A stretch of 52,229 nucleotides of DNA from a virus. Location of the stretch: positions 1 through 52,229 of IMG/VR virus record IMGVR_UViG_3300029787_000064; one strand, given 5' to 3'. The notes below the pieces were generated by a model, which saw nothing but the letters and a program-made list of their open reading frames with translations, was not told the origin of the DNA and made no database searches. The translations under genes and the position numbers were made by a program. Each line of letters opens with the position of its first letter. Position 1 is the first letter of the stretch. This document shows positions 1 to 52,229 of this stretch, piece after piece.

Positions 1-1362
1 GTCAGGTCCTACTCCTAGTGCATTACTTATAACATTAATCTTTCCAGCAATTTGTTTTGCAGTGTTTTCCTTCCGTGGTGAATATCTGTTTGCAAACTCT
101 CTTACTGTGTTAATATCACGTTTACCTCCGTAAGTTGTTGCCAACTTGCCAATAGCATCAACACCAGATTTCATGTTGTCAAAAATAGCAAAACCATCTT
201 TTGTTACACCAATCTCTCCGTCAAATCCACCACCAGTTCTGATATTGCCAGGATTATTTATGTTCGCTCCACTTCTCTGTTCTAATTTACCTGCTCCTTG
301 AACAAGATCATCAGCAACAGTGTCAATTGATGGCAATCCTCCAGCACCTGGTACTATGGTTGGTAATCCAGCAATCTGTGTGCCTCTGTTATCTTTCGGT
401 CTATCAAATCCTGACATAAGAGCATCTATAGTATTTTGATTTTTATCTATACCTAATGCCCGTTCTATTCTATCTCTTTCAAAACCAAGTCTTTCGCTAA
501 AAGTATTTGATACGGGAGATTGTAAATCAACACCAAGTCCACCTAACCCTAAAAGATCTAATGCGTCAGGTCTTCTGTCTACGCCTGCAATATTACTTGT
601 TCTTGTTATTGGTGCTATGCCCTCGGCAGGGTCAACAAGTTGAACAGGTGCACCTAAATTGGCTAATGATTTCAATCCAGTTGATAAATTAGCAGGAGCA
701 ACAGACGCACCCCCTTGTGTGGTTTGTGCAAAATCGGCTGGTCTTAACGATACTCTTGGGTCTAATCCGCCTCTTTCTGCTATGTCTGCTGCAAACTGTG
801 GATCAAATCTCAAATTTGACGTAGGACCTACATTCCGAATATTTGTTCGTGGTCGTGTGTCTACCACACCTGGCGTTTCTGTTGGTTGACCACCTGTAAC
901 AATATCTTGACCACCAGCAGAATCATCGGTAAATGATATGCCACTGTCCCCATCGTCAAATGTGCCACCAGATATGTCATCTGAATCAATACTTACATCT
1001 GTTGAACCACCAAAATCGTAATCGTCAAACGAACCAGCAGAAGTGTCTCCTACTGTATCGTCAACAAAACCACCATCAAACATCATCTGTACGGGTTGTG
1101 CTGGTGGCATCATCGGCATGGGAGCCATCTGTGACATCTGTGGCTGGAATATATTGACGTTATCCGTCATTGGAGTGACAGGAGCTGTGGAGGATGGAAC
1201 AACTCCTGTCGGAATTGGAGCCACGGCTCCATTGCTCGGCAAAGTCCCTAAAAATTTGTTAAATGCACCCCTGCTTTCAGCAGATGTCTCTAATTTCACC
1301 TGTGGTGGTTGACCTGGTGATGGCGGGGTAGGCATAAATCCCCCAAGAGGTCCGTTTGCCAT
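1..1362 (-). CDS. Virion-associated protein with C-terminal NPGN-type domain, 3' end cut by window edge
   Basis: An open frame of 454 codons with no stop runs from ATG at 1362 off the left edge, so the C-terminus is missing. GGAGAG lies just upstream of the ATG. The first ~120 residues are low complexity (Pro, Met, Gln, then Asp/Gly/Ser-rich, e.g. SFDDYDFGG). Around residues 375-440 comes NNPGNIR, then GFAIFDNMKSGVDAIGKL and YSPRKEN. This order (NPGN, G-F-A-x-F, then P-x-x-E-N) is seen in many phage virion-associated proteins annotated as structural or peptidoglycan-acting. It follows the XRE regulator gene but is more likely a late virion gene. The specific enzymatic role is not proven. Confidence 0.75.
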   Translation of the reverse strand, partial: MANGPLGGFMPTPPSPGQPPQVKLETSAESRGAFNKFLGTLPSNGAVAPIPTGVVPSSTAPVTPMTDNVNIFQPQMSQMAPMPMMPPAQPVQMMFDGGFVDDTVGDTSAGSFDDYDFGGSTDVSIDSDDISGGTFDDGDSGISFTDDSAGGQDIVTGGQPTETPGVVDTRPRTNIRNVGPTSNLRFDPQFAADIAERGGLDPRVSLRPADFAQTTQGGASVAPANLSTGLKSLANLGAPVQLVDPAEGIAPITRTSNIAGVDRRPDALDLLGLGGLGVDLQSPVSNTFSERLGFERDRIERALGIDKNQNTIDALMSGFDRPKDNRGTQIAGLPTIVPGAGGLPSIDTVADDLVQGAGKLEQRSGANINNPGNIRTGGGFDGEIGVTKDGFAIFDNMKSGVDAIGKLATTYGGKRDINTVREFANRYSPRKENTAKQIAGKINVISNALGVGPD

Positions 1363-1403
1363 GTATCTCTCCACAAAAAATTTGTTCTTGTAGAGATATT
1401 ATA

Positions 1404-1805
1404 TCAATTATTTATTTTTGACAACAGAAAGCCCATCTCTTTATCGCTTTGCGTGATGATTTTAGCGGGTAGAGGGTCTAAACTGTCCTTAATTGATGAT
1501 AAAGTGTCTTTTATTGACTTTCTTAGCCTTGTAATCCTATCCATGTCGTATTTTGTGAGTGGATCTTGGTGTTTTCTGACGTTATCGTACACTTTTTCTG
1601 CTTCTTCACCCCCATTTTGCAAAAATTGCAATGCCATGTGCACAGATACTGGCATTCTTTGTGTGCCATACTCATAATGACACCACGTTCTTAAGCTTAG
1701 TCCTATTTTTCTTGCTAATTTCACCTGACTCATGCCCAGATCTTTACGAAAATTGTAAATTTCTTTGCTTGTCAGGTCTGCATACCCGTAATCAGTTCGT
1801 TTCAT
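1404..1805 (-). CDS. XRE-family (Cro/CI-like) transcriptional regulator
   Basis: This 133-residue protein has a helix-turn-helix in its first half: YNFRKDLGMSQVKLARKIGL followed by SLRTWCHYEYGTQRMPVSV, the usual XRE pattern of a GMSQ turn and a recognition helix before a G-x-x-x-P segment. The C-terminal half is charged and probably helical, perhaps for dimerisation. The ATG at 1805 overlaps the end of the upstream 86-residue gene, with GAAAGGAAAGCC as ribosome-binding site. The gene is read from promoter P1, which itself carries the shared operator-like sequence, so autoregulation is plausible. It is the best candidate for the protein that binds the repeated operators, but this is inference. 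Confidence 0.8.
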   Translation of the reverse strand: MKRTDYGYADLTSKEIYNFRKDLGMSQVKLARKIGLSLRTWCHYEYGTQRMPVSVHMALQFLQNGGEEAEKVYDNVRKHQDPLTKYDMDRITRLRKSIKDTLSSIKDSLDPLPAKIITQSDKEMGFLLSKINN

Positions 1806-2052
1806 TGGCTTTCCTTTCGTCCATGTTTATTAAAATGTTATTTTTTTTCATGTCTGCAATTAATTCTTCCTTCGTGCCGTAACGATATGCCTTACCATTC
1901 CAGTCGCAGCAGGCATTGGCTACGCTCTTAAGAAGCGAAGACATCTCCATGCCCTTGCACCACAACGAAGTCGCTATCTCTTGCATTAAATGATTGTCAC
2001 CTCTGACATTGAACTCCCTTGTACGGGGGAGCTTGAATCTATATGTTGCCAT
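1792..2052 (-). CDS. Conserved-looking small protein, first gene of the P1 unit
   Basis: This 86-residue protein has no motif I recognise. It opens with a basic stretch (YRFKLPRTREF), has WCKGMEMSSLLKSVANACCDW in the middle, and ends in a charged tail. Its stop lies inside the start of the XRE regulator gene (14-base overlap), suggesting coupled translation. It starts about 20 bases downstream of the -10 of P1. Co-transcription with a regulator suggests an early or regulatory role, without direct evidence. Confidence 0.6.
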   Translation of the reverse strand: MATYRFKLPRTREFNVRGDNHLMQEIATSLWCKGMEMSSLLKSVANACCDWNGKAYRYGTKEELIADMKKNNILINMDERKANETN

Positions 2053-2072
2053 TTGTACCTCATTTCATACTA

Positions 2073-2101
2073 TATATAGTATTGATTGCACAAAAGTGCA
2101 A
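2073..2101 (-). promoter_or_regulatory. Promoter P1 with operator-like spacer
   Basis: Read on the minus strand: TTGCAC, 17 bases, TATATA. The spacer next to the -10 contains GCAATCAATAC (2079-2089), one of ten copies of a pseudo-palindrome found in the same position in other early promoters. It drives the 86-residue gene and the XRE regulator. The 2102-2260 stretch upstream is AT-rich with T-runs and a short inverted repeat (GTGTAA/TTACAC) but no gene. Confidence 0.75.
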
Positions 2102-2260
2102 GATTTTTTTGTGAAAAATTTTTTTGAGGTCGTTTTTCAAACACATGGGGGTCGTTTGAGGTGAACTTGGTGTAAGATTTTTTTACACAAAAAATATAAA
2201 ATTTGGTGGTGACCATGGTATACCCAGCCCGATTTATTCAATAAAAACAATAACTTAGAC

Positions 2261-2293
2261 AAAAAAAATGCCATGCTAGTTTAACATGGCATT
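2261..2293 (-). terminator. Intrinsic terminator after the amidoligase gene
   Basis: On the minus strand AATGCCATG and CATGGCATT form a perfect stem with a 9-base loop, followed by a run of eight T. It lies 20 bases beyond the amidoligase stop. A second inverted repeat (AAGAACAATT at 2305-2314 with AATTGTTCTT at 2322-2331) straddles the stop itself. Confidence 0.85.
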
Positions 2294-2312
2294 TAGTAAG
2301 TTTTAAGAACAA

Positions 2313-3530
2313 TTATCTTGGAATTGTTCTTATTCTCTCATTTAGATCTGCAAGCGTTTGATCATCCAATCCAGCAATTAAAGATATATCACCTCTTGAA
2401 TTTTCATCTTCAATCTTTTCAATGTCACCTGTTTCAACCTCTATATCTTTAGTAATTAAAACCTCGTAACCATTGTCACCATGATCTCTAGAATGACCAT
2501 AATCAACACCAAACTCTTGCTGATTATGAGTAACAACAAAAGACTTATAATGGTCATTGTCTCTGATCTCTGAAATAGTTCTACGAACTGATTGAGCATT
2601 GTTAATATTACAATGTTGCATAATTTCCCTAGTTGATCTTACTTGACCTCTACAAAACGCCCATAATTGACTTTTAACAGTGTTTGAAGATCTTCCAATA
2701 TAACTAGGGCTAGTTAACTGTTGAAGCTCTGTACGAGCTTTAAAACGTGTTTGAACAGTATGATCAATAATATTAGATAAAAACTTAAACCATGTTTTAA
2801 GTTTATTTATATCCAATGTTCCACCATGTGATCTATTCTCAAATGTTTTTTTTCCAAAATAGTGATTAATATTAAGAGCTGTATATTTATATATTGTTCT
2901 AGGTGCGTGAGAGTTTAAAACCTCTTTTAAACTTTCAATAGTTGGATTTGCTCTTAATATATCACTAGGTGATTTAGGAAATCTTGCATAGTAACAATCC
3001 CACCTAGAGCTTGCAATTGTACTCTTATAAAAATCAATCTCACTAGATATTCTATATCCAACATCCTTATAAACCTCTAATGGTAATTGAGTGAATGTAT
3101 TTGTATCTTCATTAAATTCGAACAATTGCTTGAGATTGTTCACATTTTCTAAATAACTATTTGAATGTCTTTTCATTTGAATTGATTTTCTAGTGAACTC
3201 TTCATTAGTTAAATCAGCTCTTATTGGTAATGTAGATAAATGAACATGAGCTGAACAATCTCTGTTTACATATCCACCATTAGAACTTACAAAATTACAA
3301 GCTTCTTTTAAATAGTCCCATGCAAGCTGACAATCTGCCAATACTGGCAAATCCATTTCCCATTGAGCTTGACTACCATCTGCTTTAATCTTTAAACCAT
3401 GAACTGGATTTGAACTTGATCTATTTATTTGATTTAAGACATAATCTGAATTTTGAGAGTTCATAAACTCTGGTTCAAATCCAAATGCAAACCTTGATTG
3501 ATTGCTGATATATTTAAATTTGTTCTTCAT
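2313..3530 (-). CDS. Putative amidoligase (glutamine-synthetase-like fold, phage type)
   Basis: The protein has 405 residues from ATG 3530. I chose this start because GGAAAGGAAA sits 9 bases upstream; the frame is open further up but lacks a ribosome-binding site. The N-terminal part shows the pattern of the putative amidoligase family: FGFEPEF at 16-22, KADGS then WEMD at 49-60, a VNRDCSAHVHL segment at 88-98, and later KYTALNINHYF and FENRSHGGTLD. These acidic and His residues match ATP/metal-binding positions of the glutamine-synthetase-like fold. Family members form peptide or amide bonds, and phage versions have been proposed to modify peptides or cell-wall material. A gamma-glutamylcyclotransferase-like gene lies just upstream, a pairing known for this family. 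It has its own promoter (P2) and terminator. The ribosome-binding site is complementary to the small RNA at 5139-5183. Confidence 0.75.
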   Translation of the reverse strand: MKNKFKYISNQSRFAFGFEPEFMNSQNSDYVLNQINRSSSNPVHGLKIKADGSQAQWEMDLPVLADCQLAWDYLKEACNFVSSNGGYVNRDCSAHVHLSTLPIRADLTNEEFTRKSIQMKRHSNSYLENVNNLKQLFEFNEDTNTFTQLPLEVYKDVGYRISSEIDFYKSTIASSRWDCYYARFPKSPSDILRANPTIESLKEVLNSHAPRTIYKYTALNINHYFGKKTFENRSHGGTLDINKLKTWFKFLSNIIDHTVQTRFKARTELQQLTSPSYIGRSSNTVKSQLWAFCRGQVRSTREIMQHCNINNAQSVRRTISEIRDNDHYKSFVVTHNQQEFGVDYGHSRDHGDNGYEVLITKDIEVETGDIEKIEDENSRGDISLIAGLDDQTLADLNERIRTIPR

Positions 3531-3579
3531 GATGTTTTTCCTTTCCAAATTGATTAACGTCATAAGGATAATATAATTA

Positions 3580-3608
3580 TGTATAGTAATCATTTCAATA
3601 GTAAAAAC
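3580..3608 (-). promoter_or_regulatory. Promoter P2 (amidoligase), weak -35
   Basis: On the minus strand the -10 is TATACA (3580-3585), with the operator-like GAAATGATTAC (3586-3596) directly upstream. The -35 region at the 17-base distance is only GTTTTT. A half-copy of the dispersed motif, CGAACAATT at 3608-3616, touches the -35 on its upstream side, so a protein bound there could help or block polymerase. Confidence 0.55.
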
Positions 3609-3704
3609 GAACAATTTCCAGCTCGAGAAAAAAAGCCAATAAAATCAATAACTTAAAAAAAATTTTTTTTTATTTTTTTTTATTTATAACCCTATAAAAG
3701 CACT

Positions 3705-3811
3705 GGAAGGTTGATGCTTCAGGAGTCAGATGGCTGCGAAGCCCGATCCCCGATCAGCCCGATCTGCTGCCTGCCCGATCCAGTACGAACAATTGTTCGC
3801 TCTCCAGCCAG
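3705..3811. repeat. GC-rich intergenic repeat block with perfect CGAACAATTGTTCG
   Basis: This block lies between the terminator of the cyclotransferase gene and P2. It contains several CCCGATC units, CTGCTGCCTGC, and the perfect 14-bp palindrome at 3786-3799. It is visibly richer in G and C than its AT-rich surroundings. No gene is apparent. Together with P2 and the terminator it accounts for the 329-base gene-free stretch 3531-3859. Confidence 0.7.
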
Positions 3812-3840
3812 AAAAAAACCCAGACCCGTGAGGATCTGGG
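3812..3840 (-). terminator. Intrinsic terminator after the cyclotransferase-like gene
   Basis: On the minus strand CCCAGA pairs with TCTGGG across a 10-base loop and is followed by TTTTTTT. It lies 20 bases past the stop of the gene at 3860-4363. Confidence 0.85.
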
Positions 3841-3859
3841 CTTCCGCCTCAGGAAAGTT

Positions 3860-4363
3860 TTACGCCCACTGCTTCCCACCGATTCTTTGATGGTGAACCA
3901 TTGGCTTTTCGCTTTCACGAAAACTCTCTATGATTGCTTTATCGATGTGGTTATCAATATCTGCATGGTAGAACTTGTCCCATACTCCCTTCAATCCATT
4001 CCTAATGCCTCTGACATAGATTGGACTCGGTGTATGAAAACCTTTGTAGTTCATGACATATACGAATCCAGTTATACTGTCTCCGTGCATTCCTTCGTAA
4101 CCAGTTACCTCAATCTTGTCATACAATGACGGATAACTCTCGAATCGATCCAAGGATCTTTCGCAAGACTCTGTGATCTCCCATATAACACAAGGGACAT
4201 ATTGATCGAATCCTTTGACAGGAACTATGTCTGCTACATTGTTAAACTTTAACCTGTAGCCGTAGATATGACCTCCACCAATAACTTTAGCTTTGGGACA
4301 TCTAATCGCCATAGCATCTTTGTTAGTGTTTGCTCCGTAAGCAAAATAAATCTTTTTCTGCAT
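3860..4363 (-). CDS. Gamma-glutamylcyclotransferase-like (AIG2/GGCT) protein
   Basis: This 167-residue protein carries the family signature: YFAYGAN at 6-12 (the loop that holds the substrate gamma-glutamyl group), a GYRLKFN strand at 35-41, and LDRFESYP with E75 at the place of the catalytic Glu. Enzymes of this fold release 5-oxoproline from gamma-glutamyl amines or peptides. The length is normal for a single-domain member. AAAGGAGAAAG precedes the ATG. It has its own promoter P3 and terminator and lies just upstream of the amidoligase. The pair may make and unmake gamma-glutamyl-type linkages, on the cell wall, a small molecule or a virion component. The substrate is unknown. Confidence 0.8.
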   Translation of the reverse strand: MQKKIYFAYGANTNKDAMAIRCPKAKVIGGGHIYGYRLKFNNVADIVPVKGFDQYVPCVIWEITESCERSLDRFESYPSLYDKIEVTGYEGMHGDSITGFVYVMNYKGFHTPSPIYVRGIRNGLKGVWDKFYHADIDNHIDKAIIESFRESEKPMVHHQRIGGKQWA

Positions 4364-4399
4364 TTCTTTCTCCTTTGGCTGAAATTAATTTATAATATA

Positions 4400-4428
4400 T
4401 ATATAGTATTGATTACTACATATGTCAA
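4400..4428 (-). promoter_or_regulatory. Promoter P3 (cyclotransferase-like gene) with operator-like spacer
   Basis: On the minus strand: TTGACA, 17 bases, TATATA, close to the sigma70 consensus. The operator-like GTAATCAATAC occupies 4406-4416 directly next to the -10. The leader then contains CAGCCAAAGGAGA, a string also found ahead of the genes at 5020 and 6803. Confidence 0.85.
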
Positions 4429-4451
4429 CACCTTTCTGCATTTTTTTTTAC

Positions 4452-4570
4452 AGCAGGAACGCAGCGTACAGCAGGTTTGTAACCACGAAGAATTGTTCGC
4501 ACTCGTCTTCCAGCAGGAAGCTGCTGCAGCGTACCTGCGAGTCGTTGAATACGAACAATTGTTCGGTTAC
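4452..4570. repeat. GC-rich intergenic repeat block with two motif copies
   Basis: This block contains CGAAGAATTGTTCG at 4486-4499 (one change from the palindrome), the perfect CGAACAATTGTTCG at 4552-4565, and repeated CAGCAGG/CTGCTGCAGC strings. It lies between the terminator of the 4619-5020 operon and P3, the same arrangement as the other blocks. Confidence 0.7.
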
Positions 4571-4574
4571 AGGA

Positions 4575-4606
4575 TAAAAAAGAAGCTGGGCTACAAACCC
4601 AGCTTC
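4575..4606 (-). terminator. Intrinsic terminator of the 4619-5020 operon
   Basis: On the minus strand GAAGCTGGG pairs perfectly with CCCAGCTTC across a 7-base loop and is followed by TTTTTT. It sits 12 bases after the stop of the 43-residue gene. Confidence 0.9.
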
Positions 4607-4618
4607 AGCTCCTCCCTT

Positions 4619-4750
4619 CTATTCCTCTTCTTTTTCTTCTGTATCAAACCAAATCGCAACACCATTCTCTAAACCAGTAGTATCATAAGTGTCCCAGTTA
4701 GGTAATTCTTTTACATTCATTAAAAGATTAAATAATTCTTCTTTACTCAT
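4619..4750 (-). CDS. 43-residue acidic protein
   Basis: ATG at 4750 follows a perfect AAGGAGGT ribosome-binding site. The product starts MSKEELFNLLMNVKELPNWD and ends in an acidic tail (EEKEEE). I do not recognise a family. It is the last gene of a three-gene operon under P4. The strong translation signal and the terminator 12 bases downstream make it credible despite its size. Confidence 0.6.
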   Translation of the reverse strand: MSKEELFNLLMNVKELPNWDTYDTTGLENGVAIWFDTEEKEEE

Positions 4751-4761
4751 TTGCTACCTCC

Positions 4762-4851
4762 TTAAAATGGTACGATTATTACGACTGCACAAACCATTAC
4801 CCAGAAGGTAACCATTTGCACGATTGTCAATGCAACTTCCCACTTAGTCAT
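4762..4851 (-). CDS. 29-residue single-span membrane peptide
   Basis: The ATG at 4851 overlaps the stop of the upstream 58-residue gene (ATGACTAA), and GGAGGCGG lies upstream. After MTKWEV the rest is almost wholly hydrophobic (VTFWVMVCAVVIIVPF), one membrane span. Peptides of this kind can tune host membrane proteins or act in lysis timing. The function here is unknown. Confidence 0.55.
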   Translation of the reverse strand: MTKWEVALTIVQMVTFWVMVCAVVIIVPF

Positions 4852-5020
4852 TTACCGCCTCCTCTATTTCATCTTCGTTTTGATTAACTTCTTCCTCTAT
4901 TGTATCAAGGTAGTGATCTACATTTTTGAAGTAAGGAATCTGACCATGTGCATCAAGATCTTCTTTAGTGCCATCACTCCAACGTATAATTATATTGTAA
5001 CCTGTGATTGTTTTTCGCAT
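4844..5020 (-). CDS. 58-residue acidic protein, first gene of the P4 operon
   Basis: ATG at 5020 is preceded by AAAGGAGAAACAA. The product begins MRKTITGYNIIIRWSDGTKED, which reads as a small beta-rich segment, and ends with a Glu/Asp-rich helix (DTIEEEVNQNEDEIEEAVND). No family is recognised. Its stop overlaps the start of the membrane peptide, so the two are probably translated together. Confidence 0.6.
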   Translation of the reverse strand: MRKTITGYNIIIRWSDGTKEDLDAHGQIPYFKNVDHYLDTIEEEVNQNEDEIEEAVND

Positions 5021-5047
5021 TTGTTTCTCCTTTGGCTGTTTATATAT

Positions 5048-5079
5048 TATATAGTAATCATTGCAATATATTAAGTCAA
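5048..5079 (-). promoter_or_regulatory. Promoter P4, operator-like spacer, unusually long spacing
   Basis: On the minus strand the -10 TATATA (5048-5053) adjoins the operator-like GCAATGATTAC (5054-5064). The best -35, TTGACT, is 20 bases away rather than 17, so basal strength may be low. P4 lies back to back with the plus-strand promoter P5; about 24 T-rich bases separate the two -35 elements. Confidence 0.65.
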
Positions 5080-5103
5080 CAACTTTTTTTTATTTTTTTT
5101 CTA

Positions 5104-5132
5104 TTGACATAGTTTGCAATCAATACTATATA
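5104..5132 (+). promoter_or_regulatory. Promoter P5, plus strand, drives the small RNA
   Basis: TTGACA, 17 bases, TATATA on the plus strand, with the operator-like GCAATCAATAC at 5116-5126 directly ahead of the -10. It is the only clear plus-strand member of the ten-promoter set. The expected start near 5139 coincides with the foot of the terminator hairpin. Confidence 0.8.
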
Positions 5133-5138
5133 TATAGA

Positions 5139-5183
5139 AGAGTCGAGATTTTCCTTTCCAAATATTTCTCGGCTCTTTTTTTT
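5139..5183 (+). ncRNA. Candidate ~45-nt regulatory RNA: hairpin with anti-Shine-Dalgarno loop
   Basis: Directly after P5, GAGTCGAGA (5140-5148) pairs with TCTCGGCTC (5167-5175, one G-U pair) and is followed by eight T, a full intrinsic terminator. The whole transcript would be essentially this hairpin. Bases 5149-5163 of the 18-base loop (TTTTCCTTTCCAAAT) are identical to plus-strand 3536-3550. The loop RNA is therefore perfectly complementary over 15 nt to the amidoligase mRNA across its ribosome-binding site. Shorter complementarity exists to the start regions of the XRE gene (9 nt) and the gene at 5403-5843 (8 nt). No protein can be encoded. Base-pairing control is inference; the alternative is a transcription blocker between divergent units. 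Confidence 0.6.
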
Positions 5184-5338
5184 GCCTCCAGGCACAACTC
5201 CGAACAATTTCAAAGCAGGACCATATGCTACCAGGCATAACCTGCGTCCAGCCGTGAGTACGAACAATTGTGCGTATTCCTTCCCAGGCAAAAATCTCCC
5301 AGGAAAAAAATTTATTAAACCTAAACCTAATAAAGCAC
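5184..5338. repeat. GC-rich intergenic repeat block with two motif copies
   Basis: This block contains CGAACAATTT at 5211-5220 and CGAACAATTGTGCG at 5261-5274, with CCAGGC and CAGCC strings around them. It lies between the terminator of the 5403-5843 gene and the small RNA. Short frames cross it on both strands but have no ribosome-binding sites. Confidence 0.6.
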
Positions 5339-5391
5339 AAAAAAAATCGGAGCCAGCCGAAGCTGACCCCGATTAACCCCGATCCCCGATT
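5339..5391 (-). terminator. Intrinsic terminator after the gene at 5403-5843
   Basis: On the minus strand AATCGG at the 5' side pairs with CCGATT, followed by a run of eight T. An inner stem CAGC-TTCG-GCTG forms a stable UUCG tetraloop. It begins 12 bases after the stop. Confidence 0.75.
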
Positions 5392-5402
5392 CGGGGAAAG
5401 TT

Positions 5403-5843
5403 TTACCCCCTTTCTTTCCACAAAGTTAATGTTCCGTCTGTTGATTCTTCCTTACCGAAGTAAACAACTCCTCTCCAGTCTGGAGAAATTTCTTTGCCGC
5501 CATACCAGTCAGTAACTTTGAAAAGTTTGTTCTCTTTCGGATTGTACTCAACTTGGTCGTGATCTCCACACAATGTCCAAGAACTTCTCCACTTGCCTTT
5601 GACAAAAGCGTGAACATATTTCTTGTTTTCTGCTACCACTTTTTGTCTGGTCTTTTCATGGACAATAAATTGTGCATCATCCAATCTAGCCATATCGATG
5701 TACCCAACTGTGATCCATCTTTTTTTGCCTTCACAGTTTGGAATATTCATCTGGATACTATTTGTATAGCTTCTCAAGTTTCTGAACATTCTAACTTCTG
5801 TTCCGTCTGCTATACTTGTTTTTTCTAAGTAGTCTTTTTTCAT
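5403..5843 (-). CDS. 146-residue protein of unknown function
   Basis: I place the start at ATG 5843 because GGAAAGGAT lies just upstream; the longer open frame continues into the GC-rich repeat block and is not credible. The product is soluble, Trp- and Lys-rich, with MDYLEK-like charged N-terminus, GKKRWITVGYIDMARLDDAQF in the middle and FKVTDWYGGKEISPDWRGVVYFG near the end. No family is recognised. It is a one-gene unit with promoter P6 and its own terminator, the pattern of a phage accessory gene. Confidence 0.65.
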   Translation of the reverse strand: MKKDYLEKTSIADGTEVRMFRNLRSYTNSIQMNIPNCEGKKRWITVGYIDMARLDDAQFIVHEKTRQKVVAENKKYVHAFVKGKWRSSWTLCGDHDQVEYNPKENKLFKVTDWYGGKEISPDWRGVVYFGKEESTDGTLTLWKERG

Positions 5844-5876
5844 AACATATCCTTTCCTGTTGTTTGTTATGATTCT

Positions 5877-5905
5877 AATATAGCAATCATTACTACACTT
5901 GTCAA
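5877..5905 (-). promoter_or_regulatory. Promoter P6 with operator-like spacer
   Basis: On the minus strand: TTGACA, 17 bases, TATATT. The operator-like element is GTAATGATTGC on this strand (5883-5893), the opposite orientation to most others, which supports a symmetrical binding site. Confidence 0.85.
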
Positions 5906-5934
5906 CACCTTTTTTAATTTTTTTTATTTTTTTT

Positions 5935-6062
5935 TCGCAGCTAAAAAGTGCCAGTTTTTTTCTCCAGCAGCAGGACCTTCTGGAGTCGAACAATTGTTCG
6001 GACTCCTGAGGCTGCAGGAAGCTGGACCTGTAACCTGCTGGACCCAGATCCAGTACCAGCAC
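5935..6062. repeat. GC-rich dyad-symmetric repeat block with perfect palindrome
   Basis: The perfect CGAACAATTGTTCG at 5987-6000 is flanked by GGAGT on the left and GACTCC on the right, giving an almost complete 25-base palindrome. Outside it, CCAGCAGCAGG (left) and CTGCAGGAAGCTGG (right) extend the dyad. The unit could extrude as a long imperfect hairpin with the motif at its tip. It lies between the terminator at 6063 and promoter P6. Confidence 0.7.
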
Positions 6063-6099
6063 AAAAAAAATCGGGAGCAGGTTAACCCCGTTCCCGATT
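6063..6099 (-). terminator. Intrinsic terminator of the 6121-6803 operon
   Basis: On the minus strand AATCGGGA pairs with TCCCGATT across a 15-base loop and is followed by eight T. A CGAACAATT half-motif (6105-6113) lies between the last stop codon and this hairpin. Confidence 0.85.
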
Positions 6100-6120
6100 C
6101 TTCCCGAACAATTTGCCCGA

Positions 6121-6288
6121 TTATTTTAAATAACTTGTTCCGTTATGAATGTCGCACCCGATTAAATAAATTGATTCTTTGCTAAATCCTCTAATTATAA
6201 GGCTAGTTATTTTCTTTCTGCTTATCGGTGAATTAATAAAACCATAATAAGCAAACATTTTTTGAATATCGTTTATTTTTTTAATCAT
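6121..6288 (-). CDS. 55-residue basic protein
   Basis: Start at ATG 6288 is fixed by GAGGAGG eight bases upstream. The product begins MIKKINDIQKMFAYYGF and is rich in Lys, Ile and Ser. No family is recognised. The start overlaps the stop of the 41-residue gene, so translation is probably coupled. Last gene of the P7 operon. Confidence 0.55.
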   Translation of the reverse strand: MIKKINDIQKMFAYYGFINSPISRKKITSLIIRGFSKESIYLIGCDIHNGTSYLK

Positions 6289-6406
6289 TTTTAACCTCCT
6301 CATATGATAAACAATTCTGTTCAATTAATTCTTGTAGATATTGTATTACATCTTCTTGATCTACTTCTTCTCTTTCAAACTCTAAAATTATTTTTACTTT
6401 TTTCAT
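6281..6406 (-). CDS. 41-residue acidic peptide
   Basis: ATG at 6406 lies two bases after the stop of the upstream gene, with GAGGATAAA in between serving as ribosome-binding site. The product starts MKKVKIILEFEREEVDQED and is strongly acidic afterwards. Such a short strand-helix peptide has no recognisable family. Position between two translated genes with overlaps at both ends supports it. Confidence 0.5.
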   Translation of the reverse strand: MKKVKIILEFEREEVDQEDVIQYLQELIEQNCLSYEEVKND

Positions 6407-6407
6407 T

Positions 6408-6803
6408 TTATCCTCTTTCTGTTTCGTTGAAGGCTACTTCTTCCAAAGCATACCAAGCCAATGCGTTTAATATCTGAGTATCAACCCCGTCATTCATTGT
6501 GGCTTGGTCAGGGTGCCCATGTATTGTGTCGGCTACCTCTGCCTGAGTGGGCTGGATGTCGTACAAACAATTAAAACCTTGCACCATCTCAAAAGCATTA
6601 ACGCCCAAATCGTTGGCTTGCTCTTTTAAATATTTGTAAATATGTTTAATGTTGTCTTTCGTAAATTTAACAGTTTCATTGTGATAAATGAAACCACCAA
6701 AACCCCCAGAAGCTCCACCATTAACCACATCTTTGAAAGTTTGCTGCACATCATCGCAATTTAATTGCTTGATAACTGCTTCTTTTATTTTTTCATAACT
6801 CAT
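6408..6803 (-). CDS. Phage protein of the DUF7222-like family
   Basis: This 131-residue protein contains VNGGASGGFGGFIYHNETV (28-46) and ends with NALAWYALEEVAFNETERG, the two conserved blocks I associate with a family of small soluble phage proteins of unknown function (DUF7222-like, from memory). TAAATCTCC on the plus strand (GGAGATTTA on minus) is the ribosome-binding site for ATG 6803. First gene of the P7 operon. Confidence 0.65.
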   Translation of the reverse strand: MSYEKIKEAVIKQLNCDDVQQTFKDVVNGGASGGFGGFIYHNETVKFTKDNIKHIYKYLKEQANDLGVNAFEMVQGFNCLYDIQPTQAEVADTIHGHPDQATMNDGVDTQILNALAWYALEEVAFNETERG

Positions 6804-6834
6804 TTTAAATCTCCTTTGGCTGAATTATATATAT

Positions 6835-6863
6835 AATATATAGTAATGATTGCATAGTGTCAA
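6835..6863 (-). promoter_or_regulatory. Promoter P7 with operator-like spacer
   Basis: On the minus strand: TTGACA, 17 bases, TATATT (or 15 bases to the overlapping TATATA). The operator-like GCAATCATTAC lies at 6843-6853. The leader carries CAGCCAAAGGAGA as at P3 and P4. Confidence 0.8.
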
Positions 6864-6894
6864 CACTTAAAAACATTTTTTTTATTTTTTTTTT

Positions 6895-7495
6895 TTACAG
6901 CCTGGTGGCGACACCTGCAGCGTAACAACTGCGAACAATTGTGAGTATTCACCAGCACAGCAGCAGGTACACCTGGCGAAGGAGGCTTTGCAGCACCTGC
7001 TGGACCTCCCAGAACGAACAATTGTGAGCGTTCAGGACAGGACGCAGCGAGTCCCGATCCGATTCACCCCGATCCCGCCTGGGCAGCACACCCTGCTGGA
7101 CCTGACTCCGAACAATTGTGCGTGTTCAGCAGCAGGATACGCCTGGACAGCCTCCCGATCCCGATGCCTCCCCTGCTGCCTGACCAGGGCAGGACCCTGA
7201 AGACGAACAATTGTGAATATACAGCCTGCAGCAGGAGGCTAGGACAGCTTCGATCCCCGATGCTTAACCTGCTTCCAGCCCAGGCAGCATTCCTGAGTCC
7301 GAACAATTGTCGGTATTCACCCCGATGCAGGAGGCTGGAGCCCGATCCGATCCCGATAACCTGCACCTGAAAGCGAACAATTCTACGCATTGGCAGCGTA
7401 AAACATCCCGATCTATACTCCCGATCCCAATTCTACTGGAAATTGTTCGGTAACTCCGTGCCCAGATACGCCAAGTGCAGACCCCGATTGACCCA
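6895..7495. repeat. GC-rich array of six ~90-bp degenerate units carrying CGAACAATTGT
   Basis: CGAACAATT occurs at 6932, 7015, 7109, 7204, 7300 and 7374, all in the same orientation, spaced 83, 94, 95, 96 and 74 bases, with a reversed AATTGTTCG at 7441. Between copies, CAGCAGG/CCTGCTG and CCCGATC strings recur. Several units are dyad-symmetric: CCTGCTG before and CAGCAGG after the 7109 copy, GCAGG-n3-CTG before and CAG-CCTGC after the 7204 copy. I count 72 G/C in bases 7021-7140 (60%), far above neighbouring genes. Frames across the array (for example 7064-7390 minus) only translate the repeat. It lies immediately downstream of the small-terminase-like gene and upstream of P7, and accounts for the gene-free stretch 6864-7498. 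It is not a CRISPR: the identical part is only about 10 bases. Confidence 0.8.
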
Positions 7496-7498
7496 TAT

Positions 7499-8011
7499 TC
7501 AGCTATTTTTGCCTATCTTTTTTGGGTTTATCTGGGTAACTGTGGCTTTTTTCATTCGTTCCTGTGCTTTTCGTTGCAAATTGTCCAGTTCAGCTAGTAT
7601 ATCCTCCTTCGTCATGCTATCTACTTTCTCATGTAGCACATGAGCTTTGTTTATAAGCAGTCCAGAAGCCTTTAAGCGTAGTTCTTCAGCCCGAATAGCT
7701 TCGCTATACCTTTCCCGCTCCAAAGCCTCGTTACGGATCTTTAAAAGATCCCGAAGCGACTTATCAAGCGTTACACCAAACCTTGACCTATTCTCGTCAT
7801 ACATTTCCTGTAATCGCTCCTGTATAACTTCGTTACGAAGTAACCTTACTGCATCGACTGAAGGGTTACTATAACCAGCTTGTCGTGCTGACGCAGTTTG
7901 CGTCATATCTCTATGAACGAAGTTATCAAGAAAATCCTGTTGACGTTGCGTCAATCTTTTCAGTCCTTTTGCTCGTTGTTCCTTTGGTAAATTTTCGCCT
8001 ACTCTTGGCAT
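7499..8011 (-). CDS. terS: Terminase small subunit-like DNA-binding protein
   Basis: In this 170-residue protein, residues 20-60 read KRLTQRQQDFLDNFVHRDMT then TASARQAGYSNPSVDAVRLLRNEVIQ, the N-terminal helix-turn-helix of small terminases (QRQ-x-F-x-x-x-Y/F, then A-x-x-A-G-Y). A long charged helical region (residues 70-150) suits the oligomerisation domain. AAGGAGTAG precedes ATG 8011. Small terminases recognise the packaging site and load the large subunit. Here the gene is about 43 kb from TerL in this linear window rather than next to it, and is flanked by two repeat arrays (6895-7495 and 8060-8265), either of which could be its target. An alternative is a TerS-like regulator. Confidence 0.75.
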   Translation of the reverse strand: MPRVGENLPKEQRAKGLKRLTQRQQDFLDNFVHRDMTQTASARQAGYSNPSVDAVRLLRNEVIQERLQEMYDENRSRFGVTLDKSLRDLLKIRNEALERERYSEAIRAEELRLKASGLLINKAHVLHEKVDSMTKEDILAELDNLQRKAQERMKKATVTQINPKKIGKNS

Positions 8012-8059
8012 AACTTTCTACTCCTTGTCGTTACGTTATTAGGGTTGGGGGAGGTGGGT

Positions 8060-8265
8060 TACTTACCACCCCCCTATACCCCCTATAGGGGGGGAAGTTC
8101 GGTAAGTTGGTAAGTAGCAATAAAATCAATGACTTACAAGCCACAATTAACTTACCATGATAAGCGGGAAGTTCCGTAAGTAAATTAAATTTATTCAACA
8201 AAATCAATACCTTGCAACTTACCGACATTTTTACTTCCCGTGGAAGTTGGTAAGTTGGTAAGTAA
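8060..8265. repeat. Iteron-like cluster of GGTAAGT/ACTTACC with a G-rich hairpin
   Basis: Seven exact copies of GGTAAGT or its complement occur within 203 bases: 8101, 8109, 8249 and 8257 in one orientation, 8061, 8150 and 8217 in the other. Two pairs are in tandem with an 8-base period. A perfect 10-bp inverted repeat, CCCCCCTATA (8069-8078) with TATAGGGGGG (8084-8093), lies at the left end, next to a G-run stretch (8042-8060). Two copies of a further 18-base string (8119-8136, 8197-8213) lie inside. The cluster sits just upstream of the small-terminase-like gene and overlaps the 3' end of the preceding gene. It resembles an origin or packaging-site iteron set; the function is not shown. Confidence 0.65.
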
Positions 8266-8553
8266 ATCGTCATAAATACGAACAATTTTCGCATCTGAAG
8301 TACACCTGTACCAGTTACCTGTTTCGGTTTGTTTATAGTCCAGTGCCCAGAGTGCTTTTATAAAAGCATATTCACAATCAAAACAATGTTCATGCGAACA
8401 ATTCATATAATGTTCGATGTCCAGCTCCAGCTTTTGAGCTAATCCAAACTCAACAAAGCATCCCATACACAGGCTTTTTTCCATGAACGGGAATGCCATA
8501 CCCCGAACAATTCTCTCGTTACAGTTGCAGCAGCTTTTACTTTTGGCTTTCAT
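8191..8553 (-). CDS. Cysteine-rich, probable zinc-binding protein
   Basis: This 120-residue protein has cysteines at C8, C9, C11, C29, C32, C52, C57 and C60 in C-x2-C-like pairs (CCNCN, CMGCF, CFDCEY), suggesting one or two zinc-binding knuckles in the first half. The C-terminal third has no motif, and its DNA contains the GGTAAGT repeats. GGAGGT precedes ATG 8553. No family is recognised; a nucleic-acid-binding role is possible. Confidence 0.6.
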   Translation of the reverse strand: MKAKSKSCCNCNERIVRGMAFPFMEKSLCMGCFVEFGLAQKLELDIEHYMNCSHEHCFDCEYAFIKALWALDYKQTETGNWYRCTSDAKIVRIYDDLLTNLPTSTGSKNVGKLQGIDFVE

Positions 8554-8665
8554 TAGCTAACCTCCGATCCAATTGACGTTGCGATTTTTTAACCCGCTTC
8601 TTCATGCTCTTCTCCCATTTACGGGATGTAGAGTGCGTTTTTGATAACATATCCTTGTGCTTCAT
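8537..8665 (-). CDS. 42-residue basic peptide
   Basis: The ATG at 8665 directly follows the stop of the 76-residue gene (TAAATG), with GGAG seven bases upstream. The product is strongly basic (KWEKSMKKRVKKSQRQLDRR) and overlaps the start of the next gene by 17 bases. Tight packing at both ends supports it. Possibly nucleic-acid-binding. Confidence 0.5.
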   Translation of the reverse strand: MKHKDMLSKTHSTSRKWEKSMKKRVKKSQRQLDRRLANESQK

Positions 8666-8896
8666 TTACGACTCCATGACACAACTAGGTTGAATTGATA
8701 TAGACTCTGGACGATTTCCAAACTCTTGTCTAATTCTAAGCCTAAGTAATTTTTTAGAGTGCCTAATATCATCCTCGCATTGAGCAACTGTCTGATACTT
8801 CACCTGGCTTTCGTGCCACATACACTTCGTTATACCACCATCGTGTCGATTTCCTGCGATCCATACGACACATATGTAAACAATCATCTTCGACAT
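8666..8896 (-). CDS. 76-residue protein with hydrophobic N-terminus
   Basis: It starts MSKMIVYICVVWIAG, a short hydrophobic segment that could be a signal or membrane anchor, followed by a soluble charged part with four cysteines (C9, C25, C40, C72). AAGGTAGT precedes ATG 8896. Exported small phage proteins with this layout can act in the envelope. No family is recognised. Confidence 0.5.
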   Translation of the reverse strand: MSKMIVYICVVWIAGNRHDGGITKCMWHESQVKYQTVAQCEDDIRHSKKLLRLRIRQEFGNRPESISIQPSCVMES

Positions 8897-8934
8897 AATT
8901 TTACTACCTTTATGTAAATTTTTTCTAACAATGA

Positions 8935-8954
8935 CAACTCCCGTTGGGGAGTTG
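8935..8954. other. Perfect 8-bp hairpin
   Basis: CAACTCCC and GGGAGTTG flank a GTTG loop. No T-run follows on either strand, so it is not a classic terminator. It lies in the 99-base stretch between the metallopeptidase gene and the 76-residue gene and may mark an mRNA processing point. Confidence 0.5.
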
Positions 8955-8995
8955 CATTATTAATGTGATTAATAAGATTTTTCATGAAAATATTA

Positions 8996-9412
8996 TTAAA
9001 CTGCGATTTGTTCTTCATCGTCTCTGTGACAGGGATTCCACCTTTGTTGGATCTCCCTACTTTCCTCTTCATTAACACCATAAGACGATAAAGCCCTCGA
9101 CATGACACGATCTGCCGTATCTGTCCATACTTTTGCATTAAGCATTGCCCAAATCCATGCACCAATTTCTCTCTCCTTTACTGTGTTATTATAAGATTGA
9201 TTTCTGCCCATGATATGCCCGATCTCGTGCAAAGCTGATACATAATAACCCGTATTCTTAGTCGGTCTAATATGGATATGCTTTTGACTAGGGCTGGCAT
9301 AGTAATTAGGAACGGCATCATCTAACGATTGATAGGTAACAGTTATGCCATGATCTGCACAAAACTGCTGGATATGTAAAGCCATATCGATACGCTTAAC
9401 CAATGGTCTCAT
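8996..9412 (-). CDS. ImmA/IrrE-like zinc metallopeptidase
   Basis: Start ATG 9412 is chosen because GAGGAGG lies eight bases upstream (138 residues). HEIGH at 62-66 is the zinc-binding HExxH motif, preceded by a strand HIHIRP and an SALHE helix. E80 or E82 in KEREIGAW is the likely third ligand, in the position usual for ImmA/IrrE proteins. Such proteases cleave XRE-type repressors (as ImmA cleaves ImmR) or act on other regulators. No DNA-binding domain is fused. It overlaps the end of the upstream 60-residue gene by 17 bases. An XRE regulator is encoded at 1404-1805, not adjacent. Cleavage of that repressor is a hypothesis. Confidence 0.7.
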   Translation of the reverse strand: MRPLVKRIDMALHIQQFCADHGITVTYQSLDDAVPNYYASPSQKHIHIRPTKNTGYYVSALHEIGHIMGRNQSYNNTVKEREIGAWIWAMLNAKVWTDTADRVMSRALSSYGVNEEESREIQQRWNPCHRDDEEQIAV

Positions 9413-9578
9413 ACTCAGCCTCCTCATTTTTAATCTCATCACGAACATATTCTACCCAATGTTCGCCATGATCTTCTTTGATTCTAACGATAGCTTGATC
9501 ATTTGTCATGCTATCATCAGTTAAATAGGAATAAAACTCTTGCATCACTCCCATCATTTTGTCTTTATATCTACTCAT
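9396..9578 (-). CDS. 60-residue protein of unknown function
   Basis: It begins MSRYKDKMMGVMQEFYSYL and is charged and probably all helical. AAAGGAGCAAGTAG precedes the ATG, the same leader string as at the 89-residue gene upstream (10016). Translation is probably coupled to the metallopeptidase gene, which starts inside its end. Confidence 0.55.
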   Translation of the reverse strand: MSRYKDKMMGVMQEFYSYLTDDSMTNDQAIVRIKEDHGEHWVEYVRDEIKNEEAEYETIG

Positions 9579-9736
9579 CTACTTGCTCCTTTTTCTTTAA
9601 TGATGACTTCTTTATCCATAGGCACGAACAACTTTATGTGAATAAAGCCACCTTGCATGGACGATATAGTATACTCAAAAGGGCACGTTTTAAGCCACTG
9701 CAAAGCACCCTCTATGTTTTTTACTTGTAAATGCAA
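9575..9736 (-). CDS. 53-residue protein, probable TTG start
   Basis: A strong AAGGAGGT lies directly after the stop of the upstream gene, five bases before a TTG at 9736. The in-frame ATGs at 9763 and 9757 have no ribosome-binding site, so TTG is preferred. The product then reads (M)HLQVKNIEGALQWLKTC. No family is recognised. Confidence 0.5.
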   Translation of the reverse strand: MHLQVKNIEGALQWLKTCPFEYTISSMQGGFIHIKLFVPMDKEVIIKEKGASR

Positions 9737-9746
9737 CTTTACCTCC

Positions 9747-10016
9747 TTAAACGTCATAAGCATGACGTTGAATAATCAAAGCTCTAGTCTTTGATCTTAT
9801 AATTGATGGTGAATCACAATATGCCTGCCCAGCACCATTGTGATAGCGATTTCTGCTGATACCGATATTCATATCGTAACGATAATCAACCCAATCGATA
9901 AAATCGAAAATCTTATCGTCATCCCATTTTGCAGGAAATATTGCCCAGCAAAAAGCTTCGGCATCCATGCCATCGGATTGTGTTACCTTAAACATTTTTT
10001 CTATAAATTTTATCAT
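9747..10016 (-). CDS. 89-residue protein of unknown function
   Basis: AAAGGAGCAAGTAG precedes ATG 10016. It is rich in aromatic and acidic residues (AIFPAKWDDDKIFDFIDWVDY) and has no recognised motif. It is the first gene after P8 and heads the run of small genes leading down to the small-terminase-like gene. Confidence 0.55.
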   Translation of the reverse strand: MIKFIEKMFKVTQSDGMDAEAFCWAIFPAKWDDDKIFDFIDWVDYRYDMNIGISRNRYHNGAGQAYCDSPSIIRSKTRALIIQRHAYDV

Positions 10017-10044
10017 CTACTTGCTCCTTTGATAGTTAAAGATA

Positions 10045-10073
10045 TTATTACATTGTATTGATTGCATAGTCAA
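10045..10073 (-). promoter_or_regulatory. Promoter P8 with operator-like spacer
   Basis: On the minus strand: TTGACT, 17 bases, TAATAA. GCAATCAATAC lies at 10055-10065, shifted four bases from the -10 compared with the other promoters. It probably reads the genes from 10016 down to 7499. Confidence 0.65.
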
Positions 10074-10074
10074 A

Positions 10075-10275
10075 TTATTTAATCTCATAATAATAACAAT
10101 GCACCAATTTTTTCTGCACCTTTTCAGCAACTTTTAAACTTTTAACAAAGACATTTTTACTGTCTTCAAACCCCTCTTCTGTCATATCGCTACGGGCTTG
10201 GATGAAGTCTTGCACGGCTTCTCGAAGAACATTCATCTCATTATCGTTAAATTTTTTAAATGCCTTATTTGTCAT
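10075..10275 (-). CDS. 66-residue charged protein
   Basis: GAGGAGC precedes ATG 10275, which overlaps the stop of the upstream gene. Charged and helical (LREAVQDFIQARSDMTEEGF; then SLKVAEKVQKKL). It shares an AxKVAEKxxKK string with the 65-residue neighbour, a possible hint of duplication. No family is recognised. Confidence 0.55.
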   Translation of the reverse strand: MTNKAFKKFNDNEMNVLREAVQDFIQARSDMTEEGFEDSKNVFVKSLKVAEKVQKKLVHCYYYEIK

Positions 10276-10469
10276 TTTTGCTCCTCATATTTTTTAATGA
10301 TTGGTGCATCATAACTTTTTGCCTGCTTCTCAGCGACTTTCATGGCTTTCTTAAATGGAACTTCAAATGCTCGACCAAATGAAACTCCACTGCCATTCTT
10401 TTCCCAGGAGACAAGCTTGACGTTATATTTCTTGCCCTCCCAATGCTTCTCTATTATGACCTCATACAT
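10272..10469 (-). CDS. 65-residue protein of unknown function
   Basis: AGGAGGATAAA precedes ATG 10469. The first half looks beta-stranded (MYEVIIEKHWEGKKYNVKLV), the second helical and basic (KKAMKVAEKQAKSY). First gene under P9, overlapped by its downstream neighbour. Confidence 0.55.
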   Translation of the reverse strand: MYEVIIEKHWEGKKYNVKLVSWEKNGSGVSFGRAFEVPFKKAMKVAEKQAKSYDAPIIKKYEEQK

Positions 10470-10502
10470 TTTATCCTCCTAAAAGATAGTTAATAATAGT
10501 TA

Positions 10503-10530
10503 CATATAGCATTGATTACATATATGTCAA
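10503..10530 (-). promoter_or_regulatory. Promoter P9 with operator-like spacer
   Basis: On the minus strand: TTGACA, 16 bases, TATATG, with GTAATCAATGC at 10509-10519 adjoining the -10. It drives the pair of small genes at 10075-10469. Confidence 0.8.
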
Positions 10531-10638
10531 TAGTAATTGTAATTTCTTTTAAATTAATTATATTAGAAGAGAATAGAAAGTTAACATAACACTGCCTATG
10601 AAAGATTTGTTAATAACTATTCTTGTAAAGATGAAATG

Positions 10639-10664
10639 GGGGTGAATTTTTTTCACCCCTTTTT
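10639..10664. terminator. Hairpin at the end of the replication operon
   Basis: GGGGTGAA (10639-10646) pairs with TTCACCCC (10652-10659). The T-run follows on the plus strand, so by the classical rule it terminates plus-strand transcripts. On the minus strand the stem lies directly after the stop of the 70-residue gene but is followed only by CATTTCATCTTT. It may work mainly as an antisense block or mRNA end stabiliser. Confidence 0.5.
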
Positions 10665-10875
10665 AAATATCACTTAATGTACTTTTGGAAAAAACGTGAG
10701 TCGGTTTTCTTCTAACTCGACCATATTCTTTTTCTTTAGCTGCCCTGGGGTCGTCCTCGAATAATTGTTCGGACTCATTCAACTGATCAGATTTTTCTTT
10801 CATTAATTTTTTTGTAAACGCAATTAGCTCGTTATATCTTTTACTGGTCTTGCTGTATTTGCCCTTCTTAGACAT
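10663..10875 (-). CDS. 70-residue basic protein at the end of the replication operon
   Basis: ATG 10875 overlaps the primase stop by eight bases. Longer in-frame starts (ATG 10899, TTG 10908) are possible. Very Lys-rich at the start (MSKKGKYSKTSKRY), then acidic (NESEQLFEDDPRAAKEKEYG) and basic again. No family is recognised. Codons for EQLF carry a one-mismatch copy of the dispersed motif (10758-10771). Confidence 0.55.
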   Translation of the reverse strand: MSKKGKYSKTSKRYNELIAFTKKLMKEKSDQLNESEQLFEDDPRAAKEKEYGRVRRKPTHVFSKSTLSDI

Positions 10876-13036
10876 TATCCGTTGCTGTGGTTGCCTCATA
10901 TTCTCCAAGAGACATCACGCCATCTGTTGTGCCAAGCCATTTACGACCACCCGATGCTGAGAAAGAGTATTTCCCGACTCGTGATTCCTGAATAAGTTCA
11001 CGAACAATTCCATCAATACTTCGCTGTGTTAAGTTCTGCAGCACTCTCGGTGCATCAGCATCTGAAGCCATTCTTTGACTAATTGCATCTGCTCCCGATT
11101 GTTGTGTCAAGGCTCTTCCCTCCCGCTCACACGTTGCTATCCATGAGAACAAGGCATCTTTTTTAATCTCTCTATTTGTGCCAGAGTGTAGTCGTTTTAT
11201 CTCTTCAGTCTTGTCCTCTAATAATCCAGAATAACTACTTCTGACAAAATGTCTAATATTTCTATTCGCTGGACCATTTGATTTAACGACTGCACCATCA
11301 AAACATCTGTTTCGCTCATACTCTGTTCCGATGTCCATGCAACGTCTACGACCCGTAGCTTCATCGACTTGCCATAGTGCAAACGCACAACGCACACCAT
11401 CAACCAATGCACTTGTTCCTCTAATGAGTAACCTTGCTTGTTCAGGAGTATTAATAATTGTATCATCTTTAATCTTTGTCATGTGGTGACACATCACAAC
11501 TGACGCACCAGTTTCTGTTCCGATCTGTGCCAGTAAACCTGTCAAGGCAGCTCCTGCCGCTGGATCAGCATTTACATCAGCATGAACAAATGAAGCCAAA
11601 GGATCAAAAATAATAAGCTTTAAATCATTCATTTGCAGAATTTGTTCGTAAAGTTTATCAAATTCCTCACTGGTACTGTAGCCATCCCTCGTATCTTGAA
11701 GTATTGGAAACACACCTCCTACGTTAGGAAGTGACACGACTCGCAGCTCATGTCTGTACGAAAATCTTAAATTGTTCGGATCCAGACGCTCAATTCTCCT
11801 GTGCATTTCAGACTCATCATCCTCTGCCGTAAAGATAACAACATTGCCAAACTCCCCAATAGAGCTACCAAAACTCTCGGCTAACGGCTGACCCGAAGCT
11901 ACTTTCATAGCTAAATCCAATGTCATCATACCTTTACCAGCATCTCCCGCTGCAGAAAATATTATTGGCACGCCCAAAGGAAATGTCCCATCAACTAAAA
12001 ACTTTTGTTCGGGTGCAGATCCTTCAAACCGACTGACCAGTAAACTATCATCCAGTAAATTTATGTTACGTCTAGTATGCTTAACTGTTGTGTTTAAGAA
12101 ATGTTGTACATCAAAACTCTCTGATATCGCATCAACGGCATCCCATCCTTCTGGTTTACCTCTTGGTGGCGTTAAGGTTGTTACTGATTTTGCACCAGCA
12201 TTAAGTGCCAGTTCTTGCACCAATTCAGCAACTTTACGTCCAGCGTTATCATTGTCCCCCCAAATAATTAATTCTTTGTCATGTAATGGTGAAAAGTCAA
12301 ATCGACTTGATGACTTACGAGAAAGCATACCCGCTCCTCCCATTGTACACGTTGCCGTATATCCGATTTCATTAAGTGCATCAGCACACTTCTCTCCCTC
12401 AACCCATATAACTTTCTCTGACGCAACAACATTCGGCAGATTATACAAAGGTCTTACATCAGGTATCTTTGGATAAGACGCATCTGTAAATTGTCTAAAT
12501 TCTTTTTTTGGTTTGCCATGACTGTCCATGACTGGATTACCATTTTCATCTCTAATATTGTATCTTCGAACACGACATAAGAGTTCACCATCAACTGACA
12601 AATAAATATGTTCGTGATCAAATGGCGTGTTAATGTCATATGTTTTTTTAAATGTTACGCTTAATTCTTTTGGAATATCAGGTTCTGATGGAGCTGTATC
12701 GTCCAGGTAGTTTCCGAACAATTCTTTGATTTCAGGTAACATCATGTTTCTACCCTCCATTAAAATCTTAACAATACCACCAACACCTTCGGCTCCGTTG
12801 AAGTCTGATCCCTTCATAAAATAAGGTGATCTTGGATTAATATCTATTTTTAAAGATTTGCCTGGCTCTCCACTTAAAGACCCGATTGTAAATACATCTC
12901 CCCTGATTTCTCCATGTGGATAAGTGTCCCGAAGAGCGTTAATTTGCACACTAGCTGGGACTTTCTGACTAATCATATCGACTAATTCATTGGCTGACAT
13001 ATCCCTATTCTTATTGCCAAATTTTATAATGTTCAT
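10868..13036 (-). CDS. Primase-helicase: Toprim domain plus RepA-like hexameric ATPase
   Basis: In this 722-residue protein, residues ~195-300 form a Toprim domain: VIWVEGEKCADAL with E214 and LIIWGDNDNAG with D261/D263 as metal-binding acids. Residues ~345-600 form a RepA/AAA_25-type helicase: Walker A-like SAAGDAGKGMMT (361-372), Walker B LIIFDPL (474-480), then MCHHMT (515-520). The N-terminal ~110 residues have no cysteine zinc finger. The C-terminus looks like a winged helix. Such proteins prime and unwind at phage forks. GTGAGGT precedes the ATG. The gene ends the replication operon. No DNA polymerase is present in the window. Confidence 0.85.
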   Translation of the reverse strand: MNIIKFGNKNRDMSANELVDMISQKVPASVQINALRDTYPHGEIRGDVFTIGSLSGEPGKSLKIDINPRSPYFMKGSDFNGAEGVGGIVKILMEGRNMMLPEIKELFGNYLDDTAPSEPDIPKELSVTFKKTYDINTPFDHEHIYLSVDGELLCRVRRYNIRDENGNPVMDSHGKPKKEFRQFTDASYPKIPDVRPLYNLPNVVASEKVIWVEGEKCADALNEIGYTATCTMGGAGMLSRKSSSRFDFSPLHDKELIIWGDNDNAGRKVAELVQELALNAGAKSVTTLTPPRGKPEGWDAVDAISESFDVQHFLNTTVKHTRRNINLLDDSLLVSRFEGSAPEQKFLVDGTFPLGVPIIFSAAGDAGKGMMTLDLAMKVASGQPLAESFGSSIGEFGNVVIFTAEDDESEMHRRIERLDPNNLRFSYRHELRVVSLPNVGGVFPILQDTRDGYSTSEEFDKLYEQILQMNDLKLIIFDPLASFVHADVNADPAAGAALTGLLAQIGTETGASVVMCHHMTKIKDDTIINTPEQARLLIRGTSALVDGVRCAFALWQVDEATGRRRCMDIGTEYERNRCFDGAVVKSNGPANRNIRHFVRSSYSGLLEDKTEEIKRLHSGTNREIKKDALFSWIATCEREGRALTQQSGADAISQRMASDADAPRVLQNLTQRSIDGIVRELIQESRVGKYSFSASGGRKWLGTTDGVMSLGEYEATTATDNV

Positions 13037-13065
13037 TATACTGACCTCACTTCATTGGCTGAAGT

Positions 13066-13097
13066 ATATGAGGGCGATGCTACCTTCGTCCTCATAT
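13066..13097 (-). promoter_or_regulatory. Hairpin in the primase leader
   Basis: ATATGAGG (13066-13073) and CCTCATAT (13090-13097) form an 8-bp stem with a 16-base loop, about 30 bases upstream of the primase ATG and right after the exonuclease stop. It may control translation or mRNA processing. No T-run follows. Confidence 0.45.
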
Positions 13098-13805
13098 TTA
13101 ATTACTCCAGCAACTATCTTGAAACTCACAAAACTTACAAGAAAAGTAATCACGAGACTGTGCTATTCGTGGTAATACTTCATTTGCTTTTGTTGCTTCA
13201 AGTATTGATACTGCCTTGTCACTAATCTCTTGTGCTAAAGCTTTGTTAAAATTTATAAACTCATAATATATTTCACTTGTATTCTTATTCAATACAGTAA
13301 ATAGACATGGATTGTCTGTTAGCTCCATGTAAGCTTGGTATAATGCAACTTGTGCTGCATAAACAGGATTTGCCAGTGCAACACCCTTTGACTGAAACTC
13401 TTTAAACTTTTTATCGTTGGCTGACTTGCATTCCCACAACATAGGATATTCTGTATCCAAAGGTCCTCCACAGATTACGCCATCAATATGACCTTTGACC
13501 TCACCTTCGGCTATGCTAAATCCAAATTGTTCGCCATTTTTATCCTGAACTCGCAAATCAAACCCAGCTTGTCTAAGCCAACCCGATACACTAAGTTCTA
13601 TTTCATGTCCGAACTGGAATATTCGCAGTGTCCTCGCATTAAAATCTCGTTCATTATCAACAGACTTACCCATGTATCGATATTGAATCTTCCTGGAACA
13701 GGAATCACCCAAGCTTGAAGCACCAAGATAAGTTCTTTGCTTAATTTCTTTGTTCTTTTTAACGATAGCTTCGTCAATAATATTTGATATCTCTTGATCT
13801 AACAT
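13098..13805 (-). CDS. Cas4/RecB-like PD-(D/E)XK exonuclease with Fe-S cysteines
   Basis: The start is set at ATG 13805, one base after the upstream stop (235 residues). The longer frame reads back through the 71-residue gene. The nuclease core is visible: GHIDG with D108, WECKS with E125 and K127, and Q152-x3-Y156. C36 (SCSRK) plus C223, C226 and C232 (CKFCEFQDSC) are the four-cysteine pattern of the 4Fe-4S cluster of Cas4/AddB nucleases. Phage versions resect DNA ends for recombination. Position beside Sak4, SSB and helicase genes fits. Confidence 0.85.
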   Translation of the reverse strand: MLDQEISNIIDEAIVKKNKEIKQRTYLGASSLGDSCSRKIQYRYMGKSVDNERDFNARTLRIFQFGHEIELSVSGWLRQAGFDLRVQDKNGEQFGFSIAEGEVKGHIDGVICGGPLDTEYPMLWECKSANDKKFKEFQSKGVALANPVYAAQVALYQAYMELTDNPCLFTVLNKNTSEIYYEFINFNKALAQEISDKAVSILEATKANEVLPRIAQSRDYFSCKFCEFQDSCWSN

Positions 13806-13806
13806 A

Positions 13807-14022
13807 CTAGAACGGGATCTCATCATCTGCGATGTCTGTGTTTGGATTAAGGTCGAGAATGCCATCATGTTTACTTTCATTGACTGATTGAATAGCGTCA
13901 ATTATGGCAACTGCATCGTCTGCTGTCAAATGCTGTAATTTTTTATCCCAACCTATTTTAGCAAATTGTTCGGATAATGCTTTTAGTGTATTGTTGTAGT
14001 TCCCTCTACCATGTTCGTCCAT
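13807..14022 (-). CDS. 71-residue protein of unknown function
   Basis: AAGGAGTAAACGA precedes ATG 14022. Mostly helical (NNTLKALSEQFAKIGWDKKL; HLTADDAVAIIDAIQSVNES) with an acidic tail ending DDEIPF, reminiscent of the acidic-hydrophobic tips that bind partner proteins in replication operons (inference). It overlaps the upstream gene by 40 bases. Confidence 0.55.
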   Translation of the reverse strand: MDEHGRGNYNNTLKALSEQFAKIGWDKKLQHLTADDAVAIIDAIQSVNESKHDGILDLNPNTDIADDEIPF

Positions 14023-14276
14023 TCGTTTACTCCTTCTTCTATTACTGTAAAATCAAAATAGTGACTTACACCTAAAAATTCTGCCACTATTGTACCCCCT
14101 AACAACTCATCAGCTTTATCTTTAACAATCTCTTGAATATATGTATCAATGTGATCCAACACATGACCATTATCTTGATCTAAAAATATAGGTACAACTA
14201 TTTTGCCTTTACAAATATAGTGCACATTGTCCTCTGTTTTCATGTTGAGTTGATAATCCACGTTAATTCTTGCCAT
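13983..14276 (-). CDS. 97-residue protein of unknown function
   Basis: Beta-rich start (MARINVDYQLNMKTEDNVHY), then KGKIVVPIF and a helix with KDKADELLGG. No motif is recognised. It overlaps neighbours at both ends in the replication operon. Confidence 0.55.
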   Translation of the reverse strand: MARINVDYQLNMKTEDNVHYICKGKIVVPIFLDQDNGHVLDHIDTYIQEIVKDKADELLGGTIVAEFLGVSHYFDFTVIEEGVNEWTNMVEGTTTIH

Positions 14277-14562
14277 CTTTAGCCTCTATCGCAAGTGCAG
14301 CATATCCAATAATATCTATCATATTGTCATCTACCTTTGGATTTTGACGATTTCTAATTTGTTTTATTCCAATCATAGCTCTGTATACATCATGCACATC
14401 TAATGGCTCTTTTAATTTGTTCTTTAATAAAAGGCTCCATAATTCAGCTATGTCTGTATGTGTTTCAAAAGCATTACCATGTGACTTTGCTCTTGCTCCA
14501 TTAATTAACAAATCTACTTTCTGCAAAGCTTCACTAGCTTTCTGATTAGGTTTATGCTGCAT
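14263..14562 (-). CDS. DUF6378-like phage protein
   Basis: This 99-residue protein contains GARAKSHGNAFETHTDIAEL, then LDVHDVYRAMIGIKQIRN and a C-terminal DNMIDIIGYAALAIEA. This R-x-K-x-HG...W...D...GYAALA pattern is a common small phage family, DUF6378 from memory, of unknown role near nucleotide and replication genes. GAAGGAGATAATA precedes ATG 14562. Confidence 0.7.
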   Translation of the reverse strand: MQHKPNQKASEALQKVDLLINGARAKSHGNAFETHTDIAELWSLLLKNKLKEPLDVHDVYRAMIGIKQIRNRQNPKVDDNMIDIIGYAALAIEAKDGKN

Positions 14563-16234
14563 TATTATCTCCTTCGTAATAATCTAAAACTTTGCCATCT
14601 ATTTCTTGTTTATTCCACAAATAATTTAACCAGCAAGCTGCTTTGTATTTACTAAAACTTAAATCTAGCTGACTCACAATCTTGTTTTCTCTTGCTAAAG
14701 CATCTCTTTGTCTTTCTGTCATAGCTTGATTCAACCATCTTTTACCTTTTTTAGCTCCGTCACTATCTTCTATCTCTCTCAAAAAATCATCAGCAGAAGC
14801 TAAAGCTTGTTCTTTAGTGCCTACACTCACAACTCTAAGTTTACCCTTTGTACGCTTAACTAAGGCGACAGAAACATCATCTAAATGTGCAACTAAACCA
14901 AATCCGTTAAATCCACTTGCTGACATACATTTGCCATTATTGAACAAATCAATCCATCTAAATGGAGATCTGTCGATAAGATCAATCTCTGTCATGTTAA
15001 ATGTTTCAAGCAACTCTTTTGCCTGCATCTCAATCTCATGACCACACATAGGACACACACGAACACTTAATGGTATAAGGCATTTACAATTTGGACATAC
15101 CTTTTCTGGTCCAGCTCCTGATTGTGATTTATCTTTACCATCAAGATCAACACCCTCGTCAAGCGATCCATGTGTCAATACACTTGTGCCAAAGTCTAAT
15201 ACGATACAATCTTTTTTAATTATTCCAGGATGTTCCTCTGGATCTATTGTTCGTAGTCCACGACCAATCATTTGTACCATTGTAGATTTGTATGAACATG
15301 GTCTTGTAAGCACGATACAACTAACTGGTGGTGCATCAAAGCCTTCTGTTAATACTGCAACATTGACAACCACCTGGACATCTCCATGTTCTAAGTCATG
15401 AAGTATTTGTTTTCTCTCTGCTGATGGTGTCTCACCCGTTACAATTTCTGCTCTGACTTGTGATCGTCTAAACTCATCACATAAATCTTGTGCATGAACG
15501 ACTGTGCTACAAAATATTACAGTCTTCCTATCTCCAGCTTTCTCTTGCCATTCTTCGACAATCTTCTCATTAATGGCACGTTTGTTCATAATCTGCTCAA
15601 CTTCACTCATGTCGAAGTCTGAAACTGTTTTACGAACATTTTGTAGGTCTTGCTGCACTCCTACATCAACAACAAATGTTTTTGGTGGCACAAGAAATCC
15701 TTCTCGTATCAAGTTACCTATTTCAATCTGATGTGAGCAGTTGTTGAAAATATCTTTCAAGCCTTTCCTGTCACCACGATTTGGTGTAGCCGTAAAACCA
15801 ACAATCTCTACAGACTCGTTAGCTTCCTTAACTCTTTTAATAATTCTCATGTATGTATCAGCTATGGCATGATGACTTTCATCTATAACCATCATGTCTA
15901 CTTTCGACATATTATCTAAATTGTTCGGTCTCGATAGTGTCTGCACCATGCTAAATACTGCACCACCATCCCAGTTCTTTTGTGAAGCATCAACTACACT
16001 TGTTGATATTTTTGGATTAACACGACTGAACTTACTTGCATTTTGCCCTACAAGTTCATCTCTATGTTGTAATACTAAAACTTTTTTGCCTTTGGAATAT
16101 CGTTTGCCAATCAATGCAGATAACATAATAGTTTTACCAGCACCAGTTGGTGCAACGACAATAGTATTCTTGTGCTTATCTAAAGCATCTGAAGCATCTT
16201 GTACTGCTATCTCTTGATATGGTCTTAAAATCAT
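14552..16234 (-). CDS. SF2 (DEAD/H-like) helicase with zinc ribbon
   Basis: In this 560-residue protein, RPYQ at 4-7 is the Q-motif-like start. Walker A is APTGAGKT (28-35), motif II DESH (118-121), motif III FTAT (147-150) and motif VI QMIGRGLR (321-328). A zinc ribbon, C380-x2-C383 and C394-x2-C397, follows, then a C-terminal domain of ~140 residues. It resembles restriction-type or RecG/UvsW-like phage helicases that remodel branched DNA. It is preceded by a 103-base leader with a possible pseudoknot. Confidence 0.9.
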   Translation of the reverse strand: MILRPYQEIAVQDASDALDKHKNTIVVAPTGAGKTIMLSALIGKRYSKGKKVLVLQHRDELVGQNASKFSRVNPKISTSVVDASQKNWDGGAVFSMVQTLSRPNNLDNMSKVDMMVIDESHHAIADTYMRIIKRVKEANESVEIVGFTATPNRGDRKGLKDIFNNCSHQIEIGNLIREGFLVPPKTFVVDVGVQQDLQNVRKTVSDFDMSEVEQIMNKRAINEKIVEEWQEKAGDRKTVIFCSTVVHAQDLCDEFRRSQVRAEIVTGETPSAERKQILHDLEHGDVQVVVNVAVLTEGFDAPPVSCIVLTRPCSYKSTMVQMIGRGLRTIDPEEHPGIIKKDCIVLDFGTSVLTHGSLDEGVDLDGKDKSQSGAGPEKVCPNCKCLIPLSVRVCPMCGHEIEMQAKELLETFNMTEIDLIDRSPFRWIDLFNNGKCMSASGFNGFGLVAHLDDVSVALVKRTKGKLRVVSVGTKEQALASADDFLREIEDSDGAKKGKRWLNQAMTERQRDALARENKIVSQLDLSFSKYKAACWLNYLWNKQEIDGKVLDYYEGDNNAA

Positions 16235-16257
16235 ATTTCCCTCACTGGCTTAATGGT

Positions 16258-16320
16258 GGGTAGTTTTAGGGCATCGCACTACCCAAGCGACTTGCAAGTA
16301 GACTAAGGTCAGTTAGCCCT
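16258..16320 (-). promoter_or_regulatory. Possible pseudoknot in the helicase leader
   Basis: On the minus strand GGGTAGT (16284-16278) pairs with ACTACCC (16264-16258). GCCCT in its loop (16272-16268) can pair with the upstream AGGGC (16320-16316), an interleaved H-type arrangement. It ends about 24 bases before the helicase ATG, next to the ribosome-binding site GTGAGGG. No -35/-10 pair is visible nearby. It could be a translational control element. Confidence 0.4.
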
Positions 16321-16337
16321 TGCTATGCCTATCATCA

Positions 16338-16943
16338 CTACTTTGCCCAATTTGGTACAGCACCACTAGATGGTGGTGTCTGTGTTTGTGATGACGTATT
16401 CGTTGTTGGCACTGTGCCACTTGGAACATATCCTTCCATACCCTGTGTCATGATAACTTTAACTCTATTTTTATCAGCATACATAGGATCATTAGATTTT
16501 TCAATTCCTAGCTTGACACACACACTCATGCCATTTACAGAAGCCACACCACCTTGTGAAGCATCTAATTGTCTAACGGCTTGTGCTTCTGGCGAAGCAT
16601 CATGAGCAGATATATTTTTATGACTCTCTAACACTGCTTTTAACCACTGCAATCCAATCTTTTTAGACTTGGACACACCATTATCGTCTTTAGCATCTCC
16701 ATCAAAAAAATGGTTTTGCCAAAATTTTCTTTTGTCAAATTGACCACCCATGATGGTATATTCGACCTCAAGCCACTTAGCTGATGTGCTTTGTGAAGCT
16801 TTGAATATTGGTGAGTTACTCAACTCTGGTATTGTAACTGCATTAGGTTTAATTGTAATTATTGCTCTCACAATAGTATTTTCTGGTATTAAATCAAAAT
16901 CACCAGATGGTGACATATCACCTACGTTATTTAAATCAATCAC
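16338..16943 (-). CDS. Single-stranded DNA-binding-like protein (Sak4 partner)
   Basis: The start is GTG at 16943, overlapping the Sak4 stop (TCGTGA), with AAGGAGA upstream. The 201-residue protein has an OB-fold-like core (NTIVRAIITIKP; WLEVEYTIMGGQFDKRKFWQNHFF; VCVKLGIEKS) and a flexible Thr/Ser/Pro/Gln-rich tail ending GAVPNWAK. Phage SSB-like proteins commonly sit next to Sak4-type recombinases. Assignment rests on context and secondary structure pattern rather than strong identity. Confidence 0.65.
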   Translation of the reverse strand: MIDLNNVGDMSPSGDFDLIPENTIVRAIITIKPNAVTIPELSNSPIFKASQSTSAKWLEVEYTIMGGQFDKRKFWQNHFFDGDAKDDNGVSKSKKIGLQWLKAVLESHKNISAHDASPEAQAVRQLDASQGGVASVNGMSVCVKLGIEKSNDPMYADKNRVKVIMTQGMEGYVPSGTVPTTNTSSQTQTPPSSGAVPNWAK

Positions 16944-17794
16944 GATAATTCTCCTTTCTTAATTGGTTGTGATTTTACTTTATTTAAATCGGTTACATGA
17001 CTGCCGTTAAGCTTGGCTATTAACTTGCCTAAATGTGGCTCCTCAACAACCTCAAGTTTACCCGATCTATCTTTGGCTGGGTATCCCCACTCATTAAGAG
17101 TTTGACATACAAAAGCTCTATAAGGTTGCACACCATCTGTACCACCCATTACTGTCATTGTAATAACTTCATCAACAATTCCAGGTAGTTCTCGTGCAGT
17201 TTTAGAACCTTCTATTTGTAACTCATAATTAGTTCGACCATAATCATCTAACTTAGCGTCAAGTATGCCAACTAATATGACATTCTTATCTCTAATATGT
17301 TGTAGATGAGTAAGCCAAGCCATCATCTCTCTTCCGTGCATACCATAAGCAGCACGAGTATCGACTTTACCCGATCTTTCAGTAATATTATCGGGATGAG
17401 ACATACAATGCTGAAAGCATAAACGACCTGCAACTGTAATACTATCTACAAAAATAGTATCGTACTTATTCATTTGCACAAGCTTATCTCCAAACTCTTG
17501 CATAACTCTCTCATGATGTAGTTTATCATAAGGCTCCCTTGTTAGGGATGGATTAAGACCACCAATATAACAAACAAAGTCACGACATTCTTGCCATGTC
17601 TTTGGTCTAATTACATCAATAGGAAAATCTTTGATAGCAGTATCACCTGCCTCAAGATCAATAAATAAAGTCTTATCGGGATCAAGAGTACGGGCAAGAG
17701 TTGTCTTGCCCACACCACTTTGACCACAGATGACCATCTTATGACCTCGCTTTTCTGCCATACGTTGTTCGGCAGTTATTATTTCTAAAGCCAA
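16940..17794 (-). CDS. Sak4-like RecA-fold recombination ATPase
   Basis: The start is TTG at 17794, right after GAGGAGG and the upstream stop. In this 284-residue protein, Walker A is GQSGVGKTT (24-32), a LFIDLEAGD strand follows (43-51), and Walker B is TIFVDS (113-118). MHGREMMAWLTHLQHI and NVILVGILD complete the RecA-like core. Proteins of this AAA_24/Sak4 group promote single-strand annealing in phages. The neighbouring SSB-like and exonuclease genes form the usual module. Confidence 0.85.
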   Translation of the reverse strand: MALEIITAEQRMAEKRGHKMVICGQSGVGKTTLARTLDPDKTLFIDLEAGDTAIKDFPIDVIRPKTWQECRDFVCYIGGLNPSLTREPYDKLHHERVMQEFGDKLVQMNKYDTIFVDSITVAGRLCFQHCMSHPDNITERSGKVDTRAAYGMHGREMMAWLTHLQHIRDKNVILVGILDAKLDDYGRTNYELQIEGSKTARELPGIVDEVITMTVMGGTDGVQPYRAFVCQTLNEWGYPAKDRSGKLEVVEEPHLGKLIAKLNGSHVTDLNKVKSQPIKKGELS

Positions 17795-18229
17795 TTAAGC
17801 CTCCTCTGTTTGTACAAGATCAACATTAACTGTGCCTTGCTCGACAGTTCTGGCTGGCTGAAGCTTTGAGACAATAGCTGGAGGAGCATTCGTATACTTC
17901 CTCTCGTCAACAGAGTATGTGACTTTTGCATAGTGTCTTGCATCTTCAGCATCCATGCTATCGAAAGCATCACGCAATGCTTGTTGATCCCATGTTACTT
18001 TTTTGTTAATAGCGACCTTAACCTTCTCATCTTGCTCACTAAATATAGTGGTCGTACCAAAGTCTTTGCCATCTCGTTGTAATTCATCACGAGCCTCGGA
18101 AAAAAACCTTGCTTGCAATAGAGCGTTAAGTTCCTCCATCTTCTTTTTTTGACTATCAATGTCACGCTTCAAGGCAACCTTTGCCTGTAAAAGCTCCTGA
18201 TCATTCATGTCATAGAAATTGTATGCCAT
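17795..18229 (-). CDS. 144-residue protein, first gene of the recombination operon
   Basis: GTGAGGT precedes ATG 18229. A long N-terminal coiled-coil-like helix (QELLQAKVALKRDIDSQKKK then MEELNALLQARF) is followed by a mixed domain with KVTWDQQALRDAFDSM and VTYSVDERKYTN. This layout recurs next to phage Sak4 genes, but I know no function. It is under promoter P10. Confidence 0.6.
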   Translation of the reverse strand: MAYNFYDMNDQELLQAKVALKRDIDSQKKKMEELNALLQARFFSEARDELQRDGKDFGTTTIFSEQDEKVKVAINKKVTWDQQALRDAFDSMDAEDARHYAKVTYSVDERKYTNAPPAIVSKLQPARTVEQGTVNVDLVQTEEA

Positions 18230-18269
18230 ACTAACCTCACTTTCTCATAAATTTCTACTTGCAAGGTTA

Positions 18270-18297
18270 AATATAGACATCATTACATATATGTCAA
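18270..18297 (-). promoter_or_regulatory. Promoter P10 of the replication/recombination operon
   Basis: On the minus strand: TTGACA, 16 bases, TATATT, with a degenerate operator GTAATGATGTC at 18276-18286. It would read the whole block 18229 to 10663. Just upstream (18308-18331) an inverted repeat CTATCAT/ATGATAG covers the stop of the nuclease gene. Confidence 0.75.
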
Positions 18298-18308
18298 TAC
18301 CTAAACTA

Positions 18309-18683
18309 TCATTTTTTTTTGTATGATAGGTGTATATCTATATTATGTATAGCTTTCATCATCTTTTTTTTAAGTTTAAATTCTGGTGTTAGCACGCCTT
18401 TCGCATCTTCAACAATAAGTTTTGAAAATCCATCTTCGCCCTGTTGTAGGTATCTAAAATCAGCAACATAATCACATATTTTAATATCATTAATAGACAA
18501 AGTATAACGAACCTGTCGTTCTAATTCTGTAACAACGCCAGCTTTTTCCATAGCTTTCAGTTGTCCCCATCTCTCAGACTCCCACTTTGAGTCAAATTTT
18601 AACCCAAACGCTAATGTTTTTTTTGCAAAATATTTGTTGGGTCTTCTTGTTTTATTGGGTATAATTGGGTATTTATAAGTCAT
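18309..18683 (-). CDS. DUF1064-type phage nuclease
   Basis: This 124-residue protein contains NKYFAKKT, FDSKWESERWGQLK (E35/E37), VADFRY (D75), LIVEDAKG (E92, K95) and EFKLKKKMMK, the order and spacing of the DUF1064 family, a compact PD-(D/E)XK nuclease in phages, with D75 and E92-x2-K95 as metal site. The likely role is cutting branched DNA or helping packaging. It starts 12 bases from the divergent plus-strand gene, and no own promoter is evident. Confidence 0.8.
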   Translation of the reverse strand: MTYKYPIIPNKTRRPNKYFAKKTLAFGLKFDSKWESERWGQLKAMEKAGVVTELERQVRYTLSINDIKICDYVADFRYLQQGEDGFSKLIVEDAKGVLTPEFKLKKKMMKAIHNIDIHLSYKKK

Positions 18684-18695
18684 GGAGGTAGTATA

Positions 18696-18908
18696 ATGAC
18701 AGACACAACAAAATTCAAGTCAGTTGGTTTAGATATAGAAAGTTATGAAAAGCTGATGAAAATTATTAAACATCAAAGAAGAAACATTAGACAACAATTA
18801 GGTTTAATGATTGATCAAGAATTTAAAAAAGAAGAATATAACGAATACAGAACTAAAGTAACAAGTTTAGGATTAGGTGCTATCAACAGTCTTCATACGA
18901 GAGATTAA
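18696..18908 (+). CDS. Ribbon-helix-helix DNA-binding protein, only plus-strand gene
   Basis: This 70-residue protein has a perfect GGAGGT seven bases before ATG 18696. KFKSVGLDIESYEKLMKII (a beta strand then helix A), HQRRNIRQQLGLMIDQEFKK (turn and helix B) match the Arc/MetJ-type ribbon-helix-helix layout. Such dimers bind palindromic operators. It is divergent from the nuclease gene by 12 bases, and its end overlaps the convergent lysozyme end by 36 bases. It could repress the replication/late junction, or bind one of the repeated palindromes (inference). Confidence 0.7.
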   Translation: MTDTTKFKSVGLDIESYEKLMKIIKHQRRNIRQQLGLMIDQEFKKEEYNEYRTKVTSLGLGAINSLHTRD

Positions 18909-19322
18909 CCTATCTGCACGATTAGTTACTTGTTTATGCCAGCGGCTGTCCTCCATCTGGACAGCACATTCTTGCCAGTCTCTATCAGCTACAGCTTTGC
19001 ATAGCTTTCTGAATTTGGAGAGCCTTGGTCTGCCTAGATTAAACATCATATTCGCCAAAATTTTTTGTACTTCTTCAGGTAAATCGTTAAAGTTTCCGTA
19101 TAATTGTTCGCACTCAGACAGCGTAACTTTGATGTCCTGGTCAAATAATTCGTTAACTCTTTCGTCATCAACCACTGTTCCTACTGGTAAACCATGTTCT
19201 GGATCTGACTCTTTAATAAGATGCCCTATGCCCACAGTAGCCAAATTTAAATGATCAAGATACACGGAGTTAACCCGTCCCTCGTCATTCTGTATCTCTT
19301 GTCTGAGCTCATCTATGTTCAT
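18873..19322 (-). CDS. T4-type lysozyme (GH24 muramidase), endolysin
   Basis: This 149-residue protein carries the catalytic triad of T4 lysozyme with exact spacing: E14 (NDEG), D23 (YLDHL) and T29 (ATVGIGH), corresponding to E11, D20, T26. LSEC, ANMMFNLGRPRLSKF and RADRLIS complete the fold. No signal peptide is visible, so it depends on a holin, which is encoded far away at 45282-45689. The ATG overlaps the stop of the 1071-residue gene (ATGA), making it the last late gene, or a virion-borne muramidase. Confidence 0.9.
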   Translation of the reverse strand: MNIDELRQEIQNDEGRVNSVYLDHLNLATVGIGHLIKESDPEHGLPVGTVVDDERVNELFDQDIKVTLSECEQLYGNFNDLPEEVQKILANMMFNLGRPRLSKFRKLCKAVADRDWQECAVQMEDSRWHKQVTNRADRLISRMKTVDST

Positions 19323-22300
19323 GGAGTTCCTCTTGTTCTTTGTGCTATAGCTATATTCTGAGGACTAAGACCTAATGAAAAAGCATTAGCTGGATTAGAA
19401 ATATTTACACCAGCGAGTTGAGTTCCTGCTGCAGGTGGATTAATGGTAGGTGCAGAACCTACATTTCTAACTTGATTAATACCTGTTCTAGCTTGATTAA
19501 TAGCAGGACCTATCTGCTGTGTAACATTTTGTATCTGGCTTTTAACACCAGAACTTTCTAAAACTGCATCAATCTGGTCTTCTGCTTCATTAATAGCATT
19601 ATCGATTGTTTGACCAGTTGATTGACTGAGTGCTTTGCCAATGATAGATCCAAGACTTTTTGCTCTGTCTGCTGGTTTTTTGAATTGTTTTAAAGTAATG
19701 CCATTAAATTGAGATATAATGTCATCATAATAACTTTGCGATAACATTCTATTACCGAGTATTGTAAATTTTGCGAGTTTACCTAAGTTTTGGAAAGGAG
19801 ATGCTGCAATGTTAGCTGCAACAAGATCTCCACCTTCTGCAGCTCTTGCATTAAATTTTAATATTTTACCAAACTTTTCCATGCTTTCACCAACGCCACC
19901 TGGGAAAATTGTTCGGAGTTTTCCATCCTCTGCAGCAGCTAATATTCTATCTGCAAAAGCATTCAAGGACTTGCCGTCTGTCATAACTGACTCACCAAAA
20001 TCATCAATCATGCTGCTTATGTAATAAGATCTAATTTTTTGTTCAGCAGCCCTATCTTGATTTTTAGCAAAATAATTCATAATGGGCTTAATTTCAGAGT
20101 TTTTAGTTTGTTTTTGAACTAAAAATCTTGCAGCTTCTAATGGATCTAAATCTAAAGCTTCGTCTTGCAACTTATTAATTATTCTATTTCTTTGTTCTCT
20201 AACTAATATTTTTTGTGTCTCTGATAAAGCTGTAAGTTTATCAATTAAACCACTCATGCTTTCTGAATCACCAATAGCATCTCTATATTGATCTAAAACA
20301 TTTCTAGCTTGCAACCCTGATATTTTTACGCCACCTATTTCATCAGACAACTTTAAAATTTCATCTGTTTTATCTCCGAACAATTCTTTTGCAGTTGTGC
20401 CAAGACCCTTTATAGCCATCTGAAACTTTGTGCCGTTAAAATCCTTAACATTTTTAAAATTTTTAATTCCTGATGTTTCAATAGCATCTTCCAAAAATTG
20501 ATTTGCAGCTCTGGCAATAAATTCGTTTGCTAATTCATCACCAGTTTTAACAGTATCATCTAACCCTTTTGCACCTGTTCCATACTCTCTTAAAAAATCT
20601 GCTGCTCTTTGTAAAAATTGTGGATTATTTGCTTTTACAACATTTCTGTAAATATCAATGTTCATTGGTGATTTATCTTTTTGACCTGGCATTGTTTTAT
20701 AATTATTTAAATTTTTAATTGATTGAGAAGCATATAAATCTTCCAACATACTTCTACCTTCAAAAAATTCTGCTTGTGCTCCTTTTAGTGTTTTACCTGC
20801 ATTTTTAAATTTATTTGCTGATATGCCGATATTTCCTAATCTGCCAGATAAATCTCTAAATAGTTGACTATCTTCATCACCCATTTGCTTAAACATATTA
20901 TCTACTTCATCTAATAAACCTGTGCCATTTACGTTTGTAAGTTCTTGTTTAACAGTATCATTAGAACTCATTCTTAAATCACTTAATGTTTTTCTCAAAT
21001 TATATAATTGATTGAAAGAAATTGGATCTTTAAGACTTGTGTCAACAAAACTACCAGGTTTTTCATCAGGTTTTGGAAATTTTAATTTGCCACCAACTGA
21101 TTCAAAAGAGTCTATAATGTTTTGAAAAGCTTTCCCATCAGGGTCTTTTGCAGCTATTTGTGGTGCATAATCGCTTTTAATTCTTTTTAAATGATCTGTA
21201 AAATGATTTATGAACATTACACCTGCACGACCTGATCCAGCGTCATCTCTTAATATATCGTCTACAGCTTTAAATTTACCTGATATAAATGTATCAAATT
21301 GATCTGACGCATTTTTAAATATATCAAACAGATCATCATCGACAGAGCTGTTTTCATCAGCAGCCCTTTTAAAGACACCAACGGCACCTTTCATTTGTGC
21401 TATTATTTCTTTTTGTGCTTTTTTTTCAGCTTTAATCAATTGTTCGTTGTTATCAACCATACCTCGTTTAAGTATATCACCAACATCAACTGCGTCAGCT
21501 CCTTCTAATCCAAACTTCTCTTTGTACGCATCAATAACTTGTTTAATAACATCATTATTATTTTTAAGTCTGTCTGATGTTTTGAATATTTTTTCTCCAA
21601 TAGCTTGTATTCTTGCTACGAGAGATGGTGCTCTTATCGCTGATAAAGTAGGCTTAACACCAAATCCACCCCTTACAACAGTGCCATCTTCTAATGTTAC
21701 AGTCCTGTTTACTGCTGCAATCTTTTCATCAGCAGATAATCTTGCAAAATCTGTTGGTTTTATTACATTACCAGCTTCATCAATTGGTGGAGATGTTGAT
21801 AAGCCTGCTGTATCAAGTTCAGTGGCTGTTAGATCTTTACCAGGTGTAACACCTCTTCTGACGGCTCTAAAAGCTCCAGCAGCTAATCCAAAGGTTAAAT
21901 CACTTACAAAACCAATTGTTGCTTCTTTACCTACATCTTTTGCAATATCTCCAATGTCTTGTTTTTGTACACCAGCAACAGCTTCACCTAATTCTTCTAC
22001 GGCTTGACCTCCACCAGCTCCTATACCAGCTCCAATAGCAGCACCTAAAATAGGTATTGGTATAGCAATTTGACCAGCTATAGCTCCACCTACGCCACCC
22101 ACTAATTCAGGAACTATGCCTGCTAAATCAGAAAAGTCATATTTACTAAAGCCTTCTTCATCTATAAGTATATTTCTATCTGTTTCTTGTCCAAACTTAG
22201 ATGCACCAGTAGGTGTAAGAGCTAATCTACCTCTATTATCTCTAAGAAAATCATCATCACTAAGATCAAATTTTCTCAGTATAGCGTCTTCTTCTTCATT

Positions 22301-22534
22301 GTTTTCAGCAACACTCAAAGCAGAACGCAAAGCATTACTTTTAATACCAGTGCTACTATCGAACAATTGTTCGAGTTTATCAGCAGTATTTGGTTCTTCT
22401 TTAGACATTAATTGTCCAGTGCCTGACTGCCTAATAATATTATTTATTTGTATTGATTCTTCAAGTGTAGGCTTATCACCTACAATTGTGATATTAACTT
22501 TACCCTGTGGTGTATTTAAAACTACTTTACCCAT
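19319..22534 (-). CDS. Large internal virion / ejection protein
   Basis: In this 1071-residue protein, residues ~132-190 form a hydrophobic Gly/Ala segment (LVGGVGGAIAGQIAIPIPILG and following AAIGAGIGAGGG) that could insert into membranes. Most of the rest is Lys/Asp/Asn-rich and helical, and the C-terminus is Ala/Asn/Pro/Gln-rich. Position at the end of the tail genes, beside lysozyme and other internal-type proteins, fits podovirus ejection proteins that form a channel across the host envelope. A perfect dispersed palindrome lies in codons for EQLFD (22360-22373). Confidence 0.7.
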   Translation of the reverse strand: MGKVVLNTPQGKVNITIVGDKPTLEESIQINNIIRQSGTGQLMSKEEPNTADKLEQLFDSSTGIKSNALRSALSVAENNEEEDAILRKFDLSDDDFLRDNRGRLALTPTGASKFGQETDRNILIDEEGFSKYDFSDLAGIVPELVGGVGGAIAGQIAIPIPILGAAIGAGIGAGGGQAVEELGEAVAGVQKQDIGDIAKDVGKEATIGFVSDLTFGLAAGAFRAVRRGVTPGKDLTATELDTAGLSTSPPIDEAGNVIKPTDFARLSADEKIAAVNRTVTLEDGTVVRGGFGVKPTLSAIRAPSLVARIQAIGEKIFKTSDRLKNNNDVIKQVIDAYKEKFGLEGADAVDVGDILKRGMVDNNEQLIKAEKKAQKEIIAQMKGAVGVFKRAADENSSVDDDLFDIFKNASDQFDTFISGKFKAVDDILRDDAGSGRAGVMFINHFTDHLKRIKSDYAPQIAAKDPDGKAFQNIIDSFESVGGKLKFPKPDEKPGSFVDTSLKDPISFNQLYNLRKTLSDLRMSSNDTVKQELTNVNGTGLLDEVDNMFKQMGDEDSQLFRDLSGRLGNIGISANKFKNAGKTLKGAQAEFFEGRSMLEDLYASQSIKNLNNYKTMPGQKDKSPMNIDIYRNVVKANNPQFLQRAADFLREYGTGAKGLDDTVKTGDELANEFIARAANQFLEDAIETSGIKNFKNVKDFNGTKFQMAIKGLGTTAKELFGDKTDEILKLSDEIGGVKISGLQARNVLDQYRDAIGDSESMSGLIDKLTALSETQKILVREQRNRIINKLQDEALDLDPLEAARFLVQKQTKNSEIKPIMNYFAKNQDRAAEQKIRSYYISSMIDDFGESVMTDGKSLNAFADRILAAAEDGKLRTIFPGGVGESMEKFGKILKFNARAAEGGDLVAANIAASPFQNLGKLAKFTILGNRMLSQSYYDDIISQFNGITLKQFKKPADRAKSLGSIIGKALSQSTGQTIDNAINEAEDQIDAVLESSGVKSQIQNVTQQIGPAINQARTGINQVRNVGSAPTINPPAAGTQLAGVNISNPANAFSLGLSPQNIAIAQRTRGTP
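22360..22373. repeat. Perfect CGAACAATTGTTCG inside a coding region
   Basis: The palindrome is translated on the minus strand as EQLF plus the start of D, near the N-terminus of the 1071-residue protein. It is one of five perfect copies in the window. Confidence 0.8.
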
Positions 22535-24493
22535 TTATCTTTTTGTCAAATCTATATTAATTGTTCCGTCACTGCCGACAGTTGCACCATACTTACCTGA
22601 AGTTCCGATAGTTATGGCTTGATTAATAACTTTCATTGTGTCGTTATAACTTTGATCACTCATGTGATTTTTTCTTTGTCCAAATTCAGAGAATACGCCT
22701 TCTAATGTTCTTTGTGGTGCATCAAAAATTACACGAAGCTGTGCAAAGTTTTCTAAGTTCTCCTCTAAAGGTTTGAAAGGACTAATTTTACCAAGTAATT
22801 CTTGTAGTCTTATAATGTCACCTTCAGAAATACCATTACCAGTTTCTTTTGTTAAAAACTTTTTATATTGTGAAATAAGTCTTCTTTGTAATATTTCTAT
22901 CTGTTTTTCTTCACTTATATTGCTTTCATCTTTGTTTAATTTAAAGTCTTTTGAATAATCATCATTTCCAATGCCTAAAGGTTTAAGTAGTCTTTTACCT
23001 CTTTGTAAAATGATATTCACAGCAGATGCGTTACCTCTATTAGCTAACGCTCTAGTGAGGTCCTCCATTTGATTAATACTATCTTTGGCTTCTAACACAT
23101 TTCTATAAGCATCAGCATGAGCTTTTGCTTCAGATTGAGCATTTAAAAATACAATGTTGTTGTTACCAGCTACATAACCCTTGTTAATTTTGAGGTTAGG
23201 TTGATTTAATAATCTTGCTTCTGTAATTTTGCCTTTAGGGTCAACGCCTTTATTTACAAATTCAAGTCTTTTAATTAACAAATCATTATTTAGTTTCATT
23301 TGTTCTAATTGTTGTTTTTGACCATACTCTCTAAATTCTTTGGACACAGAAGCTAACGCATTTCTTTTTTCTTTAGCTAAAGCTAATTCTGCTTTACGAT
23401 CTGCTTTTTCCTCTTGCAATGCAAACTTCCCTGCAGCTACCTGACCAGCTCTTGCCTCTTTTCTAGCCTGTTCAAATTTAGGTAATGCTGCCTCACCAAC
23501 ACGACCAACTTCTCCTAAGATGGTAGATAATTTAAAGCCTTTACCAGCTCTGTTCTGCATAAGAGATAAGCCTAATGCCATCAAAGCAGATCTATTATCA
23601 GGTTCTCCAGATATATCTATACCTGTAGCTCTTGCAAAATCAGCTTTATAATCATCAATAGTTTTTCGTTTTTTTGGTTCACCATCATCACCAAATCTAT
23701 CTTCTATGTCTTTCATAGCATCTGTAAATAATTGAGATTGTGCTGCTTTCTTTTTAACTTCAGGATCGTTTACTGCTTGTAACTCTGCTTCGGTGTATGT
23801 GTCTGTATAATCAAGATCTTCATCTCCAGCAGTTTCCATTGCATCTTTTTGATCTTGTGCTTTTTTTGCACGTTTTATTTCATCTTGTTCAGCAGCAAAT
23901 TCACCAGGTAAATCTTGTGTGACATCTTTAGATTTAGTATCTTCTTTGACTGTTCCTGCAAACTCATCAGCAAGTTTTTCACTTTTTCTTAATTTGTCTA
24001 ATAAAGCTTTTTTCTTTATAGCTTCTCTCTCTTGAATAGTTTGTCCTAAAACAGGATTAGGTCCTAACTGACCTCTTGGGACTGTTGTGTCTATCGGCAA
24101 ACCTAATTCTAAACCACTTGTTCCAACTGCTATTTTCTCAGCAGATTTTTCTCTACCTTTTTGTGTTTGCAACGGATCTACTAAAGACTTGAGTAAAGCA
24201 GTTACACCAGCTTCACCAGCTTGGAAAGGAAGGCTCACACCTTGGTAAATTTTTCCAAAAGCTGAAGGGATATTCATTAAACTTTCAGCACCAATAAGTG
24301 CTTCTTTTCCTAAAAATGTTTCAGCATCTCCACTTCCAAGTGCACCTGTATAATCTTTAAAACCAAGAATATTTAAAGCTTCTTGTTGATCATCTCGTAG
24401 TTGGTTAAATTTGGTTGTAAAATCTTTACCTAAACCAGATCTAGGAACTAATTGATTTATTAATCCTTGTGACAATGTTTGTTTTGGAGCCAT
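22535..24493 (-). CDS. Internal virion protein, coiled-coil rich
   Basis: This 652-residue protein is highly charged. Long helical stretches include KFEQARKEARAGQVAAGKFA and QEEKADRKAELALAKEKRNA. SFGKIYQGVSLPFQAGEAG occurs near residue 70. It lies between other internal or ejection-type proteins and abuts the 1071-residue gene with no gap. No enzymatic motif is seen. An ejection protein or inner-core component is the likeliest role. Confidence 0.65.
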   Translation of the reverse strand: MAPKQTLSQGLINQLVPRSGLGKDFTTKFNQLRDDQQEALNILGFKDYTGALGSGDAETFLGKEALIGAESLMNIPSAFGKIYQGVSLPFQAGEAGVTALLKSLVDPLQTQKGREKSAEKIAVGTSGLELGLPIDTTVPRGQLGPNPVLGQTIQEREAIKKKALLDKLRKSEKLADEFAGTVKEDTKSKDVTQDLPGEFAAEQDEIKRAKKAQDQKDAMETAGDEDLDYTDTYTEAELQAVNDPEVKKKAAQSQLFTDAMKDIEDRFGDDGEPKKRKTIDDYKADFARATGIDISGEPDNRSALMALGLSLMQNRAGKGFKLSTILGEVGRVGEAALPKFEQARKEARAGQVAAGKFALQEEKADRKAELALAKEKRNALASVSKEFREYGQKQQLEQMKLNNDLLIKRLEFVNKGVDPKGKITEARLLNQPNLKINKGYVAGNNNIVFLNAQSEAKAHADAYRNVLEAKDSINQMEDLTRALANRGNASAVNIILQRGKRLLKPLGIGNDDYSKDFKLNKDESNISEEKQIEILQRRLISQYKKFLTKETGNGISEGDIIRLQELLGKISPFKPLEENLENFAQLRVIFDAPQRTLEGVFSEFGQRKNHMSDQSYNDTMKVINQAITIGTSGKYGATVGSDGTINIDLTKR

Positions 24494-24502
24494 ATTCCTA
24501 CC

Positions 24503-25429
24503 CTATGTAGACTTGCCACCACCAAAAGGTGCAATCTGTGACAATGTTGTATACGCACCTACACCTTGCAAGAATGGATTTGCAGATGGCGTGGTAGACT
24601 GCTGGAATGTTGAAGGTATTGAAGAGCTTGGCATACCTTGCAGTAAATTCTGTCCGAGTTGCAACCTTGTAAATGGTTCTTGTGCTTGTTGTAATAAATT
24701 TTGTCTTTGTGCATCAAGTTGTGCTTGTTGTTGTCCTTGTCTCATTGCACCAAGTTGAGTTAATTGTGATATGTCAGCTTGACCTAATGCTTGTTGCAAT
24801 CTACCTATGTCACCTGTTGTACCAGCTAATGTACCAAATGCTTGACCAAGACCACCCGATAAACGACCAGCGTTTTGTGCTGCTTGCAATGCTGTTGTAA
24901 ATCCTTGTGATAACAACTTTGACAAAGTATCGCCTTTTACTTGTTGCAATCCTCTTTCTGTCTCAGCTCTCTGCACACCTTCTCTTGATCCACCAAAAGC
25001 TCCAGACCTAATAGCTTGTTGTGCTGCTCCAGCTCTTCTCTGGTCAGCTTGTCTATTAAGCTCTCTCATAGAAGCGTCAATAACTTGTTGCTGAAAAGGA
25101 TTTTGAAATTGCTCAATAGCTCCTGGTTGCAAAAACTCCATGCCTTTCGTAAGAGCTTGTTGTCCTGCAAGAGCTTGACCTGCAGCACCCTCTATAAAAG
25201 GTCTAAATGAACCTGCAAGATTTTGACCAAGCGAAATAGCTTGTTCTCTAAGAGGATCCATTCCAGCAATTTGAAAACCAGGCAAGTTTAAAGGACTATC
25301 TAACAAACCAGGTGCAGTTTGTGTTTCACCATCAAACGTCCCAAAGCCTGTTTGCAATAATCTTTTTTGCAATCCTTCTAAAAATGGAGGCAATCTGTTT
25401 ATATTTTCATATGTAACTGTTTGACTCAT
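24503..25429 (-). CDS. Gln/Ala-rich internal virion protein
   Basis: This 308-residue protein includes IEQFQNPFQQQVIDASMREL then RRAGAAQQAIRSGAFGGSRE (around 108-150), the NPFQQQVID...GAFGGSR signature frequent in marine podovirus-like virions in this position. The start is ATG 25429 in a TAATG overlap with the upstream stop. It is probably part of the ejection apparatus. Confidence 0.7.
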   Translation of the reverse strand: MSQTVTYENINRLPPFLEGLQKRLLQTGFGTFDGETQTAPGLLDSPLNLPGFQIAGMDPLREQAISLGQNLAGSFRPFIEGAAGQALAGQQALTKGMEFLQPGAIEQFQNPFQQQVIDASMRELNRQADQRRAGAAQQAIRSGAFGGSREGVQRAETERGLQQVKGDTLSKLLSQGFTTALQAAQNAGRLSGGLGQAFGTLAGTTGDIGRLQQALGQADISQLTQLGAMRQGQQQAQLDAQRQNLLQQAQEPFTRLQLGQNLLQGMPSSSIPSTFQQSTTPSANPFLQGVGAYTTLSQIAPFGGGKST

Positions 25430-26232
25430 TACGCCCTCGCTTCTAAATTATCCATCATGTTATAAGCTCTTTGTATGCCCTTTCTTGAATTCCCATCTCC
25501 AAGACCTTTTACAGCATCTTTTGTTAAAACAAATTCTCCAGCCATAAGCATAGCAGGAACATCGTCTTTTGTGCCAGAACCCTCAGATGGGTCTATTCCA
25601 CCTGTGCGTCTTGGAAATCCCATTTCTCCGCCTTCTCTAGCAAAAGTAATTCCTCCAAGCTGTCCACCAGGTCCTCCAGCACCAAAAGGTCTTCTTTCAA
25701 ATTCTTTTGTTTCATCCTCATCGTCATCTCCAGCCACGAGTTGTGCTATCAATCCAGCAGTTAAACCCTCACCCAAAGGTGTGTTTAATAATCTAGAGAG
25801 TAAATTATCTCCACCTACTCCAGCAGATTTAAGTAATTCTGCACTAAATGTTTTTGGTTTAAAAGCTTCTGCAACACCTTTTGTCGCAGCTTCTGTAGGA
25901 ACTGTTGCTGAACCTGATGTTTTTGCACCAGTTCTTAAAAATTCACCACTTCCTTGTTCTCCAGCTCCAGATCCACGAACAATTGTTCCATCTGCACCTT
26001 TTGTGACAACTTGATCTGCTCCACTAAATTTATCGAAAGCAGCACCACCAACTCCTGAAATTAAAGCATTTCTAAGTGCGTCTTTGGTTTTGCCACCTAA
26101 CAATTTTGATGTTAAACCTCCTGTAATAGCTCTACTTATAAATGGATTAACTCCAGCACCAGCTATTCCAGGTCCTAAAAAGCTACCAACCAATACAGGA
26201 GCTATATCTTTTAACAGTTTTCCTAGGCTCAT
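25429..26232 (-). CDS. Virion protein with C-terminal GTKDDVPAMLMAGEFV motif
   Basis: This 267-residue protein has a Gly/Ala-rich N-terminus (VLVGSFLGPGIAGAGV), a low-complexity middle, then EGSGTKDDVPAMLMAGEFVL near 225. The last block is the D-x-V/I-P-A-M-L-x-x-GEFV motif found at the ends of many phage tail or internal proteins. ATG 26232 is the start. Confidence 0.65.
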   Translation of the reverse strand: MSLGKLLKDIAPVLVGSFLGPGIAGAGVNPFISRAITGGLTSKLLGGKTKDALRNALISGVGGAAFDKFSGADQVVTKGADGTIVRGSGAGEQGSGEFLRTGAKTSGSATVPTEAATKGVAEAFKPKTFSAELLKSAGVGGDNLLSRLLNTPLGEGLTAGLIAQLVAGDDDEDETKEFERRPFGAGGPGGQLGGITFAREGGEMGFPRRTGGIDPSEGSGTKDDVPAMLMAGEFVLTKDAVKGLGDGNSRKGIQRAYNMMDNLEARA

Positions 26233-26264
26233 GGCTTTATATTACCTTACTTTTCATAATTCGT

Positions 26265-26492
26265 CTATGTCTTTACCTTAATTGTGCCATTATCGTTAAA
26301 CAAAGCACCTACTTCTAAATCTGTATCACTTGTTGGCAAGTCCGTCAAAGTAATCTTGGTGCCTCGGAGTTCACCAGGATTTTGCAATTGTGTTACCAAT
26401 TGACTTAAACTTCTTACCATTTCATTAAAATACTGAACATCATATTCATCTGGTGGTAATGAAAAATTTGGTGGTACTAATTGTCTGCTCAT
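26265..26492 (-). CDS. 75-residue virion-region protein
   Basis: It starts MSRQLVPPNFSLPPDEYDVQ and then has a helix (YFNEMVRSLSQLVTQLQ) and a short beta tail (GALFNDNGTIKVKT). It overlaps the tail-hub gene stop (ATGA). A similar small protein often follows the tail hub in related phages. The role is unknown. Confidence 0.6.
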   Translation of the reverse strand: MSRQLVPPNFSLPPDEYDVQYFNEMVRSLSQLVTQLQNPGELRGTKITLTDLPTSDTDLEVGALFNDNGTIKVKT

Positions 26493-28030
26493 CTATCTCC
26501 ATCCGCTCTTAAATCTACTCTTGGCGTGCCTAGTCTCCAGTTTACACCTTGTGTTGTGCTTTCTACTCTAAGACCAAATGATCGTCCTCGCAATCTTAAA
26601 TGATTTAGTTCTGTAGATGCTGTTACAGTATTGGTTGATGTTTTAACAAAACCACCACCAGGACTACGTTGTGCTTTTAAAGAAAAGACGGCTTGTTTGT
26701 TATCATTACTTAACCCACTGTCACTATTGTCAAAACTTACATCTGGTATCATTCTTCGCAAAAATACAAACTGATCCCCATCTTGTACATCTATTGGACT
26801 TGATTCAATAAATGATGTAAACGCAGTGCCATCATTGTCATTACCTTTTTCATGGTTATAAACAAGATTAGAATCCGTAGCCATTGGATATTGATATACA
26901 CCTCTGTCTATCCAAGAACTTCTAGCAAGACTGCCAACATACCAAATCTTTTGATCATAGTTGTATATAACATATTTATCATTCTCTCCAGTACCACCAT
27001 TTGACACTGAATTTGTCTGTGATGGATAAAACCAAAACACCTCACCAAAAGCTGAGTTTACGCCAGCATAAACTTTATCAGATTGTGTTTCATTAAAATC
27101 TTGAAAAACATGATCTCTTACAGAACAAGGTATAACTTGAACACGACCATCATAAATATAAAAACGATCATATCCCATCCAAAATACTGCATCACCAACA
27201 GCTACTGCGGTATTGAATCCTCGAACTGTAATACTACTAGCAAGTTGATTTATACCAAAAGTAAATGGTGGACCAATAAATTGCATTGAAAACACAGAAG
27301 TATCCGTCAATACAATCATTTCTCTTCTTGTTTTTACTGCCGTAATAATTTCAGAACCAGAACCTACTCTTAAATCACCAGCAGTATTGGTTGCAGTAGG
27401 AGTCCAGAGAAATGGATTTTCTTGCGAACTAAATCTAATTAACAATCTGTCTTGTGCAGTTTGACCTATTGGATTTGCACCAAAACAAATAACATGACGA
27501 TCTCGTTCTGATACAATAACCTTACGAGATTTTGTTGGTGCAGCATCAGATAACTCTATTAAATTTTTTGCTCTTGAGGAAGTGCCTAATGTTTTATCCC
27601 AATAAAAAACAAATCCATCTCTTTGATTAAAAATCAAATCTTCTCCAAAATTGTCTTGTGACCATAAACGCAATGATCCACCACCTACGACATCTGAGGA
27701 AGCTGAACCCCATCCATCAGCACCCCATGTTCCAGCACCCCATCCAGAACCAGGTACAACTGTGTTAATACCTACGTTAAGTTGATATTCTGCGTCTGCA
27801 CTACCAGCACTTGACAAAGCGGCAGCGGCATTTGCACTTAATGTTATGACGTAACTATTTTCATCTGTGATTGATGTAATACTAAACTCATTATTTATTT
27901 GAGTATTTAAACTAGAGTTACCCGTATTTGCGTTACTAAATGTTACAAAATCTCCAGCAATAGCTCCATGTAATGTGTCATTCACAGTTACGCTGGTGCT
28001 ATCAGTTGCAGATGTAAATGTTATTGCCAT
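26489..28030 (-). CDS. Tail hub / gp10-like protein, C-terminal part
   Basis: In this 513-residue protein, segments such as RHVICFGANP, RLLIRFSSQENPFLW, GDLRVGSGSEIITAVKTRRE, VFWMGYDRFYIYDGRV and NYDQKIWYVGSL match the P22 gp10-like tail (DNA-stabilisation/tail hub) family. The N-terminal quarter of that family is encoded just upstream in the same reading frame, separated by one TAA (28034-28036), one codon and this ATG. The two parts may be a split gene, a readthrough pair, or the result of a nonsense mutation or sequence error. Confidence 0.75.
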   Translation of the reverse strand: MAITFTSATDSTSVTVNDTLHGAIAGDFVTFSNANTGNSSLNTQINNEFSITSITDENSYVITLSANAAAALSSAGSADAEYQLNVGINTVVPGSGWGAGTWGADGWGSASSDVVGGGSLRLWSQDNFGEDLIFNQRDGFVFYWDKTLGTSSRAKNLIELSDAAPTKSRKVIVSERDRHVICFGANPIGQTAQDRLLIRFSSQENPFLWTPTATNTAGDLRVGSGSEIITAVKTRREMIVLTDTSVFSMQFIGPPFTFGINQLASSITVRGFNTAVAVGDAVFWMGYDRFYIYDGRVQVIPCSVRDHVFQDFNETQSDKVYAGVNSAFGEVFWFYPSQTNSVSNGGTGENDKYVIYNYDQKIWYVGSLARSSWIDRGVYQYPMATDSNLVYNHEKGNDNDGTAFTSFIESSPIDVQDGDQFVFLRRMIPDVSFDNSDSGLSNDNKQAVFSLKAQRSPGGGFVKTSTNTVTASTELNHLRLRGRSFGLRVESTTQGVNWRLGTPRVDLRADGDR

Positions 28031-28033
28031 ACT

Positions 28034-28615
28034 TTATCCACCTATTACAACTGTTTCACCACCTGTGCCAGCACCTGTGTCTGAAACAACATTACCAGTT
28101 ATAGTGACAGTACCAATTTGACCCACGCCTTGTAAACTTGTTTGTCCTTCGTTAGTATCACCTAATTCTCCAGTTGCACTCACACCAGTTGGCAGAGCAG
28201 GAGCAAAAGTATCATTTGCTTGTGCGTTAATTGTTACAGTTCCAACTGCACCTGTGCCTATATTACTAGAAGGTGTAGCAGTTACAGTTTGTCCACCTAA
28301 ATCAAAAACAGTCACACCACTTACAACTTTTCTTCTTAATGGTGTTATATCGTTGTATCCTTGTGATTCTTCAATATAAAACTTTTGCTCTGTTCCTACT
28401 CCTAAATATTTGTTGCCTTCTAAATTTGCCCAAGCATGAAGAGATCGTGATGTGCCAACAAAAGTAGATAAACTGTATTTTTCCCAACCACCTAATTTTT
28501 CTGGAGACCCAAAACGAAATCTAATTAAATCACAATCGTTCCAACCACCTTTATTTGAGTAAGATGTTGTTTCTTTATTTATTCCTGGTCTGAACTTTAA
28601 AGACGTTATTGGCAC
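28034..28615 (-). CDS. Tail hub / gp10-like protein, N-terminal part
   Basis: This 193-residue protein has a GTG start at 28615. SLKFRPGINKETTSYSNKGG, then DCDLIRFRFGSPEKLGGW and KYLGVGTEQKFYI, is the classical beginning of the gp10-like family. The last ~90 residues (TVTATPSSNIGTGAVGTVTI and on) are Gly/Thr/Val-rich, like repeat or Ig-like inserts. It ends with TAA in frame with the 513-residue gene downstream. Confidence 0.7.
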   Translation of the reverse strand: MPITSLKFRPGINKETTSYSNKGGWNDCDLIRFRFGSPEKLGGWEKYSLSTFVGTSRSLHAWANLEGNKYLGVGTEQKFYIEESQGYNDITPLRRKVVSGVTVFDLGGQTVTATPSSNIGTGAVGTVTINAQANDTFAPALPTGVSATGELGDTNEGQTSLQGVGQIGTVTITGNVVSDTGAGTGGETVVIGG

Positions 28616-28617
28616 AA

Positions 28618-29193
28618 TTAAATCTCATCTGGAAAATCGTTTATTGGAGCATTTCCCGTAGGAATTTTGTTACTATCTACTGGTACATCAAACAATGCCA
28701 TAAATTCTGTTAAATTAGAACAGTTATTAATAGCTGTTTCTATAGAAGCACATTTTGTTCTAACGGCATCTCTGTAAGTTGTTACATCACTAGGTATGGC
28801 TGTTGATTTTTCAGCATTTCTTACAATCATCCAATCATGCTTGTTTAATTTATCTTGTGCTGTTGCTTTTGTTTTAGTTATCCAAATAGATTTTAAACCA
28901 AGTTGAACCATTTGTTTTCCAGTTATAGGGTCTGTAATTGCTTTACCATCTGAGTCAACAACATTAACGTCTGTTATACTTTTTTCTATTAGAGTTCCAT
29001 CTGTTTTTCTACCCCAATAAAAATTGTTATCAAAGGATTCAGCAGATGCAGGTGGGTCTTCCCAAGTTAAGCCATATGCTTTTTTTTGGTCATCAGTCCA
29101 AATATTCCAATTAGCTGGATGTCTTATTTTATTATCATCTACCCAACTTTTTCCCGTTTGTATTACAGTACCATCTGATTTTTTCCACGGCAT
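28618..29193 (-). CDS. Tail fibre-associated protein
   Basis: This 191-residue protein contains WKKSDGTVIQTGKSWVDDNK, IWTDDQKKAYGLTWEDPP, DPITGKQMVQLGLKSIWITK and DVTTYRDAVRTKCASIE. These blocks recur in marine phage proteins next to fibre genes and resemble tail-fibre assembly-type proteins with a C-terminal YRxxVR helix. The function is inferred from context. Confidence 0.65.
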   Translation of the reverse strand: MPWKKSDGTVIQTGKSWVDDNKIRHPANWNIWTDDQKKAYGLTWEDPPASAESFDNNFYWGRKTDGTLIEKSITDVNVVDSDGKAITDPITGKQMVQLGLKSIWITKTKATAQDKLNKHDWMIVRNAEKSTAIPSDVTTYRDAVRTKCASIETAINNCSNLTEFMALFDVPVDSNKIPTGNAPINDFPDEI

Positions 29194-29203
29194 AGTTTAT
29201 CTC

Positions 29204-31741
29204 CTATCTTGCATTACTAAATTTAAATGGCTGTTCTGCAAAAGCCATATAGATAAATGTTCCACCACTATTATTAACACCACTACCACTATCTCTTAAT
29301 TTAAAGCCAGTACTTAAAAAATCTGCTCTGTCATATGCAATTTCAGCATCAGTTAAATTAGCAAACAAGATATCATTAACAACATTTGATGGACTTCGTG
29401 TATTATCTAATATTACCCAATGGTTTGCTGAATCAATACGTTTCGTCATAATAAAAGAGGGACGAAATCCTAAATGGACATACGTTCCATCTGTAGAGCC
29501 ATTTCCAATGTATTTGTCCATTTTTGAGTAGCCTTCAACGTCAGTAAAAGCATAAATGACATAAGTGGCAGAACTTCCATTTGTATTTGTATTACTTCCT
29601 AAATTAATTAGTGTTGATGTAGGTGCTGTGCTATTCCAGTGTGTTGCTTCCACATCTTGAGCATTACTTAAATTTAAAGCTAACCAATAAGAAGCATCTG
29701 TTAAATCTTGATGATACACAACCCAATGACTAGTTGAATCTCGTCTTTTTGCTATCATCATTTTAGGTACTGCACCTAAACCATGTGCTATTGTACCATT
29801 ACTTCCAGTTCCAGTATAAGTTATAATACTAAATCCAGCATCTGTATTAGCTTGGTAAACACTATCTATTGTGCCTACACCAGTTGAACTTGCATCATTC
29901 GTAGTCGTAGTTCCACCATTTGCTTTCCAGTTCCATGCTACATAGGTATCACCACTATTATTACTTGTACTTGTGTCTCCTGTTGCTGCCCAAGTTATGC
30001 CATCTGAATCAAAACTATCTAAATCAAAATTTGTATTAGCATATCCTTCGTCTTGAGTATTTTGAGAAGATAATGCACCTGCATTAGCTCCTCTTGAGCT
30101 ATCAAACAAACCATGTCCATATGCTTGATTTCTTGTTTTTTCCCATACCCAATCTGGTTGAAAGCCTACACCAGTTAATGCTCTTGGAAAACTGCCATTT
30201 CCACTCCAAATAATTGTATTAAAATGGTCAGTCGCTTGAGTGCTTTGTGCAGGACTAATAGCTAATTTGGGCAAATTTGCTGAACACAACGCAAGAAACC
30301 CCGACGGAGGAGTGTCATAAAACTTGCCATTGCCTTCTGAATCAGTAGCATCAGCAGAACTACCATCTACACTAATTCCACCGAATGTTGGGTCTGCACC
30401 AAAATTAAAAGTGGTAACTGCACTCGCAGAATATAACCCAAGATAAGGTGTTAAAGTATTTCCTTCGGGTATTTCTCTTGCAGGTCCTCCTGCAGCTCCA
30501 TTTACATAATGTTGTACAGTCGGAGGGTCAGCATCTAAATCTAAGGCAATACCTAAAACATCTCCAACTACAAAAGTTGTTCCCCTTGCACCATCAGCAC
30601 CTGTGTAATAAACTATATCATTATCTACTGTGCCACTATCAGAAGTTCCAACATAATAATACGCACCTACGCCATCTACCCCATAATAGAAAAAACTACC
30701 AGTTGCTCTGCCATCAGTTGTTGCGTTGTGATATGTATCTACGTTTTGATATCCAACATTATATCCAATACCAATACTTCCAGAAGCACACGCTTCATAC
30801 CACCATTTACCACTATTCACTGCAAAAGTAGCTGTGTGTACACCCCATCCTACACTTCCTGCATTTGTTATTACTAAATTTCCATCTGAGGGTGTTCCTC
30901 TATTTTGATGGTCTACTGACGCAGACTTCATTACACAAAAATTGTTTTCTGGACAATCTAGTAAATTACTGTCGTGGTCAGATAAATTATTAGATGTCCA
31001 ATGATGGTTTTCTCCACTTGTATCTGCACCTATTGTTGATGTTGATGCAGTACCAGTTCCAGTTTGTTTAAATTGTAATCTAAATCCGTTTGTACCAAAT
31101 GTTAATCCACTTGTATCTATAGGAATCCAAGTTCCGTTTTTTAATTCACCAAAAGACGCAGGAGCTAATTGTGAACCGTCAATAAAATTATAATCGGCTA
31201 GATACGCATCTAAATAAAATTGGGCTCCATACGCTAATCTTCCTATGTAATGAGTTACGTTTGTATTAACTAAAGTGTCTGAATCTTCTGTAGGATAAAC
31301 AAGAGAGTAAGAAGATGTATCAAAACTTGTAACTTCTGAACCATTAACGTACAATCTTATTCTATTGGATGCTGTTGATTGTGTCGTATCAAAAGCTATA
31401 ACTATGTGATACCAGTTGGTAGTATCTCTAAAAACTTGGCTAGTTTCTAATGAGTATAATACACCAGAATTTTCACTCATAATTAAAAGTTGGTCATCGT
31501 CTTGAAATCTTACTTGATGATAACTTGAGCCACTTGAACCCATGTCAAACAAGTTTTGGTAAGAACCTATTGCTCCTCTTTTAATCCAAAAACTAATCGT
31601 AAAAGTTTTTTTGTTACCTGTAGAAAAAGTCCTAGTTAAATTTGCAGAACTTCCAGAATTAAATCTAGCTGATTGTTCGTTAGCACCATTATAAAACCCA
31701 GTGCTAGGATTAGCTAACCAAAATGCTGAGTTGTTACTCAT
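29204..31741 (-). CDS. Receptor-binding/fibre protein with LamG, SPRY-like and repeat domains
   Basis: This 845-residue protein has at residues ~15-200 a LamG/concanavalin-like fold (TFTISFWIKRGAI; WYHIVIAFD; IRLYVNGSEVTSF). Around 305-450 is a SPRY-like domain (GKWWYEACASGSIGIGY; VLGIALDLD). After 500, units starting GVGFQPDWVWEKTRN and GFRPSFIMTKRIDSANHWVI recur with YVAWNWKANGG, a module frequent in marine phage fibres. The ATG overlaps the upstream stop (TAATG). It is likely surface-exposed and host-range determining. Confidence 0.8.
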   Translation of the reverse strand: MSNNSAFWLANPSTGFYNGANEQSARFNSGSSANLTRTFSTGNKKTFTISFWIKRGAIGSYQNLFDMGSSGSSYHQVRFQDDDQLLIMSENSGVLYSLETSQVFRDTTNWYHIVIAFDTTQSTASNRIRLYVNGSEVTSFDTSSYSLVYPTEDSDTLVNTNVTHYIGRLAYGAQFYLDAYLADYNFIDGSQLAPASFGELKNGTWIPIDTSGLTFGTNGFRLQFKQTGTGTASTSTIGADTSGENHHWTSNNLSDHDSNLLDCPENNFCVMKSASVDHQNRGTPSDGNLVITNAGSVGWGVHTATFAVNSGKWWYEACASGSIGIGYNVGYQNVDTYHNATTDGRATGSFFYYGVDGVGAYYYVGTSDSGTVDNDIVYYTGADGARGTTFVVGDVLGIALDLDADPPTVQHYVNGAAGGPAREIPEGNTLTPYLGLYSASAVTTFNFGADPTFGGISVDGSSADATDSEGNGKFYDTPPSGFLALCSANLPKLAISPAQSTQATDHFNTIIWSGNGSFPRALTGVGFQPDWVWEKTRNQAYGHGLFDSSRGANAGALSSQNTQDEGYANTNFDLDSFDSDGITWAATGDTSTSNNSGDTYVAWNWKANGGTTTTNDASSTGVGTIDSVYQANTDAGFSIITYTGTGSNGTIAHGLGAVPKMMIAKRRDSTSHWVVYHQDLTDASYWLALNLSNAQDVEATHWNSTAPTSTLINLGSNTNTNGSSATYVIYAFTDVEGYSKMDKYIGNGSTDGTYVHLGFRPSFIMTKRIDSANHWVILDNTRSPSNVVNDILFANLTDAEIAYDRADFLSTGFKLRDSGSGVNNSGGTFIYMAFAEQPFKFSNAR

Positions 31742-33009
31742 TATGCCTCCACAAAGTCTTTCTGTATTGCTCCTAATAATATCGTGCCATCGGCTTTTAC
31801 AAAATAGGGTACGACATCTACATCATTCGCACCAGTTGATAAAGTTAAAGCAGTGCCACCAGCAACATGATATCTGTCATCTGCGTGTGATAAAGTACGT
31901 CCACCCGTGCCATCTTGAACAAATACAAAAACACCCATTTGTCCTGCAACCTCATCAGTTGGATCTTGTAGAACTATATTACCAGTCAATGTTAGAACAA
32001 AATTTGTATATTGAGACATATCAGGTGTTATATTACCCGTTTGTGATCCTGCTGTTTGAGTATTTGGAACTGTGCTTGCACTAAAAGTTATTGCAGTTCC
32101 TACACCAGCATCTGATGCTATACTATCTAAAGCAATACTGCCAACATTTGTAATGTTTGCATCATTGAAACTTGTCGCTCCTAAAGTATTACTTGCCGCA
32201 GTTGATGTTATTCCGTTAGCTGCGGTAACTCCTCCACCATCTGCTATGGTTATAGCATTATCTCCATCTGTGAAACCTATACTGGCAGTTTGTACTTCTC
32301 CTCCAACTTTAATATCTCCAGATACATCTACTCTTGTCGAAGCGTTTAAATCAATGATAGCTTCTCCATCTATTCTTAACGTGCCATCAGAAGATTGCTG
32401 AACAAAACTTGCGGCATCACCAAATGTTAATTTATTTGTGCTATTTAGAGTAAGTCCAGTACCATCCGTATGAGTAAGTGTTGTATCTGTGTCGGCACCA
32501 AAACCTAAAACTGCACTATCTGATTTTAGCGTAACATCATCACTTACTATTAAATCATCATCTACTGTTAAGTCCACTGTAGCTAAATGTGCAAAAGCGT
32601 CTACAACTGCTGCACCAGAACCTGCTCCGTCTAGATAAAGAACTTTTGCAGTGCCAGGTGCTATTGTTACATTTGCACCAGAACCTTGTGATATTATAAT
32701 ATTTTGTGAGCCACTTGTTCCGTTTTCAATAATGTGAACTCTTTTCATTGTATTAGGTGCTATTGTAATAGTACAAGCTGAGTCTAATGTTCCAGTGTAT
32801 TTTATAAACATCGCTCTACCAGCATCAGAAGAGGCATCTGCTACTGTGGTTGTATGAGTATCTGCGTTTGTTGTTATACCCTCTGTGCCAAAACCTAAAG
32901 CTTCACCTATAAGTTCTAAATTTGTATTTGTTTTTGTACCCCAATTACCCGACTGCTCTCCAGTAGCCATTTCTTCGAGTCTAAGATTATTTACAAATGT
33001 ACTAGCCAT
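31741..33009 (-). CDS. Tail fibre-like protein, beta-repeat rich
   Basis: This 422-residue protein has an N-terminus FVNNLRLEEMATGEQSGNWG then TNTNLELIGEALGFGTEGI, conserved in marine phage fibre proteins. The middle has many T-x-x-D-D-x-L-x-V repeats (VDLTVDDDLIVSDDVTLKSD). The C-terminus looks globular (GTALTLSTGANDVDVVPYFV). Probably a trimeric fibre. Confidence 0.7.
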   Translation of the reverse strand: MASTFVNNLRLEEMATGEQSGNWGTKTNTNLELIGEALGFGTEGITTNADTHTTTVADASSDAGRAMFIKYTGTLDSACTITIAPNTMKRVHIIENGTSGSQNIIISQGSGANVTIAPGTAKVLYLDGAGSGAAVVDAFAHLATVDLTVDDDLIVSDDVTLKSDSAVLGFGADTDTTLTHTDGTGLTLNSTNKLTFGDAASFVQQSSDGTLRIDGEAIIDLNASTRVDVSGDIKVGGEVQTASIGFTDGDNAITIADGGGVTAANGITSTAASNTLGATSFNDANITNVGSIALDSIASDAGVGTAITFSASTVPNTQTAGSQTGNITPDMSQYTNFVLTLTGNIVLQDPTDEVAGQMGVFVFVQDGTGGRTLSHADDRYHVAGGTALTLSTGANDVDVVPYFVKADGTILLGAIQKDFVEA

Positions 33010-33024
33010 ATTACTTTTCCTTTA

Positions 33025-35298
33025 TCATGCTGCCCATTCTGGACTTTGTGATGGACTTGTTGTGCTGTAACTTGTTGTTGCACCAGTGATCTCAGTATAA
33101 CTCACAGTTACTTCATTGGCAATAAGTCCGTATAAATTTAAATTTCCTACTGCTGTAGTTCCAATTACACTCGTTGGTAAAATAAAGGTTGTTAGATCAA
33201 AAGTTACACTGTTATTAAACCCACTTGTTGCTGATACACCCGTAGTTGTTACAATTACGGGTATAACGGCTGTAGCAGTTCCTACAGCAGTCGTTCCTAC
33301 TAAACCAGTTTCTGCAAATATTGCACTACCCGTTACAATAAGCGTTGTAGCACTAACAGTGTTTAATTGTGCTCCCATCAGAGCGTGATTGGTGCATTGG
33401 TAAAATAAAGTAGGAGCACCTATTGGCACAGCTATTTCTGTATAAGCTCCAGCACTGCCCGCAGTTCCGTTTGTTGTTACACCCGTGGTGTACTGTGTTG
33501 TTTTATCAGCGTCTTCATAAATAGCTATAGGATGTCCACCATTTGAACTATCTGATTGATCAAATCTATATGTTTGACCTTCTGTTAAAGTTAGAACTAC
33601 ATCAGCAGTAGCAGTGCTACCCCCAATTGCATATTTATTAGTAGAACCTTGATTATAGTATGGATGATTAGAAGGATTACCACTTACAACAGTCACTGTA
33701 AATGTTGTTGTAACATCATCTTTATCTATTTTAGTTGTAGCACTAACACCAGTGACAGATAGATTAGCGTCACCACTTACGGCTTCTTCACCAATATTAA
33801 CAGTTCCAGTTAAAGCTGTTTCAGTAACTTTAGCTCCACCAGCGGCTAGTACGTCACCAACTGAACTAGTAGCTGCAAATCCAGCGGCTGCAAATGTTAT
33901 TGAAGGTAAAGCTGTTGCAGTACCTAATGATGTAGTGGCTGCAACTCCAGTGACGGAAAATGCTATTGAAGGTAAAACTGTTACAGTGCCTAATCCAGTC
34001 GTGCCAACTTGACTTGAGGCTGCAAATGTTATTGAAGGTAAGGCTGTTACACTTCCTAATCCAGTTGTAGCAGACAAACCAGTTTCAACAATAACTACGT
34101 TAGAAAAGGCTACTTCATCTCCAATTTGACCAGTGCCTTCAACGCCTGTGACTGAAAATGATGTAGTGCCTGTTATAGACTCACTTCCAACTGCTGTTGT
34201 TCCAACCACAGATGTAAGAGAAACAACTGTTTGAGGAGCGGCAGATGCTGTGCCTACTGCACTGGTTCCTACTACACCTGATACAGTAAATAGTCCTTGA
34301 GGTATTGTAGCTTCATCTCCAACGGAAGATACTCCTTCAACGCCAGTGACAGCAACAACCGAAGTTCCTGTTATTGTAGAACTTGCTTGAGTTATAAGAA
34401 ATTCATTTTTATACATTCGTAGATCACTACGAATTGTTCCAGTAAAAGCATCAGCAGATTGAAATTGAGTAGAGCCATCGTCTGAATCACCACCAGCGGG
34501 AGTTCCACTAGCAACACCAAAAGCACCATTAGCACTTCCAGCCCAATGCACTGAACTTCCGTCAGATGTTTGTCCCTCAGCGACAAGTTGCCCATCTATG
34601 TATATTTCAGTTTTACCAATATCCCTATCTATCGCCCAGATAACTGTGTGAGTGTTTCCATCAAAATATTGTGATAAACTTGAGACTGCAACTTGAGCAA
34701 TAGAAATACTATTAGTTGTAGTGTTGCTACCATCTGTTCCAAGTCCTGCTCTAAATCTTAAAAAGTAAGCACCACTTTGTTCTGATATACCGAACCACGC
34801 TCCATTTCCAGTGCCTCCAGTCTCCCAAATACAAGAGGCTTTTGAAAAAGAAGAAGGCAGATCCATCTCTGCGGCAAGAACAATATCTTGTGTTCTTTCA
34901 GTATTTGTAATGTCTTCTGTGTCTGAGCCACTACTGATTGCTTGCCCATCGTTGACTAGACCATCTAAAGTAAGACCATGTTCTAAATTAAAAGATGAAA
35001 GTAGCCTAGAAGGATTAGTTACGCTAACTAAACATTGTGGCACTACAGTTTCACTGCCAACTGAAGTTGTGCCAGAAACGCCAGTAGCACTAACTGCTAC
35101 AGTTTCTGTTGCAGTTACAGTTTCACTGCCAACAGCAGTAGTTCCAGCAACACCTGTTACTGCAACTGTAATTGCAGGAAGTGCAGTTTCACTGCCTAGT
35201 GCCGTAGTACCAGTAACACCAGTAACTTCAACAGCTAGAGGAGCGTTCCACGCTCCTTCACCCCATGTGCCTCGACCCCAACCAGTAATGTTCGCCAT
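33025..35298 (-). CDS. Repeat-rich virion protein with LamG-like and cupredoxin-like segments
   Basis: This 757-residue protein opens with GWGRGTWGEGAWNAP. More than ten short repeats of the type VTGVxGTTAVGSET follow, broken by a LamG-like region (~105-300: TVIWAIDRDIGKTEIYIDGQ) and a segment at ~545-645 (TLTEGQTYRFDQSD; H589; LFYQCTNHALMG). In that segment H589, C635, H638 and M641 give the His / C-x2-H-x2-M arrangement of amicyanin-type blue copper sites. Whether copper binds is unknown. The repeats are probably small beta modules of a fibre or decoration protein. Confidence 0.7.
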   Translation of the reverse strand: MANITGWGRGTWGEGAWNAPLAVEVTGVTGTTALGSETALPAITVAVTGVAGTTAVGSETVTATETVAVSATGVSGTTSVGSETVVPQCLVSVTNPSRLLSSFNLEHGLTLDGLVNDGQAISSGSDTEDITNTERTQDIVLAAEMDLPSSFSKASCIWETGGTGNGAWFGISEQSGAYFLRFRAGLGTDGSNTTTNSISIAQVAVSSLSQYFDGNTHTVIWAIDRDIGKTEIYIDGQLVAEGQTSDGSSVHWAGSANGAFGVASGTPAGGDSDDGSTQFQSADAFTGTIRSDLRMYKNEFLITQASSTITGTSVVAVTGVEGVSSVGDEATIPQGLFTVSGVVGTSAVGTASAAPQTVVSLTSVVGTTAVGSESITGTTSFSVTGVEGTGQIGDEVAFSNVVIVETGLSATTGLGSVTALPSITFAASSQVGTTGLGTVTVLPSIAFSVTGVAATTSLGTATALPSITFAAAGFAATSSVGDVLAAGGAKVTETALTGTVNIGEEAVSGDANLSVTGVSATTKIDKDDVTTTFTVTVVSGNPSNHPYYNQGSTNKYAIGGSTATADVVLTLTEGQTYRFDQSDSSNGGHPIAIYEDADKTTQYTTGVTTNGTAGSAGAYTEIAVPIGAPTLFYQCTNHALMGAQLNTVSATTLIVTGSAIFAETGLVGTTAVGTATAVIPVIVTTTGVSATSGFNNSVTFDLTTFILPTSVIGTTAVGNLNLYGLIANEVTVSYTEITGATTSYSTTSPSQSPEWAA

Positions 35299-35312
35299 TG
35301 GTTAGCCTTTTA

Positions 35313-35777
35313 TTAGGCTATTCTAATAATAGCGTTTGATGCGTCTGCTGTTGGAAATTGTATTGTAAATGTGCCTGCTGTTGATGTTTTATTATTTGTA
35401 AAATCTAACACACATACTGCTTTATCACTGTTAGTGTCATTATATATTAATGCACCCATTGCAGTAATCGTTGCAGTTGTAAAACTTAAATCAACAAAAT
35501 CTGTAAATGCAGTTGCCGAAGAAGTTGAACTAGCAACAGACGGAGCAACTTTAGTCAAAGCTCCACCGCCAGCAGTGTAACTACCACTGTTAGCAATTTC
35601 GCCAGTTGTTGTATAAGCCGTTGTTCCATGACCTAAAGTAGCAGTTGTACTAGATTTACCTCCACCACCTTCTGCATAAAGTGCTAGTTTAAAAGCATTG
35701 CCATTAGTGGCAAAGTTATGTGTGCCAAGCATCAGTTCTTTTTTAAATGCGTTGCACATTGCTTGAGCTATAGCCAT
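35313..35777 (-). CDS. Small virion structural protein
   Basis: This 154-residue protein contains CNAFKKELMLGTHNFA, FKLALYAEG, ALIYNDTNSDKAVCVLDFTN and FTIQFPTADASNAIIRIA, a signature common in marine phage tail/head-tail regions. It is a beta-rich structural protein; the exact place in the virion is unknown. Confidence 0.7.
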   Translation of the reverse strand: MAIAQAMCNAFKKELMLGTHNFATNGNAFKLALYAEGGGGKSSTTATLGHGTTAYTTTGEIANSGSYTAGGGALTKVAPSVASSTSSATAFTDFVDLSFTTATITAMGALIYNDTNSDKAVCVLDFTNNKTSTAGTFTIQFPTADASNAIIRIA

Positions 35778-35778
35778 A

Positions 35779-36066
35779 TTAGAGTCTCCTTATATATTCA
35801 GCCGTTTCCTTTTGACCACTTGATCGCAAGGCTTGAATGATTGTAGCACGCTCTTCCTTTCTTGCCAAGATAAGATAATGATATAAAATTATTTTAAGGT
35901 GCTCCTTAAACACTTTAGCTTGTTGTCTTACATGAGGGGGTGCTTGATCAGAAATACTTGCAATCTTATCAACAGCAAGATCAGCTATCTGTTCATTAGT
36001 TAAGCCTCCTCCATTTGAAGTTTTAATATTAACACTGCCTACTTGTGAAACATTTACATTAAACAT
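35779..36066 (-). CDS. 95-residue virion-region protein
   Basis: The start is set at ATG 36066, preceded by GAGGAGAAAGAAG. FNVNVSQVGSVNIKTSNGG is followed by a long helix (HLKIILYHYLILARKEERAT) ending in RSSGQKETAEYIRRL. It recurs between adaptor and structural genes in related phages. The role is unknown. Confidence 0.6.
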   Translation of the reverse strand: MFNVNVSQVGSVNIKTSNGGGLTNEQIADLAVDKIASISDQAPPHVRQQAKVFKEHLKIILYHYLILARKEERATIIQALRSSGQKETAEYIRRL

Positions 36067-36778
36067 CTTCTTTCTCCTCATAGCTAATTCCAGGTATATC
36101 TTCTCTACCTATTAAATTAGGTTTTGAATCTAAGGGTTCTGGTGGTTGTAATTTAGATTTTTTAGTAATTAACATATTACCATTCGTTGCAGTAGACACA
36201 AGTGGATCATCTAATCTATGATAACCATACAGTTTTTGATCATCGGGCACATTCATGTCTAACAAAGAAGAGCTATGAGCTATGTGTACTTTAATTTTTT
36301 TAGCTATGGCTATGGCTAACCAAAACTCACAACACGCTCTGCCTGCCTCTGCAAAATAAACATCTTTATGTGTAAAATCTATCCCATATAAATGCAAATC
36401 TGTAGTGTCTTGTGTAATTGCATAAGCAAGGGCATAAGACACAGTATTGTTAAAATAAGCACAACCACTTTTATGTATAACTTCTTGTAAAGGATATTCT
36501 ATTACATCTGGGCATCTTTTATCTAAAGTACAAGAATAAATAGGTATGTCCATTTTTTTTGTTAATCTTTCTTGCATTATATCTGTCTGCTTACCAGCAT
36601 TAGGTGTGTCAAGAAATCGTGATGGAGGATCCATCATAAAACATTTGTCATGATAAATTACGCCAGACATGGAGTTTATTGTCCATACCTCATCAAACTT
36701 TTCACTTCTTATTCTAGCTAATATATATTCATTAAAACTATTGCCTAATGCGACAATAGCAACACTTTTATTTTTCAT
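36059..36778 (-). CDS. Rossmann-like protein, resembling the DUF115 group
   Basis: This 239-residue protein starts KSVAIVALGNSFNEYILARI, a strand-Gly-loop-helix start. DEVWTINSMSG, DKCFMMDPPSRFLD, YFNNTVSYALAYAI, LHLYGIDFTH and EAGRACCEFWLAIA follow. The pattern resembles the Rossmann domain of DUF115/MAF-like proteins (from memory), sometimes tied to sugar or pterin chemistry. Its place among connector genes is common in marine phages. Enzyme activity is unproven. Confidence 0.55.
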   Translation of the reverse strand: MKNKSVAIVALGNSFNEYILARIRSEKFDEVWTINSMSGVIYHDKCFMMDPPSRFLDTPNAGKQTDIMQERLTKKMDIPIYSCTLDKRCPDVIEYPLQEVIHKSGCAYFNNTVSYALAYAITQDTTDLHLYGIDFTHKDVYFAEAGRACCEFWLAIAIAKKIKVHIAHSSSLLDMNVPDDQKLYGYHRLDDPLVSTATNGNMLITKKSKLQPPEPLDSKPNLIGREDIPGISYEEKEDV

Positions 36779-36790
36779 TTTGCTACCTTT

Positions 36791-37438
36791 TTATTGATTT
36801 CGAGTTCTTACTAATCCCTCCCTATAAGCATCTGTGTTTTCTTTAGCCTCTGCGTATATTTTTAATCTGCTAATGGCTTCAGTAAACCGAGCTGTATAAA
36901 GTTGTAATAAATCGTTTTCACCTTTCATAAATGTGTACGCTTCAATCAATGTGGCATAAAGCAACGCATCTGGTGCGTTTGTGCTAATCCACGTTGAGCC
37001 AGAACCATCTGTTGTCAATGAAGTTGGTCTATAGTAATAATGCACCTCAACAGTAAAATTACTGTTTGGTGTTGGTGCAACAATAAAATTATTAACATCA
37101 AAAGAAGCATAAAACCTTGGAGTTCCAGTTGTGGCTGGATTAGGATGAAATTCTTGTAAGTAGTTTACATCTTTTTGTGATAAAAAAATATTTTCACTAC
37201 TTGCGTTTACAAAAGATAAAGAAAAGTTTGCTAACCAATCTGATGGTTTTTGTAAAAATTTATTGCCACTTGTCATAGCACCTGTGGCATTTTTTCTAAA
37301 ATACTCTAAGTCAACAACTTTAAATATTCTTTCTTCTGCATTTTTAATAAAAAATGGTATCTCAGCAACAAATGTGCTTTCGTCATTTTGCGTCCATTCT
37401 TGTACTGAAGCTGTAAGTGTTGTTAATGTAAAACTCAT
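36791..37438 (-). CDS. Head-tail adaptor (SU10-like)
   Basis: This 215-residue protein contains FTLTTLTASVQEWTQN, FVAEIPFFIKNAEERI, GNKFLQKPSDWLA, YYYRPTSL and LLYATLIEAYTFMKGENDLL, the layout of the SU10-type podovirus adaptor protein attaching below the portal. It overlaps its upstream neighbour by four bases. Confidence 0.75.
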   Translation of the reverse strand: MSFTLTTLTASVQEWTQNDESTFVAEIPFFIKNAEERIFKVVDLEYFRKNATGAMTSGNKFLQKPSDWLANFSLSFVNASSENIFLSQKDVNYLQEFHPNPATTGTPRFYASFDVNNFIVAPTPNSNFTVEVHYYYRPTSLTTDGSGSTWISTNAPDALLYATLIEAYTFMKGENDLLQLYTARFTEAISRLKIYAEAKENTDAYREGLVRTRNQ

Positions 37439-37749
37439 GATGTACTCACTGTAACTGTTCCAACGGAAACTGTGGCACTAAAAGTTGTTAACAATGTGCC
37501 AAGATTTCCAAGTCCAGTATTAGTATAAACAATAAATTTTATATTGTCATCTTTAACATCTGGTCTTGCGTCTCGAATAGCCTCTAAATCTGTTCTAATT
37601 CTAGGTGGAGTTAGTTGAGGATGTTTTTCTTCGTATTCATCATAACCAACTACAGAACCATTCCATTCTTTTCTCATGTCTTTAATTCTATACCTAAATC
37701 CAGATCTATCAGATATTCTATAAGCGTATTTACCTTTCGCAAATGCCAT
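37435..37749 (-). CDS. Small head-tail region protein with HPQL motif
   Basis: This 104-residue protein begins MAFAKGKYAYRISDRSGFRY, then KEWNGSVVGYDEYEEKHPQL. This start is conserved in marine phages between connector genes. The C-terminal half is Thr/Val-rich and probably beta. Overlaps on both sides suggest coupled translation. Confidence 0.65.
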   Translation of the reverse strand: MAFAKGKYAYRISDRSGFRYRIKDMRKEWNGSVVGYDEYEEKHPQLTPPRIRTDLEAIRDARPDVKDDNIKFIVYTNTGLGNLGTLLTTFSATVSVGTVTVSTS

Positions 37750-38417
37750 TAGCCAACCTTATAATATGAAAGTTGAGGATTTACCTTAAACGCAGATCTA
37801 TCTCTATCCTCTGCCATTGCTCTCTCGAATTCTTCTTCATACACTGTTTTTAATAATTGTATTCTATCAGGTGCTCTTTTCATCGCTATGTAATAAGCAA
37901 GACCCGCAGTTAAACATGGAAAAAATCTAAATGGTATTTCTAATGTATTAACCTGTGTATCAGCATCTTGCACCCTGGTCAAAGCATCATATACTAAAAC
38001 ATCTGTGCTATTTTCTGGAGCAGGATATATTTTTAAATTAGGTGTAATCTGTCTATCTAAGAAATATTGAGTAGGTCTTCCTGTAGTAGATTTAGTAGGT
38101 ATATTTAAATAAGTATCTCTACTTATTCTGCTCATACTAAAATCTGTACTACTACGTCTTACGACAACAGACAAAATATCTATGATATCTGTGTCTAAGC
38201 TATAATCAACATCATTAGTAGTTAAAGCCTGTGTTCTTTGCTCTATTGTCCATTGATTGAGACCACGATTTGCCCACTCAGCAAGCATGATATTCATAGA
38301 ACGTCTAGCTGTTTGCAAATCGTACCCTGTTTTAGCTTCTAAGCCACATCTTTCAAAAGCTTCTTCAATATACTCTGCAACATCTAACTCAAAATTTGTA
38401 GAACTTGAAGTTGCCAT
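37749..38417 (-). CDS. Head-completion/connector protein
   Basis: This 222-residue protein contains DVAEYIEEAFERCGL, ARRSMNIMLAEWANRGLNQW, a beta middle (TPNLKIYPAPENSTDVLVYD) and CLTAGLAYYIAMKRAPDR. The AEW-x-NRGL helix recalls the gp4-like neck proteins of short-tailed phages. It starts in a TAATG overlap with the Met/Gly peptide gene. Confidence 0.65.
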   Translation of the reverse strand: MATSSSTNFELDVAEYIEEAFERCGLEAKTGYDLQTARRSMNIMLAEWANRGLNQWTIEQRTQALTTNDVDYSLDTDIIDILSVVVRRSSTDFSMSRISRDTYLNIPTKSTTGRPTQYFLDRQITPNLKIYPAPENSTDVLVYDALTRVQDADTQVNTLEIPFRFFPCLTAGLAYYIAMKRAPDRIQLLKTVYEEEFERAMAEDRDRSAFKVNPQLSYYKVG

Positions 38418-38578
38418 TAGGCTTTACCACCTTTTTTCATTTTCTTCATAGCCATACCACCGCCACGCATTTTCTTAGCCATTCCGCCACCACGCATTTT
38501 TTTTGGTTTCATAGCCATGCCACCACCTCTCATTTTTTTAATTCCAGATGCTTTCATTTTTCTAGGACTCATTGCCAT
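38417..38578 (-). CDS. 53-residue Met-Gly-Lys repeat peptide
   Basis: The product is built from repeats of KKMRGGGMAMK / PKKMRGGGMAKK, ending KKGGKA. The DNA repeats as well, so it may have grown by slippage. Overlaps at both ends (38569 upstream, TAATG downstream) show it is translated within the operon. Similar Lys/Met/Gly-rich peptides occur in marine phage structural operons. DNA-condensing or virion-internal roles are possible. Confidence 0.6.
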   Translation of the reverse strand: MAMSPRKMKASGIKKMRGGGMAMKPKKMRGGGMAKKMRGGGMAMKKMKKGGKA

Positions 38579-39144
38579 ACTTGTCTCCTTTTTAAGTTTT
38601 TATAGTATTTTTCTCTTTGCTCATAAATATCTTCAACATTGTAGTTACTATAATATTTATCATAATAACCAAGTTTCTTCAATTTATTTGCACTTTCTTG
38701 TAGCTTTGTTAATCGTTGAACAAATATCAAAGCGTATTCTTCCTTTACAATTTCTGCAAATGTACCATCATCAATAAGCTCATTTACATCATCGTCAGGG
38801 TGGAATCCCATTACCCAAATATCTTTTTGTTTGTATTTGCCTTGTTGAATTTTTTCATTTACATCACTTAAATGTTTATGAAATTTTTCATTATTTTCAA
38901 AACACATATCAACAATAATTATTAAATCTTTGTTATCTTTGAAACAATTAATAAGAGTATCTAAACAATAATATGAAGAAGTATTTTTAAATGCAAAATT
39001 TACTTTTTTATCTTTCCAAGCAGTTTTAGCAAAAGGACATGATGGAAGATTGTTATAATTTTTGTTTGGTTTTTCTAATGCAAATCTTGACCATTCACGA
39101 ATTTCTTCACAAATATGATCTTCAAGATTTTTATACTCATCCAT
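38569..39144 (-). CDS. 191-residue protein of unknown function
   Basis: It contains HICEEIREWSRFALEKPNKN, LPSCPFAKTAWKDKKV, LIIIVDMCFENNEKFHKHL, DIWVMGFHPDDDVNELIDDG and LIFVQRLTKLQESANKLKKL. It reads as an alpha/beta protein with possible nucleotide or thiol chemistry (CPFAK), but I know no function. It occurs in marine phages as a conserved hypothetical. It starts in a TAATG overlap. Confidence 0.6.
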   Translation of the reverse strand: MDEYKNLEDHICEEIREWSRFALEKPNKNYNNLPSCPFAKTAWKDKKVNFAFKNTSSYYCLDTLINCFKDNKDLIIIVDMCFENNEKFHKHLSDVNEKIQQGKYKQKDIWVMGFHPDDDVNELIDDGTFAEIVKEEYALIFVQRLTKLQESANKLKKLGYYDKYYSNYNVEDIYEQREKYYKNLKRRQVWQ

Positions 39145-39425
39145 TACTTTGTCTTCCTACGTCTAGCTGCAGCCACTCTTCTTGGTTTACCTGCTGGTTG
39201 ACCTAATCTTTTCTTTTGTGCGATACGTTTTGTTTTTTCTGAGGCAGACATCTCCGAAGCAGTTTTCGGAGTTTTCTTACTAATCCTTTTACTTGGACGA
39301 CAATAAGGCGTACCACGCTTCTCACCCTTTTGACGACCACATTTTTTACCTGTCTTAACATCTTTCCAGTCCTCCTTAAACCATCGTTTGAGAGCTAAAC
39401 CAGCTTTTGTTTTTCTTACAGCCAT
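39144..39425 (-). CDS. 93-residue basic protein
   Basis: LALKRWFKEDWKDVKTGKKC, GRQKGEKRGTPYCRPSKRIS and a basic tail (RVAAARRRKTK). The W-F-K-x-x-W...CGR...G-x-PYCRPS pattern is a known marine phage small-protein type of unknown function. Strong positive charge suggests DNA contact in the head. Confidence 0.65.
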   Translation of the reverse strand: MAVRKTKAGLALKRWFKEDWKDVKTGKKCGRQKGEKRGTPYCRPSKRISKKTPKTASEMSASEKTKRIAQKKRLGQPAGKPRRVAAARRRKTK

Positions 39426-39709
39426 TATCTAAACTTTGTTACTTTTCTTCTGTTGTTCATTACGACACCACAACCTCTTGCGATGTTTGGATTTTTAGAT
39501 GGTCTTTTTCTTTTTTGTTTTGGAACAGATCCGCCATTCTTCATCTCTATTAAGCCACCCATTTCTTTTTTCTTAGCTTTCTTTTTGCCACCAGTGCCAT
39601 AGTTTGCTGCACCAACTTTTCTGCATTTTGCAATGGCTCCTGAAGCATAAGCTGACGGGAAAACCCTATATCTAGCTTTTACTTTATGATAACAAGCGTC
39701 TTTAGGCAT
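39425..39709 (-). CDS. 94-residue basic protein with KDACYHKVK motif
   Basis: KDACYHKVKARYRVFPSAYA then SGAIAKCRKVGAANYGTGGK is a conserved block of a small marine phage family (DUF5872-like, from memory). MGGLIEMKNGG resembles Gly-Met strings in other small proteins of this operon. GGAGATAAATT precedes the ATG. Confidence 0.65.
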   Translation of the reverse strand: MPKDACYHKVKARYRVFPSAYASGAIAKCRKVGAANYGTGGKKKAKKKEMGGLIEMKNGGSVPKQKRKRPSKNPNIARGCGVVMNNRRKVTKFR

Positions 39710-39712
39710 AAT

Positions 39713-39883
39713 TTATCTCCTTGATAATTTCCAACAAGTGCACATCCATTCTTTTTTTTTGCATTTTAAACATACTTTAATCGGCTCACCTCTTACTACT
39801 TCGCCTTTTTTTAACGGCACAATATGTTCTTTCAGAAAATCCTTTAGGTCGTTTACAATTGATTTTCCTCTTCCTCTTGGCAT
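39713..39883 (-). CDS. 56-residue zinc-knuckle protein, overlaps another gene out of frame
   Basis: AAGGAAATTTA precedes ATG 39883. The product starts MPRGRGKSIVNDLKDFLKEH and ends VCLKCKKKEWMCTCWK, a C-x2-C ... C-x-C zinc-knuckle-like end. Its first 98 bases are shared, in another frame, with the gene at 39786-39926. Confidence 0.55.
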   Translation of the reverse strand: MPRGRGKSIVNDLKDFLKEHIVPLKKGEVVRGEPIKVCLKCKKKEWMCTCWKLSRR

Positions 39884-39926
39884 TAAATTTCCTTTTCTGC
39901 GGAGGCTTTGACACTTGTTGTGCCAT
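39786..39926 (-). CDS. 46-residue basic protein with NCKRPKGFSE motif
   Basis: GGGGAGGTCGCAA precedes ATG 39926, a strong site. The product contains INCKRPKGFSERTYC, a motif I recognise from small proteins of marine phages, in a very basic context. It overlaps the zinc-knuckle gene over 39786-39883 in a different frame, and both look genuine. Confidence 0.6.
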   Translation of the reverse strand: MAQQVSKPPQKRKFNAKRKRKINCKRPKGFSERTYCAVKKRRSSKR

Positions 39927-39947
39927 TTGCGACCTCCCCATAACCAT

Positions 39948-40106
39948 TTAAATAAACTTATGTAAAAATGGCGTTATAACAATTAAAACAGCTAAACCCC
40001 AAACTTTTAAATCTAATTTATCAAGACTTTTTTCTATTTTTTCATAACGTCTATTACACTCAGATTCGTGCTTTTCTAATAATTTTAAAACTTCATTCGC
40101 TCTCAT
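39948..40106 (-). CDS. 52-residue coiled-coil/membrane peptide
   Basis: A helix MRANEVLKLLEKHESECNRR continuing to KLDLK is followed by a C-terminal membrane span (VWGLAVLIVITPFLHKFI). The layout (coiled coil then C-terminal span) is that of XhlA/hemolysin-type phage peptides that assist holins. ATG 40106 lies just after the upstream stop. Confidence 0.55.
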   Translation of the reverse strand: MRANEVLKLLEKHESECNRRYEKIEKSLDKLDLKVWGLAVLIVITPFLHKFI

Positions 40107-40107
40107 T

Positions 40108-40392
40108 CTAACACTTCCATCTTCTTCTTGCTTGTCTTAACCTACTATTTGGATTCTTAGCTGCTTTTGGAAACTTCTTCATTTGACCTGCACTTCTTGC
40201 ACAAAAGGACTTTCTTCTTTTAGCTGCAGTTGAACCCTTTTTTACTTTACCTGTTACAGCAGTTTTTAATTTACTACCTGGATTGTCACGTCTATATCTT
40301 GCAACACCAGCTTTAGTCATTCCCGCACCACTTTTAGTGGAGCGGAAATACTTTTTTGTTTTAGGAGGCTGTTTATCTTGCCTTCTAGCCAT
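40108..40392 (-). CDS. DUF6321-like basic protein
   Basis: In this 94-residue protein, STKSGAGMTKAGVARYRRDN, PGSKLKTAV and AAKRRKSFCARSAGQMKKFP, then NPNSRLRQARRRWKC, match a family widespread in marine myo- and podoviruses (DUF6321, from memory), often next to head genes. Highly basic, unknown function. It starts in a TAATG overlap. Confidence 0.75.
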   Translation of the reverse strand: MARRQDKQPPKTKKYFRSTKSGAGMTKAGVARYRRDNPGSKLKTAVTGKVKKGSTAAKRRKSFCARSAGQMKKFPKAAKNPNSRLRQARRRWKC

Positions 40393-40793
40393 TAATAGCT
40401 CTTTCTAACCTGCATTATTACAGTGTAAGTATCTGCTGAACTATGTCCTACTGTTGTAAACATAATATCACCAGTTACACCAGAACTAGCAGGATTAATC
40501 AAACCTCCAAATGATGTGTAATCATGATGTCCACTTTGATTCTCACCAAGCTCTATACAAAAATCATCTGTTGAAGCATCAAATAAAATTTTTACTTTCA
40601 TTCCATTGCATTGCCACCACATTTTTTCAATTGTAGCTCTTGTGCAAGCTTCACCACGAACATTTGTCGATAATGCAGAAACATCAACTTTTTTTACTGC
40701 ATCTTCGCCAGAGCCATCAGATATATTAGTAAATTTCAAAACAGCGATTTGATTACCATCAACTAAGGTTTGAGAGGTAACTGCGTCTGCCAT
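40392..40793 (-). CDS. Virion structural protein
   Basis: This 133-residue beta-rich protein contains QIAVLKFTNISDGSGED, ATIEKMWWQCNGMKVKILFD, SGHHDYTSFGGLINP and DTYTVIMQVRKSY. This set is common in marine phages downstream of the capsid gene. Probably a decoration or head-vertex component. Confidence 0.65.
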   Translation of the reverse strand: MADAVTSQTLVDGNQIAVLKFTNISDGSGEDAVKKVDVSALSTNVRGEACTRATIEKMWWQCNGMKVKILFDASTDDFCIELGENQSGHHDYTSFGGLINPASSGVTGDIMFTTVGHSSADTYTVIMQVRKSY

Positions 40794-40805
40794 ATTACTC
40801 TCCTA

Positions 40806-41435
40806 TTAATAAACTGAGTATTCTATTTCAAGAGTACCACGGAAAGCAGTTAAAGCAGCATCACAAGCAGCACCCGCACCTAAATAAAGATTTTTACTAG
40901 CTATAGCTGCACTTATGTTTGGTGTAAACACATGAAACGTACCAGCGGTTGCATCTAAATCTATATCTACTTCTGTTACTGAGTCTGTAGCAGATATTCT
41001 TGGATTAAAAGAAGTTACTCCCGCACCAACAATCTCTGTGCCAGATGATATTGCAGCATTAGTCGCAGTACCAGAAGTCGCACTTAACTGTAAATTTGCT
41101 AAAGATTGTGCGTCACTAGCAGCGGCAGTTGTTATTCCAAGAACTACTTTGTGAATAAAAAACTTACTAGCAGTTACTAAAGCGTCTGGATGATCTGTGT
41201 TTAGCTCACCAAGTTCTACAAGAACATCATTATCTGCATAAGTTACTGAAGCGGCATTTGTGCTTGCTAAACTAATTGCAAATGTTTGAATTTTTCTTGT
41301 ACCCATTGAAATAAGTTGTCCAGTTGAATTAACTGAAAAACCAGTTTCTGTTATAGCACCTGTGGTTGAACTTTCATTAATTACGTTGAATCCACCCTTA
41401 GATCGGACTGGACCCGAAAAAGTTGTATTAGCCAT
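40806..41435 (-). CDS. Virion structural protein downstream of capsid gene
   Basis: The start is ATG 41435 with AAGGAGATAAC (209 residues). TFSGPVRSKGGFNVI is followed by Thr/Ala-rich beta stretches and GTFHVFTPNISAAIASKNLY and TLEIEYSVY. Similar proteins follow the capsid gene in other marine phages. First gene after the capsid terminator. Confidence 0.65.
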   Translation of the reverse strand: MANTTFSGPVRSKGGFNVINESSTTGAITETGFSVNSTGQLISMGTRKIQTFAISLASTNAASVTYADNDVLVELGELNTDHPDALVTASKFFIHKVVLGITTAAASDAQSLANLQLSATSGTATNAAISSGTEIVGAGVTSFNPRISATDSVTEVDIDLDATAGTFHVFTPNISAAIASKNLYLGAGAACDAALTAFRGTLEIEYSVY

Positions 41436-41498
41436 GTTATCTCCTTGTCTTGGCAAATGTCGAAGTTAATTCTTCGTCAAGGTAATTTAAGTATACAC

Positions 41499-41527
41499 AA
41501 AAAAAAGGGGTCTGGAAAGACCCCTTT
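41499..41527 (-). terminator. Intrinsic terminator after the major capsid gene
   Basis: On the minus strand AAAGGGGTCT pairs with AGACCCCTTT across TTCC and is followed by further T. It lies inside the late operon, so it probably attenuates rather than stops, lowering expression of downstream genes relative to capsid. Confidence 0.9.
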
Positions 41528-41535
41528 GTAAAAAA

Positions 41536-41549
41536 CGAACAATTGTTCG
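41536..41549. repeat. Perfect CGAACAATTGTTCG between capsid stop and terminator
   Basis: The palindrome starts one base after the capsid stop codon and precedes the terminator hairpin by about nine bases. It is the only intergenic perfect copy in the late region. Confidence 0.8.
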
Positions 41550-41550
41550 C

Positions 41551-42459
41551 TTATGCACCTGGTGAGCCAAATACAGCACGAGGATCAGAAAAACCAAAGG
41601 CATAACGCTCTCTAGCTTTGTATCTCATGTTACCTGTATCAAAGTCAGCTTCCATACTTGTGCTTAATGGTGTTCTTTCAAAATATTTGAAACCATTAGG
41701 AGCATCAGTCTTAATGAAGAACGCATCTGTGTCTGTTAAGAAGTGGTTAATTGTATAACCCTCTGGTAACATACCCATATTTTTAATTGCGTTTACATCA
41801 TTGTCAGAAGTTCCAGATCTTAAGGTTGATTCTAGCAATCTGTCTGCGACAAATTGTAGTGCAGGTGGAATAATTAACTTAGTTCCTCTTAATGCAACAA
41901 TCATATTTCTCTCATCAACAAAGTTTGAAATGTCAATAAGAGCATTTTCTAATGATGTTTCATTAAGATCTGCAGCTACAGATGGTTCATTTCTAAATGT
42001 ACCACCACCACCTAATGGGTGATCTGTTGCACACAATTCTTTGCCATCACCACCAGTAAAACTGGAATCAAAAGCATTATTTAAAACTGCAGCAGCCTTA
42101 ACTTGCTTTGTGTGTGACATTGATCTTGCAAGTGCTCTTGTATATCTTCTACCAAGTTGATCATACAAATTATCTTCCATTGCTTCTTCTGTTAATGCAA
42201 AAGCTAATGCAATAGTTTCCATTGTATAACGTGAAGTATATACTTCGTTTGCATCGTCAAATACAACACCAGCACCTTCTGATTTAGTTTGAGCGTTACC
42301 AAAACCACTCAACATTACTTCCTCTTCAAATGCTCTGTCAGAGGTTTCTGTCTCATAAATTTCAGTATGCTCTTGATCATAACGATCATATTCCATTCCG
42401 AATAAAGCGTTAAGACCAGGTTCTAACTCTTTAACGAGTTGTGCTCTTGAAATAGCCAT
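41551..42459 (-). CDS. Major capsid protein (HK97-type fold expected)
   Basis: This 302-residue protein contains LEPGLNALFGMEYDRYDQEH, EEEVMLSGFGNAQTKSEGAG, YTSRYTMETIALAFALTEEA, RYTRALARSMSHTKQVKAAA and CATDHPLGGGGTFRN, then SMEADFDTGNMRYKARERYA near the end. This family forms the shell in many marine and Mu/SU10-like phages. It is followed by a terminator and preceded by a small head protein, the usual high-expression slot. Confidence 0.85.
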   Translation of the reverse strand: MAISRAQLVKELEPGLNALFGMEYDRYDQEHTEIYETETSDRAFEEEVMLSGFGNAQTKSEGAGVVFDDANEVYTSRYTMETIALAFALTEEAMEDNLYDQLGRRYTRALARSMSHTKQVKAAAVLNNAFDSSFTGGDGKELCATDHPLGGGGTFRNEPSVAADLNETSLENALIDISNFVDERNMIVALRGTKLIIPPALQFVADRLLESTLRSGTSDNDVNAIKNMGMLPEGYTINHFLTDTDAFFIKTDAPNGFKYFERTPLSTSMEADFDTGNMRYKARERYAFGFSDPRAVFGSPGA

Positions 42460-42472
42460 AATCTAATCTCCC

Positions 42473-43057
42473 TTACGCTAATCCTGCACCCTTTTGCCCA
42501 AATATGCTATTTTGAATAACAACTTGAACATTGGTTGCATCGGAACTAACATCGCTGTTCTCTGGATCTTGCGAAATGTCAATCGCTTTCAGAGGTAACC
42601 CAGCGGTAGTTGCACCTGTTGCTACGTCCAACTCTGAACCAGAAATACCAGTTACAGTAGAACCTGCACTTGTATATACGATATCAAAGTTACCAAATAA
42701 ATCCGCAATTGGAAATGCAGCGTTACCTTGAATCTCATAAATCACATTTGGATCGTCTATGATAAAAGCTTCAATGTCCGCAGCATTTGTGCTTGCAGGA
42801 TAAAAATTTGAAAAAGTTTCCTTTTTCGTGGTTGGGTCTGTAAACCTACAACCATTGAACACTCCAATTATTGGAACTGTACCGCCATCAGCGTGTACTT
42901 CTATAGTGCCTCCTGTGACTTGGGCAACCATGTCACCTTGAAAGATAGCAGTTCCGTAATCGGCAGCGATTCTATATCGGCTTTGTCCACCATGAAAGGG
43001 AGCTCCCCCTATCATTTTAAGAGGACGCAGACCGAATGCAGCATCTTGATTTGCCAT
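42473..43057 (-). CDS. Head protein upstream of capsid (decoration/vertex type)
   Basis: This 194-residue protein contains QDAAFGLRPLKMIGGAPFHG, GTIEVHADGGTVPIIGVFNG, TFSNFYPASTN and VQVVIQNSIFGQKGAGLA. The beta-rich composition and position between scaffold and capsid genes fit a head decoration or fibre protein found in marine phages. Confidence 0.7.
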   Translation of the reverse strand: MANQDAAFGLRPLKMIGGAPFHGGQSRYRIAADYGTAIFQGDMVAQVTGGTIEVHADGGTVPIIGVFNGCRFTDPTTKKETFSNFYPASTNAADIEAFIIDDPNVIYEIQGNAAFPIADLFGNFDIVYTSAGSTVTGISGSELDVATGATTAGLPLKAIDISQDPENSDVSSDATNVQVVIQNSIFGQKGAGLA

Positions 43058-43074
43058 TTAAGTCTCCTTAAAAA

Positions 43075-43539
43075 TTACTCATTATTACTTTTCTTGCCAC
43101 CAAATCGAACTTGTGATTTTCTTTCTGGTTTTAAGATCCTTCCAGCAGAAGATTCTGGTTGGCTTGCCAACTCTTGATCATAAACTGCCATCTGATTTGA
43201 AGTTTTTTTACGAAAATAATCATTTCTACTATCAGCAACTTCCTCTGGTATTCGTGCTAACAAAAGACCACCTTGACCGATTACTCCAGCATTTTTGCCT
43301 TCATCAATTGTTGGGGTTTCAAAATCTGGATATTCATCTGCACGGACTAACTCATACCCTTCTCTTCTTCGCTTAAAGACATTTGATTTATCATCATAGT
43401 CCATTACACGTTCTCTTATCCACCTGTGTTTATACCCCACAGGAGCTTCGGGTGCATCTAAGGTTGAAGGCGGCTTCCAATCAACTTTTCTTTCCTGTTT
43501 TTCACGAGTAGCAGACTCTCGATTTGATCTATCAGCCAT
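43075..43539 (-). CDS. 154-residue protein between scaffold and head genes
   Basis: Charged protein with WKPPSTLDAPEAPVGYKHRW, RRREGYELVRADEYPD, GVIGQGGLLLARIPEEVADS and an Arg/Lys-rich C-terminus. The pattern GG-L-x-L-A-x-x-P-E-E recurs in head regions of marine phages. Possibly a minor head protein. Confidence 0.6.
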   Translation of the reverse strand: MADRSNRESATREKQERKVDWKPPSTLDAPEAPVGYKHRWIRERVMDYDDKSNVFKRRREGYELVRADEYPDFETPTIDEGKNAGVIGQGGLLLARIPEEVADSRNDYFRKKTSNQMAVYDQELASQPESSAGRILKPERKSQVRFGGKKSNNE

Positions 43540-43540
43540 C

Positions 43541-44461
43541 TTATGCTCCTTTTTGCAATTTTAATTTTTGCTGTGCATATTTTTCATAGGGCACACCAAG
43601 TCTTTCAGCAGTACGTCTTTCGCTTTCGGTCAAGACTACTCTCTGTTTTCGTCCAGTTTTGGCAGAAGCTCTGCCATTAACAGGTGCAACAGTTTGGACA
43701 TTGCTATTGCTCTGATCTTGTGGAAATAACTTAGCCATCTCTTTATCAATCTCTTCGTAGTAGCTGTCTTCAGTAGCTTCGTACCCCATTGCAGATACTT
43801 TTTTATCAGCTAACATTAAAGCTAAGTTTTTTTCAATTTCTTCATCTTTCCCATACCAAGGATTTTTTGAAATCCAAGCTTTAATTTTTGGATTGTCTTC
43901 TATGGATGGTTGTTTTATTTCTTGTTTTTGACTGCTCTGTCTCGCATCTTTTTGAGTTGCTTGCTCTTGCTCTCTTTGTTGCTTGAGGACTCTAAGTCTT
44001 TCTTTTTCAATATTGACTTGAGTAAGAGCAGAATTTGCTTCAGTGATTTTATCAACATCTTGAGCATCATAAGCCTCCTTTAGAAGTTGCTTTACTTGAG
44101 CTTCTTGAGATTGAACTCTTGTGTCAAACTCATTAGCATAACCATTTGTATAAGTTTCAAGCTGTTGTCTAAGTTTTTTATTTTCTTCTTCAATTTGCTT
44201 GCCATAGCTTAAAGCGTTATTCATGTCATCTTCTGCAGCTTTTTTCTTTGCAGTTAACGCATTTATTCTTTTTTGAACTTTTTCACTATAAGATTCATGC
44301 TCATCAGTCTCTTCACTACGAACAATTGTCTGTTCTTCTTTTTCTGGTTGAGCTTCTTTTTTTGTAGATTCTTGATTTTCATCAAGTTCTACAACGTATT
44401 CATTTTCTGTAGAAGTTTGTTCAACTTTATTTTCTTGTGCTTCATTCATCATTTCCTCCAT
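43541..44461 (-). CDS. Scaffolding protein (predicted)
   Basis: This 306-residue protein is strongly acidic at the N-terminus, with a long coiled coil in the middle (YSEKVQKRINALTAKKKAAE; KQIEEENKKLRQQLETY) and a basic C-terminus (SAKTGRKQRVVLTESERRTA), the usual build of phage scaffolds. ATG 44461 shares its A with the GroES stop (TAATG). GGAGG just inside favours ATG 44452 or 44449 as the real start. A motif copy lies in the codons for TIVR (44319-44332). Confidence 0.7.
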   Translation of the reverse strand: MEEMMNEAQENKVEQTSTENEYVVELDENQESTKKEAQPEKEEQTIVRSEETDEHESYSEKVQKRINALTAKKKAAEDDMNNALSYGKQIEEENKKLRQQLETYTNGYANEFDTRVQSQEAQVKQLLKEAYDAQDVDKITEANSALTQVNIEKERLRVLKQQREQEQATQKDARQSSQKQEIKQPSIEDNPKIKAWISKNPWYGKDEEIEKNLALMLADKKVSAMGYEATEDSYYEEIDKEMAKLFPQDQSNSNVQTVAPVNGRASAKTGRKQRVVLTESERRTAERLGVPYEKYAQQKLKLQKGA

Positions 44462-44937
44462 TATACATATGAAATATCTGCTGGGTCAAGTATTGTTGCT
44501 ATAATATTATCGTCATTTATGATTCTTAACTCAAGACCATCCACTTTGAACCTATTTCCAGCATATCTACCCATAAGCACCCAATTCTTCTCAGAACAAT
44601 ATGCTCCATTTGGGAATTTATCAGAGTCTTTATAGGCATCAGGTCCTAGTTTAACGACATAAGCAACCACAGTTGCAAAACTTTCTCTATCACGAGTTGC
44701 ATCTGGTATGAATACGCCTCCCTTAGTCTTTTCAGACAAGTAATATGGAATAACAAGCATTCTATATCCAGTTGGTTGTGGTAATCTTTGCAATACAGAT
44801 AAATCTAATTTAGAGGGATCTTTGCTATTTTCGTTAGCTTCTTCTTTATTATCAAAAGCTTTTGATATAGCTTTTGGGGTCGGATTTACTTTTTTTTGTG
44901 ACAAAATCCGTTCTGGCACATATAACTTTTTAGTCAT
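44461..44937 (-). CDS. GroES-like co-chaperonin
   Basis: This 158-residue protein has from ~50 the Cpn10 pattern: LQRLPQPTGYRMLVIPYYLS, EKTKGGVFIPDATRDRE, VVAYVVKLGPDAYKD, GRYAGNRFKVDGLELRIIND and DNIIATI. An N-terminal extension of ~45 residues is Lys/Asn-rich. Phage co-chaperonins replace host GroES so that GroEL can fold the capsid, as T4 gp31 does. Place beside scaffold and capsid genes fits. Confidence 0.85.
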   Translation of the reverse strand: MTKKLYVPERILSQKKVNPTPKAISKAFDNKEEANENSKDPSKLDLSVLQRLPQPTGYRMLVIPYYLSEKTKGGVFIPDATRDRESFATVVAYVVKLGPDAYKDSDKFPNGAYCSEKNWVLMGRYAGNRFKVDGLELRIINDDNIIATILDPADISYV

Positions 44938-45121
44938 CTTCTATACCTTTCATCGAGGTTCTTAGTTCTTCTTCAATCCAGGTTAGACCTCGTATTTCGC
45001 CTGTAATTGCTCGATAGTCTTCCATTGATCCTATCGCTCCATCAGCCAAAGATTCGCTTAATTGCTCTTTTCTTTGACGTATGTTCTTATAAAGATATTC
45101 TGCTAATTTTACACCATCCAT
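44930..45121 (-). CDS. 63-residue helical protein
   Basis: MDGVKLAEYLYKNIRQRKEQ then SLADGAIGSMEDYRAITGEI, all helix. A small family seen near head genes of marine phages, function unknown. It starts in a TAATG overlap with the zinc-ribbon peptide gene and overlaps GroES by eight bases. Confidence 0.6.
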   Translation of the reverse strand: MDGVKLAEYLYKNIRQRKEQLSESLADGAIGSMEDYRAITGEIRGLTWIEEELRTSMKGIEDD

Positions 45122-45237
45122 TATTCATCTTCCTGTTTTACTTCAGTAACTGTATAACACATCGGACATCGATAAAGGTTATCTGTTGCTGTTTTATGTA
45201 ATGCAATTTTACATCTTTCACATAGTATTATTTCCAT
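45121..45237 (-). CDS. 38-residue zinc-ribbon peptide
   Basis: LCERCKIAL followed by YRCPMCYTV gives two C-x2-C pairs, C6/C9 and C24/C27, a minimal zinc ribbon. It ends in an acidic tail. ATG 45237 has only a weak upstream GAGTGA. The TAATG junction with the next gene supports translation. Confidence 0.55.
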   Translation of the reverse strand: MEIILCERCKIALHKTATDNLYRCPMCYTVTEVKQEDE

Positions 45238-45281
45238 TTTATCACTCGTATGTATTCTTAAATGCCTGAATAAATCCTGCA

Positions 45282-45689
45282 CTATTTTTTCATATTCTGT
45301 CTTGCTACACCTTTTGACTTTTCAAAAGATCTCATTCCACCCAATCCTAATAATGAAAGGGTTAAGGTCATAAGTTCACCTGTGGCTAAACTAGGCAAAG
45401 TTATGTCTGGCATCCAGATCGCTGTTGCCCACTCTGCAATAGGCATGATAAAAAACTGAGTTAATAACCCTAGGGCACATATCCACATTATGGCTGGGCG
45501 AGCTCCTGCAACAAATATTGAGGGATGTTTCGCTTGTTCTGCATTAGCAGCTATTTGACCTTTCGCAAGCTGTAAGGCGTGTTTTTCTGCCATCGTTGCC
45601 AGGTCATGTGCCAATTTATTTTTTTGATCTTTATCTTCTATAAATTTTCCTACCAAGCTTGTGACAGGACCTATAAGTGCTTGTAACAT
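45282..45689 (-). CDS. Holin, 3-TM gene-transfer-agent type (predicted)
   Basis: This 135-residue protein contains ALIGPVTSLVGKFIEDKDQK then a helix rich in Ala/Lys, KHPSIFVAGARPAIMWICAL with LLTQFFIMPIAEW (two close spans) and GELMTLTLSLLGLGGMRSFE. This matches the GTA_holin_3TM family of proteins that open the membrane for endolysin. The endolysin gene is at the far end of the late operon. Confidence 0.75.
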   Translation of the reverse strand: MLQALIGPVTSLVGKFIEDKDQKNKLAHDLATMAEKHALQLAKGQIAANAEQAKHPSIFVAGARPAIMWICALGLLTQFFIMPIAEWATAIWMPDITLPSLATGELMTLTLSLLGLGGMRSFEKSKGVARQNMKK

Positions 45690-45698
45690 TGCTACCTC

Positions 45699-45896
45699 CT
45701 AATACACTTTAGTTCTTTTTTCATCTATATATTGCACAAGTTTACACATACATTTATAACTTTCAACCTTTTCTGGTATTTGTACAGATTGTTCTGTAAG
45801 TTTTTCAGCATAATAAAGACAATTATTTACATCTTTAAAGTAAATTCTCGCATCAATATTCATATTTAAAAAACAAGTTAATAAAAATGCACTCAT
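45699..45896 (-). CDS. 65-residue protein with N-terminal hydrophobic segment
   Basis: Starts MSAFLLTCFLNMNID, a short signal-like stretch, followed by a helical charged part with C27, C49 and C51 (CLYYAEKLTEQS; YKCMCKLVQYIDEK). Located in the membrane-protein cluster. It could be an outer-envelope lysis component, but no lipobox is seen. Confidence 0.5.
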   Translation of the reverse strand: MSAFLLTCFLNMNIDARIYFKDVNNCLYYAEKLTEQSVQIPEKVESYKCMCKLVQYIDEKRTKVY

Positions 45897-46177
45897 GTTT
45901 TTCTAGTTTTTTTTAACGCTTCTTTTGCTTTTTTAGCTATCTTAACAACTTCTGTTTTTTTCATTACTTTTGCCCTTTGTTCCATGACAGTAAGGATTTG
46001 AATTTTTCGAGCATAAGGCTTGCTAATACGCTTAACTTTTCTAACTGTTGCACGAGCATCAGCAGGAGTTGCAAATTTAATTTTAACAGTGTCTTTTGGA
46101 TTTTCATCAGTGTAGAGTCTTCTGCCTGAACCTTTAGGTTTTTTGCCTGTTCCAACTTTTGGATCTTTTTTAGCCAT
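45893..46177 (-). CDS. 94-residue basic protein
   Basis: Very Lys/Arg-rich: KKDPKVGTGKKPKGSGRRLY, then KFATPADARATVRKVKRISK and EQRAKVMKKTEVVKIAKKAK. A recurring marine phage small protein (GTGKKPKGSGRRLYTDENP). Overlaps the 65-residue gene. Possibly packaged with DNA. Confidence 0.6.
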   Translation of the reverse strand: MAKKDPKVGTGKKPKGSGRRLYTDENPKDTVKIKFATPADARATVRKVKRISKPYARKIQILTVMEQRAKVMKKTEVVKIAKKAKEALKKTRKT

Positions 46178-46498
46178 TTATTTACCATTCTTTTGCATAT
46201 AGGCACTGCTACCCATGTAGAAACCGACAATTGAAGAGCCTGAAATATACAGTAAATTTGAGACATCACTAAGGGCTTTTACACGATCAATGGGAACAAA
46301 AAAAAGAGCGACTGTAAATACACCCATGCCTATCAAGGTATATCTTGCCATGCGTAATTGTGCTAGATTTTTGCGTAATTTAGTTTCTATTTCTTTTATT
46401 TCTTTGACATGACTTAGTTCTGCGTCAGAAACAATGCCATCGCCATCTTCGTCATAATCTGCATAAATAGATTGTTTTTGTAATTTTTTCTGTGTCAT
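46178..46498 (-). CDS. Membrane protein with EF-hand calcium loop
   Basis: The start is set at ATG 46498 (106 residues), sharing bases with the stop of the 25-residue peptide. DEDGDGIVSDAE (16-27) is a complete EF-hand loop (D16, D18, D20, E27). A helical linker and two membrane spans follow (YTLIGMGVFTVALFFVP; NLLYISGSSIVGFYMGSSA). Phage membrane proteins with this layout occur in marine phages and may act as holin-like or gating proteins; calcium sensing is inference. Confidence 0.65.
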   Translation of the reverse strand: MTQKKLQKQSIYADYDEDGDGIVSDAELSHVKEIKEIETKLRKNLAQLRMARYTLIGMGVFTVALFFVPIDRVKALSDVSNLLYISGSSIVGFYMGSSAYMQKNGK

Positions 46499-46572
46499 CC
46501 TATTGTAAGCCCTAAAATAAAAGCCATTGACCAAATGCCAAGTGTTAAATAAAAAAAAGTATTATCTTTCAT
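46495..46572 (-). CDS. 25-residue membrane peptide
   Basis: AAGGAGAAAAGATA precedes ATG 46572, which shares its A with the upstream stop. MKDNTFFYLTLGIWSMAFIL is one membrane span. Its stop overlaps the next ATG. Position in the holin cluster suggests a lysis accessory role. Confidence 0.55.
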   Translation of the reverse strand: MKDNTFFYLTLGIWSMAFILGLTIG

Positions 46573-47054
46573 TATCTTTTCTCCTTATATAACCATGCAA
46601 GAAATATTATAAATCCAATTACAGTTATTACAAGAATTGTCAAGCCAATCCATTCCCAAATTTTTCTTACAAATTCTTGTCTCTCATAAATCTCTTCTTT
46701 TCGTCTTTTTCTAATCTCAGCTTCCATTTGCAAAATCTCATTCCAAGAATTAGCTCCGTAGTGAAAATTCAAAAATGATTTAAGTTCTTGTCGTTGTGCT
46801 TCAAATTTTTTTTTAGCTGTAAAAGCTTCAATAGCCGAGGCTTCTATTTCTTTTCCTTTAAATAGTTTTCTAAGTGGTGAGGCATTCTTAGCAGATTTTT
46901 CAGTATGCTCAACATCAGATACTGCACCCATCCAGCGTGACAGGTCTTTGCCCATAGACTCAATTTCTCTCCCAGCCGCAAATCCACGTTTTATGGCATT
47001 AAATGCCGTGTTAGCGGCTGTGATGGCTATGCCAATTGAGGCGGGATCAAGCAT
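46572..47054 (-). CDS. Coiled-coil protein with C-terminal membrane anchor
   Basis: This 160-residue protein starts IGIAITAANTAFNAIKRGF, a semi-hydrophobic helix. A charged coiled coil spans ~60-130 (RQELKSFLNFHYGANSWNEI; EAEIRKRRKEEIYERQEF). A C-terminal span follows (IGLTILVITVIGFIIFLAW) with a KEKR tail inside. It could be a spanin- or holin-associated protein in the lysis cluster. Confidence 0.6.
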   Translation of the reverse strand: MLDPASIGIAITAANTAFNAIKRGFAAGREIESMGKDLSRWMGAVSDVEHTEKSAKNASPLRKLFKGKEIEASAIEAFTAKKKFEAQRQELKSFLNFHYGANSWNEILQMEAEIRKRRKEEIYERQEFVRKIWEWIGLTILVITVIGFIIFLAWLYKEKR

Positions 47055-47293
47055 TAGAATATCCCCTTAAATTTTTGTGGTTTTGCTATATCAGAAAACT
47101 TTTTGATGATACCACCATCACGTTTTTTTACTGGCTTTTTTAGCTTTCTTTTTCGGCTTTGAGGTTTTAACTTCGACTTTCCCGCTTTCGACAGTGCTAT
47201 CGCTACTGCTTGTTTCTGTGGGTATTTCTCTGACTTCAACTTCCTGATATTCTGGCTGATTGTTTTCTGGCTCTTGCCTTTCTTCAACGGCAT
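47054..47293 (-). CDS. 79-residue basic protein ([13 protein letters not shown] family), overlaps 47118-47444
   Basis: The start is set at ATG 47293 with [30 protein letters not shown] then [15 protein letters not shown] is a small-protein signature widespread in marine phages. A basic tail follows ([10 protein letters not shown]). The first 176 bases of the gene are also read in another frame by the 108-residue gene. Confidence 0.65.
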
Positions 47294-47444
47294 TTTTAAC
47301 CTCATTTTTTTGGTTTTTGTTGTTGAAACTATCTACTGAAATAAAAGAAGATTTCATGTCCTCATCTATTTGTTTTGAAATTCGTCTTTGGATCTTTTTT
47401 TGTTTTTCAACCTCGTATATTTTTTCTCTTATAGAACTAACCAT
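47118..47444 (-). CDS. 108-residue charged protein after portal, overlapping gene
   Basis: AAAGGATAAATC precedes ATG 47444, four bases after the portal stop. Starts [20 protein letters not shown], then a Glu/Pro-rich middle and a Lys-rich tail ([13 protein letters not shown]). The sequence after ~52 is low complexity and coincides with the out-of-frame 79-residue gene, so it may be constrained mainly by that gene. Confidence 0.5.
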
Positions 47445-47447
47445 GAT

Positions 47448-49847
47448 TTATCCTTTCACTTCTTTTAGAGCTGCTATGTCTCTTTTTGTTTGGTCATTTT
47501 GATTTGCTATTTCTTCTTGTTGGTCAAGTCTTTGTTGATCAAGAAGTACGTCATTTCTCTCTTTGTCTTGTTTAAACTGCTGATTTGCTTCAAACTGTTG
47601 CTCTTTTTGAGCTAACTCTTGACCTTTAAGAGCTAACTCTTGTTTTCTAATAGATACAAGAGGATCTTCACTAGGAGGTGGAGTAATTGATTGTGCGTAT
47701 TGCTCACTCACTTCACTAGATATTTCAGCAGCCCTTGAAGCCACTTGTGTTTGAAATTGTTGCATTGCGTTTGGATCTTGTTGCATCATGACTTGTTGCT
47801 CTGGTGTCATATTAGCAGTGATCTCTTGTTGTGCTTGTATCTCTGACATCATAGCTATGTGTTCAGATATATGTCCTTGCAATGTCATGACAATTGAAGC
47901 ATTTGATTGAGCTATTGGCGTTGCAATCATAGCTAAATGAGCAGATATGTGTGCTTGATGATTTTGCTCTGGAAACGCTTGCAATCTTGCACCTCTTAAT
48001 GCCTCCTGATTTTCTTTAGCTGGATTCATGGGCATCGGCTGTGGGGGAGGTTGCAACACAGAATCAATATTAGTAACTCCTAATGCTTCATACATTTTTC
48101 TATAGGCTTGATACATTCCATTTTGCCCATGAATTTCTGGATTACTTTGTGCTAGTTGTAATTGTGTTTGTGCTAATGCAATTCTTTGTGACATAGAAAA
48201 AATGTTTGGGTCTGATACAGGTAATACATCTATTCTCTGATCAAAGTCAGATTGCTTTATCTCTGGTGGAGCACCTGGCACTTGATAAGGATACATTGGA
48301 GCACCCATTGCAAATATTCTTGCCAATATTTTAAATTCAATCTTTTGTGAATAATGTAACCTTTTATGTATGGCAGACATTACTTTTGTGCCACGTTCCA
48401 TAATAGCCATTGTTGTGCCTACAGGTGTATTGCCTTGCATATCACCGACTTTCATGTCAGCCATAGAAGCAAAACGTCTACCTGAGTCTATCAATGTCCC
48501 TAATAGTGAATATAAAGTTTGTGATGGCTCTTTAAAAGGCAATGGCATTATAGCTTGACGTAAATCCATACCAACCATGTCAACATCTCTAAACTCACCT
48601 GGATTAAGCGGTGTCTCATCATCTCTTATACGAGCACCTCTTGCTTTAAATCCAGCAGGTAAATTCGATAATGTACCAGCATCTATTAATTGTCTAAGTA
48701 TTGATGTAGAAGCTCTTGATAAGCCTCCTATCATATGTGTAAGACCAAAGCCATAAAACCCAAGACCAGGCAAAAACTTATAGTGCACAAAATAAGGGAT
48801 CTTACTGCGTAACGGATCGGCTTCGTTGAAATTCCTTTTGATTGATAATACTTCACCAGATTTCTCCACAATTGTGACGATATAAGGCATCTTTAATCCA
48901 GTGTTTTCGCCCATTTGGTTTTGATCTTCAAAACCTGGCAAATCTAAATCGGTGTGTATTTCGTATAATGTTAATTCTTCGTTGTAACTTGACTCTGAAT
49001 GTATGCCTTCAATATCTTTGATTGTTTCTCTTACCTCATCATAATTAGCTCCATCGGAGTCAGATGTAGGCAACTCAATATCCTTGTAAAACCCAGATAG
49101 TTGCAACTTTCTTATTTCATTCGAGTCCATGCGTATAACATGACAAATCCTCGTGGAAGTTTTTAAATCTGTCGCATTGTAAGGAACAATTAAGTCCTCT
49201 GCATGAACAAACTTAGAAACTGCTCTTTGCAACGAAGGGTCAAAATAAACTTTTTTAAATGATGAACCTACAATCGGAAGATAAAATAACATTTGATCTA
49301 ATTCAGGATCATATTCTTCCATCTCGTAAGTTATCTGATAATTCATGTAATTTTTTACACGTTCAGCCTGTGCTAAAACTTCTGGATTATCTTGTCCTAT
49401 AACGGCTGTCTTAACAGGACCTCCAGCAGGTAATAATTCTCTATATGCTTGTGCTTGAAACTGTGTAACAGATTCAGCAAGTAATGGGTGAACAATGCCA
49501 GAAGCACCTTCAAAAGGCTCTGCTCTGTCCTCATAGTTCATTCCGAGTAATTCTAATCCACTTTTGTACTGATCTTCCCACTCTTTTCGTGAGTTTATAT
49601 CTTCTTGTACTTCATTAACAATTTCAGAAGATATTCGACCAAGTTCAGTTTCTTCAACAAATTCTGCAAGGTTGGCATTAAAAGGCACTTGTATTGGAGC
49701 TATCTGCTCTTCAATCTCACCAATAACAACAGATCCATCATCCATCTCTGTGACGTTTGGTGCTAACTCAGCTTCTTCTATTTCAACAGATGTGACACCA
49801 TCAGGTGCATCTATATTCTCAACTCCGTCTACCTTTTCGACTGCCAT
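47448..49847 (-). CDS. Portal protein
   Basis: In this 799-residue protein, RKEWEDQYKSGLELLGMNYE, PFEGASGIVHPLLAESVTQF, LLPAGGPVKTAVIG, YDPELDQMLFYLPIVGSSFK, LPGLGFYGFGLTHMIGGLSR and QLIDAGTLSNLPAGFKARGA are typical of the large portal proteins of marine podovirus-like phages. The last ~170 residues are Gln/Met-rich and coiled-coil (barrel-like extension). It forms the dodecameric DNA entry ring for TerL. Confidence 0.85.
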   Translation of the reverse strand: MAVEKVDGVENIDAPDGVTSVEIEEAELAPNVTEMDDGSVVIGEIEEQIAPIQVPFNANLAEFVEETELGRISSEIVNEVQEDINSRKEWEDQYKSGLELLGMNYEDRAEPFEGASGIVHPLLAESVTQFQAQAYRELLPAGGPVKTAVIGQDNPEVLAQAERVKNYMNYQITYEMEEYDPELDQMLFYLPIVGSSFKKVYFDPSLQRAVSKFVHAEDLIVPYNATDLKTSTRICHVIRMDSNEIRKLQLSGFYKDIELPTSDSDGANYDEVRETIKDIEGIHSESSYNEELTLYEIHTDLDLPGFEDQNQMGENTGLKMPYIVTIVEKSGEVLSIKRNFNEADPLRSKIPYFVHYKFLPGLGFYGFGLTHMIGGLSRASTSILRQLIDAGTLSNLPAGFKARGARIRDDETPLNPGEFRDVDMVGMDLRQAIMPLPFKEPSQTLYSLLGTLIDSGRRFASMADMKVGDMQGNTPVGTTMAIMERGTKVMSAIHKRLHYSQKIEFKILARIFAMGAPMYPYQVPGAPPEIKQSDFDQRIDVLPVSDPNIFSMSQRIALAQTQLQLAQSNPEIHGQNGMYQAYRKMYEALGVTNIDSVLQPPPQPMPMNPAKENQEALRGARLQAFPEQNHQAHISAHLAMIATPIAQSNASIVMTLQGHISEHIAMMSEIQAQQEITANMTPEQQVMMQQDPNAMQQFQTQVASRAAEISSEVSEQYAQSITPPPSEDPLVSIRKQELALKGQELAQKEQQFEANQQFKQDKERNDVLLDQQRLDQQEEIANQNDQTKRDIAALKEVKG

Positions 49848-49851
49848 AATT

Positions 49852-50241
49852 TTACCTTACTTTAAATTTGCCACCAGCTCTAGCCATGCCCATGCCTTTA
49901 CAGACACCACCACCAGAACCCATCTTAACAGGTCCACCATCTTCAAATTTTTCAGCTAATGCTGGATCCATTTTCTTTTGCACTTCTTCTGGTAACTTTG
50001 AAAAGCCTTTAAACTTTGAAGGAACAGCTTCTCCTCCAGATTCCATTTCTTTTGCTTTTACTTTATCAATAGCCTCTGCTAATCCACCATCTTTTTTACC
50101 TAACAATTTTCGTAATTCAATTTTGACTATTTGTGGTAGATTTCTTAAAGGATCTGCAGCTATTGCAGCATCAGCCAAAGTGCTTCCACTACCTTGTCCA
50201 AATCCTGCTTTTTTATCAGCTTTTCTTGTTTTACCTGGCAT
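49852..50241 (-). CDS. 129-residue Gly/Lys-rich protein between terminase and portal
   Basis: GGAGAGTAAA precedes ATG 50241. It contains KTRKADKKAGFGQGSGSTLA, IVKIELRKLLGKKDGG and a C-terminal Gly/Met stretch (GPVKMGSGGGVCKGMGMARA). Common marine phage type; unknown function. Confidence 0.55.
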   Translation of the reverse strand: MPGKTRKADKKAGFGQGSGSTLADAAIAADPLRNLPQIVKIELRKLLGKKDGGLAEAIDKVKAKEMESGGEAVPSKFKGFSKLPEEVQKKMDPALAEKFEDGGPVKMGSGGGVCKGMGMARAGGKFKVR

Positions 50242-50242
50242 T

Positions 50243-50686
50243 TTACTCTCCTGTCTCTGGGTTAATTTGTATTGATCTTGTCATATTTACAACTCCACCC
50301 TTGCTCATCATTTTAGGCATAATTGTATTTTTTTCAATAGACATTCCTCTAGGCGTTGTTATCGAAGCACTTTGGACTGATATCTTAATAGGCTTTGTCT
50401 TTATTTTCTTAACTGACTTAGCACCTTTTTTAAGTTTAGCCGTTGTCCTCGCTGATTCTTTTCTTCTCTTGTCACCAAAAGGATCAGCAGAAGCCAAGCC
50501 ACCTAATCTGAACAACTTTAGCTGTTTTATTTTGCCAGGATTAACTTGTTTTATTTTAGACCCTTTATCAAACATACGATTATTTGTATCTTTTCCTCTT
50601 GCTTGCAAGTCTTTGTAAACCATGTCTCTGTCAGCTTGCTCACTTGCAAGACCTACAAATTTGCTAAAGTCTTTTTTGCCTGGCAC
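50243..50686 (-). CDS. 147-residue basic protein with GTG start
   Basis: The start is GTG 50686 overlapping the upstream stop (TAGTG). DFSKFVGLASEQADRDM, then KIKQLKLFRLGGLAS and a Lys/Arg-rich middle, ending MPKMMSKGGVVNMTRSIQIN. The SKGGVVNM string resembles GGVV/GGEVMDM strings in the neighbouring small proteins. Unknown function. Confidence 0.55.
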   Translation of the reverse strand: MPGKKDFSKFVGLASEQADRDMVYKDLQARGKDTNNRMFDKGSKIKQVNPGKIKQLKLFRLGGLASADPFGDKRRKESARTTAKLKKGAKSVKKIKTKPIKISVQSASITTPRGMSIEKNTIMPKMMSKGGVVNMTRSIQINPETGE

Positions 50687-50967
50687 TACTTCATACCTTT
50701 AAACTGACCACCACGACCTGGCACAACACCACCCATGTTCATCTTTTTGATTTTACCACCATCCATCATACCGACAGGTTGTGATTTTGTCATGTCCATG
50801 ACTTCGCCACCCATTTCCATTCCAGATATTTCTCTTATGGCTTTCTTCATGCCTTTTTCATCTTTTATATCAATTGGTGGTTTTGGTTTTGATTTTCCAC
50901 CTTTAACATCTTCAAGGATTTTTTTTAATTCAGTTAACCCTTTTAACATTGTTTCTTTATCTGACAT
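50686..50967 (-). CDS. 93-residue protein next to TerL
   Basis: ATG 50967 overlaps the TerL stop (TAATG). A helical start (MLKGLTELKKILEDVKGGKS), MKKAIREISGMEMGGEVMDM and a Met/Gly-rich end (KIKKMNMGGVVPGRGGQFKG). Unknown function; in this slot one might expect a small terminase, but no helix-turn-helix is seen. Confidence 0.55.
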   Translation of the reverse strand: MSDKETMLKGLTELKKILEDVKGGKSKPKPPIDIKDEKGMKKAIREISGMEMGGEVMDMTKSQPVGMMDGGKIKKMNMGGVVPGRGGQFKGMK

Positions 50968-52229
50968 TAGTAATACTCCATCTTTCTTCTATAAATTGGT
51001 TCGTCTTGATCGTCATCAGGAGTAGTAATAAAACCACCCTGTCTAAATCTTAGTATAGCCTGTGTCATCGAATCTGCCAAGTCATCAAAATCACCATGTG
51101 GAAAACTTGCACATTCTTCAACAACCTCTTCTGCAAAATTAGCATCGGGTCTCCATACCATACCACTTTCAAACACAGGTGCACAAGCATTCATTCTTGC
51201 AAACTTATCTGCACCCTTGCTTGGTGTGAAAGGAGTTACAGGTATACCCATACGTCTTAGCTCTTGTGTGAGTGGTGTACCACTTGCTTTTTGCTCAATC
51301 AATATCATGTCAGGATCATATGCTTCGCACAGTTCTTGTGCTTTAAGCTTGAGTTCTGGAAAATCCCAACGACCTTTTTCTGCGTCAAGCAAGATGATGG
51401 CATCTCCTTCTCCCTCAACAGGTGTAAAAATACCCCAAGTAGTAATAGCACTATAATCAGAACGCTCAGTCTTCGTGAAAGCCGTGTCATATGATTGTAT
51501 GATGTATGAGCACACAGGCGGCTCAGAACGATCCCAAACATTCCACCATTCCCTTTTTATAATTGCACCCTCTTCAGCAGTAGGGTTTTGCATATATTGT
51601 GAGTTCCATTTTGACACAGGTATCGAAGATTTAACAGCCTCTAATTCTTCTTTTGACCAATATTCTTCCCATAATACATTACCTGTGTCTGGAAATATCG
51701 CAGGAAACTCTACAACTTCCCACCTGTCAGCACCACCTTCTGTCTGCTTTTGTAACACTCTTGCCGTTAAATCTTTAATACCCCAACGTGTCATCACAAT
51801 AATAATTGATCCACCTGGTTGTAATCTTTGTCTCGGACCTGATGTATACCAATCGTAAATGCTATCCAATGCCGTTGGACTTAAAGCATCTTGTTCAGAA
51901 ACAGGATCGTCAATAATGAGCAGATCAGCACCTCGTCCAGCCAAAGCACCTCCAACACCAACGGCATAATACTCACCCCCACTATTTGTTGACCATCTGC
52001 CTGCAGCTTTAGCATCTGAAGCAAGCTTTACATCAGGGAAAATGTCTCTGAAATCTTCGCTATCAATTAAATTTTTAACCTTACGACCAAAACCCACGGC
52101 AAGTTCAGCCGTGTGTGTTGCTTGAATTATCTTTAAATCAGGACGTTTGCCCATCAGCCATGCAGGAAATAAATAACTTGCAAATTCAGACTTCGTATGT
52201 CTGGGAGGCATATTGACAATCAAACGCTT
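50967..52229 (-). CDS. terL: Terminase large subunit, 5' end cut by window edge
   Basis: The frame is open to the last base (KRLIVNMPPRHTKSEFASYL), so the N-terminus is missing and the apparent TTG at 52223 is not the start. MPPRHTKSEFAS is the adapted Walker A of this terminase group. ADLLIIDDPVSEQDAL is Walker B with the catalytic acid. The C-terminal nuclease has D in IIQSYDTAFT, E in ILIEQKASG and D in HGDFDDLADS. It cuts and pumps DNA through the portal. The gene heads the visible late operon. Confidence 0.9.
   Translation of the reverse strand, partial: KRLIVNMPPRHTKSEFASYLFPAWLMGKRPDLKIIQATHTAELAVGFGRKVKNLIDSEDFRDIFPDVKLASDAKAAGRWSTNSGGEYYAVGVGGALAGRGADLLIIDDPVSEQDALSPTALDSIYDWYTSGPRQRLQPGGSIIIVMTRWGIKDLTARVLQKQTEGGADRWEVVEFPAIFPDTGNVLWEEYWSKEELEAVKSSIPVSKWNSQYMQNPTAEEGAIIKREWWNVWDRSEPPVCSYIIQSYDTAFTKTERSDYSAITTWGIFTPVEGEGDAIILLDAEKGRWDFPELKLKAQELCEAYDPDMILIEQKASGTPLTQELRRMGIPVTPFTPSKGADKFARMNACAPVFESGMVWRPDANFAEEVVEECASFPHGDFDDLADSMTQAILRFRQGGFITTPDDDQDEPIYRRKMEYY

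Follow-up and report, generated by a model that had tools for sequence, protein, structure and literature searches.

Genes and putative operators

The window analysed here is a stretch of 52,229 nucleotides (positions 1–52,229 of IMG/VR record IMGVR_UViG_3300029787_000064) from a marine bacterial virus. A minus-strand gene at 1404–1805 encodes the proposed repressor, a 133-residue regulator of the XRE family with a helix-turn-helix (HTH) domain and the recognition helix SLRTWCHYE. The start of this gene is overlapped by its conserved partner (1792–2052, minus strand), which encodes a small, fast-evolving protein of 86 residues and occupies an acr-like position.

A preliminary description of this DNA had located ten variants of GYAATSATTRC, and each is present where it was placed. 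Three match the motif strictly (5054, 5883 and 6843), six have one mismatch (2079, 3586, 4406, 5116, 10055 and 10509) and one has two (18276). Nine of the ten lie within sigma70-like promoters and have the top nine motif scores in the window. All sites but one are on the minus strand. P1 (GCAATCAATAC, 2079–2089; TTGCAC-17-TATATA) lies in the promoter that the small gene and XRE share. P2 (GAAATGATTAC, 3586–3596), the homologues of which are closer to the consensus in relatives than in the window (e.g., GTAATCATTAC), lies upstream of an amidoligase-like gene encoding 405 residues (2313–3530, minus strand; PF12224, E 6e-6), and P3 (GTAATCAATAC, 4406–4416) is upstream of a gamma-glutamyl cyclotransferase-like gene (3860–4363, minus strand; PF06094). 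P4 (GCAATGATTAC, 5054–5064) precedes small acidic ORFs, P6 (GTAATGATTGC, 5883–5893; TTGACA-17-TATATT) precedes a gene of the Phage_L5_gp82 family starting near 5841, and P7 (GCAATCATTAC, 6843–6853) precedes a DUF7222 gene (6408–6803). P8 (GCAATCAATAC, 10055–10065) and P9 (GTAATCAATGC, 10509–10519; TTGACA-16-TATATG) are located upstream of 9747–10016 and 10272–10469, respectively. P10 (GTAATGATGTC, 18276–18286; TTGACA-16-TATATT), which is degenerate but conserved, lies upstream of the replication operon, extending from 17795–18229 down to the primase gene at 10868.

The sole plus-strand member, P5 (GCAATCAATAC, 5116–5126; TTGACA-17-TATATA), would direct the synthesis of a hairpin RNA (5137–5183, plus strand) that is conserved in relatives. 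Over 15 nt, its loop (TTTTCCTTTCCAAAT) is perfectly complementary to the ribosome-binding site of the P2 gene (3536–3550, minus strand). This target is unique, and the loop covaries with the leader of the P2 gene in relatives. The hairpin is predicted to be a small antisense-like RNA.

The sites had been described as nearly always abutting the -10 hexamer, in both orientations, and both features are confirmed. Between the motif and the start of the -10 hexamer lie 0–3 bp, and 119 of the 132 fitted sites have a 17-bp spacer. Two orientations are observed because the site is a pseudo-palindrome, either half of which may be the degenerate one. The positions of the sites also support the proposal of a single, presumably early regulon, as the ten promoters carrying the putative operator include that of the regulator itself (P1), those of accessory cassettes and the small RNA, and that of the replication operon. 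Across relatives, operator-promoters front at least 79 exchangeable small-protein families, mostly of no known function.

Specificity and conservation of the motif

At up to two mismatches, the motif taken alone is no more frequent in the window than expected (51 occurrences found, 55 expected); the case therefore rests on its stricter form, the promoter context and the relatives. Motifs flanked by -35-like and -10-like hexamers occur 9 times, versus a mean of 0.30 and a maximum of 1 in shuffled sequences. With a class-A motif model, the training set of which came partly from the window, nine sites are the nine best matches in 52 kb (scores of at least 14.6); the next-best match, in coding DNA, scores 12.7, and the site at 18276 ranks 16th. 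The nine sites still score well, with a few coding matches mixed in, when the model is derived only from other viruses (helix class B).

The comparison set included about 200 related viral sequences. Many of these are contig fragments, and hence the absence of a gene from relatives is not proven. With redundant loci counted, relatives of classes A and B contain 578 occurrences of the motif, versus 4 of a reversed control. P10 is weak by motif score, yet this putative operator is confirmed by its homologues, since nearly all class-A relatives retain either GTAATGATGTC or GTAATCATCGC in the corresponding promoter.

Operator type and the XRE recognition helix

The XRE family falls into four recognition-helix classes, three of which have the operator GYAATSATTRC in common. 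Helix SLRTWCHYE is associated with GTAATSATTAC, SHRMWNHYE with GYAATSATTRC and SHRMYCYYE with GCAATSATTGC. The fourth helix, SERGYRCYE, is associated with GGCANTSANTGCC, and GGYNNTSANNRCC is found at the same promoter position. Motifs were searched de novo in each helix class, and the consensus was not assumed. Log-likelihoods were 105, 128, 75 and 180 in classes B, A, C and D, versus column-shuffled maxima of 24, 28, 28 and 33, and an unconstrained motif model recovered the same palindromes. Because XRE loci were collected in part with search patterns derived from the helix, there may be additional helix classes.

The operator type does not follow the viral backbone. Viruses of helix class D are the outgroup in primase comparisons (61–63% versus 76–77%), but the helix and operator that differ are those of class C alone. 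At the replication promoter, the operator type switches between classes at the same position. Virus G017 combines a backbone and a ribbon-helix-helix (RHH) protein close to those of the class-B virus G011 with class-C XRE and class-C operators. Its XRE is 54% identical to that of virus G020, versus about 40% to class-B proteins, and G017 is, judging from these comparisons, a natural recombinant. The preliminary description had named the XRE protein at 1404–1805 the leading candidate repressor, and this is borne out by the manner in which the operator type tracks the recognition helix in the four classes and in G017. The ten sites are thus very probably operators read by this phage-encoded protein.

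The XRE protein matches HTH_19 and phage regulator families. When 16 members of the family were compared with domain models, matches were mainly to generic HTH families and MqsA_antitoxin, the window protein remaining below the cut-off; none of the 16 matched DUF1870, the model of the Aca2 family. The folds closest to that of the HTH domain include those of Aca10 (Z 9.2, 1.4 Å), Aca2 and Aca1, but HTH folds are widespread, and the E-values from Foldseek were poor (0.03–0.1). A protein search of cultured phages with XRE gave no match. The cultured terminase relatives HTVC023P, HTVC027P, 023Pt_psg01, DSL-LC04 and CRP-901 have neither an XRE homologue detectable by protein search nor the motif, and the XRE family profile yielded only two weak matches (E about 0.005).

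The XRE gene is always found alongside the upstream partner, homologues of which adjoin XRE on the upstream side in all helix classes. The 86-residue protein has no match in Pfam, PHROG or PDB; structure searches gave no significant match in the PDB, and the matches to viral models were weak. The window protein is only 16–28% identical to its counterparts in classes having the same operator, and it is therefore unlikely to be the operator reader, although XRE and its partner may have a joint role in reading the operators. The operator is present in the promoter of the pair at 24 of 33 class-A, 22 of 24 class-B and 17 of 25 class-C loci. In helix class D, a strict site is found in only 5 of 42 such promoters, and degenerate ones occur (e.g., GCAATCTTTGC).

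Lifestyle and alternative explanations

Operators covering replication and early genes are expected of an immunity repressor, and the preliminary description had anticipated a temperate or pseudolysogenic virus. The evidence does not favour this expectation. Tyrosine and serine integrases (PF00589 and PF00239) are absent from 13 related records, which may be incomplete, while controls were positive. A scan with the primase, which reaches only close relatives, revealed none in 84,980 genomes, versus 248 viral stretches, and gave no match that might identify the host. Furthermore, there is no divergent CI/Cro-type pair, and the promoter of XRE is one that XRE itself would repress. We consider it unlikely that XRE is a CI-type lysogeny repressor; shut-off of early genes in a lytic cycle is more likely to explain the data.

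MerR-type activators also bind within the promoter spacer, the position at which the sites are found, and XRE might conceivably activate rather than repress. MerR promoters have long spacers. The spacers described above are, in contrast, of optimal length and are flanked by near-consensus hexamers, and the operator touches the -10 hexamer, all of which makes activation very improbable.

As the motif abuts the -10 hexamer within near-consensus promoters, the spacer sequence could instead reflect a preference of the sigma factor or RNA polymerase, a possibility raised in the preliminary description with regard to host promoters. Such a preference can hardly account for a pseudo-palindrome with degeneracy in one half or the other, for a motif that slides by 0–3 bp relative to the -10, or for an operator type that changes with the XRE helix and not with the viral backbone. 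The promoter-embedded motif is found in at least 118 viral stretches, but it is clustered in none of 85,000 species genomes, in which 24 scattered single matches in 257 Gb are near chance.

The RHH-like protein encoded at 18696–18908 (plus strand) had been suggested as an alternative regulator. It is found in all operator classes, its gene adjoins the replication operon, and short palindromes are often the binding sites of RHH proteins. However, near-identical RHH proteins occur in G017, with class-C operators, and in G011 and G051, with class-B operators; classes B and C, despite their differing operators, have an identical predicted DNA-contact strand, KFKSIGID, while class D differs in this strand yet retains a class-A-like operator; and no operator was found at the start of the RHH gene itself. 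The combination in G017 of a G011-like RHH with class-C XRE and class-C operators argues strongly against this protein, which is most unlikely to be the reader.

Discussion

The small gene, the XRE gene and their shared operator-promoter resemble acr-aca autorepressor operons. Aca proteins repress via inverted repeats within core promoters (PMC9410906). Aca1, Aca2 and Aca10 (PMC9410906, PMC9410881), like XRE, are small HTH proteins; their genes immediately follow a small, fast-evolving gene, and the core promoter of their own operon contains an inverted repeat. At 133 residues, XRE falls in the range of about 60–140 residues typical of HTH proteins classified as Aca, and the inverted repeat is present in P1 and in class A, B and C relatives. 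The published Aca2 operator, GTTCGCAATTGCGAAC, resembles the CGAACAATTGTTCG repeats of the window, but the half-sites differ. The partner is small and fast-evolving, but it matches nothing searched; the operon features neither a known Acr nor a DUF1870 match. In addition, studies of known Aca proteins have concerned the repression of a single acr-aca promoter, whereas XRE would act at about ten dispersed promoters, including that of replication.

A further parallel is offered by the rudivirus SIRV2, in which nearly all early genes, the regulator gene included, have a common regulatory sequence around the promoter; many of these genes are small and have been proposed to be anti-defence genes, and their shut-off about 1 h after infection has been attributed to Aca8 (PMC11065993). 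In the window, likewise, ten promoters, that of the regulator included, share one element, and many of the presumably early genes are small. SIRV2, however, is an archaeal virus with TATA/BRE promoters and a wHTH Aca8, whereas the tailed virus of the window infects bacteria and has sigma70-like promoters, an XRE-type HTH, a compact pseudo-palindrome and covariation of helix and operator.

The HTH of XRE is also similar, below curated cut-offs, to those of MqsA/HigA-type antitoxins and RstR repressors. The proposed autoregulation of a two-gene operon would be a further point in common, but no toxin was recognised in the partner gene, and XRE would control a multi-promoter regulon. The cluster A mycobacteriophages are temperate, and their stoperators are asymmetric, lie mostly outside promoters and have one orientation. 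In the stoperator regulon (PMC6550527) and, as proposed, in the window, one phage repressor serves many dispersed sites; those of the window are, in contrast, pseudo-palindromic and located inside promoters, and no integrase accompanies them.

The sites, their placement in promoters, their conservation and their covariation with the XRE helix can be read from sequence comparisons, which suggest that XRE probably switches off a group of small early genes, most of them uncharacterised, its own gene included. A dimer of XRE would probably occupy the 11-bp pseudo-palindrome, which lies in the spacer and adjoins the -10 hexamer, and may thereby deny host sigma70 RNA polymerase access to strong early promoters. 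Because its own gene lies behind P1, XRE would accumulate early and then silence all of these promoters: its own, those of about seven swappable accessory cassettes, that of the small antisense-like RNA and, via a weaker conserved site, that of the replication operon. XRE would in this case work like an Aca autorepressor whose reach has grown from a single acr-aca promoter to an early regulon spanning the genome. More tentatively, lytic marine phages of a large clade might have adopted an Aca-like repressor as their master switch for shut-off. The operator-promoter would then serve as a socket into which exchangeable genes for anti-defence or takeover are plugged, the gene upstream of XRE would itself encode an anti-defence protein, and the loop-paired antisense RNA would add a second layer of control within the regulon.

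The four helix/operator classes and the natural recombinant provide a clean test of HTH specificity. If the proposed scheme is correct, the operator would flag early genes in uncultured marine viruses, and the small-protein families that it fronts, mostly without known function, would be candidates for anti-defence or host takeover, as done with SIRV2. Under that scheme, moreover, a repressor gene in an uncultured phage need not imply a temperate lifestyle.

Probable operators embedded in viral promoters

The ten variants of the pseudo-palindrome GYAATSATTRC (promoters P1 to P10) placed by the preliminary description at 2079, 3586, 4406, 5054, 5116, 5883, 6843, 10055, 10509 and 18276 are all present. 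Read in promoter orientation, they lie, as it had claimed, in the -35/-10 spacer of sigma70-like promoters, adjoining the -10. Nine promoters are on the minus strand and P5 is on the plus strand. For instance, P6 reads TTGACA-AGTGTA-GTAATGATTGC-TATATT, P5 reads TTGACA-TAGTTT-GCAATCAATAC-TATATA and P3 reads TTGACA-TATGTA-GTAATCAATAC-TATATA. The -10 begins 0–3 bp past the operator, and of 132 fitted sites, 119 have a 17-bp spacer. The loose motif alone is not enriched in the window (51 found vs 55 expected); motif and promoter together occur 9 times, vs 0.30 in shuffles. By the motif model of class A, the regulator class of the window, nine of these ten sites outrank every other match in the 52 kb.

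With the primase, XRE protein and promoter motif as queries, scans gathered approximately 300 partly overlapping viral stretches. At least 118 viral stretches carry the promoter motif, many of them in two to four copies, whereas 85,000 species genomes yielded just 24 single, scattered occurrences, where roughly 6 would be expected by our own arithmetic for uniform composition, a figure raised by AT-rich genomes. The reversed control pattern had zero occurrences in whole-record counts. Judged from this distribution, the promoter-embedded motif is a phage feature, and not the general promoter preference of hosts that had been raised as an objection.

Operator type follows the XRE recognition helix

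The 210 XRE-family ORFs, a count that includes redundant loci, fall by recognition helix into four classes and one single variant. Motif searches run class by class on the corresponding promoters revealed the operators GTAATSATTAC in class A (helix SLRTWCHYE), GYAATSATTRC in class B (SHRMWNHYE), GGCANTSANTGCC in class C (SERGYRCYE) and GCAATSATTGC in class D (SHRMYCYYE). Column-shuffled controls were far lower, and an unconstrained model returned the same palindromes. By primase identity, classes A, B and C lie close together (76–77%) and class D is an outgroup (61–63%), so operator change is limited to the lineage with the altered helix.

The confounding of helix with ancestry is broken, at the sequence level, by the recombinant virus G017. 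Its genome is nearer to class-B G011 (mostly 75–88% nucleotide identity across long blocks) than to class-C G020 (68–81%). Its XRE protein is of class C (54% identity to G020 vs about 40% to class B), as are its operators. At the homologous position, the replication-promoter operator is GTAATGATGTC in the window, GTAACTAGTGC in G011, GGTTTACAGTTCC in G017 and GGATATGTATGCC in G020. Operator type thus tracks helix class, G017 included, which argues for the XRE protein (1404–1805, minus strand), already the leading candidate, as the reader.

The small gene overlapping it (1792–2052, minus strand) is not a likely reader, since the window protein is too divergent (16–28% identity) from those of other classes sharing its operator. 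The RHH-like protein (18696–18908, plus strand) is rejected, being nearly identical in G017, with class-C operators, and in G011 (class B) and G051.

The small protein encoded at 1792–2052 is kept directly upstream of the XRE gene, is strongly acidic in some classes (net +3 in the window) and has no known relatives; it is a candidate anti-defence protein or antirepressor.

Gene content and a possible antisense hairpin

The same operator-promoter precedes at least 79 protein families in relatives, 74 of them shorter than 150 residues, though chance may account for some of the ORF calls. Nine of ten proteins behind the operator had no family match in a Pfam search. By sequence comparison, the operator-fronted genes form a swappable cassette arrangement. 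The gene under P6 (5403–5841, minus strand) is a member of the Phage_L5_gp82 family (PF25735, E 4e-16), known from mycobacteriophage L5. The palindrome CGAACAATTGTTCG and half copies of it are repeated in the intergenic DNA of accessory cassettes, mostly at 3119–8504; despite this location, it closely resembles the Gram-positive LexA box. CGAACAATT has 24 copies in the window, 17 of these between 3.1 and 8.6 kb.

A hairpin of approximately 46 nt behind P5 (5137–5183, plus strand) is kept in many class-A relatives. Its loop, TTTTCCTTTCCAAAT, is complementary, over 15 nt and without a mismatch, to the ribosome-binding site (3536–3550, minus strand) of the amidoligase-like P2 gene (2313–3530, minus strand). 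Its own opposite strand aside, the window holds no second match of this length; shuffled loops gave matches of 12 at most. In a subclade, the loop is TTCCTTTCCATT and the leader AATGGAAAGGAA, so that loop and target are altered jointly, and computed duplex energies favour the cognate pairs. The hairpin resembles an antisense regulator whose target gene lies within the same regulon, and this complementarity and covariation suggest that the regulon may have a second, antisense layer.

Lifestyle and proposed mode of repression

The source IMG/VR record (53,981 bp) carries tailed-phage structural genes, and the window terminase is about 60% identical to those of Pelagibacter phages HTVC023P and HTVC027P, phage 023Pt_psg01 and DSL-LC04. 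Short parts of the primase gene (about 11550–12030) show about 77% DNA identity to Wolbachia phage WO records, which is odd in a marine virus. The temperate lifestyle initially proposed is not supported, as searches of 13 related records turned up neither a tyrosine nor a serine integrase (positive controls worked) and a primase scan, which reaches close relatives, found none in bacterial genomes; early shut-off is the preferred reading.

A repressor bound to the operator beside the -10 would be expected to keep RNA polymerase out. Through P1, the XRE gene lies behind its own operator, an arrangement kept in classes A, B and C. At the replication promoter P10 (18276–18286), the specific degenerate operator is kept across class-A relatives, a pattern suggesting that selection favours repressing replication less strongly or later. 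The account of operator, repression and timing draws as a whole on comparative evidence.

The XRE structure, predicted with moderate confidence (pTM 0.46), features an HTH (residues 13–63) followed by long C-terminal helices, which could mediate dimerisation. The HTH is nearest to Aca10 (Z 9.2, 1.4 Å over 57 residues), and Aca2 and Aca1 also rank high. Aca proteins repress acr operons via inverted repeats in core promoters (PMC9410906; PMC9410881). In SIRV2, a regulatory sequence is common to most early genes, and Aca8 is probably what silences them (PMC11065993). In its mode of action, and with no claim of Aca family membership, the present system, in which the operator is compact, looks like a bacterial-virus counterpart.

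Follow-up and report, generated by a model that had tools for sequence, protein, structure and literature searches.

A predicted phage small RNA of terminator size, with a loop complementary to the Shine-Dalgarno region of the phage's own amidoligase gene

What could a promoter be for, if the RNA that starts from it runs at once into a terminator? The question is raised by a locus in a 52,229-nucleotide stretch of viral DNA (the window), which makes up 97% of a 53,981-base virus record. The source is a podovirus-like phage, the portal protein of which is closest to those of pelagiphages HTVC027P and HTVC023P, at ~49% identity. The locus lies on the plus strand, and the surrounding genes lie on the opposite strand. 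A sequence-only reading of the window had claimed a TTGACA-17-TATATA promoter followed by a 9-bp stem and eight T. These elements are indeed present, the promoter at 5104-5132 and the hairpin at 5140-5175, followed by the T8 run (Table 1). That is, the locus has the sequence features of a trans-acting small RNA (sRNA) gene: its own promoter and an intrinsic terminator in an intergenic region.

Table 1. Features of the predicted sRNA gene and of its candidate targets (window coordinates).
Feature	Position	Strand	Basis or remark
-35 element TTGACA	5104..5109	+	sRNA promoter; same promoter 5' of the hairpin in relatives
-10 element TATATA	5127..5132	+	17-nt spacer from -35; TATATT in many relatives
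Operator-like word AATCAATACTATA	5118..5130	+	overlaps the -10 of the sRNA promoter
Promoter of the next gene, with start codon near 5020	5051..5079	-	divergent from the sRNA promoter, back to back
Predicted sRNA, ~45 nt	5139..5183	+	start inferred 6-7 nt past the -10; intrinsic terminator only
Terminator stem, 5' arm GAGTCGAGA	5140..5148	+	fold; stem pairing in relatives
Loop, 18 nt	5149..5166	+	bases 5149-5163 complementary to the amidoligase leader
Seed CCTTTCC	5153..5159	+	in every family member found
Terminator stem, 3' arm TCTCGGCTC	5167..5175	+	fold; stem pairing in relatives
T8 run, terminator tail	5176..5183	+	sequence
Target gene, Amidoligase_2 protein, 405 aa	2313..3530	-	Pfam PF12224, E 6e-6
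Amidoligase leader with target ATTTGGAAAGGAAAA (3536-3550)	3531..3550	-	target overlaps the Shine-Dalgarno
Target heptamer GGAAAGG	3540..3546	-	kept in leaders of sRNA-bearing relatives
Candidate secondary target gene, Phage_L5_gp82-like	5403..5843	-	in an optional cassette slot
GGAAAGG, 5403-5843 gene leader	5851..5857	-	8-nt match to the loop

The stem includes one G-U among its nine pairs, and a tenth pair, A-U, may be drawn at the base. The 45-nt RNA has a folding energy of -13.6 kcal/mol, against -4.75 ± 1.89 kcal/mol for dinucleotide shuffles (z = -4.7), and none of 200 shuffles was as stable. A search of the window with 4227 Rfam families found no match at the gathering score. In four relatives, relaxing the search to E values up to 5 gave sub-threshold matches only, none of them on the RNA.

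The operator-like word AATCAWTACTATA occurs 18 times in the window, where 6.3 copies are expected. Between 2075 and 10517 it sits over the -10 elements of promoters, mostly on the minus strand. This shared word suggests that the accessory genes of the segment, together with the sRNA, may answer to one common phage regulator. A separate repeat, the palindrome CGAACAATTGTTCG, is found 24 times in the window at three or fewer mismatches, against 1.9 expected; exact copies are at 3786, 4552, 5987, 22360, and 41536, and a cluster at 6932-7387 has one copy per 74-96 bp. These palindromes are perhaps iterons or the operator of a regulator.

The loop offers an answer to the question. The sequence TTTTCCTTTCCAAAT occurs exactly twice in the window, at 3536-3550 and at 5149-5163, where 0.01 occurrences are expected. 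The claim that all 15 of these loop nucleotides are complementary to the amidoligase leader across GGAAAGG therefore stands. GGAAAGG by itself is no commoner than chance in the window (7 copies, 6.2 expected); what is unusual is the extended match and its placement on the amidoligase Shine-Dalgarno, rather than the core heptamer. Among the leaders of 69 called genes, that of the amidoligase pairs best with the loop, at -19.7 kcal/mol. It is ahead by 6.7 kcal/mol of the second-best leader, that of the 5403-5843 gene (-13.0 kcal/mol), and all remaining leaders pair at -11.8 kcal/mol or more weakly. On both strands of the 52-kb window, no trans site for the loop ranks above the amidoligase leader. 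Cofolding of the whole RNAs with RNAcofold gave little net gain, the program being unable to represent a loop-to-linear complex.

We consider it quite likely that the locus encodes a trans-acting sRNA that would pair with the amidoligase Shine-Dalgarno and block translation of the phage's own amidoligase. The proposed mechanism is as follows. A σ70-type promoter bearing the phage's shared operator would start an RNA of ~45 nt that is its own intrinsic terminator. Its single-stranded loop, UUUUCCUUUCCAAAUAUU, would pair in trans with the amidoligase mRNA at its Shine-Dalgarno region, and the simplest outcome would be that ribosome binding and initiation are blocked. In many relatives, the same loop could also pair with the leader of the gene in a neighboring cassette slot. 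In sequence comparison, the promoter, the hairpin, the seed, and the target prove conserved, pairing, and covarying; production of the RNA, repression of the mRNA by pairing in place of stabilization, and timing by the operator are inferred.

Relatives were collected through searches with the amidoligase and the slot gene, and through a pattern scan in which CCTTTCC was fixed. The same operator-promoter, of TTGACA type, was found in about 45 public viral contigs, where it is followed by the terminator hairpin and a U-run. Because the first pattern scan had fixed CCTTTCC, two further scans fixed the stem alone and left the loop free. The CCUUUCC seed is present in every family member, also in both loop-free scans, and no stem match outside the family has CCTTTCC, except in one contig, L056. 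That contig and L073 share the stem but not the operator-promoter setting, and the loop there is not conserved; both were set aside. Seven further stem-matching contigs (L072 and L074-L079) were rejected as well; their hairpins look like ordinary terminators of unrelated phages. Over 18 distinct family hairpins, the stem pairs are 100% standard; one pair shows a two-sided A-U to G-C exchange, and three vary one-sidedly. The loop is only 8-10 nt in clades c and d, with complementarity of only 8-9 nt, a point against the proposed pairing. The exact promoter-hairpin junction of the window had no match in viral_contigs because the junction is peculiar to the window genome. No amidoligase was found in the isolate phage collection, and blastn of the region against that collection gave weak matches only, none spanning the query. 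In a scan of bacterial genomes, the hairpin was found at 0 of the 80 loci with sequence checked, among the matches listed.

If the loop acts on the leader, the two should not vary independently in related phages, and they do not; this outcome favors the sequence-only reading, which had made such a comparison its decisive check. Every readable amidoligase leader of the sRNA-bearing contigs has GGAAAGG or else GGAAGGG, in which a G-U pair is preserved. The 8 nt from position -1 to +6 are paired in 27/27 distinct loop/leader combinations, and the reach of pairing across the combinations is 8-16 nt. Both sides have been exchanged at the flanking positions: -1 is U-A in 26 combinations and A-U in one; -2, where 20 are paired, is U-A in 10 and A-U in 10; and -3, where 14 are paired, is U-A in 10 and A-U in 4. 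Farther out, pairing decays. Within the seed, position 5 is A-U in 25 combinations and G-U in 2; the target heptamer varies solely from A to G, twice, with the pair preserved. A conserved, covarying seed complementary to an mRNA start region, a further mark of trans-acting sRNAs, is thus found among these contigs, related as they are.

Some limits apply to these numbers. Mean contiguous pairing, with kinship ignored, is 10.9 nt, against 9.7 ± 0.28 nt when loops are reassigned among leaders (none of 5000 reassignments was as long), and the covariation score, again with kinship ignored, is 0.127 against 0.063 ± 0.012 for shuffles. Kinship among the contigs means that such shuffles inflate the count of independent events; outside the invariant core, only two to four coordinated changes are seen by eye. 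In the A/T-rich flanks, sliding the register by -1 gives a nearly equal covariation score of 0.121, though with far fewer of the cells paired (67.5 versus 83.2%). In addition, part of the conservation of GGAAAGG could be for translation alone, since the heptamer is itself a usable Shine-Dalgarno.

L009 and L012 combine a type-a loop with the other amidoligase type, and their leaders, GGAAAGGAAAA, fit the type-a loop further, whereas sister leaders with type-c1 loops read GGAAAGGT. In L054/L104, a type-a loop accompanies an amidoligase nested among type-c1 ones; the leader keeps GGAAAGGT, and pairing is shorter.

These changes bear on two other ways in which loop and leader might have come to match. 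One is copying, by duplication or gene conversion, without regulatory pairing: GGAAAGG lies on the same strand at both places, and identity by descent would be expected of a copy. Such an origin is highly improbable, as the similarity is confined to the pairing stretch, and pairing accounts better for the changes that preserve pairing as G-U in two lineages (L006/L010/L029 and L086) and for the U-A/A-U swap in the L060 group. The other is mimicry of the 3' end of 16S rRNA, so that the RNA would affect host or phage translation broadly rather than one gene. Alphaproteobacterial 16S rRNA ends in CCUCCUUUCU. The loop resembles the extended anti-Shine-Dalgarno of this RNA, which may or may not be the host's; CCUUUC is common to both, and the CAGCCAAAGGAG leaders common in these phages could pair with the loop over 5 nt. 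We hold a broad effect of this kind to be very unlikely, given that pairing with one gene's leader extends over 8-16 nt, with covariation outside the shared hexamer, while other leaders pair with the loop much more weakly.

A profile search for amidoligases, made irrespective of RNA presence, added four contigs (L088, L089, L090, and L092) in which no hairpin was found over their 5-7.6 kb. L088 has the gene order of the window. The amidoligase leaders of all four read AAAAAGGGAAA or AAAGAGGAAA and are without GGAAAGG; hairpin and heptamer are missing together, a point in favor of the proposed pairing. Since the four make up a single, fully supported branch of the amidoligase tree, inside it under midpoint rooting, the lack of both hairpin and target is counted, on these sequences, as a single event of joint loss or absence. 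An RNA could lie elsewhere in these genomes, because its absence was seen on contigs of this length.

The predicted RNAs differ greatly in size: 45 nt in the window, 47 nt in the L060 group, 61 nt in the L008/L038 group, and 283 nt in the L020 group. The RNA of ~45 nt that is all terminator, as first proposed, thus describes the window genome, which has the shortest form; it does not describe the relatives (47-283 nt), most of which have extra 5' elements. Short forms recur in three lineages, namely the window and the L060 and L008/L038 groups. In the longer RNAs, promoter and terminator are separated by extra modules: two hairpins (GACAGTAATGGTTTACAGTAT and CCTACTCCTAGGTAG), a conserved 44-nt element, and a module, in one or two copies, with the appearance of an H-type pseudoknot (GGUC...GGGGGUU...GACC...AACUCCCCC; the other copy, AGUC...GACU). 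As the longer RNAs vary in their 5' modules while the promoter and the terminator loop stay, the window's RNA is, by this comparison, the extreme of the family, and promoter and terminator loop are its constants.

The predicted pseudoknot module lies 5' of the hairpin in L020, L028, L044, L093, and others. In L020, the copies are on the minus strand, from 1634 and from 1576. There is an A-U/G-C exchange between copies in the first stem, and no Rfam match to the module was found in L020 or L028.

The modules raise a different reading, in which the hairpin merely terminates a longer structured RNA that works through its 5' part, the loop-leader match being a by-product of purine/pyrimidine richness. 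Many relatives do have long 5' modules (pseudoknot-like repeats, the conserved hairpin), and in the contigs these are found nowhere but inside this RNA. The modules are variable, however, and are absent from the window and from the L060 and L008/L038 groups, whereas seed and promoter are constant, and loop and leader covary; we consider the reading unlikely. With the loop kept as the active part, the modules may still have a role. A tentative and rather doubtful proposal is that of a cartridge-like family of phage sRNAs, in which the operator-promoter and the seed-loop terminator are constant, exchanged 5' modules would tune or sense something, and the loop would control the amidoligase plus whichever gene with a matching leader occupies a swappable slot.

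In L060, L064, L071, and L105, the sRNA has a 5' tail, UCGUUGU, that is complementary to ACAACGA in the amidoligase leader, ~14 nt upstream of GGAAAGG. This is a possible second pairing site of the L060 group.

Shorter loop matches had also been claimed at the 5403-5843 gene (8 nt) and at the XRE gene, 1404-1805 (9 nt), and both exist; their prospects as targets differ. In many contigs, the gene just past the RNA is preceded by a leader of the kind ACAACAGGAAAGGAAATGTT-ATG. The open reading frames (ORFs) that follow begin MKKDYLEK, MEEDFTYA, MKLSKEQI, MKVRVYKN, MNDDVVFY, MLTFKHFN, or MTRIPFLN and, judged by eye, look unrelated. What is conserved in the slot is the GGAAAGG leader, with a varying ORF. 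Because the slot ORFs differ, and because the cassette is missing in some contigs that retain the RNA, the amidoligase is the predicted constant target; the slot gene would be optional, and thus the 5403-5843 gene, its 8-nt match and conserved leader notwithstanding, a secondary target at most. The XRE match, GAAAGGAAA, lies 5' of its gene and overlaps the end of the preceding coding sequence. As the same stretch is present in L088, in which the RNA was not found, the XRE leader was dropped as a target; the match is probably irrelevant and unspecific.

A literature search returned no paper linking a phage sRNA to an amidoligase, and the paper on HTVC023P-type pelagiphages mentions no sRNA. To our knowledge, few phage sRNAs with a conserved, covarying target in the genome of the phage itself are on record, and hardly any from uncultured phages. 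The predicted sRNA offers an entry to the role of the amidoligase in the phage and to why its dose must be limited.

VpdS and PreS are phage-encoded regulatory sRNAs (reviewed in PMC12197685). Unlike these, the window RNA is terminator-only, and it is conserved together with its target across a group of uncultured phages. Presumably, VpdS and PreS also differ from it in sequence and architecture. A closer likeness is to DicF, an sRNA of the Qin cryptic prophage of E. coli, which is very short, resembles a Rho-independent terminator, and represses ftsZ mRNA (PMC5069750, PMC10448788, PMC12197685). Both are very short, terminator-like, phage-derived RNAs, repression being predicted in the present case. 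DicF is encoded in the dicBF operon and acts on host cell division, whereas the window RNA has its own promoter and a phage-encoded target; in the Rfam search, no sequence relation was seen. At 45 nt, with the terminator as the whole regulator, the window RNA would be near the minimal size for such a device.

The loop itself recalls the α-r14/NfeR1 sRNAs of rhizobia, in which loops with an ultraconserved anti-Shine-Dalgarno seed silence mRNAs at the translation start (PMC10746234). The likeness is that of an anti-Shine-Dalgarno seed in a hairpin loop, directed at a translation start. NfeR1 is bacterial, has three hairpins with CCUCCUCCC, and has many metabolic targets (PMC10746234). In place of the three hairpins, each with a CCUCCUCCC loop, the present family has a single conserved CCUUUCC loop. 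Unlike NfeR1, the window RNA is phage-borne, carries this seed in the terminator loop, and has one constant predicted target.

Follow-up and report, generated by a model that had tools for sequence, protein, structure and literature searches.

Cluster A mycobacteriophages such as L5 and Bxb1 carry stoperators, copies of a short site that number 20–30 or more across the phage genome, and between relatives the stoperator motif and its cognate protein vary together (PMC6550527). In phage SPP1, the packaging site (pac) overlaps the start of the gene for the small terminase subunit, terS (PMC6316719). Amidoligases are frequent in phages, and their role there is guesswork. The locus described here combines an array of short sites, an adjacent terS gene and an amidoligase.

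The stretch of DNA analysed (the window) comprises 52.2 kb of the 54.0-kb viral record of an uncultured marine phage. Its GC-rich array (Table 1) has a G+C content of 0.566, against 0.372 for the window, and the jump to ~60% noted in a sequence-only reading is borne out by the 0.600 measured over 7021–7140. The six motif copies of that reading are found at the positions it gave and in one orientation, with spacings of 83, 94, 95, 96 and 74 bp; they read CGAACAATT(GT), and a seventh, inverted CGAACAATT lies beyond them, giving seven copies within 6932–7449. With 39 copies in the window versus 0.52 in shuffles, CGAACAATT is the most over-represented 9-mer of the window, and the array is not due to chance. 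The units are dyad-symmetric as proposed, but the dyad is the motif itself, with a 24-bp consensus GAnTnCGnACAATTGTTCGnAnTC in the window's clade, and not the CCTGCTG/CAGCAGG arms; these words are enriched (20 vs 4.8), but a fixed register with the motif was not seen. CCCGATC, a similar word, is retained by phages that have lost the motif. This AT-rich phage family has GC-rich intergenic spacers with CCCGATC or CGGGATCGGG words (in the window at 7053–7426 and 3742–3780), and they are still present in the motif-less loci L413 and L415.

Two other readings of the array were rejected. For an RNA element, Rfam gave no match, the fold z-scores were −0.86 and −0.93, and the orientation of the sites differs among relatives; for a coding function, the profile of the relatives shows no conserved ORF across the array. 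A search for tRNAs found none.

Table 1. Positions in the window of the array sites, the dispersed sites and the associated genes.
Feature	Position	Strand	Remarks
XRE-type HTH regulator	1404..1805	-	kept in motif-less L415
86-aa protein, no known domain	1792..2052	-	co-absent with ligase in motif-less phages (confounder)
Amidoligase with C-terminal winged helix, proposed site binder	2313..3530	-	Amidoligase_2; pLDDT 90; co-occurrence with motif
Predicted winged-helix domain of ligase	2406..2723	-	residues 270-375
CGAACAATT, putative autoregulatory site	3608..3616	+	directly upstream of ligase promoter-like 3598-3570
Full palindrome CGAACAATTGTTCG	3786..3799		intergenic
GGACT/AIG2-like gamma-glutamyl cyclotransferase	3860..4363	-	ligase partner gene
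Full palindrome	4552..4565		intergenic
Full palindrome	5987..6000		inside GC-rich spacer DNA
Sigma-70-like promoter TTGACA-17-TATATT	6835..6863	-	beside array, fires into DUF7222 gene
GC-rich non-coding array region	6895..7495	none	directly 3' of terS; conserved in 85 distinct relatives
Array site 1 (CGAACAATTGTGAG)	6932..6945	+	
Array site 2	7015..7028	+	
Array site 3	7109..7122	+	
Array site 4	7204..7217	+	
Array site 5	7300..7313	+	
Array site 6	7374..7387	+	
Array site 7, inverted	7441..7449	-	closest to terS stop; position and orientation recur in many relatives
terS, small terminase subunit	7499..8011	-	Terminase_2, phrog_51
Dispersed site, primase gene	11001..11009	+	in 82% of motif-rich relatives
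Dispersed site, primase gene	11770..11778	-	in 96% of motif-rich relatives
Dispersed site, primase gene	12715..12723	+	in 82% of motif-rich relatives; 99.1st percentile among its 9-mers
Full palindrome	22360..22373		within ejection-protein-like gene
Full palindrome	41536..41549		between late genes

The array is conserved. Relatives were collected with a terS query (30 loci) and a terS alignment (80 loci), and every one of 85 distinct downstream regions holds 3–8 core TTGTTCG sites over ~600 b from the terS stop, where shuffled sequence has 0.07 per 600 b. The 85 arrays group into 14 sequence clusters; when one array per cluster is counted, 63 sites run with terS and 15 against it. Adjacent sites of the same orientation prefer spacings that are multiples of 10.5 bp (V = 0.335, jitter p = 0.0002), an effect that is weaker when only distinct spacings are counted (p = 0.024). 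The array spacings are thus close to whole helical turns, about 4 to 9, which would place a bound protein on one face of the DNA, from where it could build a cooperative or looped complex.

The motif is absent from HTVC027P, DSL-LC04 and 023Pt_psg01. The terS–terL interval of the pelagiphage HTVC027P (L116, 15780–18219) has its own CAAGC-rich spacer repeats in place of the motif, and 023Pt_psg01 (L118) strongly over-represents GGTGGTGG, with 42 copies against 0.55 expected. A terS search of 84,980 prokaryote genomes for a prophage or host found no relative. Matches to TerL in genome assemblies are MAG contigs of mixed taxa, the closest (L277 and L278, 78–79%) coming from contigs of Maricaulis and Hellea MAGs, which hints weakly at alphaproteobacterial hosts. 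A dispersed motif shared with the host, of the HIP or uptake type, was rejected, though not in a fully settled way: of six MAGs of candidate hosts, most have CGAACAATT near its reversed control, and the excess in G001 (75 vs 12) and G003 (33 vs 13) is not decisive because many of the copies cluster in short, possibly phage contigs.

About 30 further sites lie in the window outside the array. They run through early and replication genes, most of them distant from terS, and the array is the densest part of this site set, which extends across the genome's early half. Over 13.5 kb, the window's long genes for replication and ejection hold 11 copies versus 0.54 in codon shuffles, and its structural genes hold one in 17.5 kb; the relatives show the same gradient. 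In the primase gene of the reference L040, three of the four sites are among the top 1% of conserved 9-mers in motif-rich relatives (82–96% of sequences). These three match three sites in the window's primase and are missing from motif-poor relatives, and their conservation reflects selection on nucleotides inside the coding sequence. The dispersed coding sites are mostly half-sites and occur in both orientations (18 sense and 18 antisense in G008, 13 and 14 in G010), the orientation bias being confined to the arrays.

The protein proposed to bind these sites is encoded 4 kb from the array. A ribosome-binding site accompanies the ATG at 3530, and a longer ORF starting from a TTG extends to 3614. 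The enzyme part matches Amidoligase_2 (PF12224) with 26–52 bits (cut-off 22) and keeps the invariant E, H, D, R and K residues; an AlphaFold2 model of the ligase (pLDDT 90.4) aligns with YbdK, glutamine synthetase and PafA/Dop (Z 9–11), which predicts a glutamine-synthetase fold. A separate model of the last 106 residues (pLDDT 85) shows the order helix-strand-helix-helix-strand-wing-strand. Its best neighbours in structure are regulators of the winged-helix type, BirA (8fi3, 2ewn) among them, at middling Z-scores of 6.4–7.4 and with Foldseek E-values above 0.1. Of 28 family members, 20 match DUF3489 in this domain and six match HTH_24; the winged helix of the window's own copy has no Pfam match, so that the assignment is a prediction drawn from relatives and models. 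Searching PDB sequences with the profile of the ligase yielded no useful match, and a literature search found no paper on a phage ligase carrying a winged helix. Before the ligase start, a dyad match of at least 10/14 occurs in 65% of 26 relatives versus 3.5% in shuffles. This marks a putative operator at the gene's own promoter, and the CGAACAATT copy next to that promoter in the window suggests autoregulation.

Presence of the motif follows presence of the ligase gene. Among 93 terS loci with enough flank, many of them overlapping on the same contigs, 90 have both the ligase and the motif or array and three have neither. In a further set, 43 of 49 loci with the ligase exceed 0.3 exact 9-mers/kb, and all 13 without it are motif-less, although these 13 include contigs repeated from the first set and three loci (L524–L526) discounted as terS-family negatives, since tblastn found only remote TerS there and no close one. 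The GGACT gene is absent from five motif-positive loci and is therefore not required for the motif. In the lineage with the recognition helix RRTINT, 29% of 8-mer sites are AATTGTTCG (AATT), compared with at least 91% in all other helix types. This lineage combines a relaxed motif with a changed recognition helix, a correlation from a single lineage, and the ARTVNT helix, at 0.91 AATT, breaks a simple helix–motif rule. The link between protein and site is correlative as a whole, and the 86-aa gene is co-lost with the ligase.

The loss of the motif is seen most clearly in the clade with L036-type terS, where seven loci (L406, L410 and L413–L417) have no motif in the array region and nearly none elsewhere. 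They form one close, possibly mosaic group in which only L415 spans the whole region; with the remote outgroups added, the independent loss events remain few. L415 has no array and a single dispersed site left: of three aligned sites in the primase region of L408, one is kept and two are destroyed. It retains the primase and an XRE gene, but the genes for the amidoligase, the GGACT protein and the 86-aa protein are missing. A GP88-like gene (L415:11584–12366; also in L466–L527) occupies the place of the ligase and GGACT genes. Phages with the GP88-like gene lack CGAACAATT.

We consider it fairly likely that the array is an operator cluster for a BirA-like protein, both ligase and DNA-binding, which probably controls the early region. 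Binding would most likely be through the winged helix of the amidoligase fusion, with the protein recognising the dyad CGAAC-AATT-GTTCG as full sites and as half-sites. Since the array comes and goes with the ligase, it probably consists of control sites for this protein and not of a packaging signal. The sites over early and replication genes would let the ligase protein control that region, acting as an enzyme and, through its own winged helix, as a regulator. The number of dispersed coding half-sites exceeds the usual needs of gene regulation and counts against an operator reading. Among the roles suggested in the sequence-only reading, a protein-binding array is supported and a repressor sink or operator cluster comes nearest, with the amidoligase winged helix, not TerS, as the likely binder.

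The packaging role that it also listed, a pac site bound by the adjacent TerS in the manner of the lambda, SPP1 and P1 R sites or pac boxes, is weakened and now unlikely. The array lies directly 3' of terS in 85/85 distinct arrays, a phased multi-site arrangement would suit TerS oligomers, and the HTH region of this Terminase_2 protein is well conserved. However, L415 has neither array nor motif beside a TerS identical in 174/175 residues to that of L408, while its neighbours keep both; moreover, most sites are far from terS, and the motif covaries with another protein, the ligase. Position beside terS alone should not earn such arrays the pac label.

It is conceivable, at rather long odds, that an active amidoligase is brought to CGAACAATT by its winged helix and there modifies either the DNA itself, by forming an amide at the amino group of a base, or proteins bound at the site. 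If true, this would be a sequence-addressed system of covalent modification that marks the genome's early half.

It is very improbable that the array serves as a replication origin or as a set of iterons for the primase-helicase or some other replication protein. The sites are concentrated around replication genes and the array is non-coding and phased, but the motif is gone in L415 although its primase is 96% identical to that of L408. Iteron spacings are typically much shorter than the 40–96 bp that separate the sites here. GC skew, which the sequence-only reading had named as a check, locates no origin: it is negative in all 1-kb bins except one zero (47–48 kb) and never turns at the array. 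It is just as doubtful that the 86-aa protein, alone or complexed with the ligase, recognises the site: it is co-absent with the ligase in all motif-less phages examined, but it has no Pfam domain, and the ligase already offers a winged helix.

The XRE regulator seems, from promoter comparisons, to have operators other than CGAACAATT, namely dyads inside early promoters. In genomes with one type of XRE recognition helix, the spacers of early sigma-70-like promoters share the dyad GYAATSATTRC, and a putative operator of this regulator, GTAATGATTGC at 6843–6853, lies within the promoter beside the array; genomes with another recognition helix have mostly GGYATTSAATRCC-like promoter dyads, G012 being an exception. 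Genes matching Phage_L5_gp82 (5403–6062) and DUF7222 (6408–6803) flank the array, with a similar early promoter before each. The least probable reading, that the array sites are operators of this ordinary phage repressor, has in its favour that every relative with a contig across the region carries the gene and that such proteins usually bind dyads, but the CGAACAATT core stays constant while the promoter dyads differ, and L415 keeps an XRE gene and has lost the motif.

In this lineage, fusion to a predicted DNA-binding domain, an enriched and conserved cognate site and natural knock-outs make the role of a phage amidoligase directly testable and put a binding assay within easy reach. The family occurs widely in viral contigs from the sea, so that the system could be a common one there.

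Compared with known systems, the array resembles SPP1 pac, lambda cosB and P1 pac in having several spaced protein sites near terS. It differs from them in that it is lost without a change in TerS and that sites also lie at a distance, and from SPP1 pac in lying after the end of terS. With tens of copies of one short site, the phage recalls the L5-type stoperators; stoperators, however, mainly follow the direction of transcription, whereas the dispersed sites here occur in both orientations, the sites form an array beside terS, and the terS query found no relative in the 84,980 prokaryote genomes. Amidoligase folds with a partner enzyme nearby are also found in OM43 phages, Pseudomonas phage tf and Arthrobacter phages. 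These amidoligases match the enzyme part only (residues 16–273 of the L408 query) and never the winged helix, and the partner here is a cyclotransferase (GGACT), not a GATase. In design the protein would resemble BirA in being a ligase with a winged-helix DNA-binding domain (here predicted) and a probable operator at its own promoter (here from sequence only). In contrast with BirA, the enzyme is an amidoligase of glutamine-synthetase fold instead of a biotin ligase, its winged helix sits at the C-terminal end, and tens of sites and a phased array take the place of a single operator.
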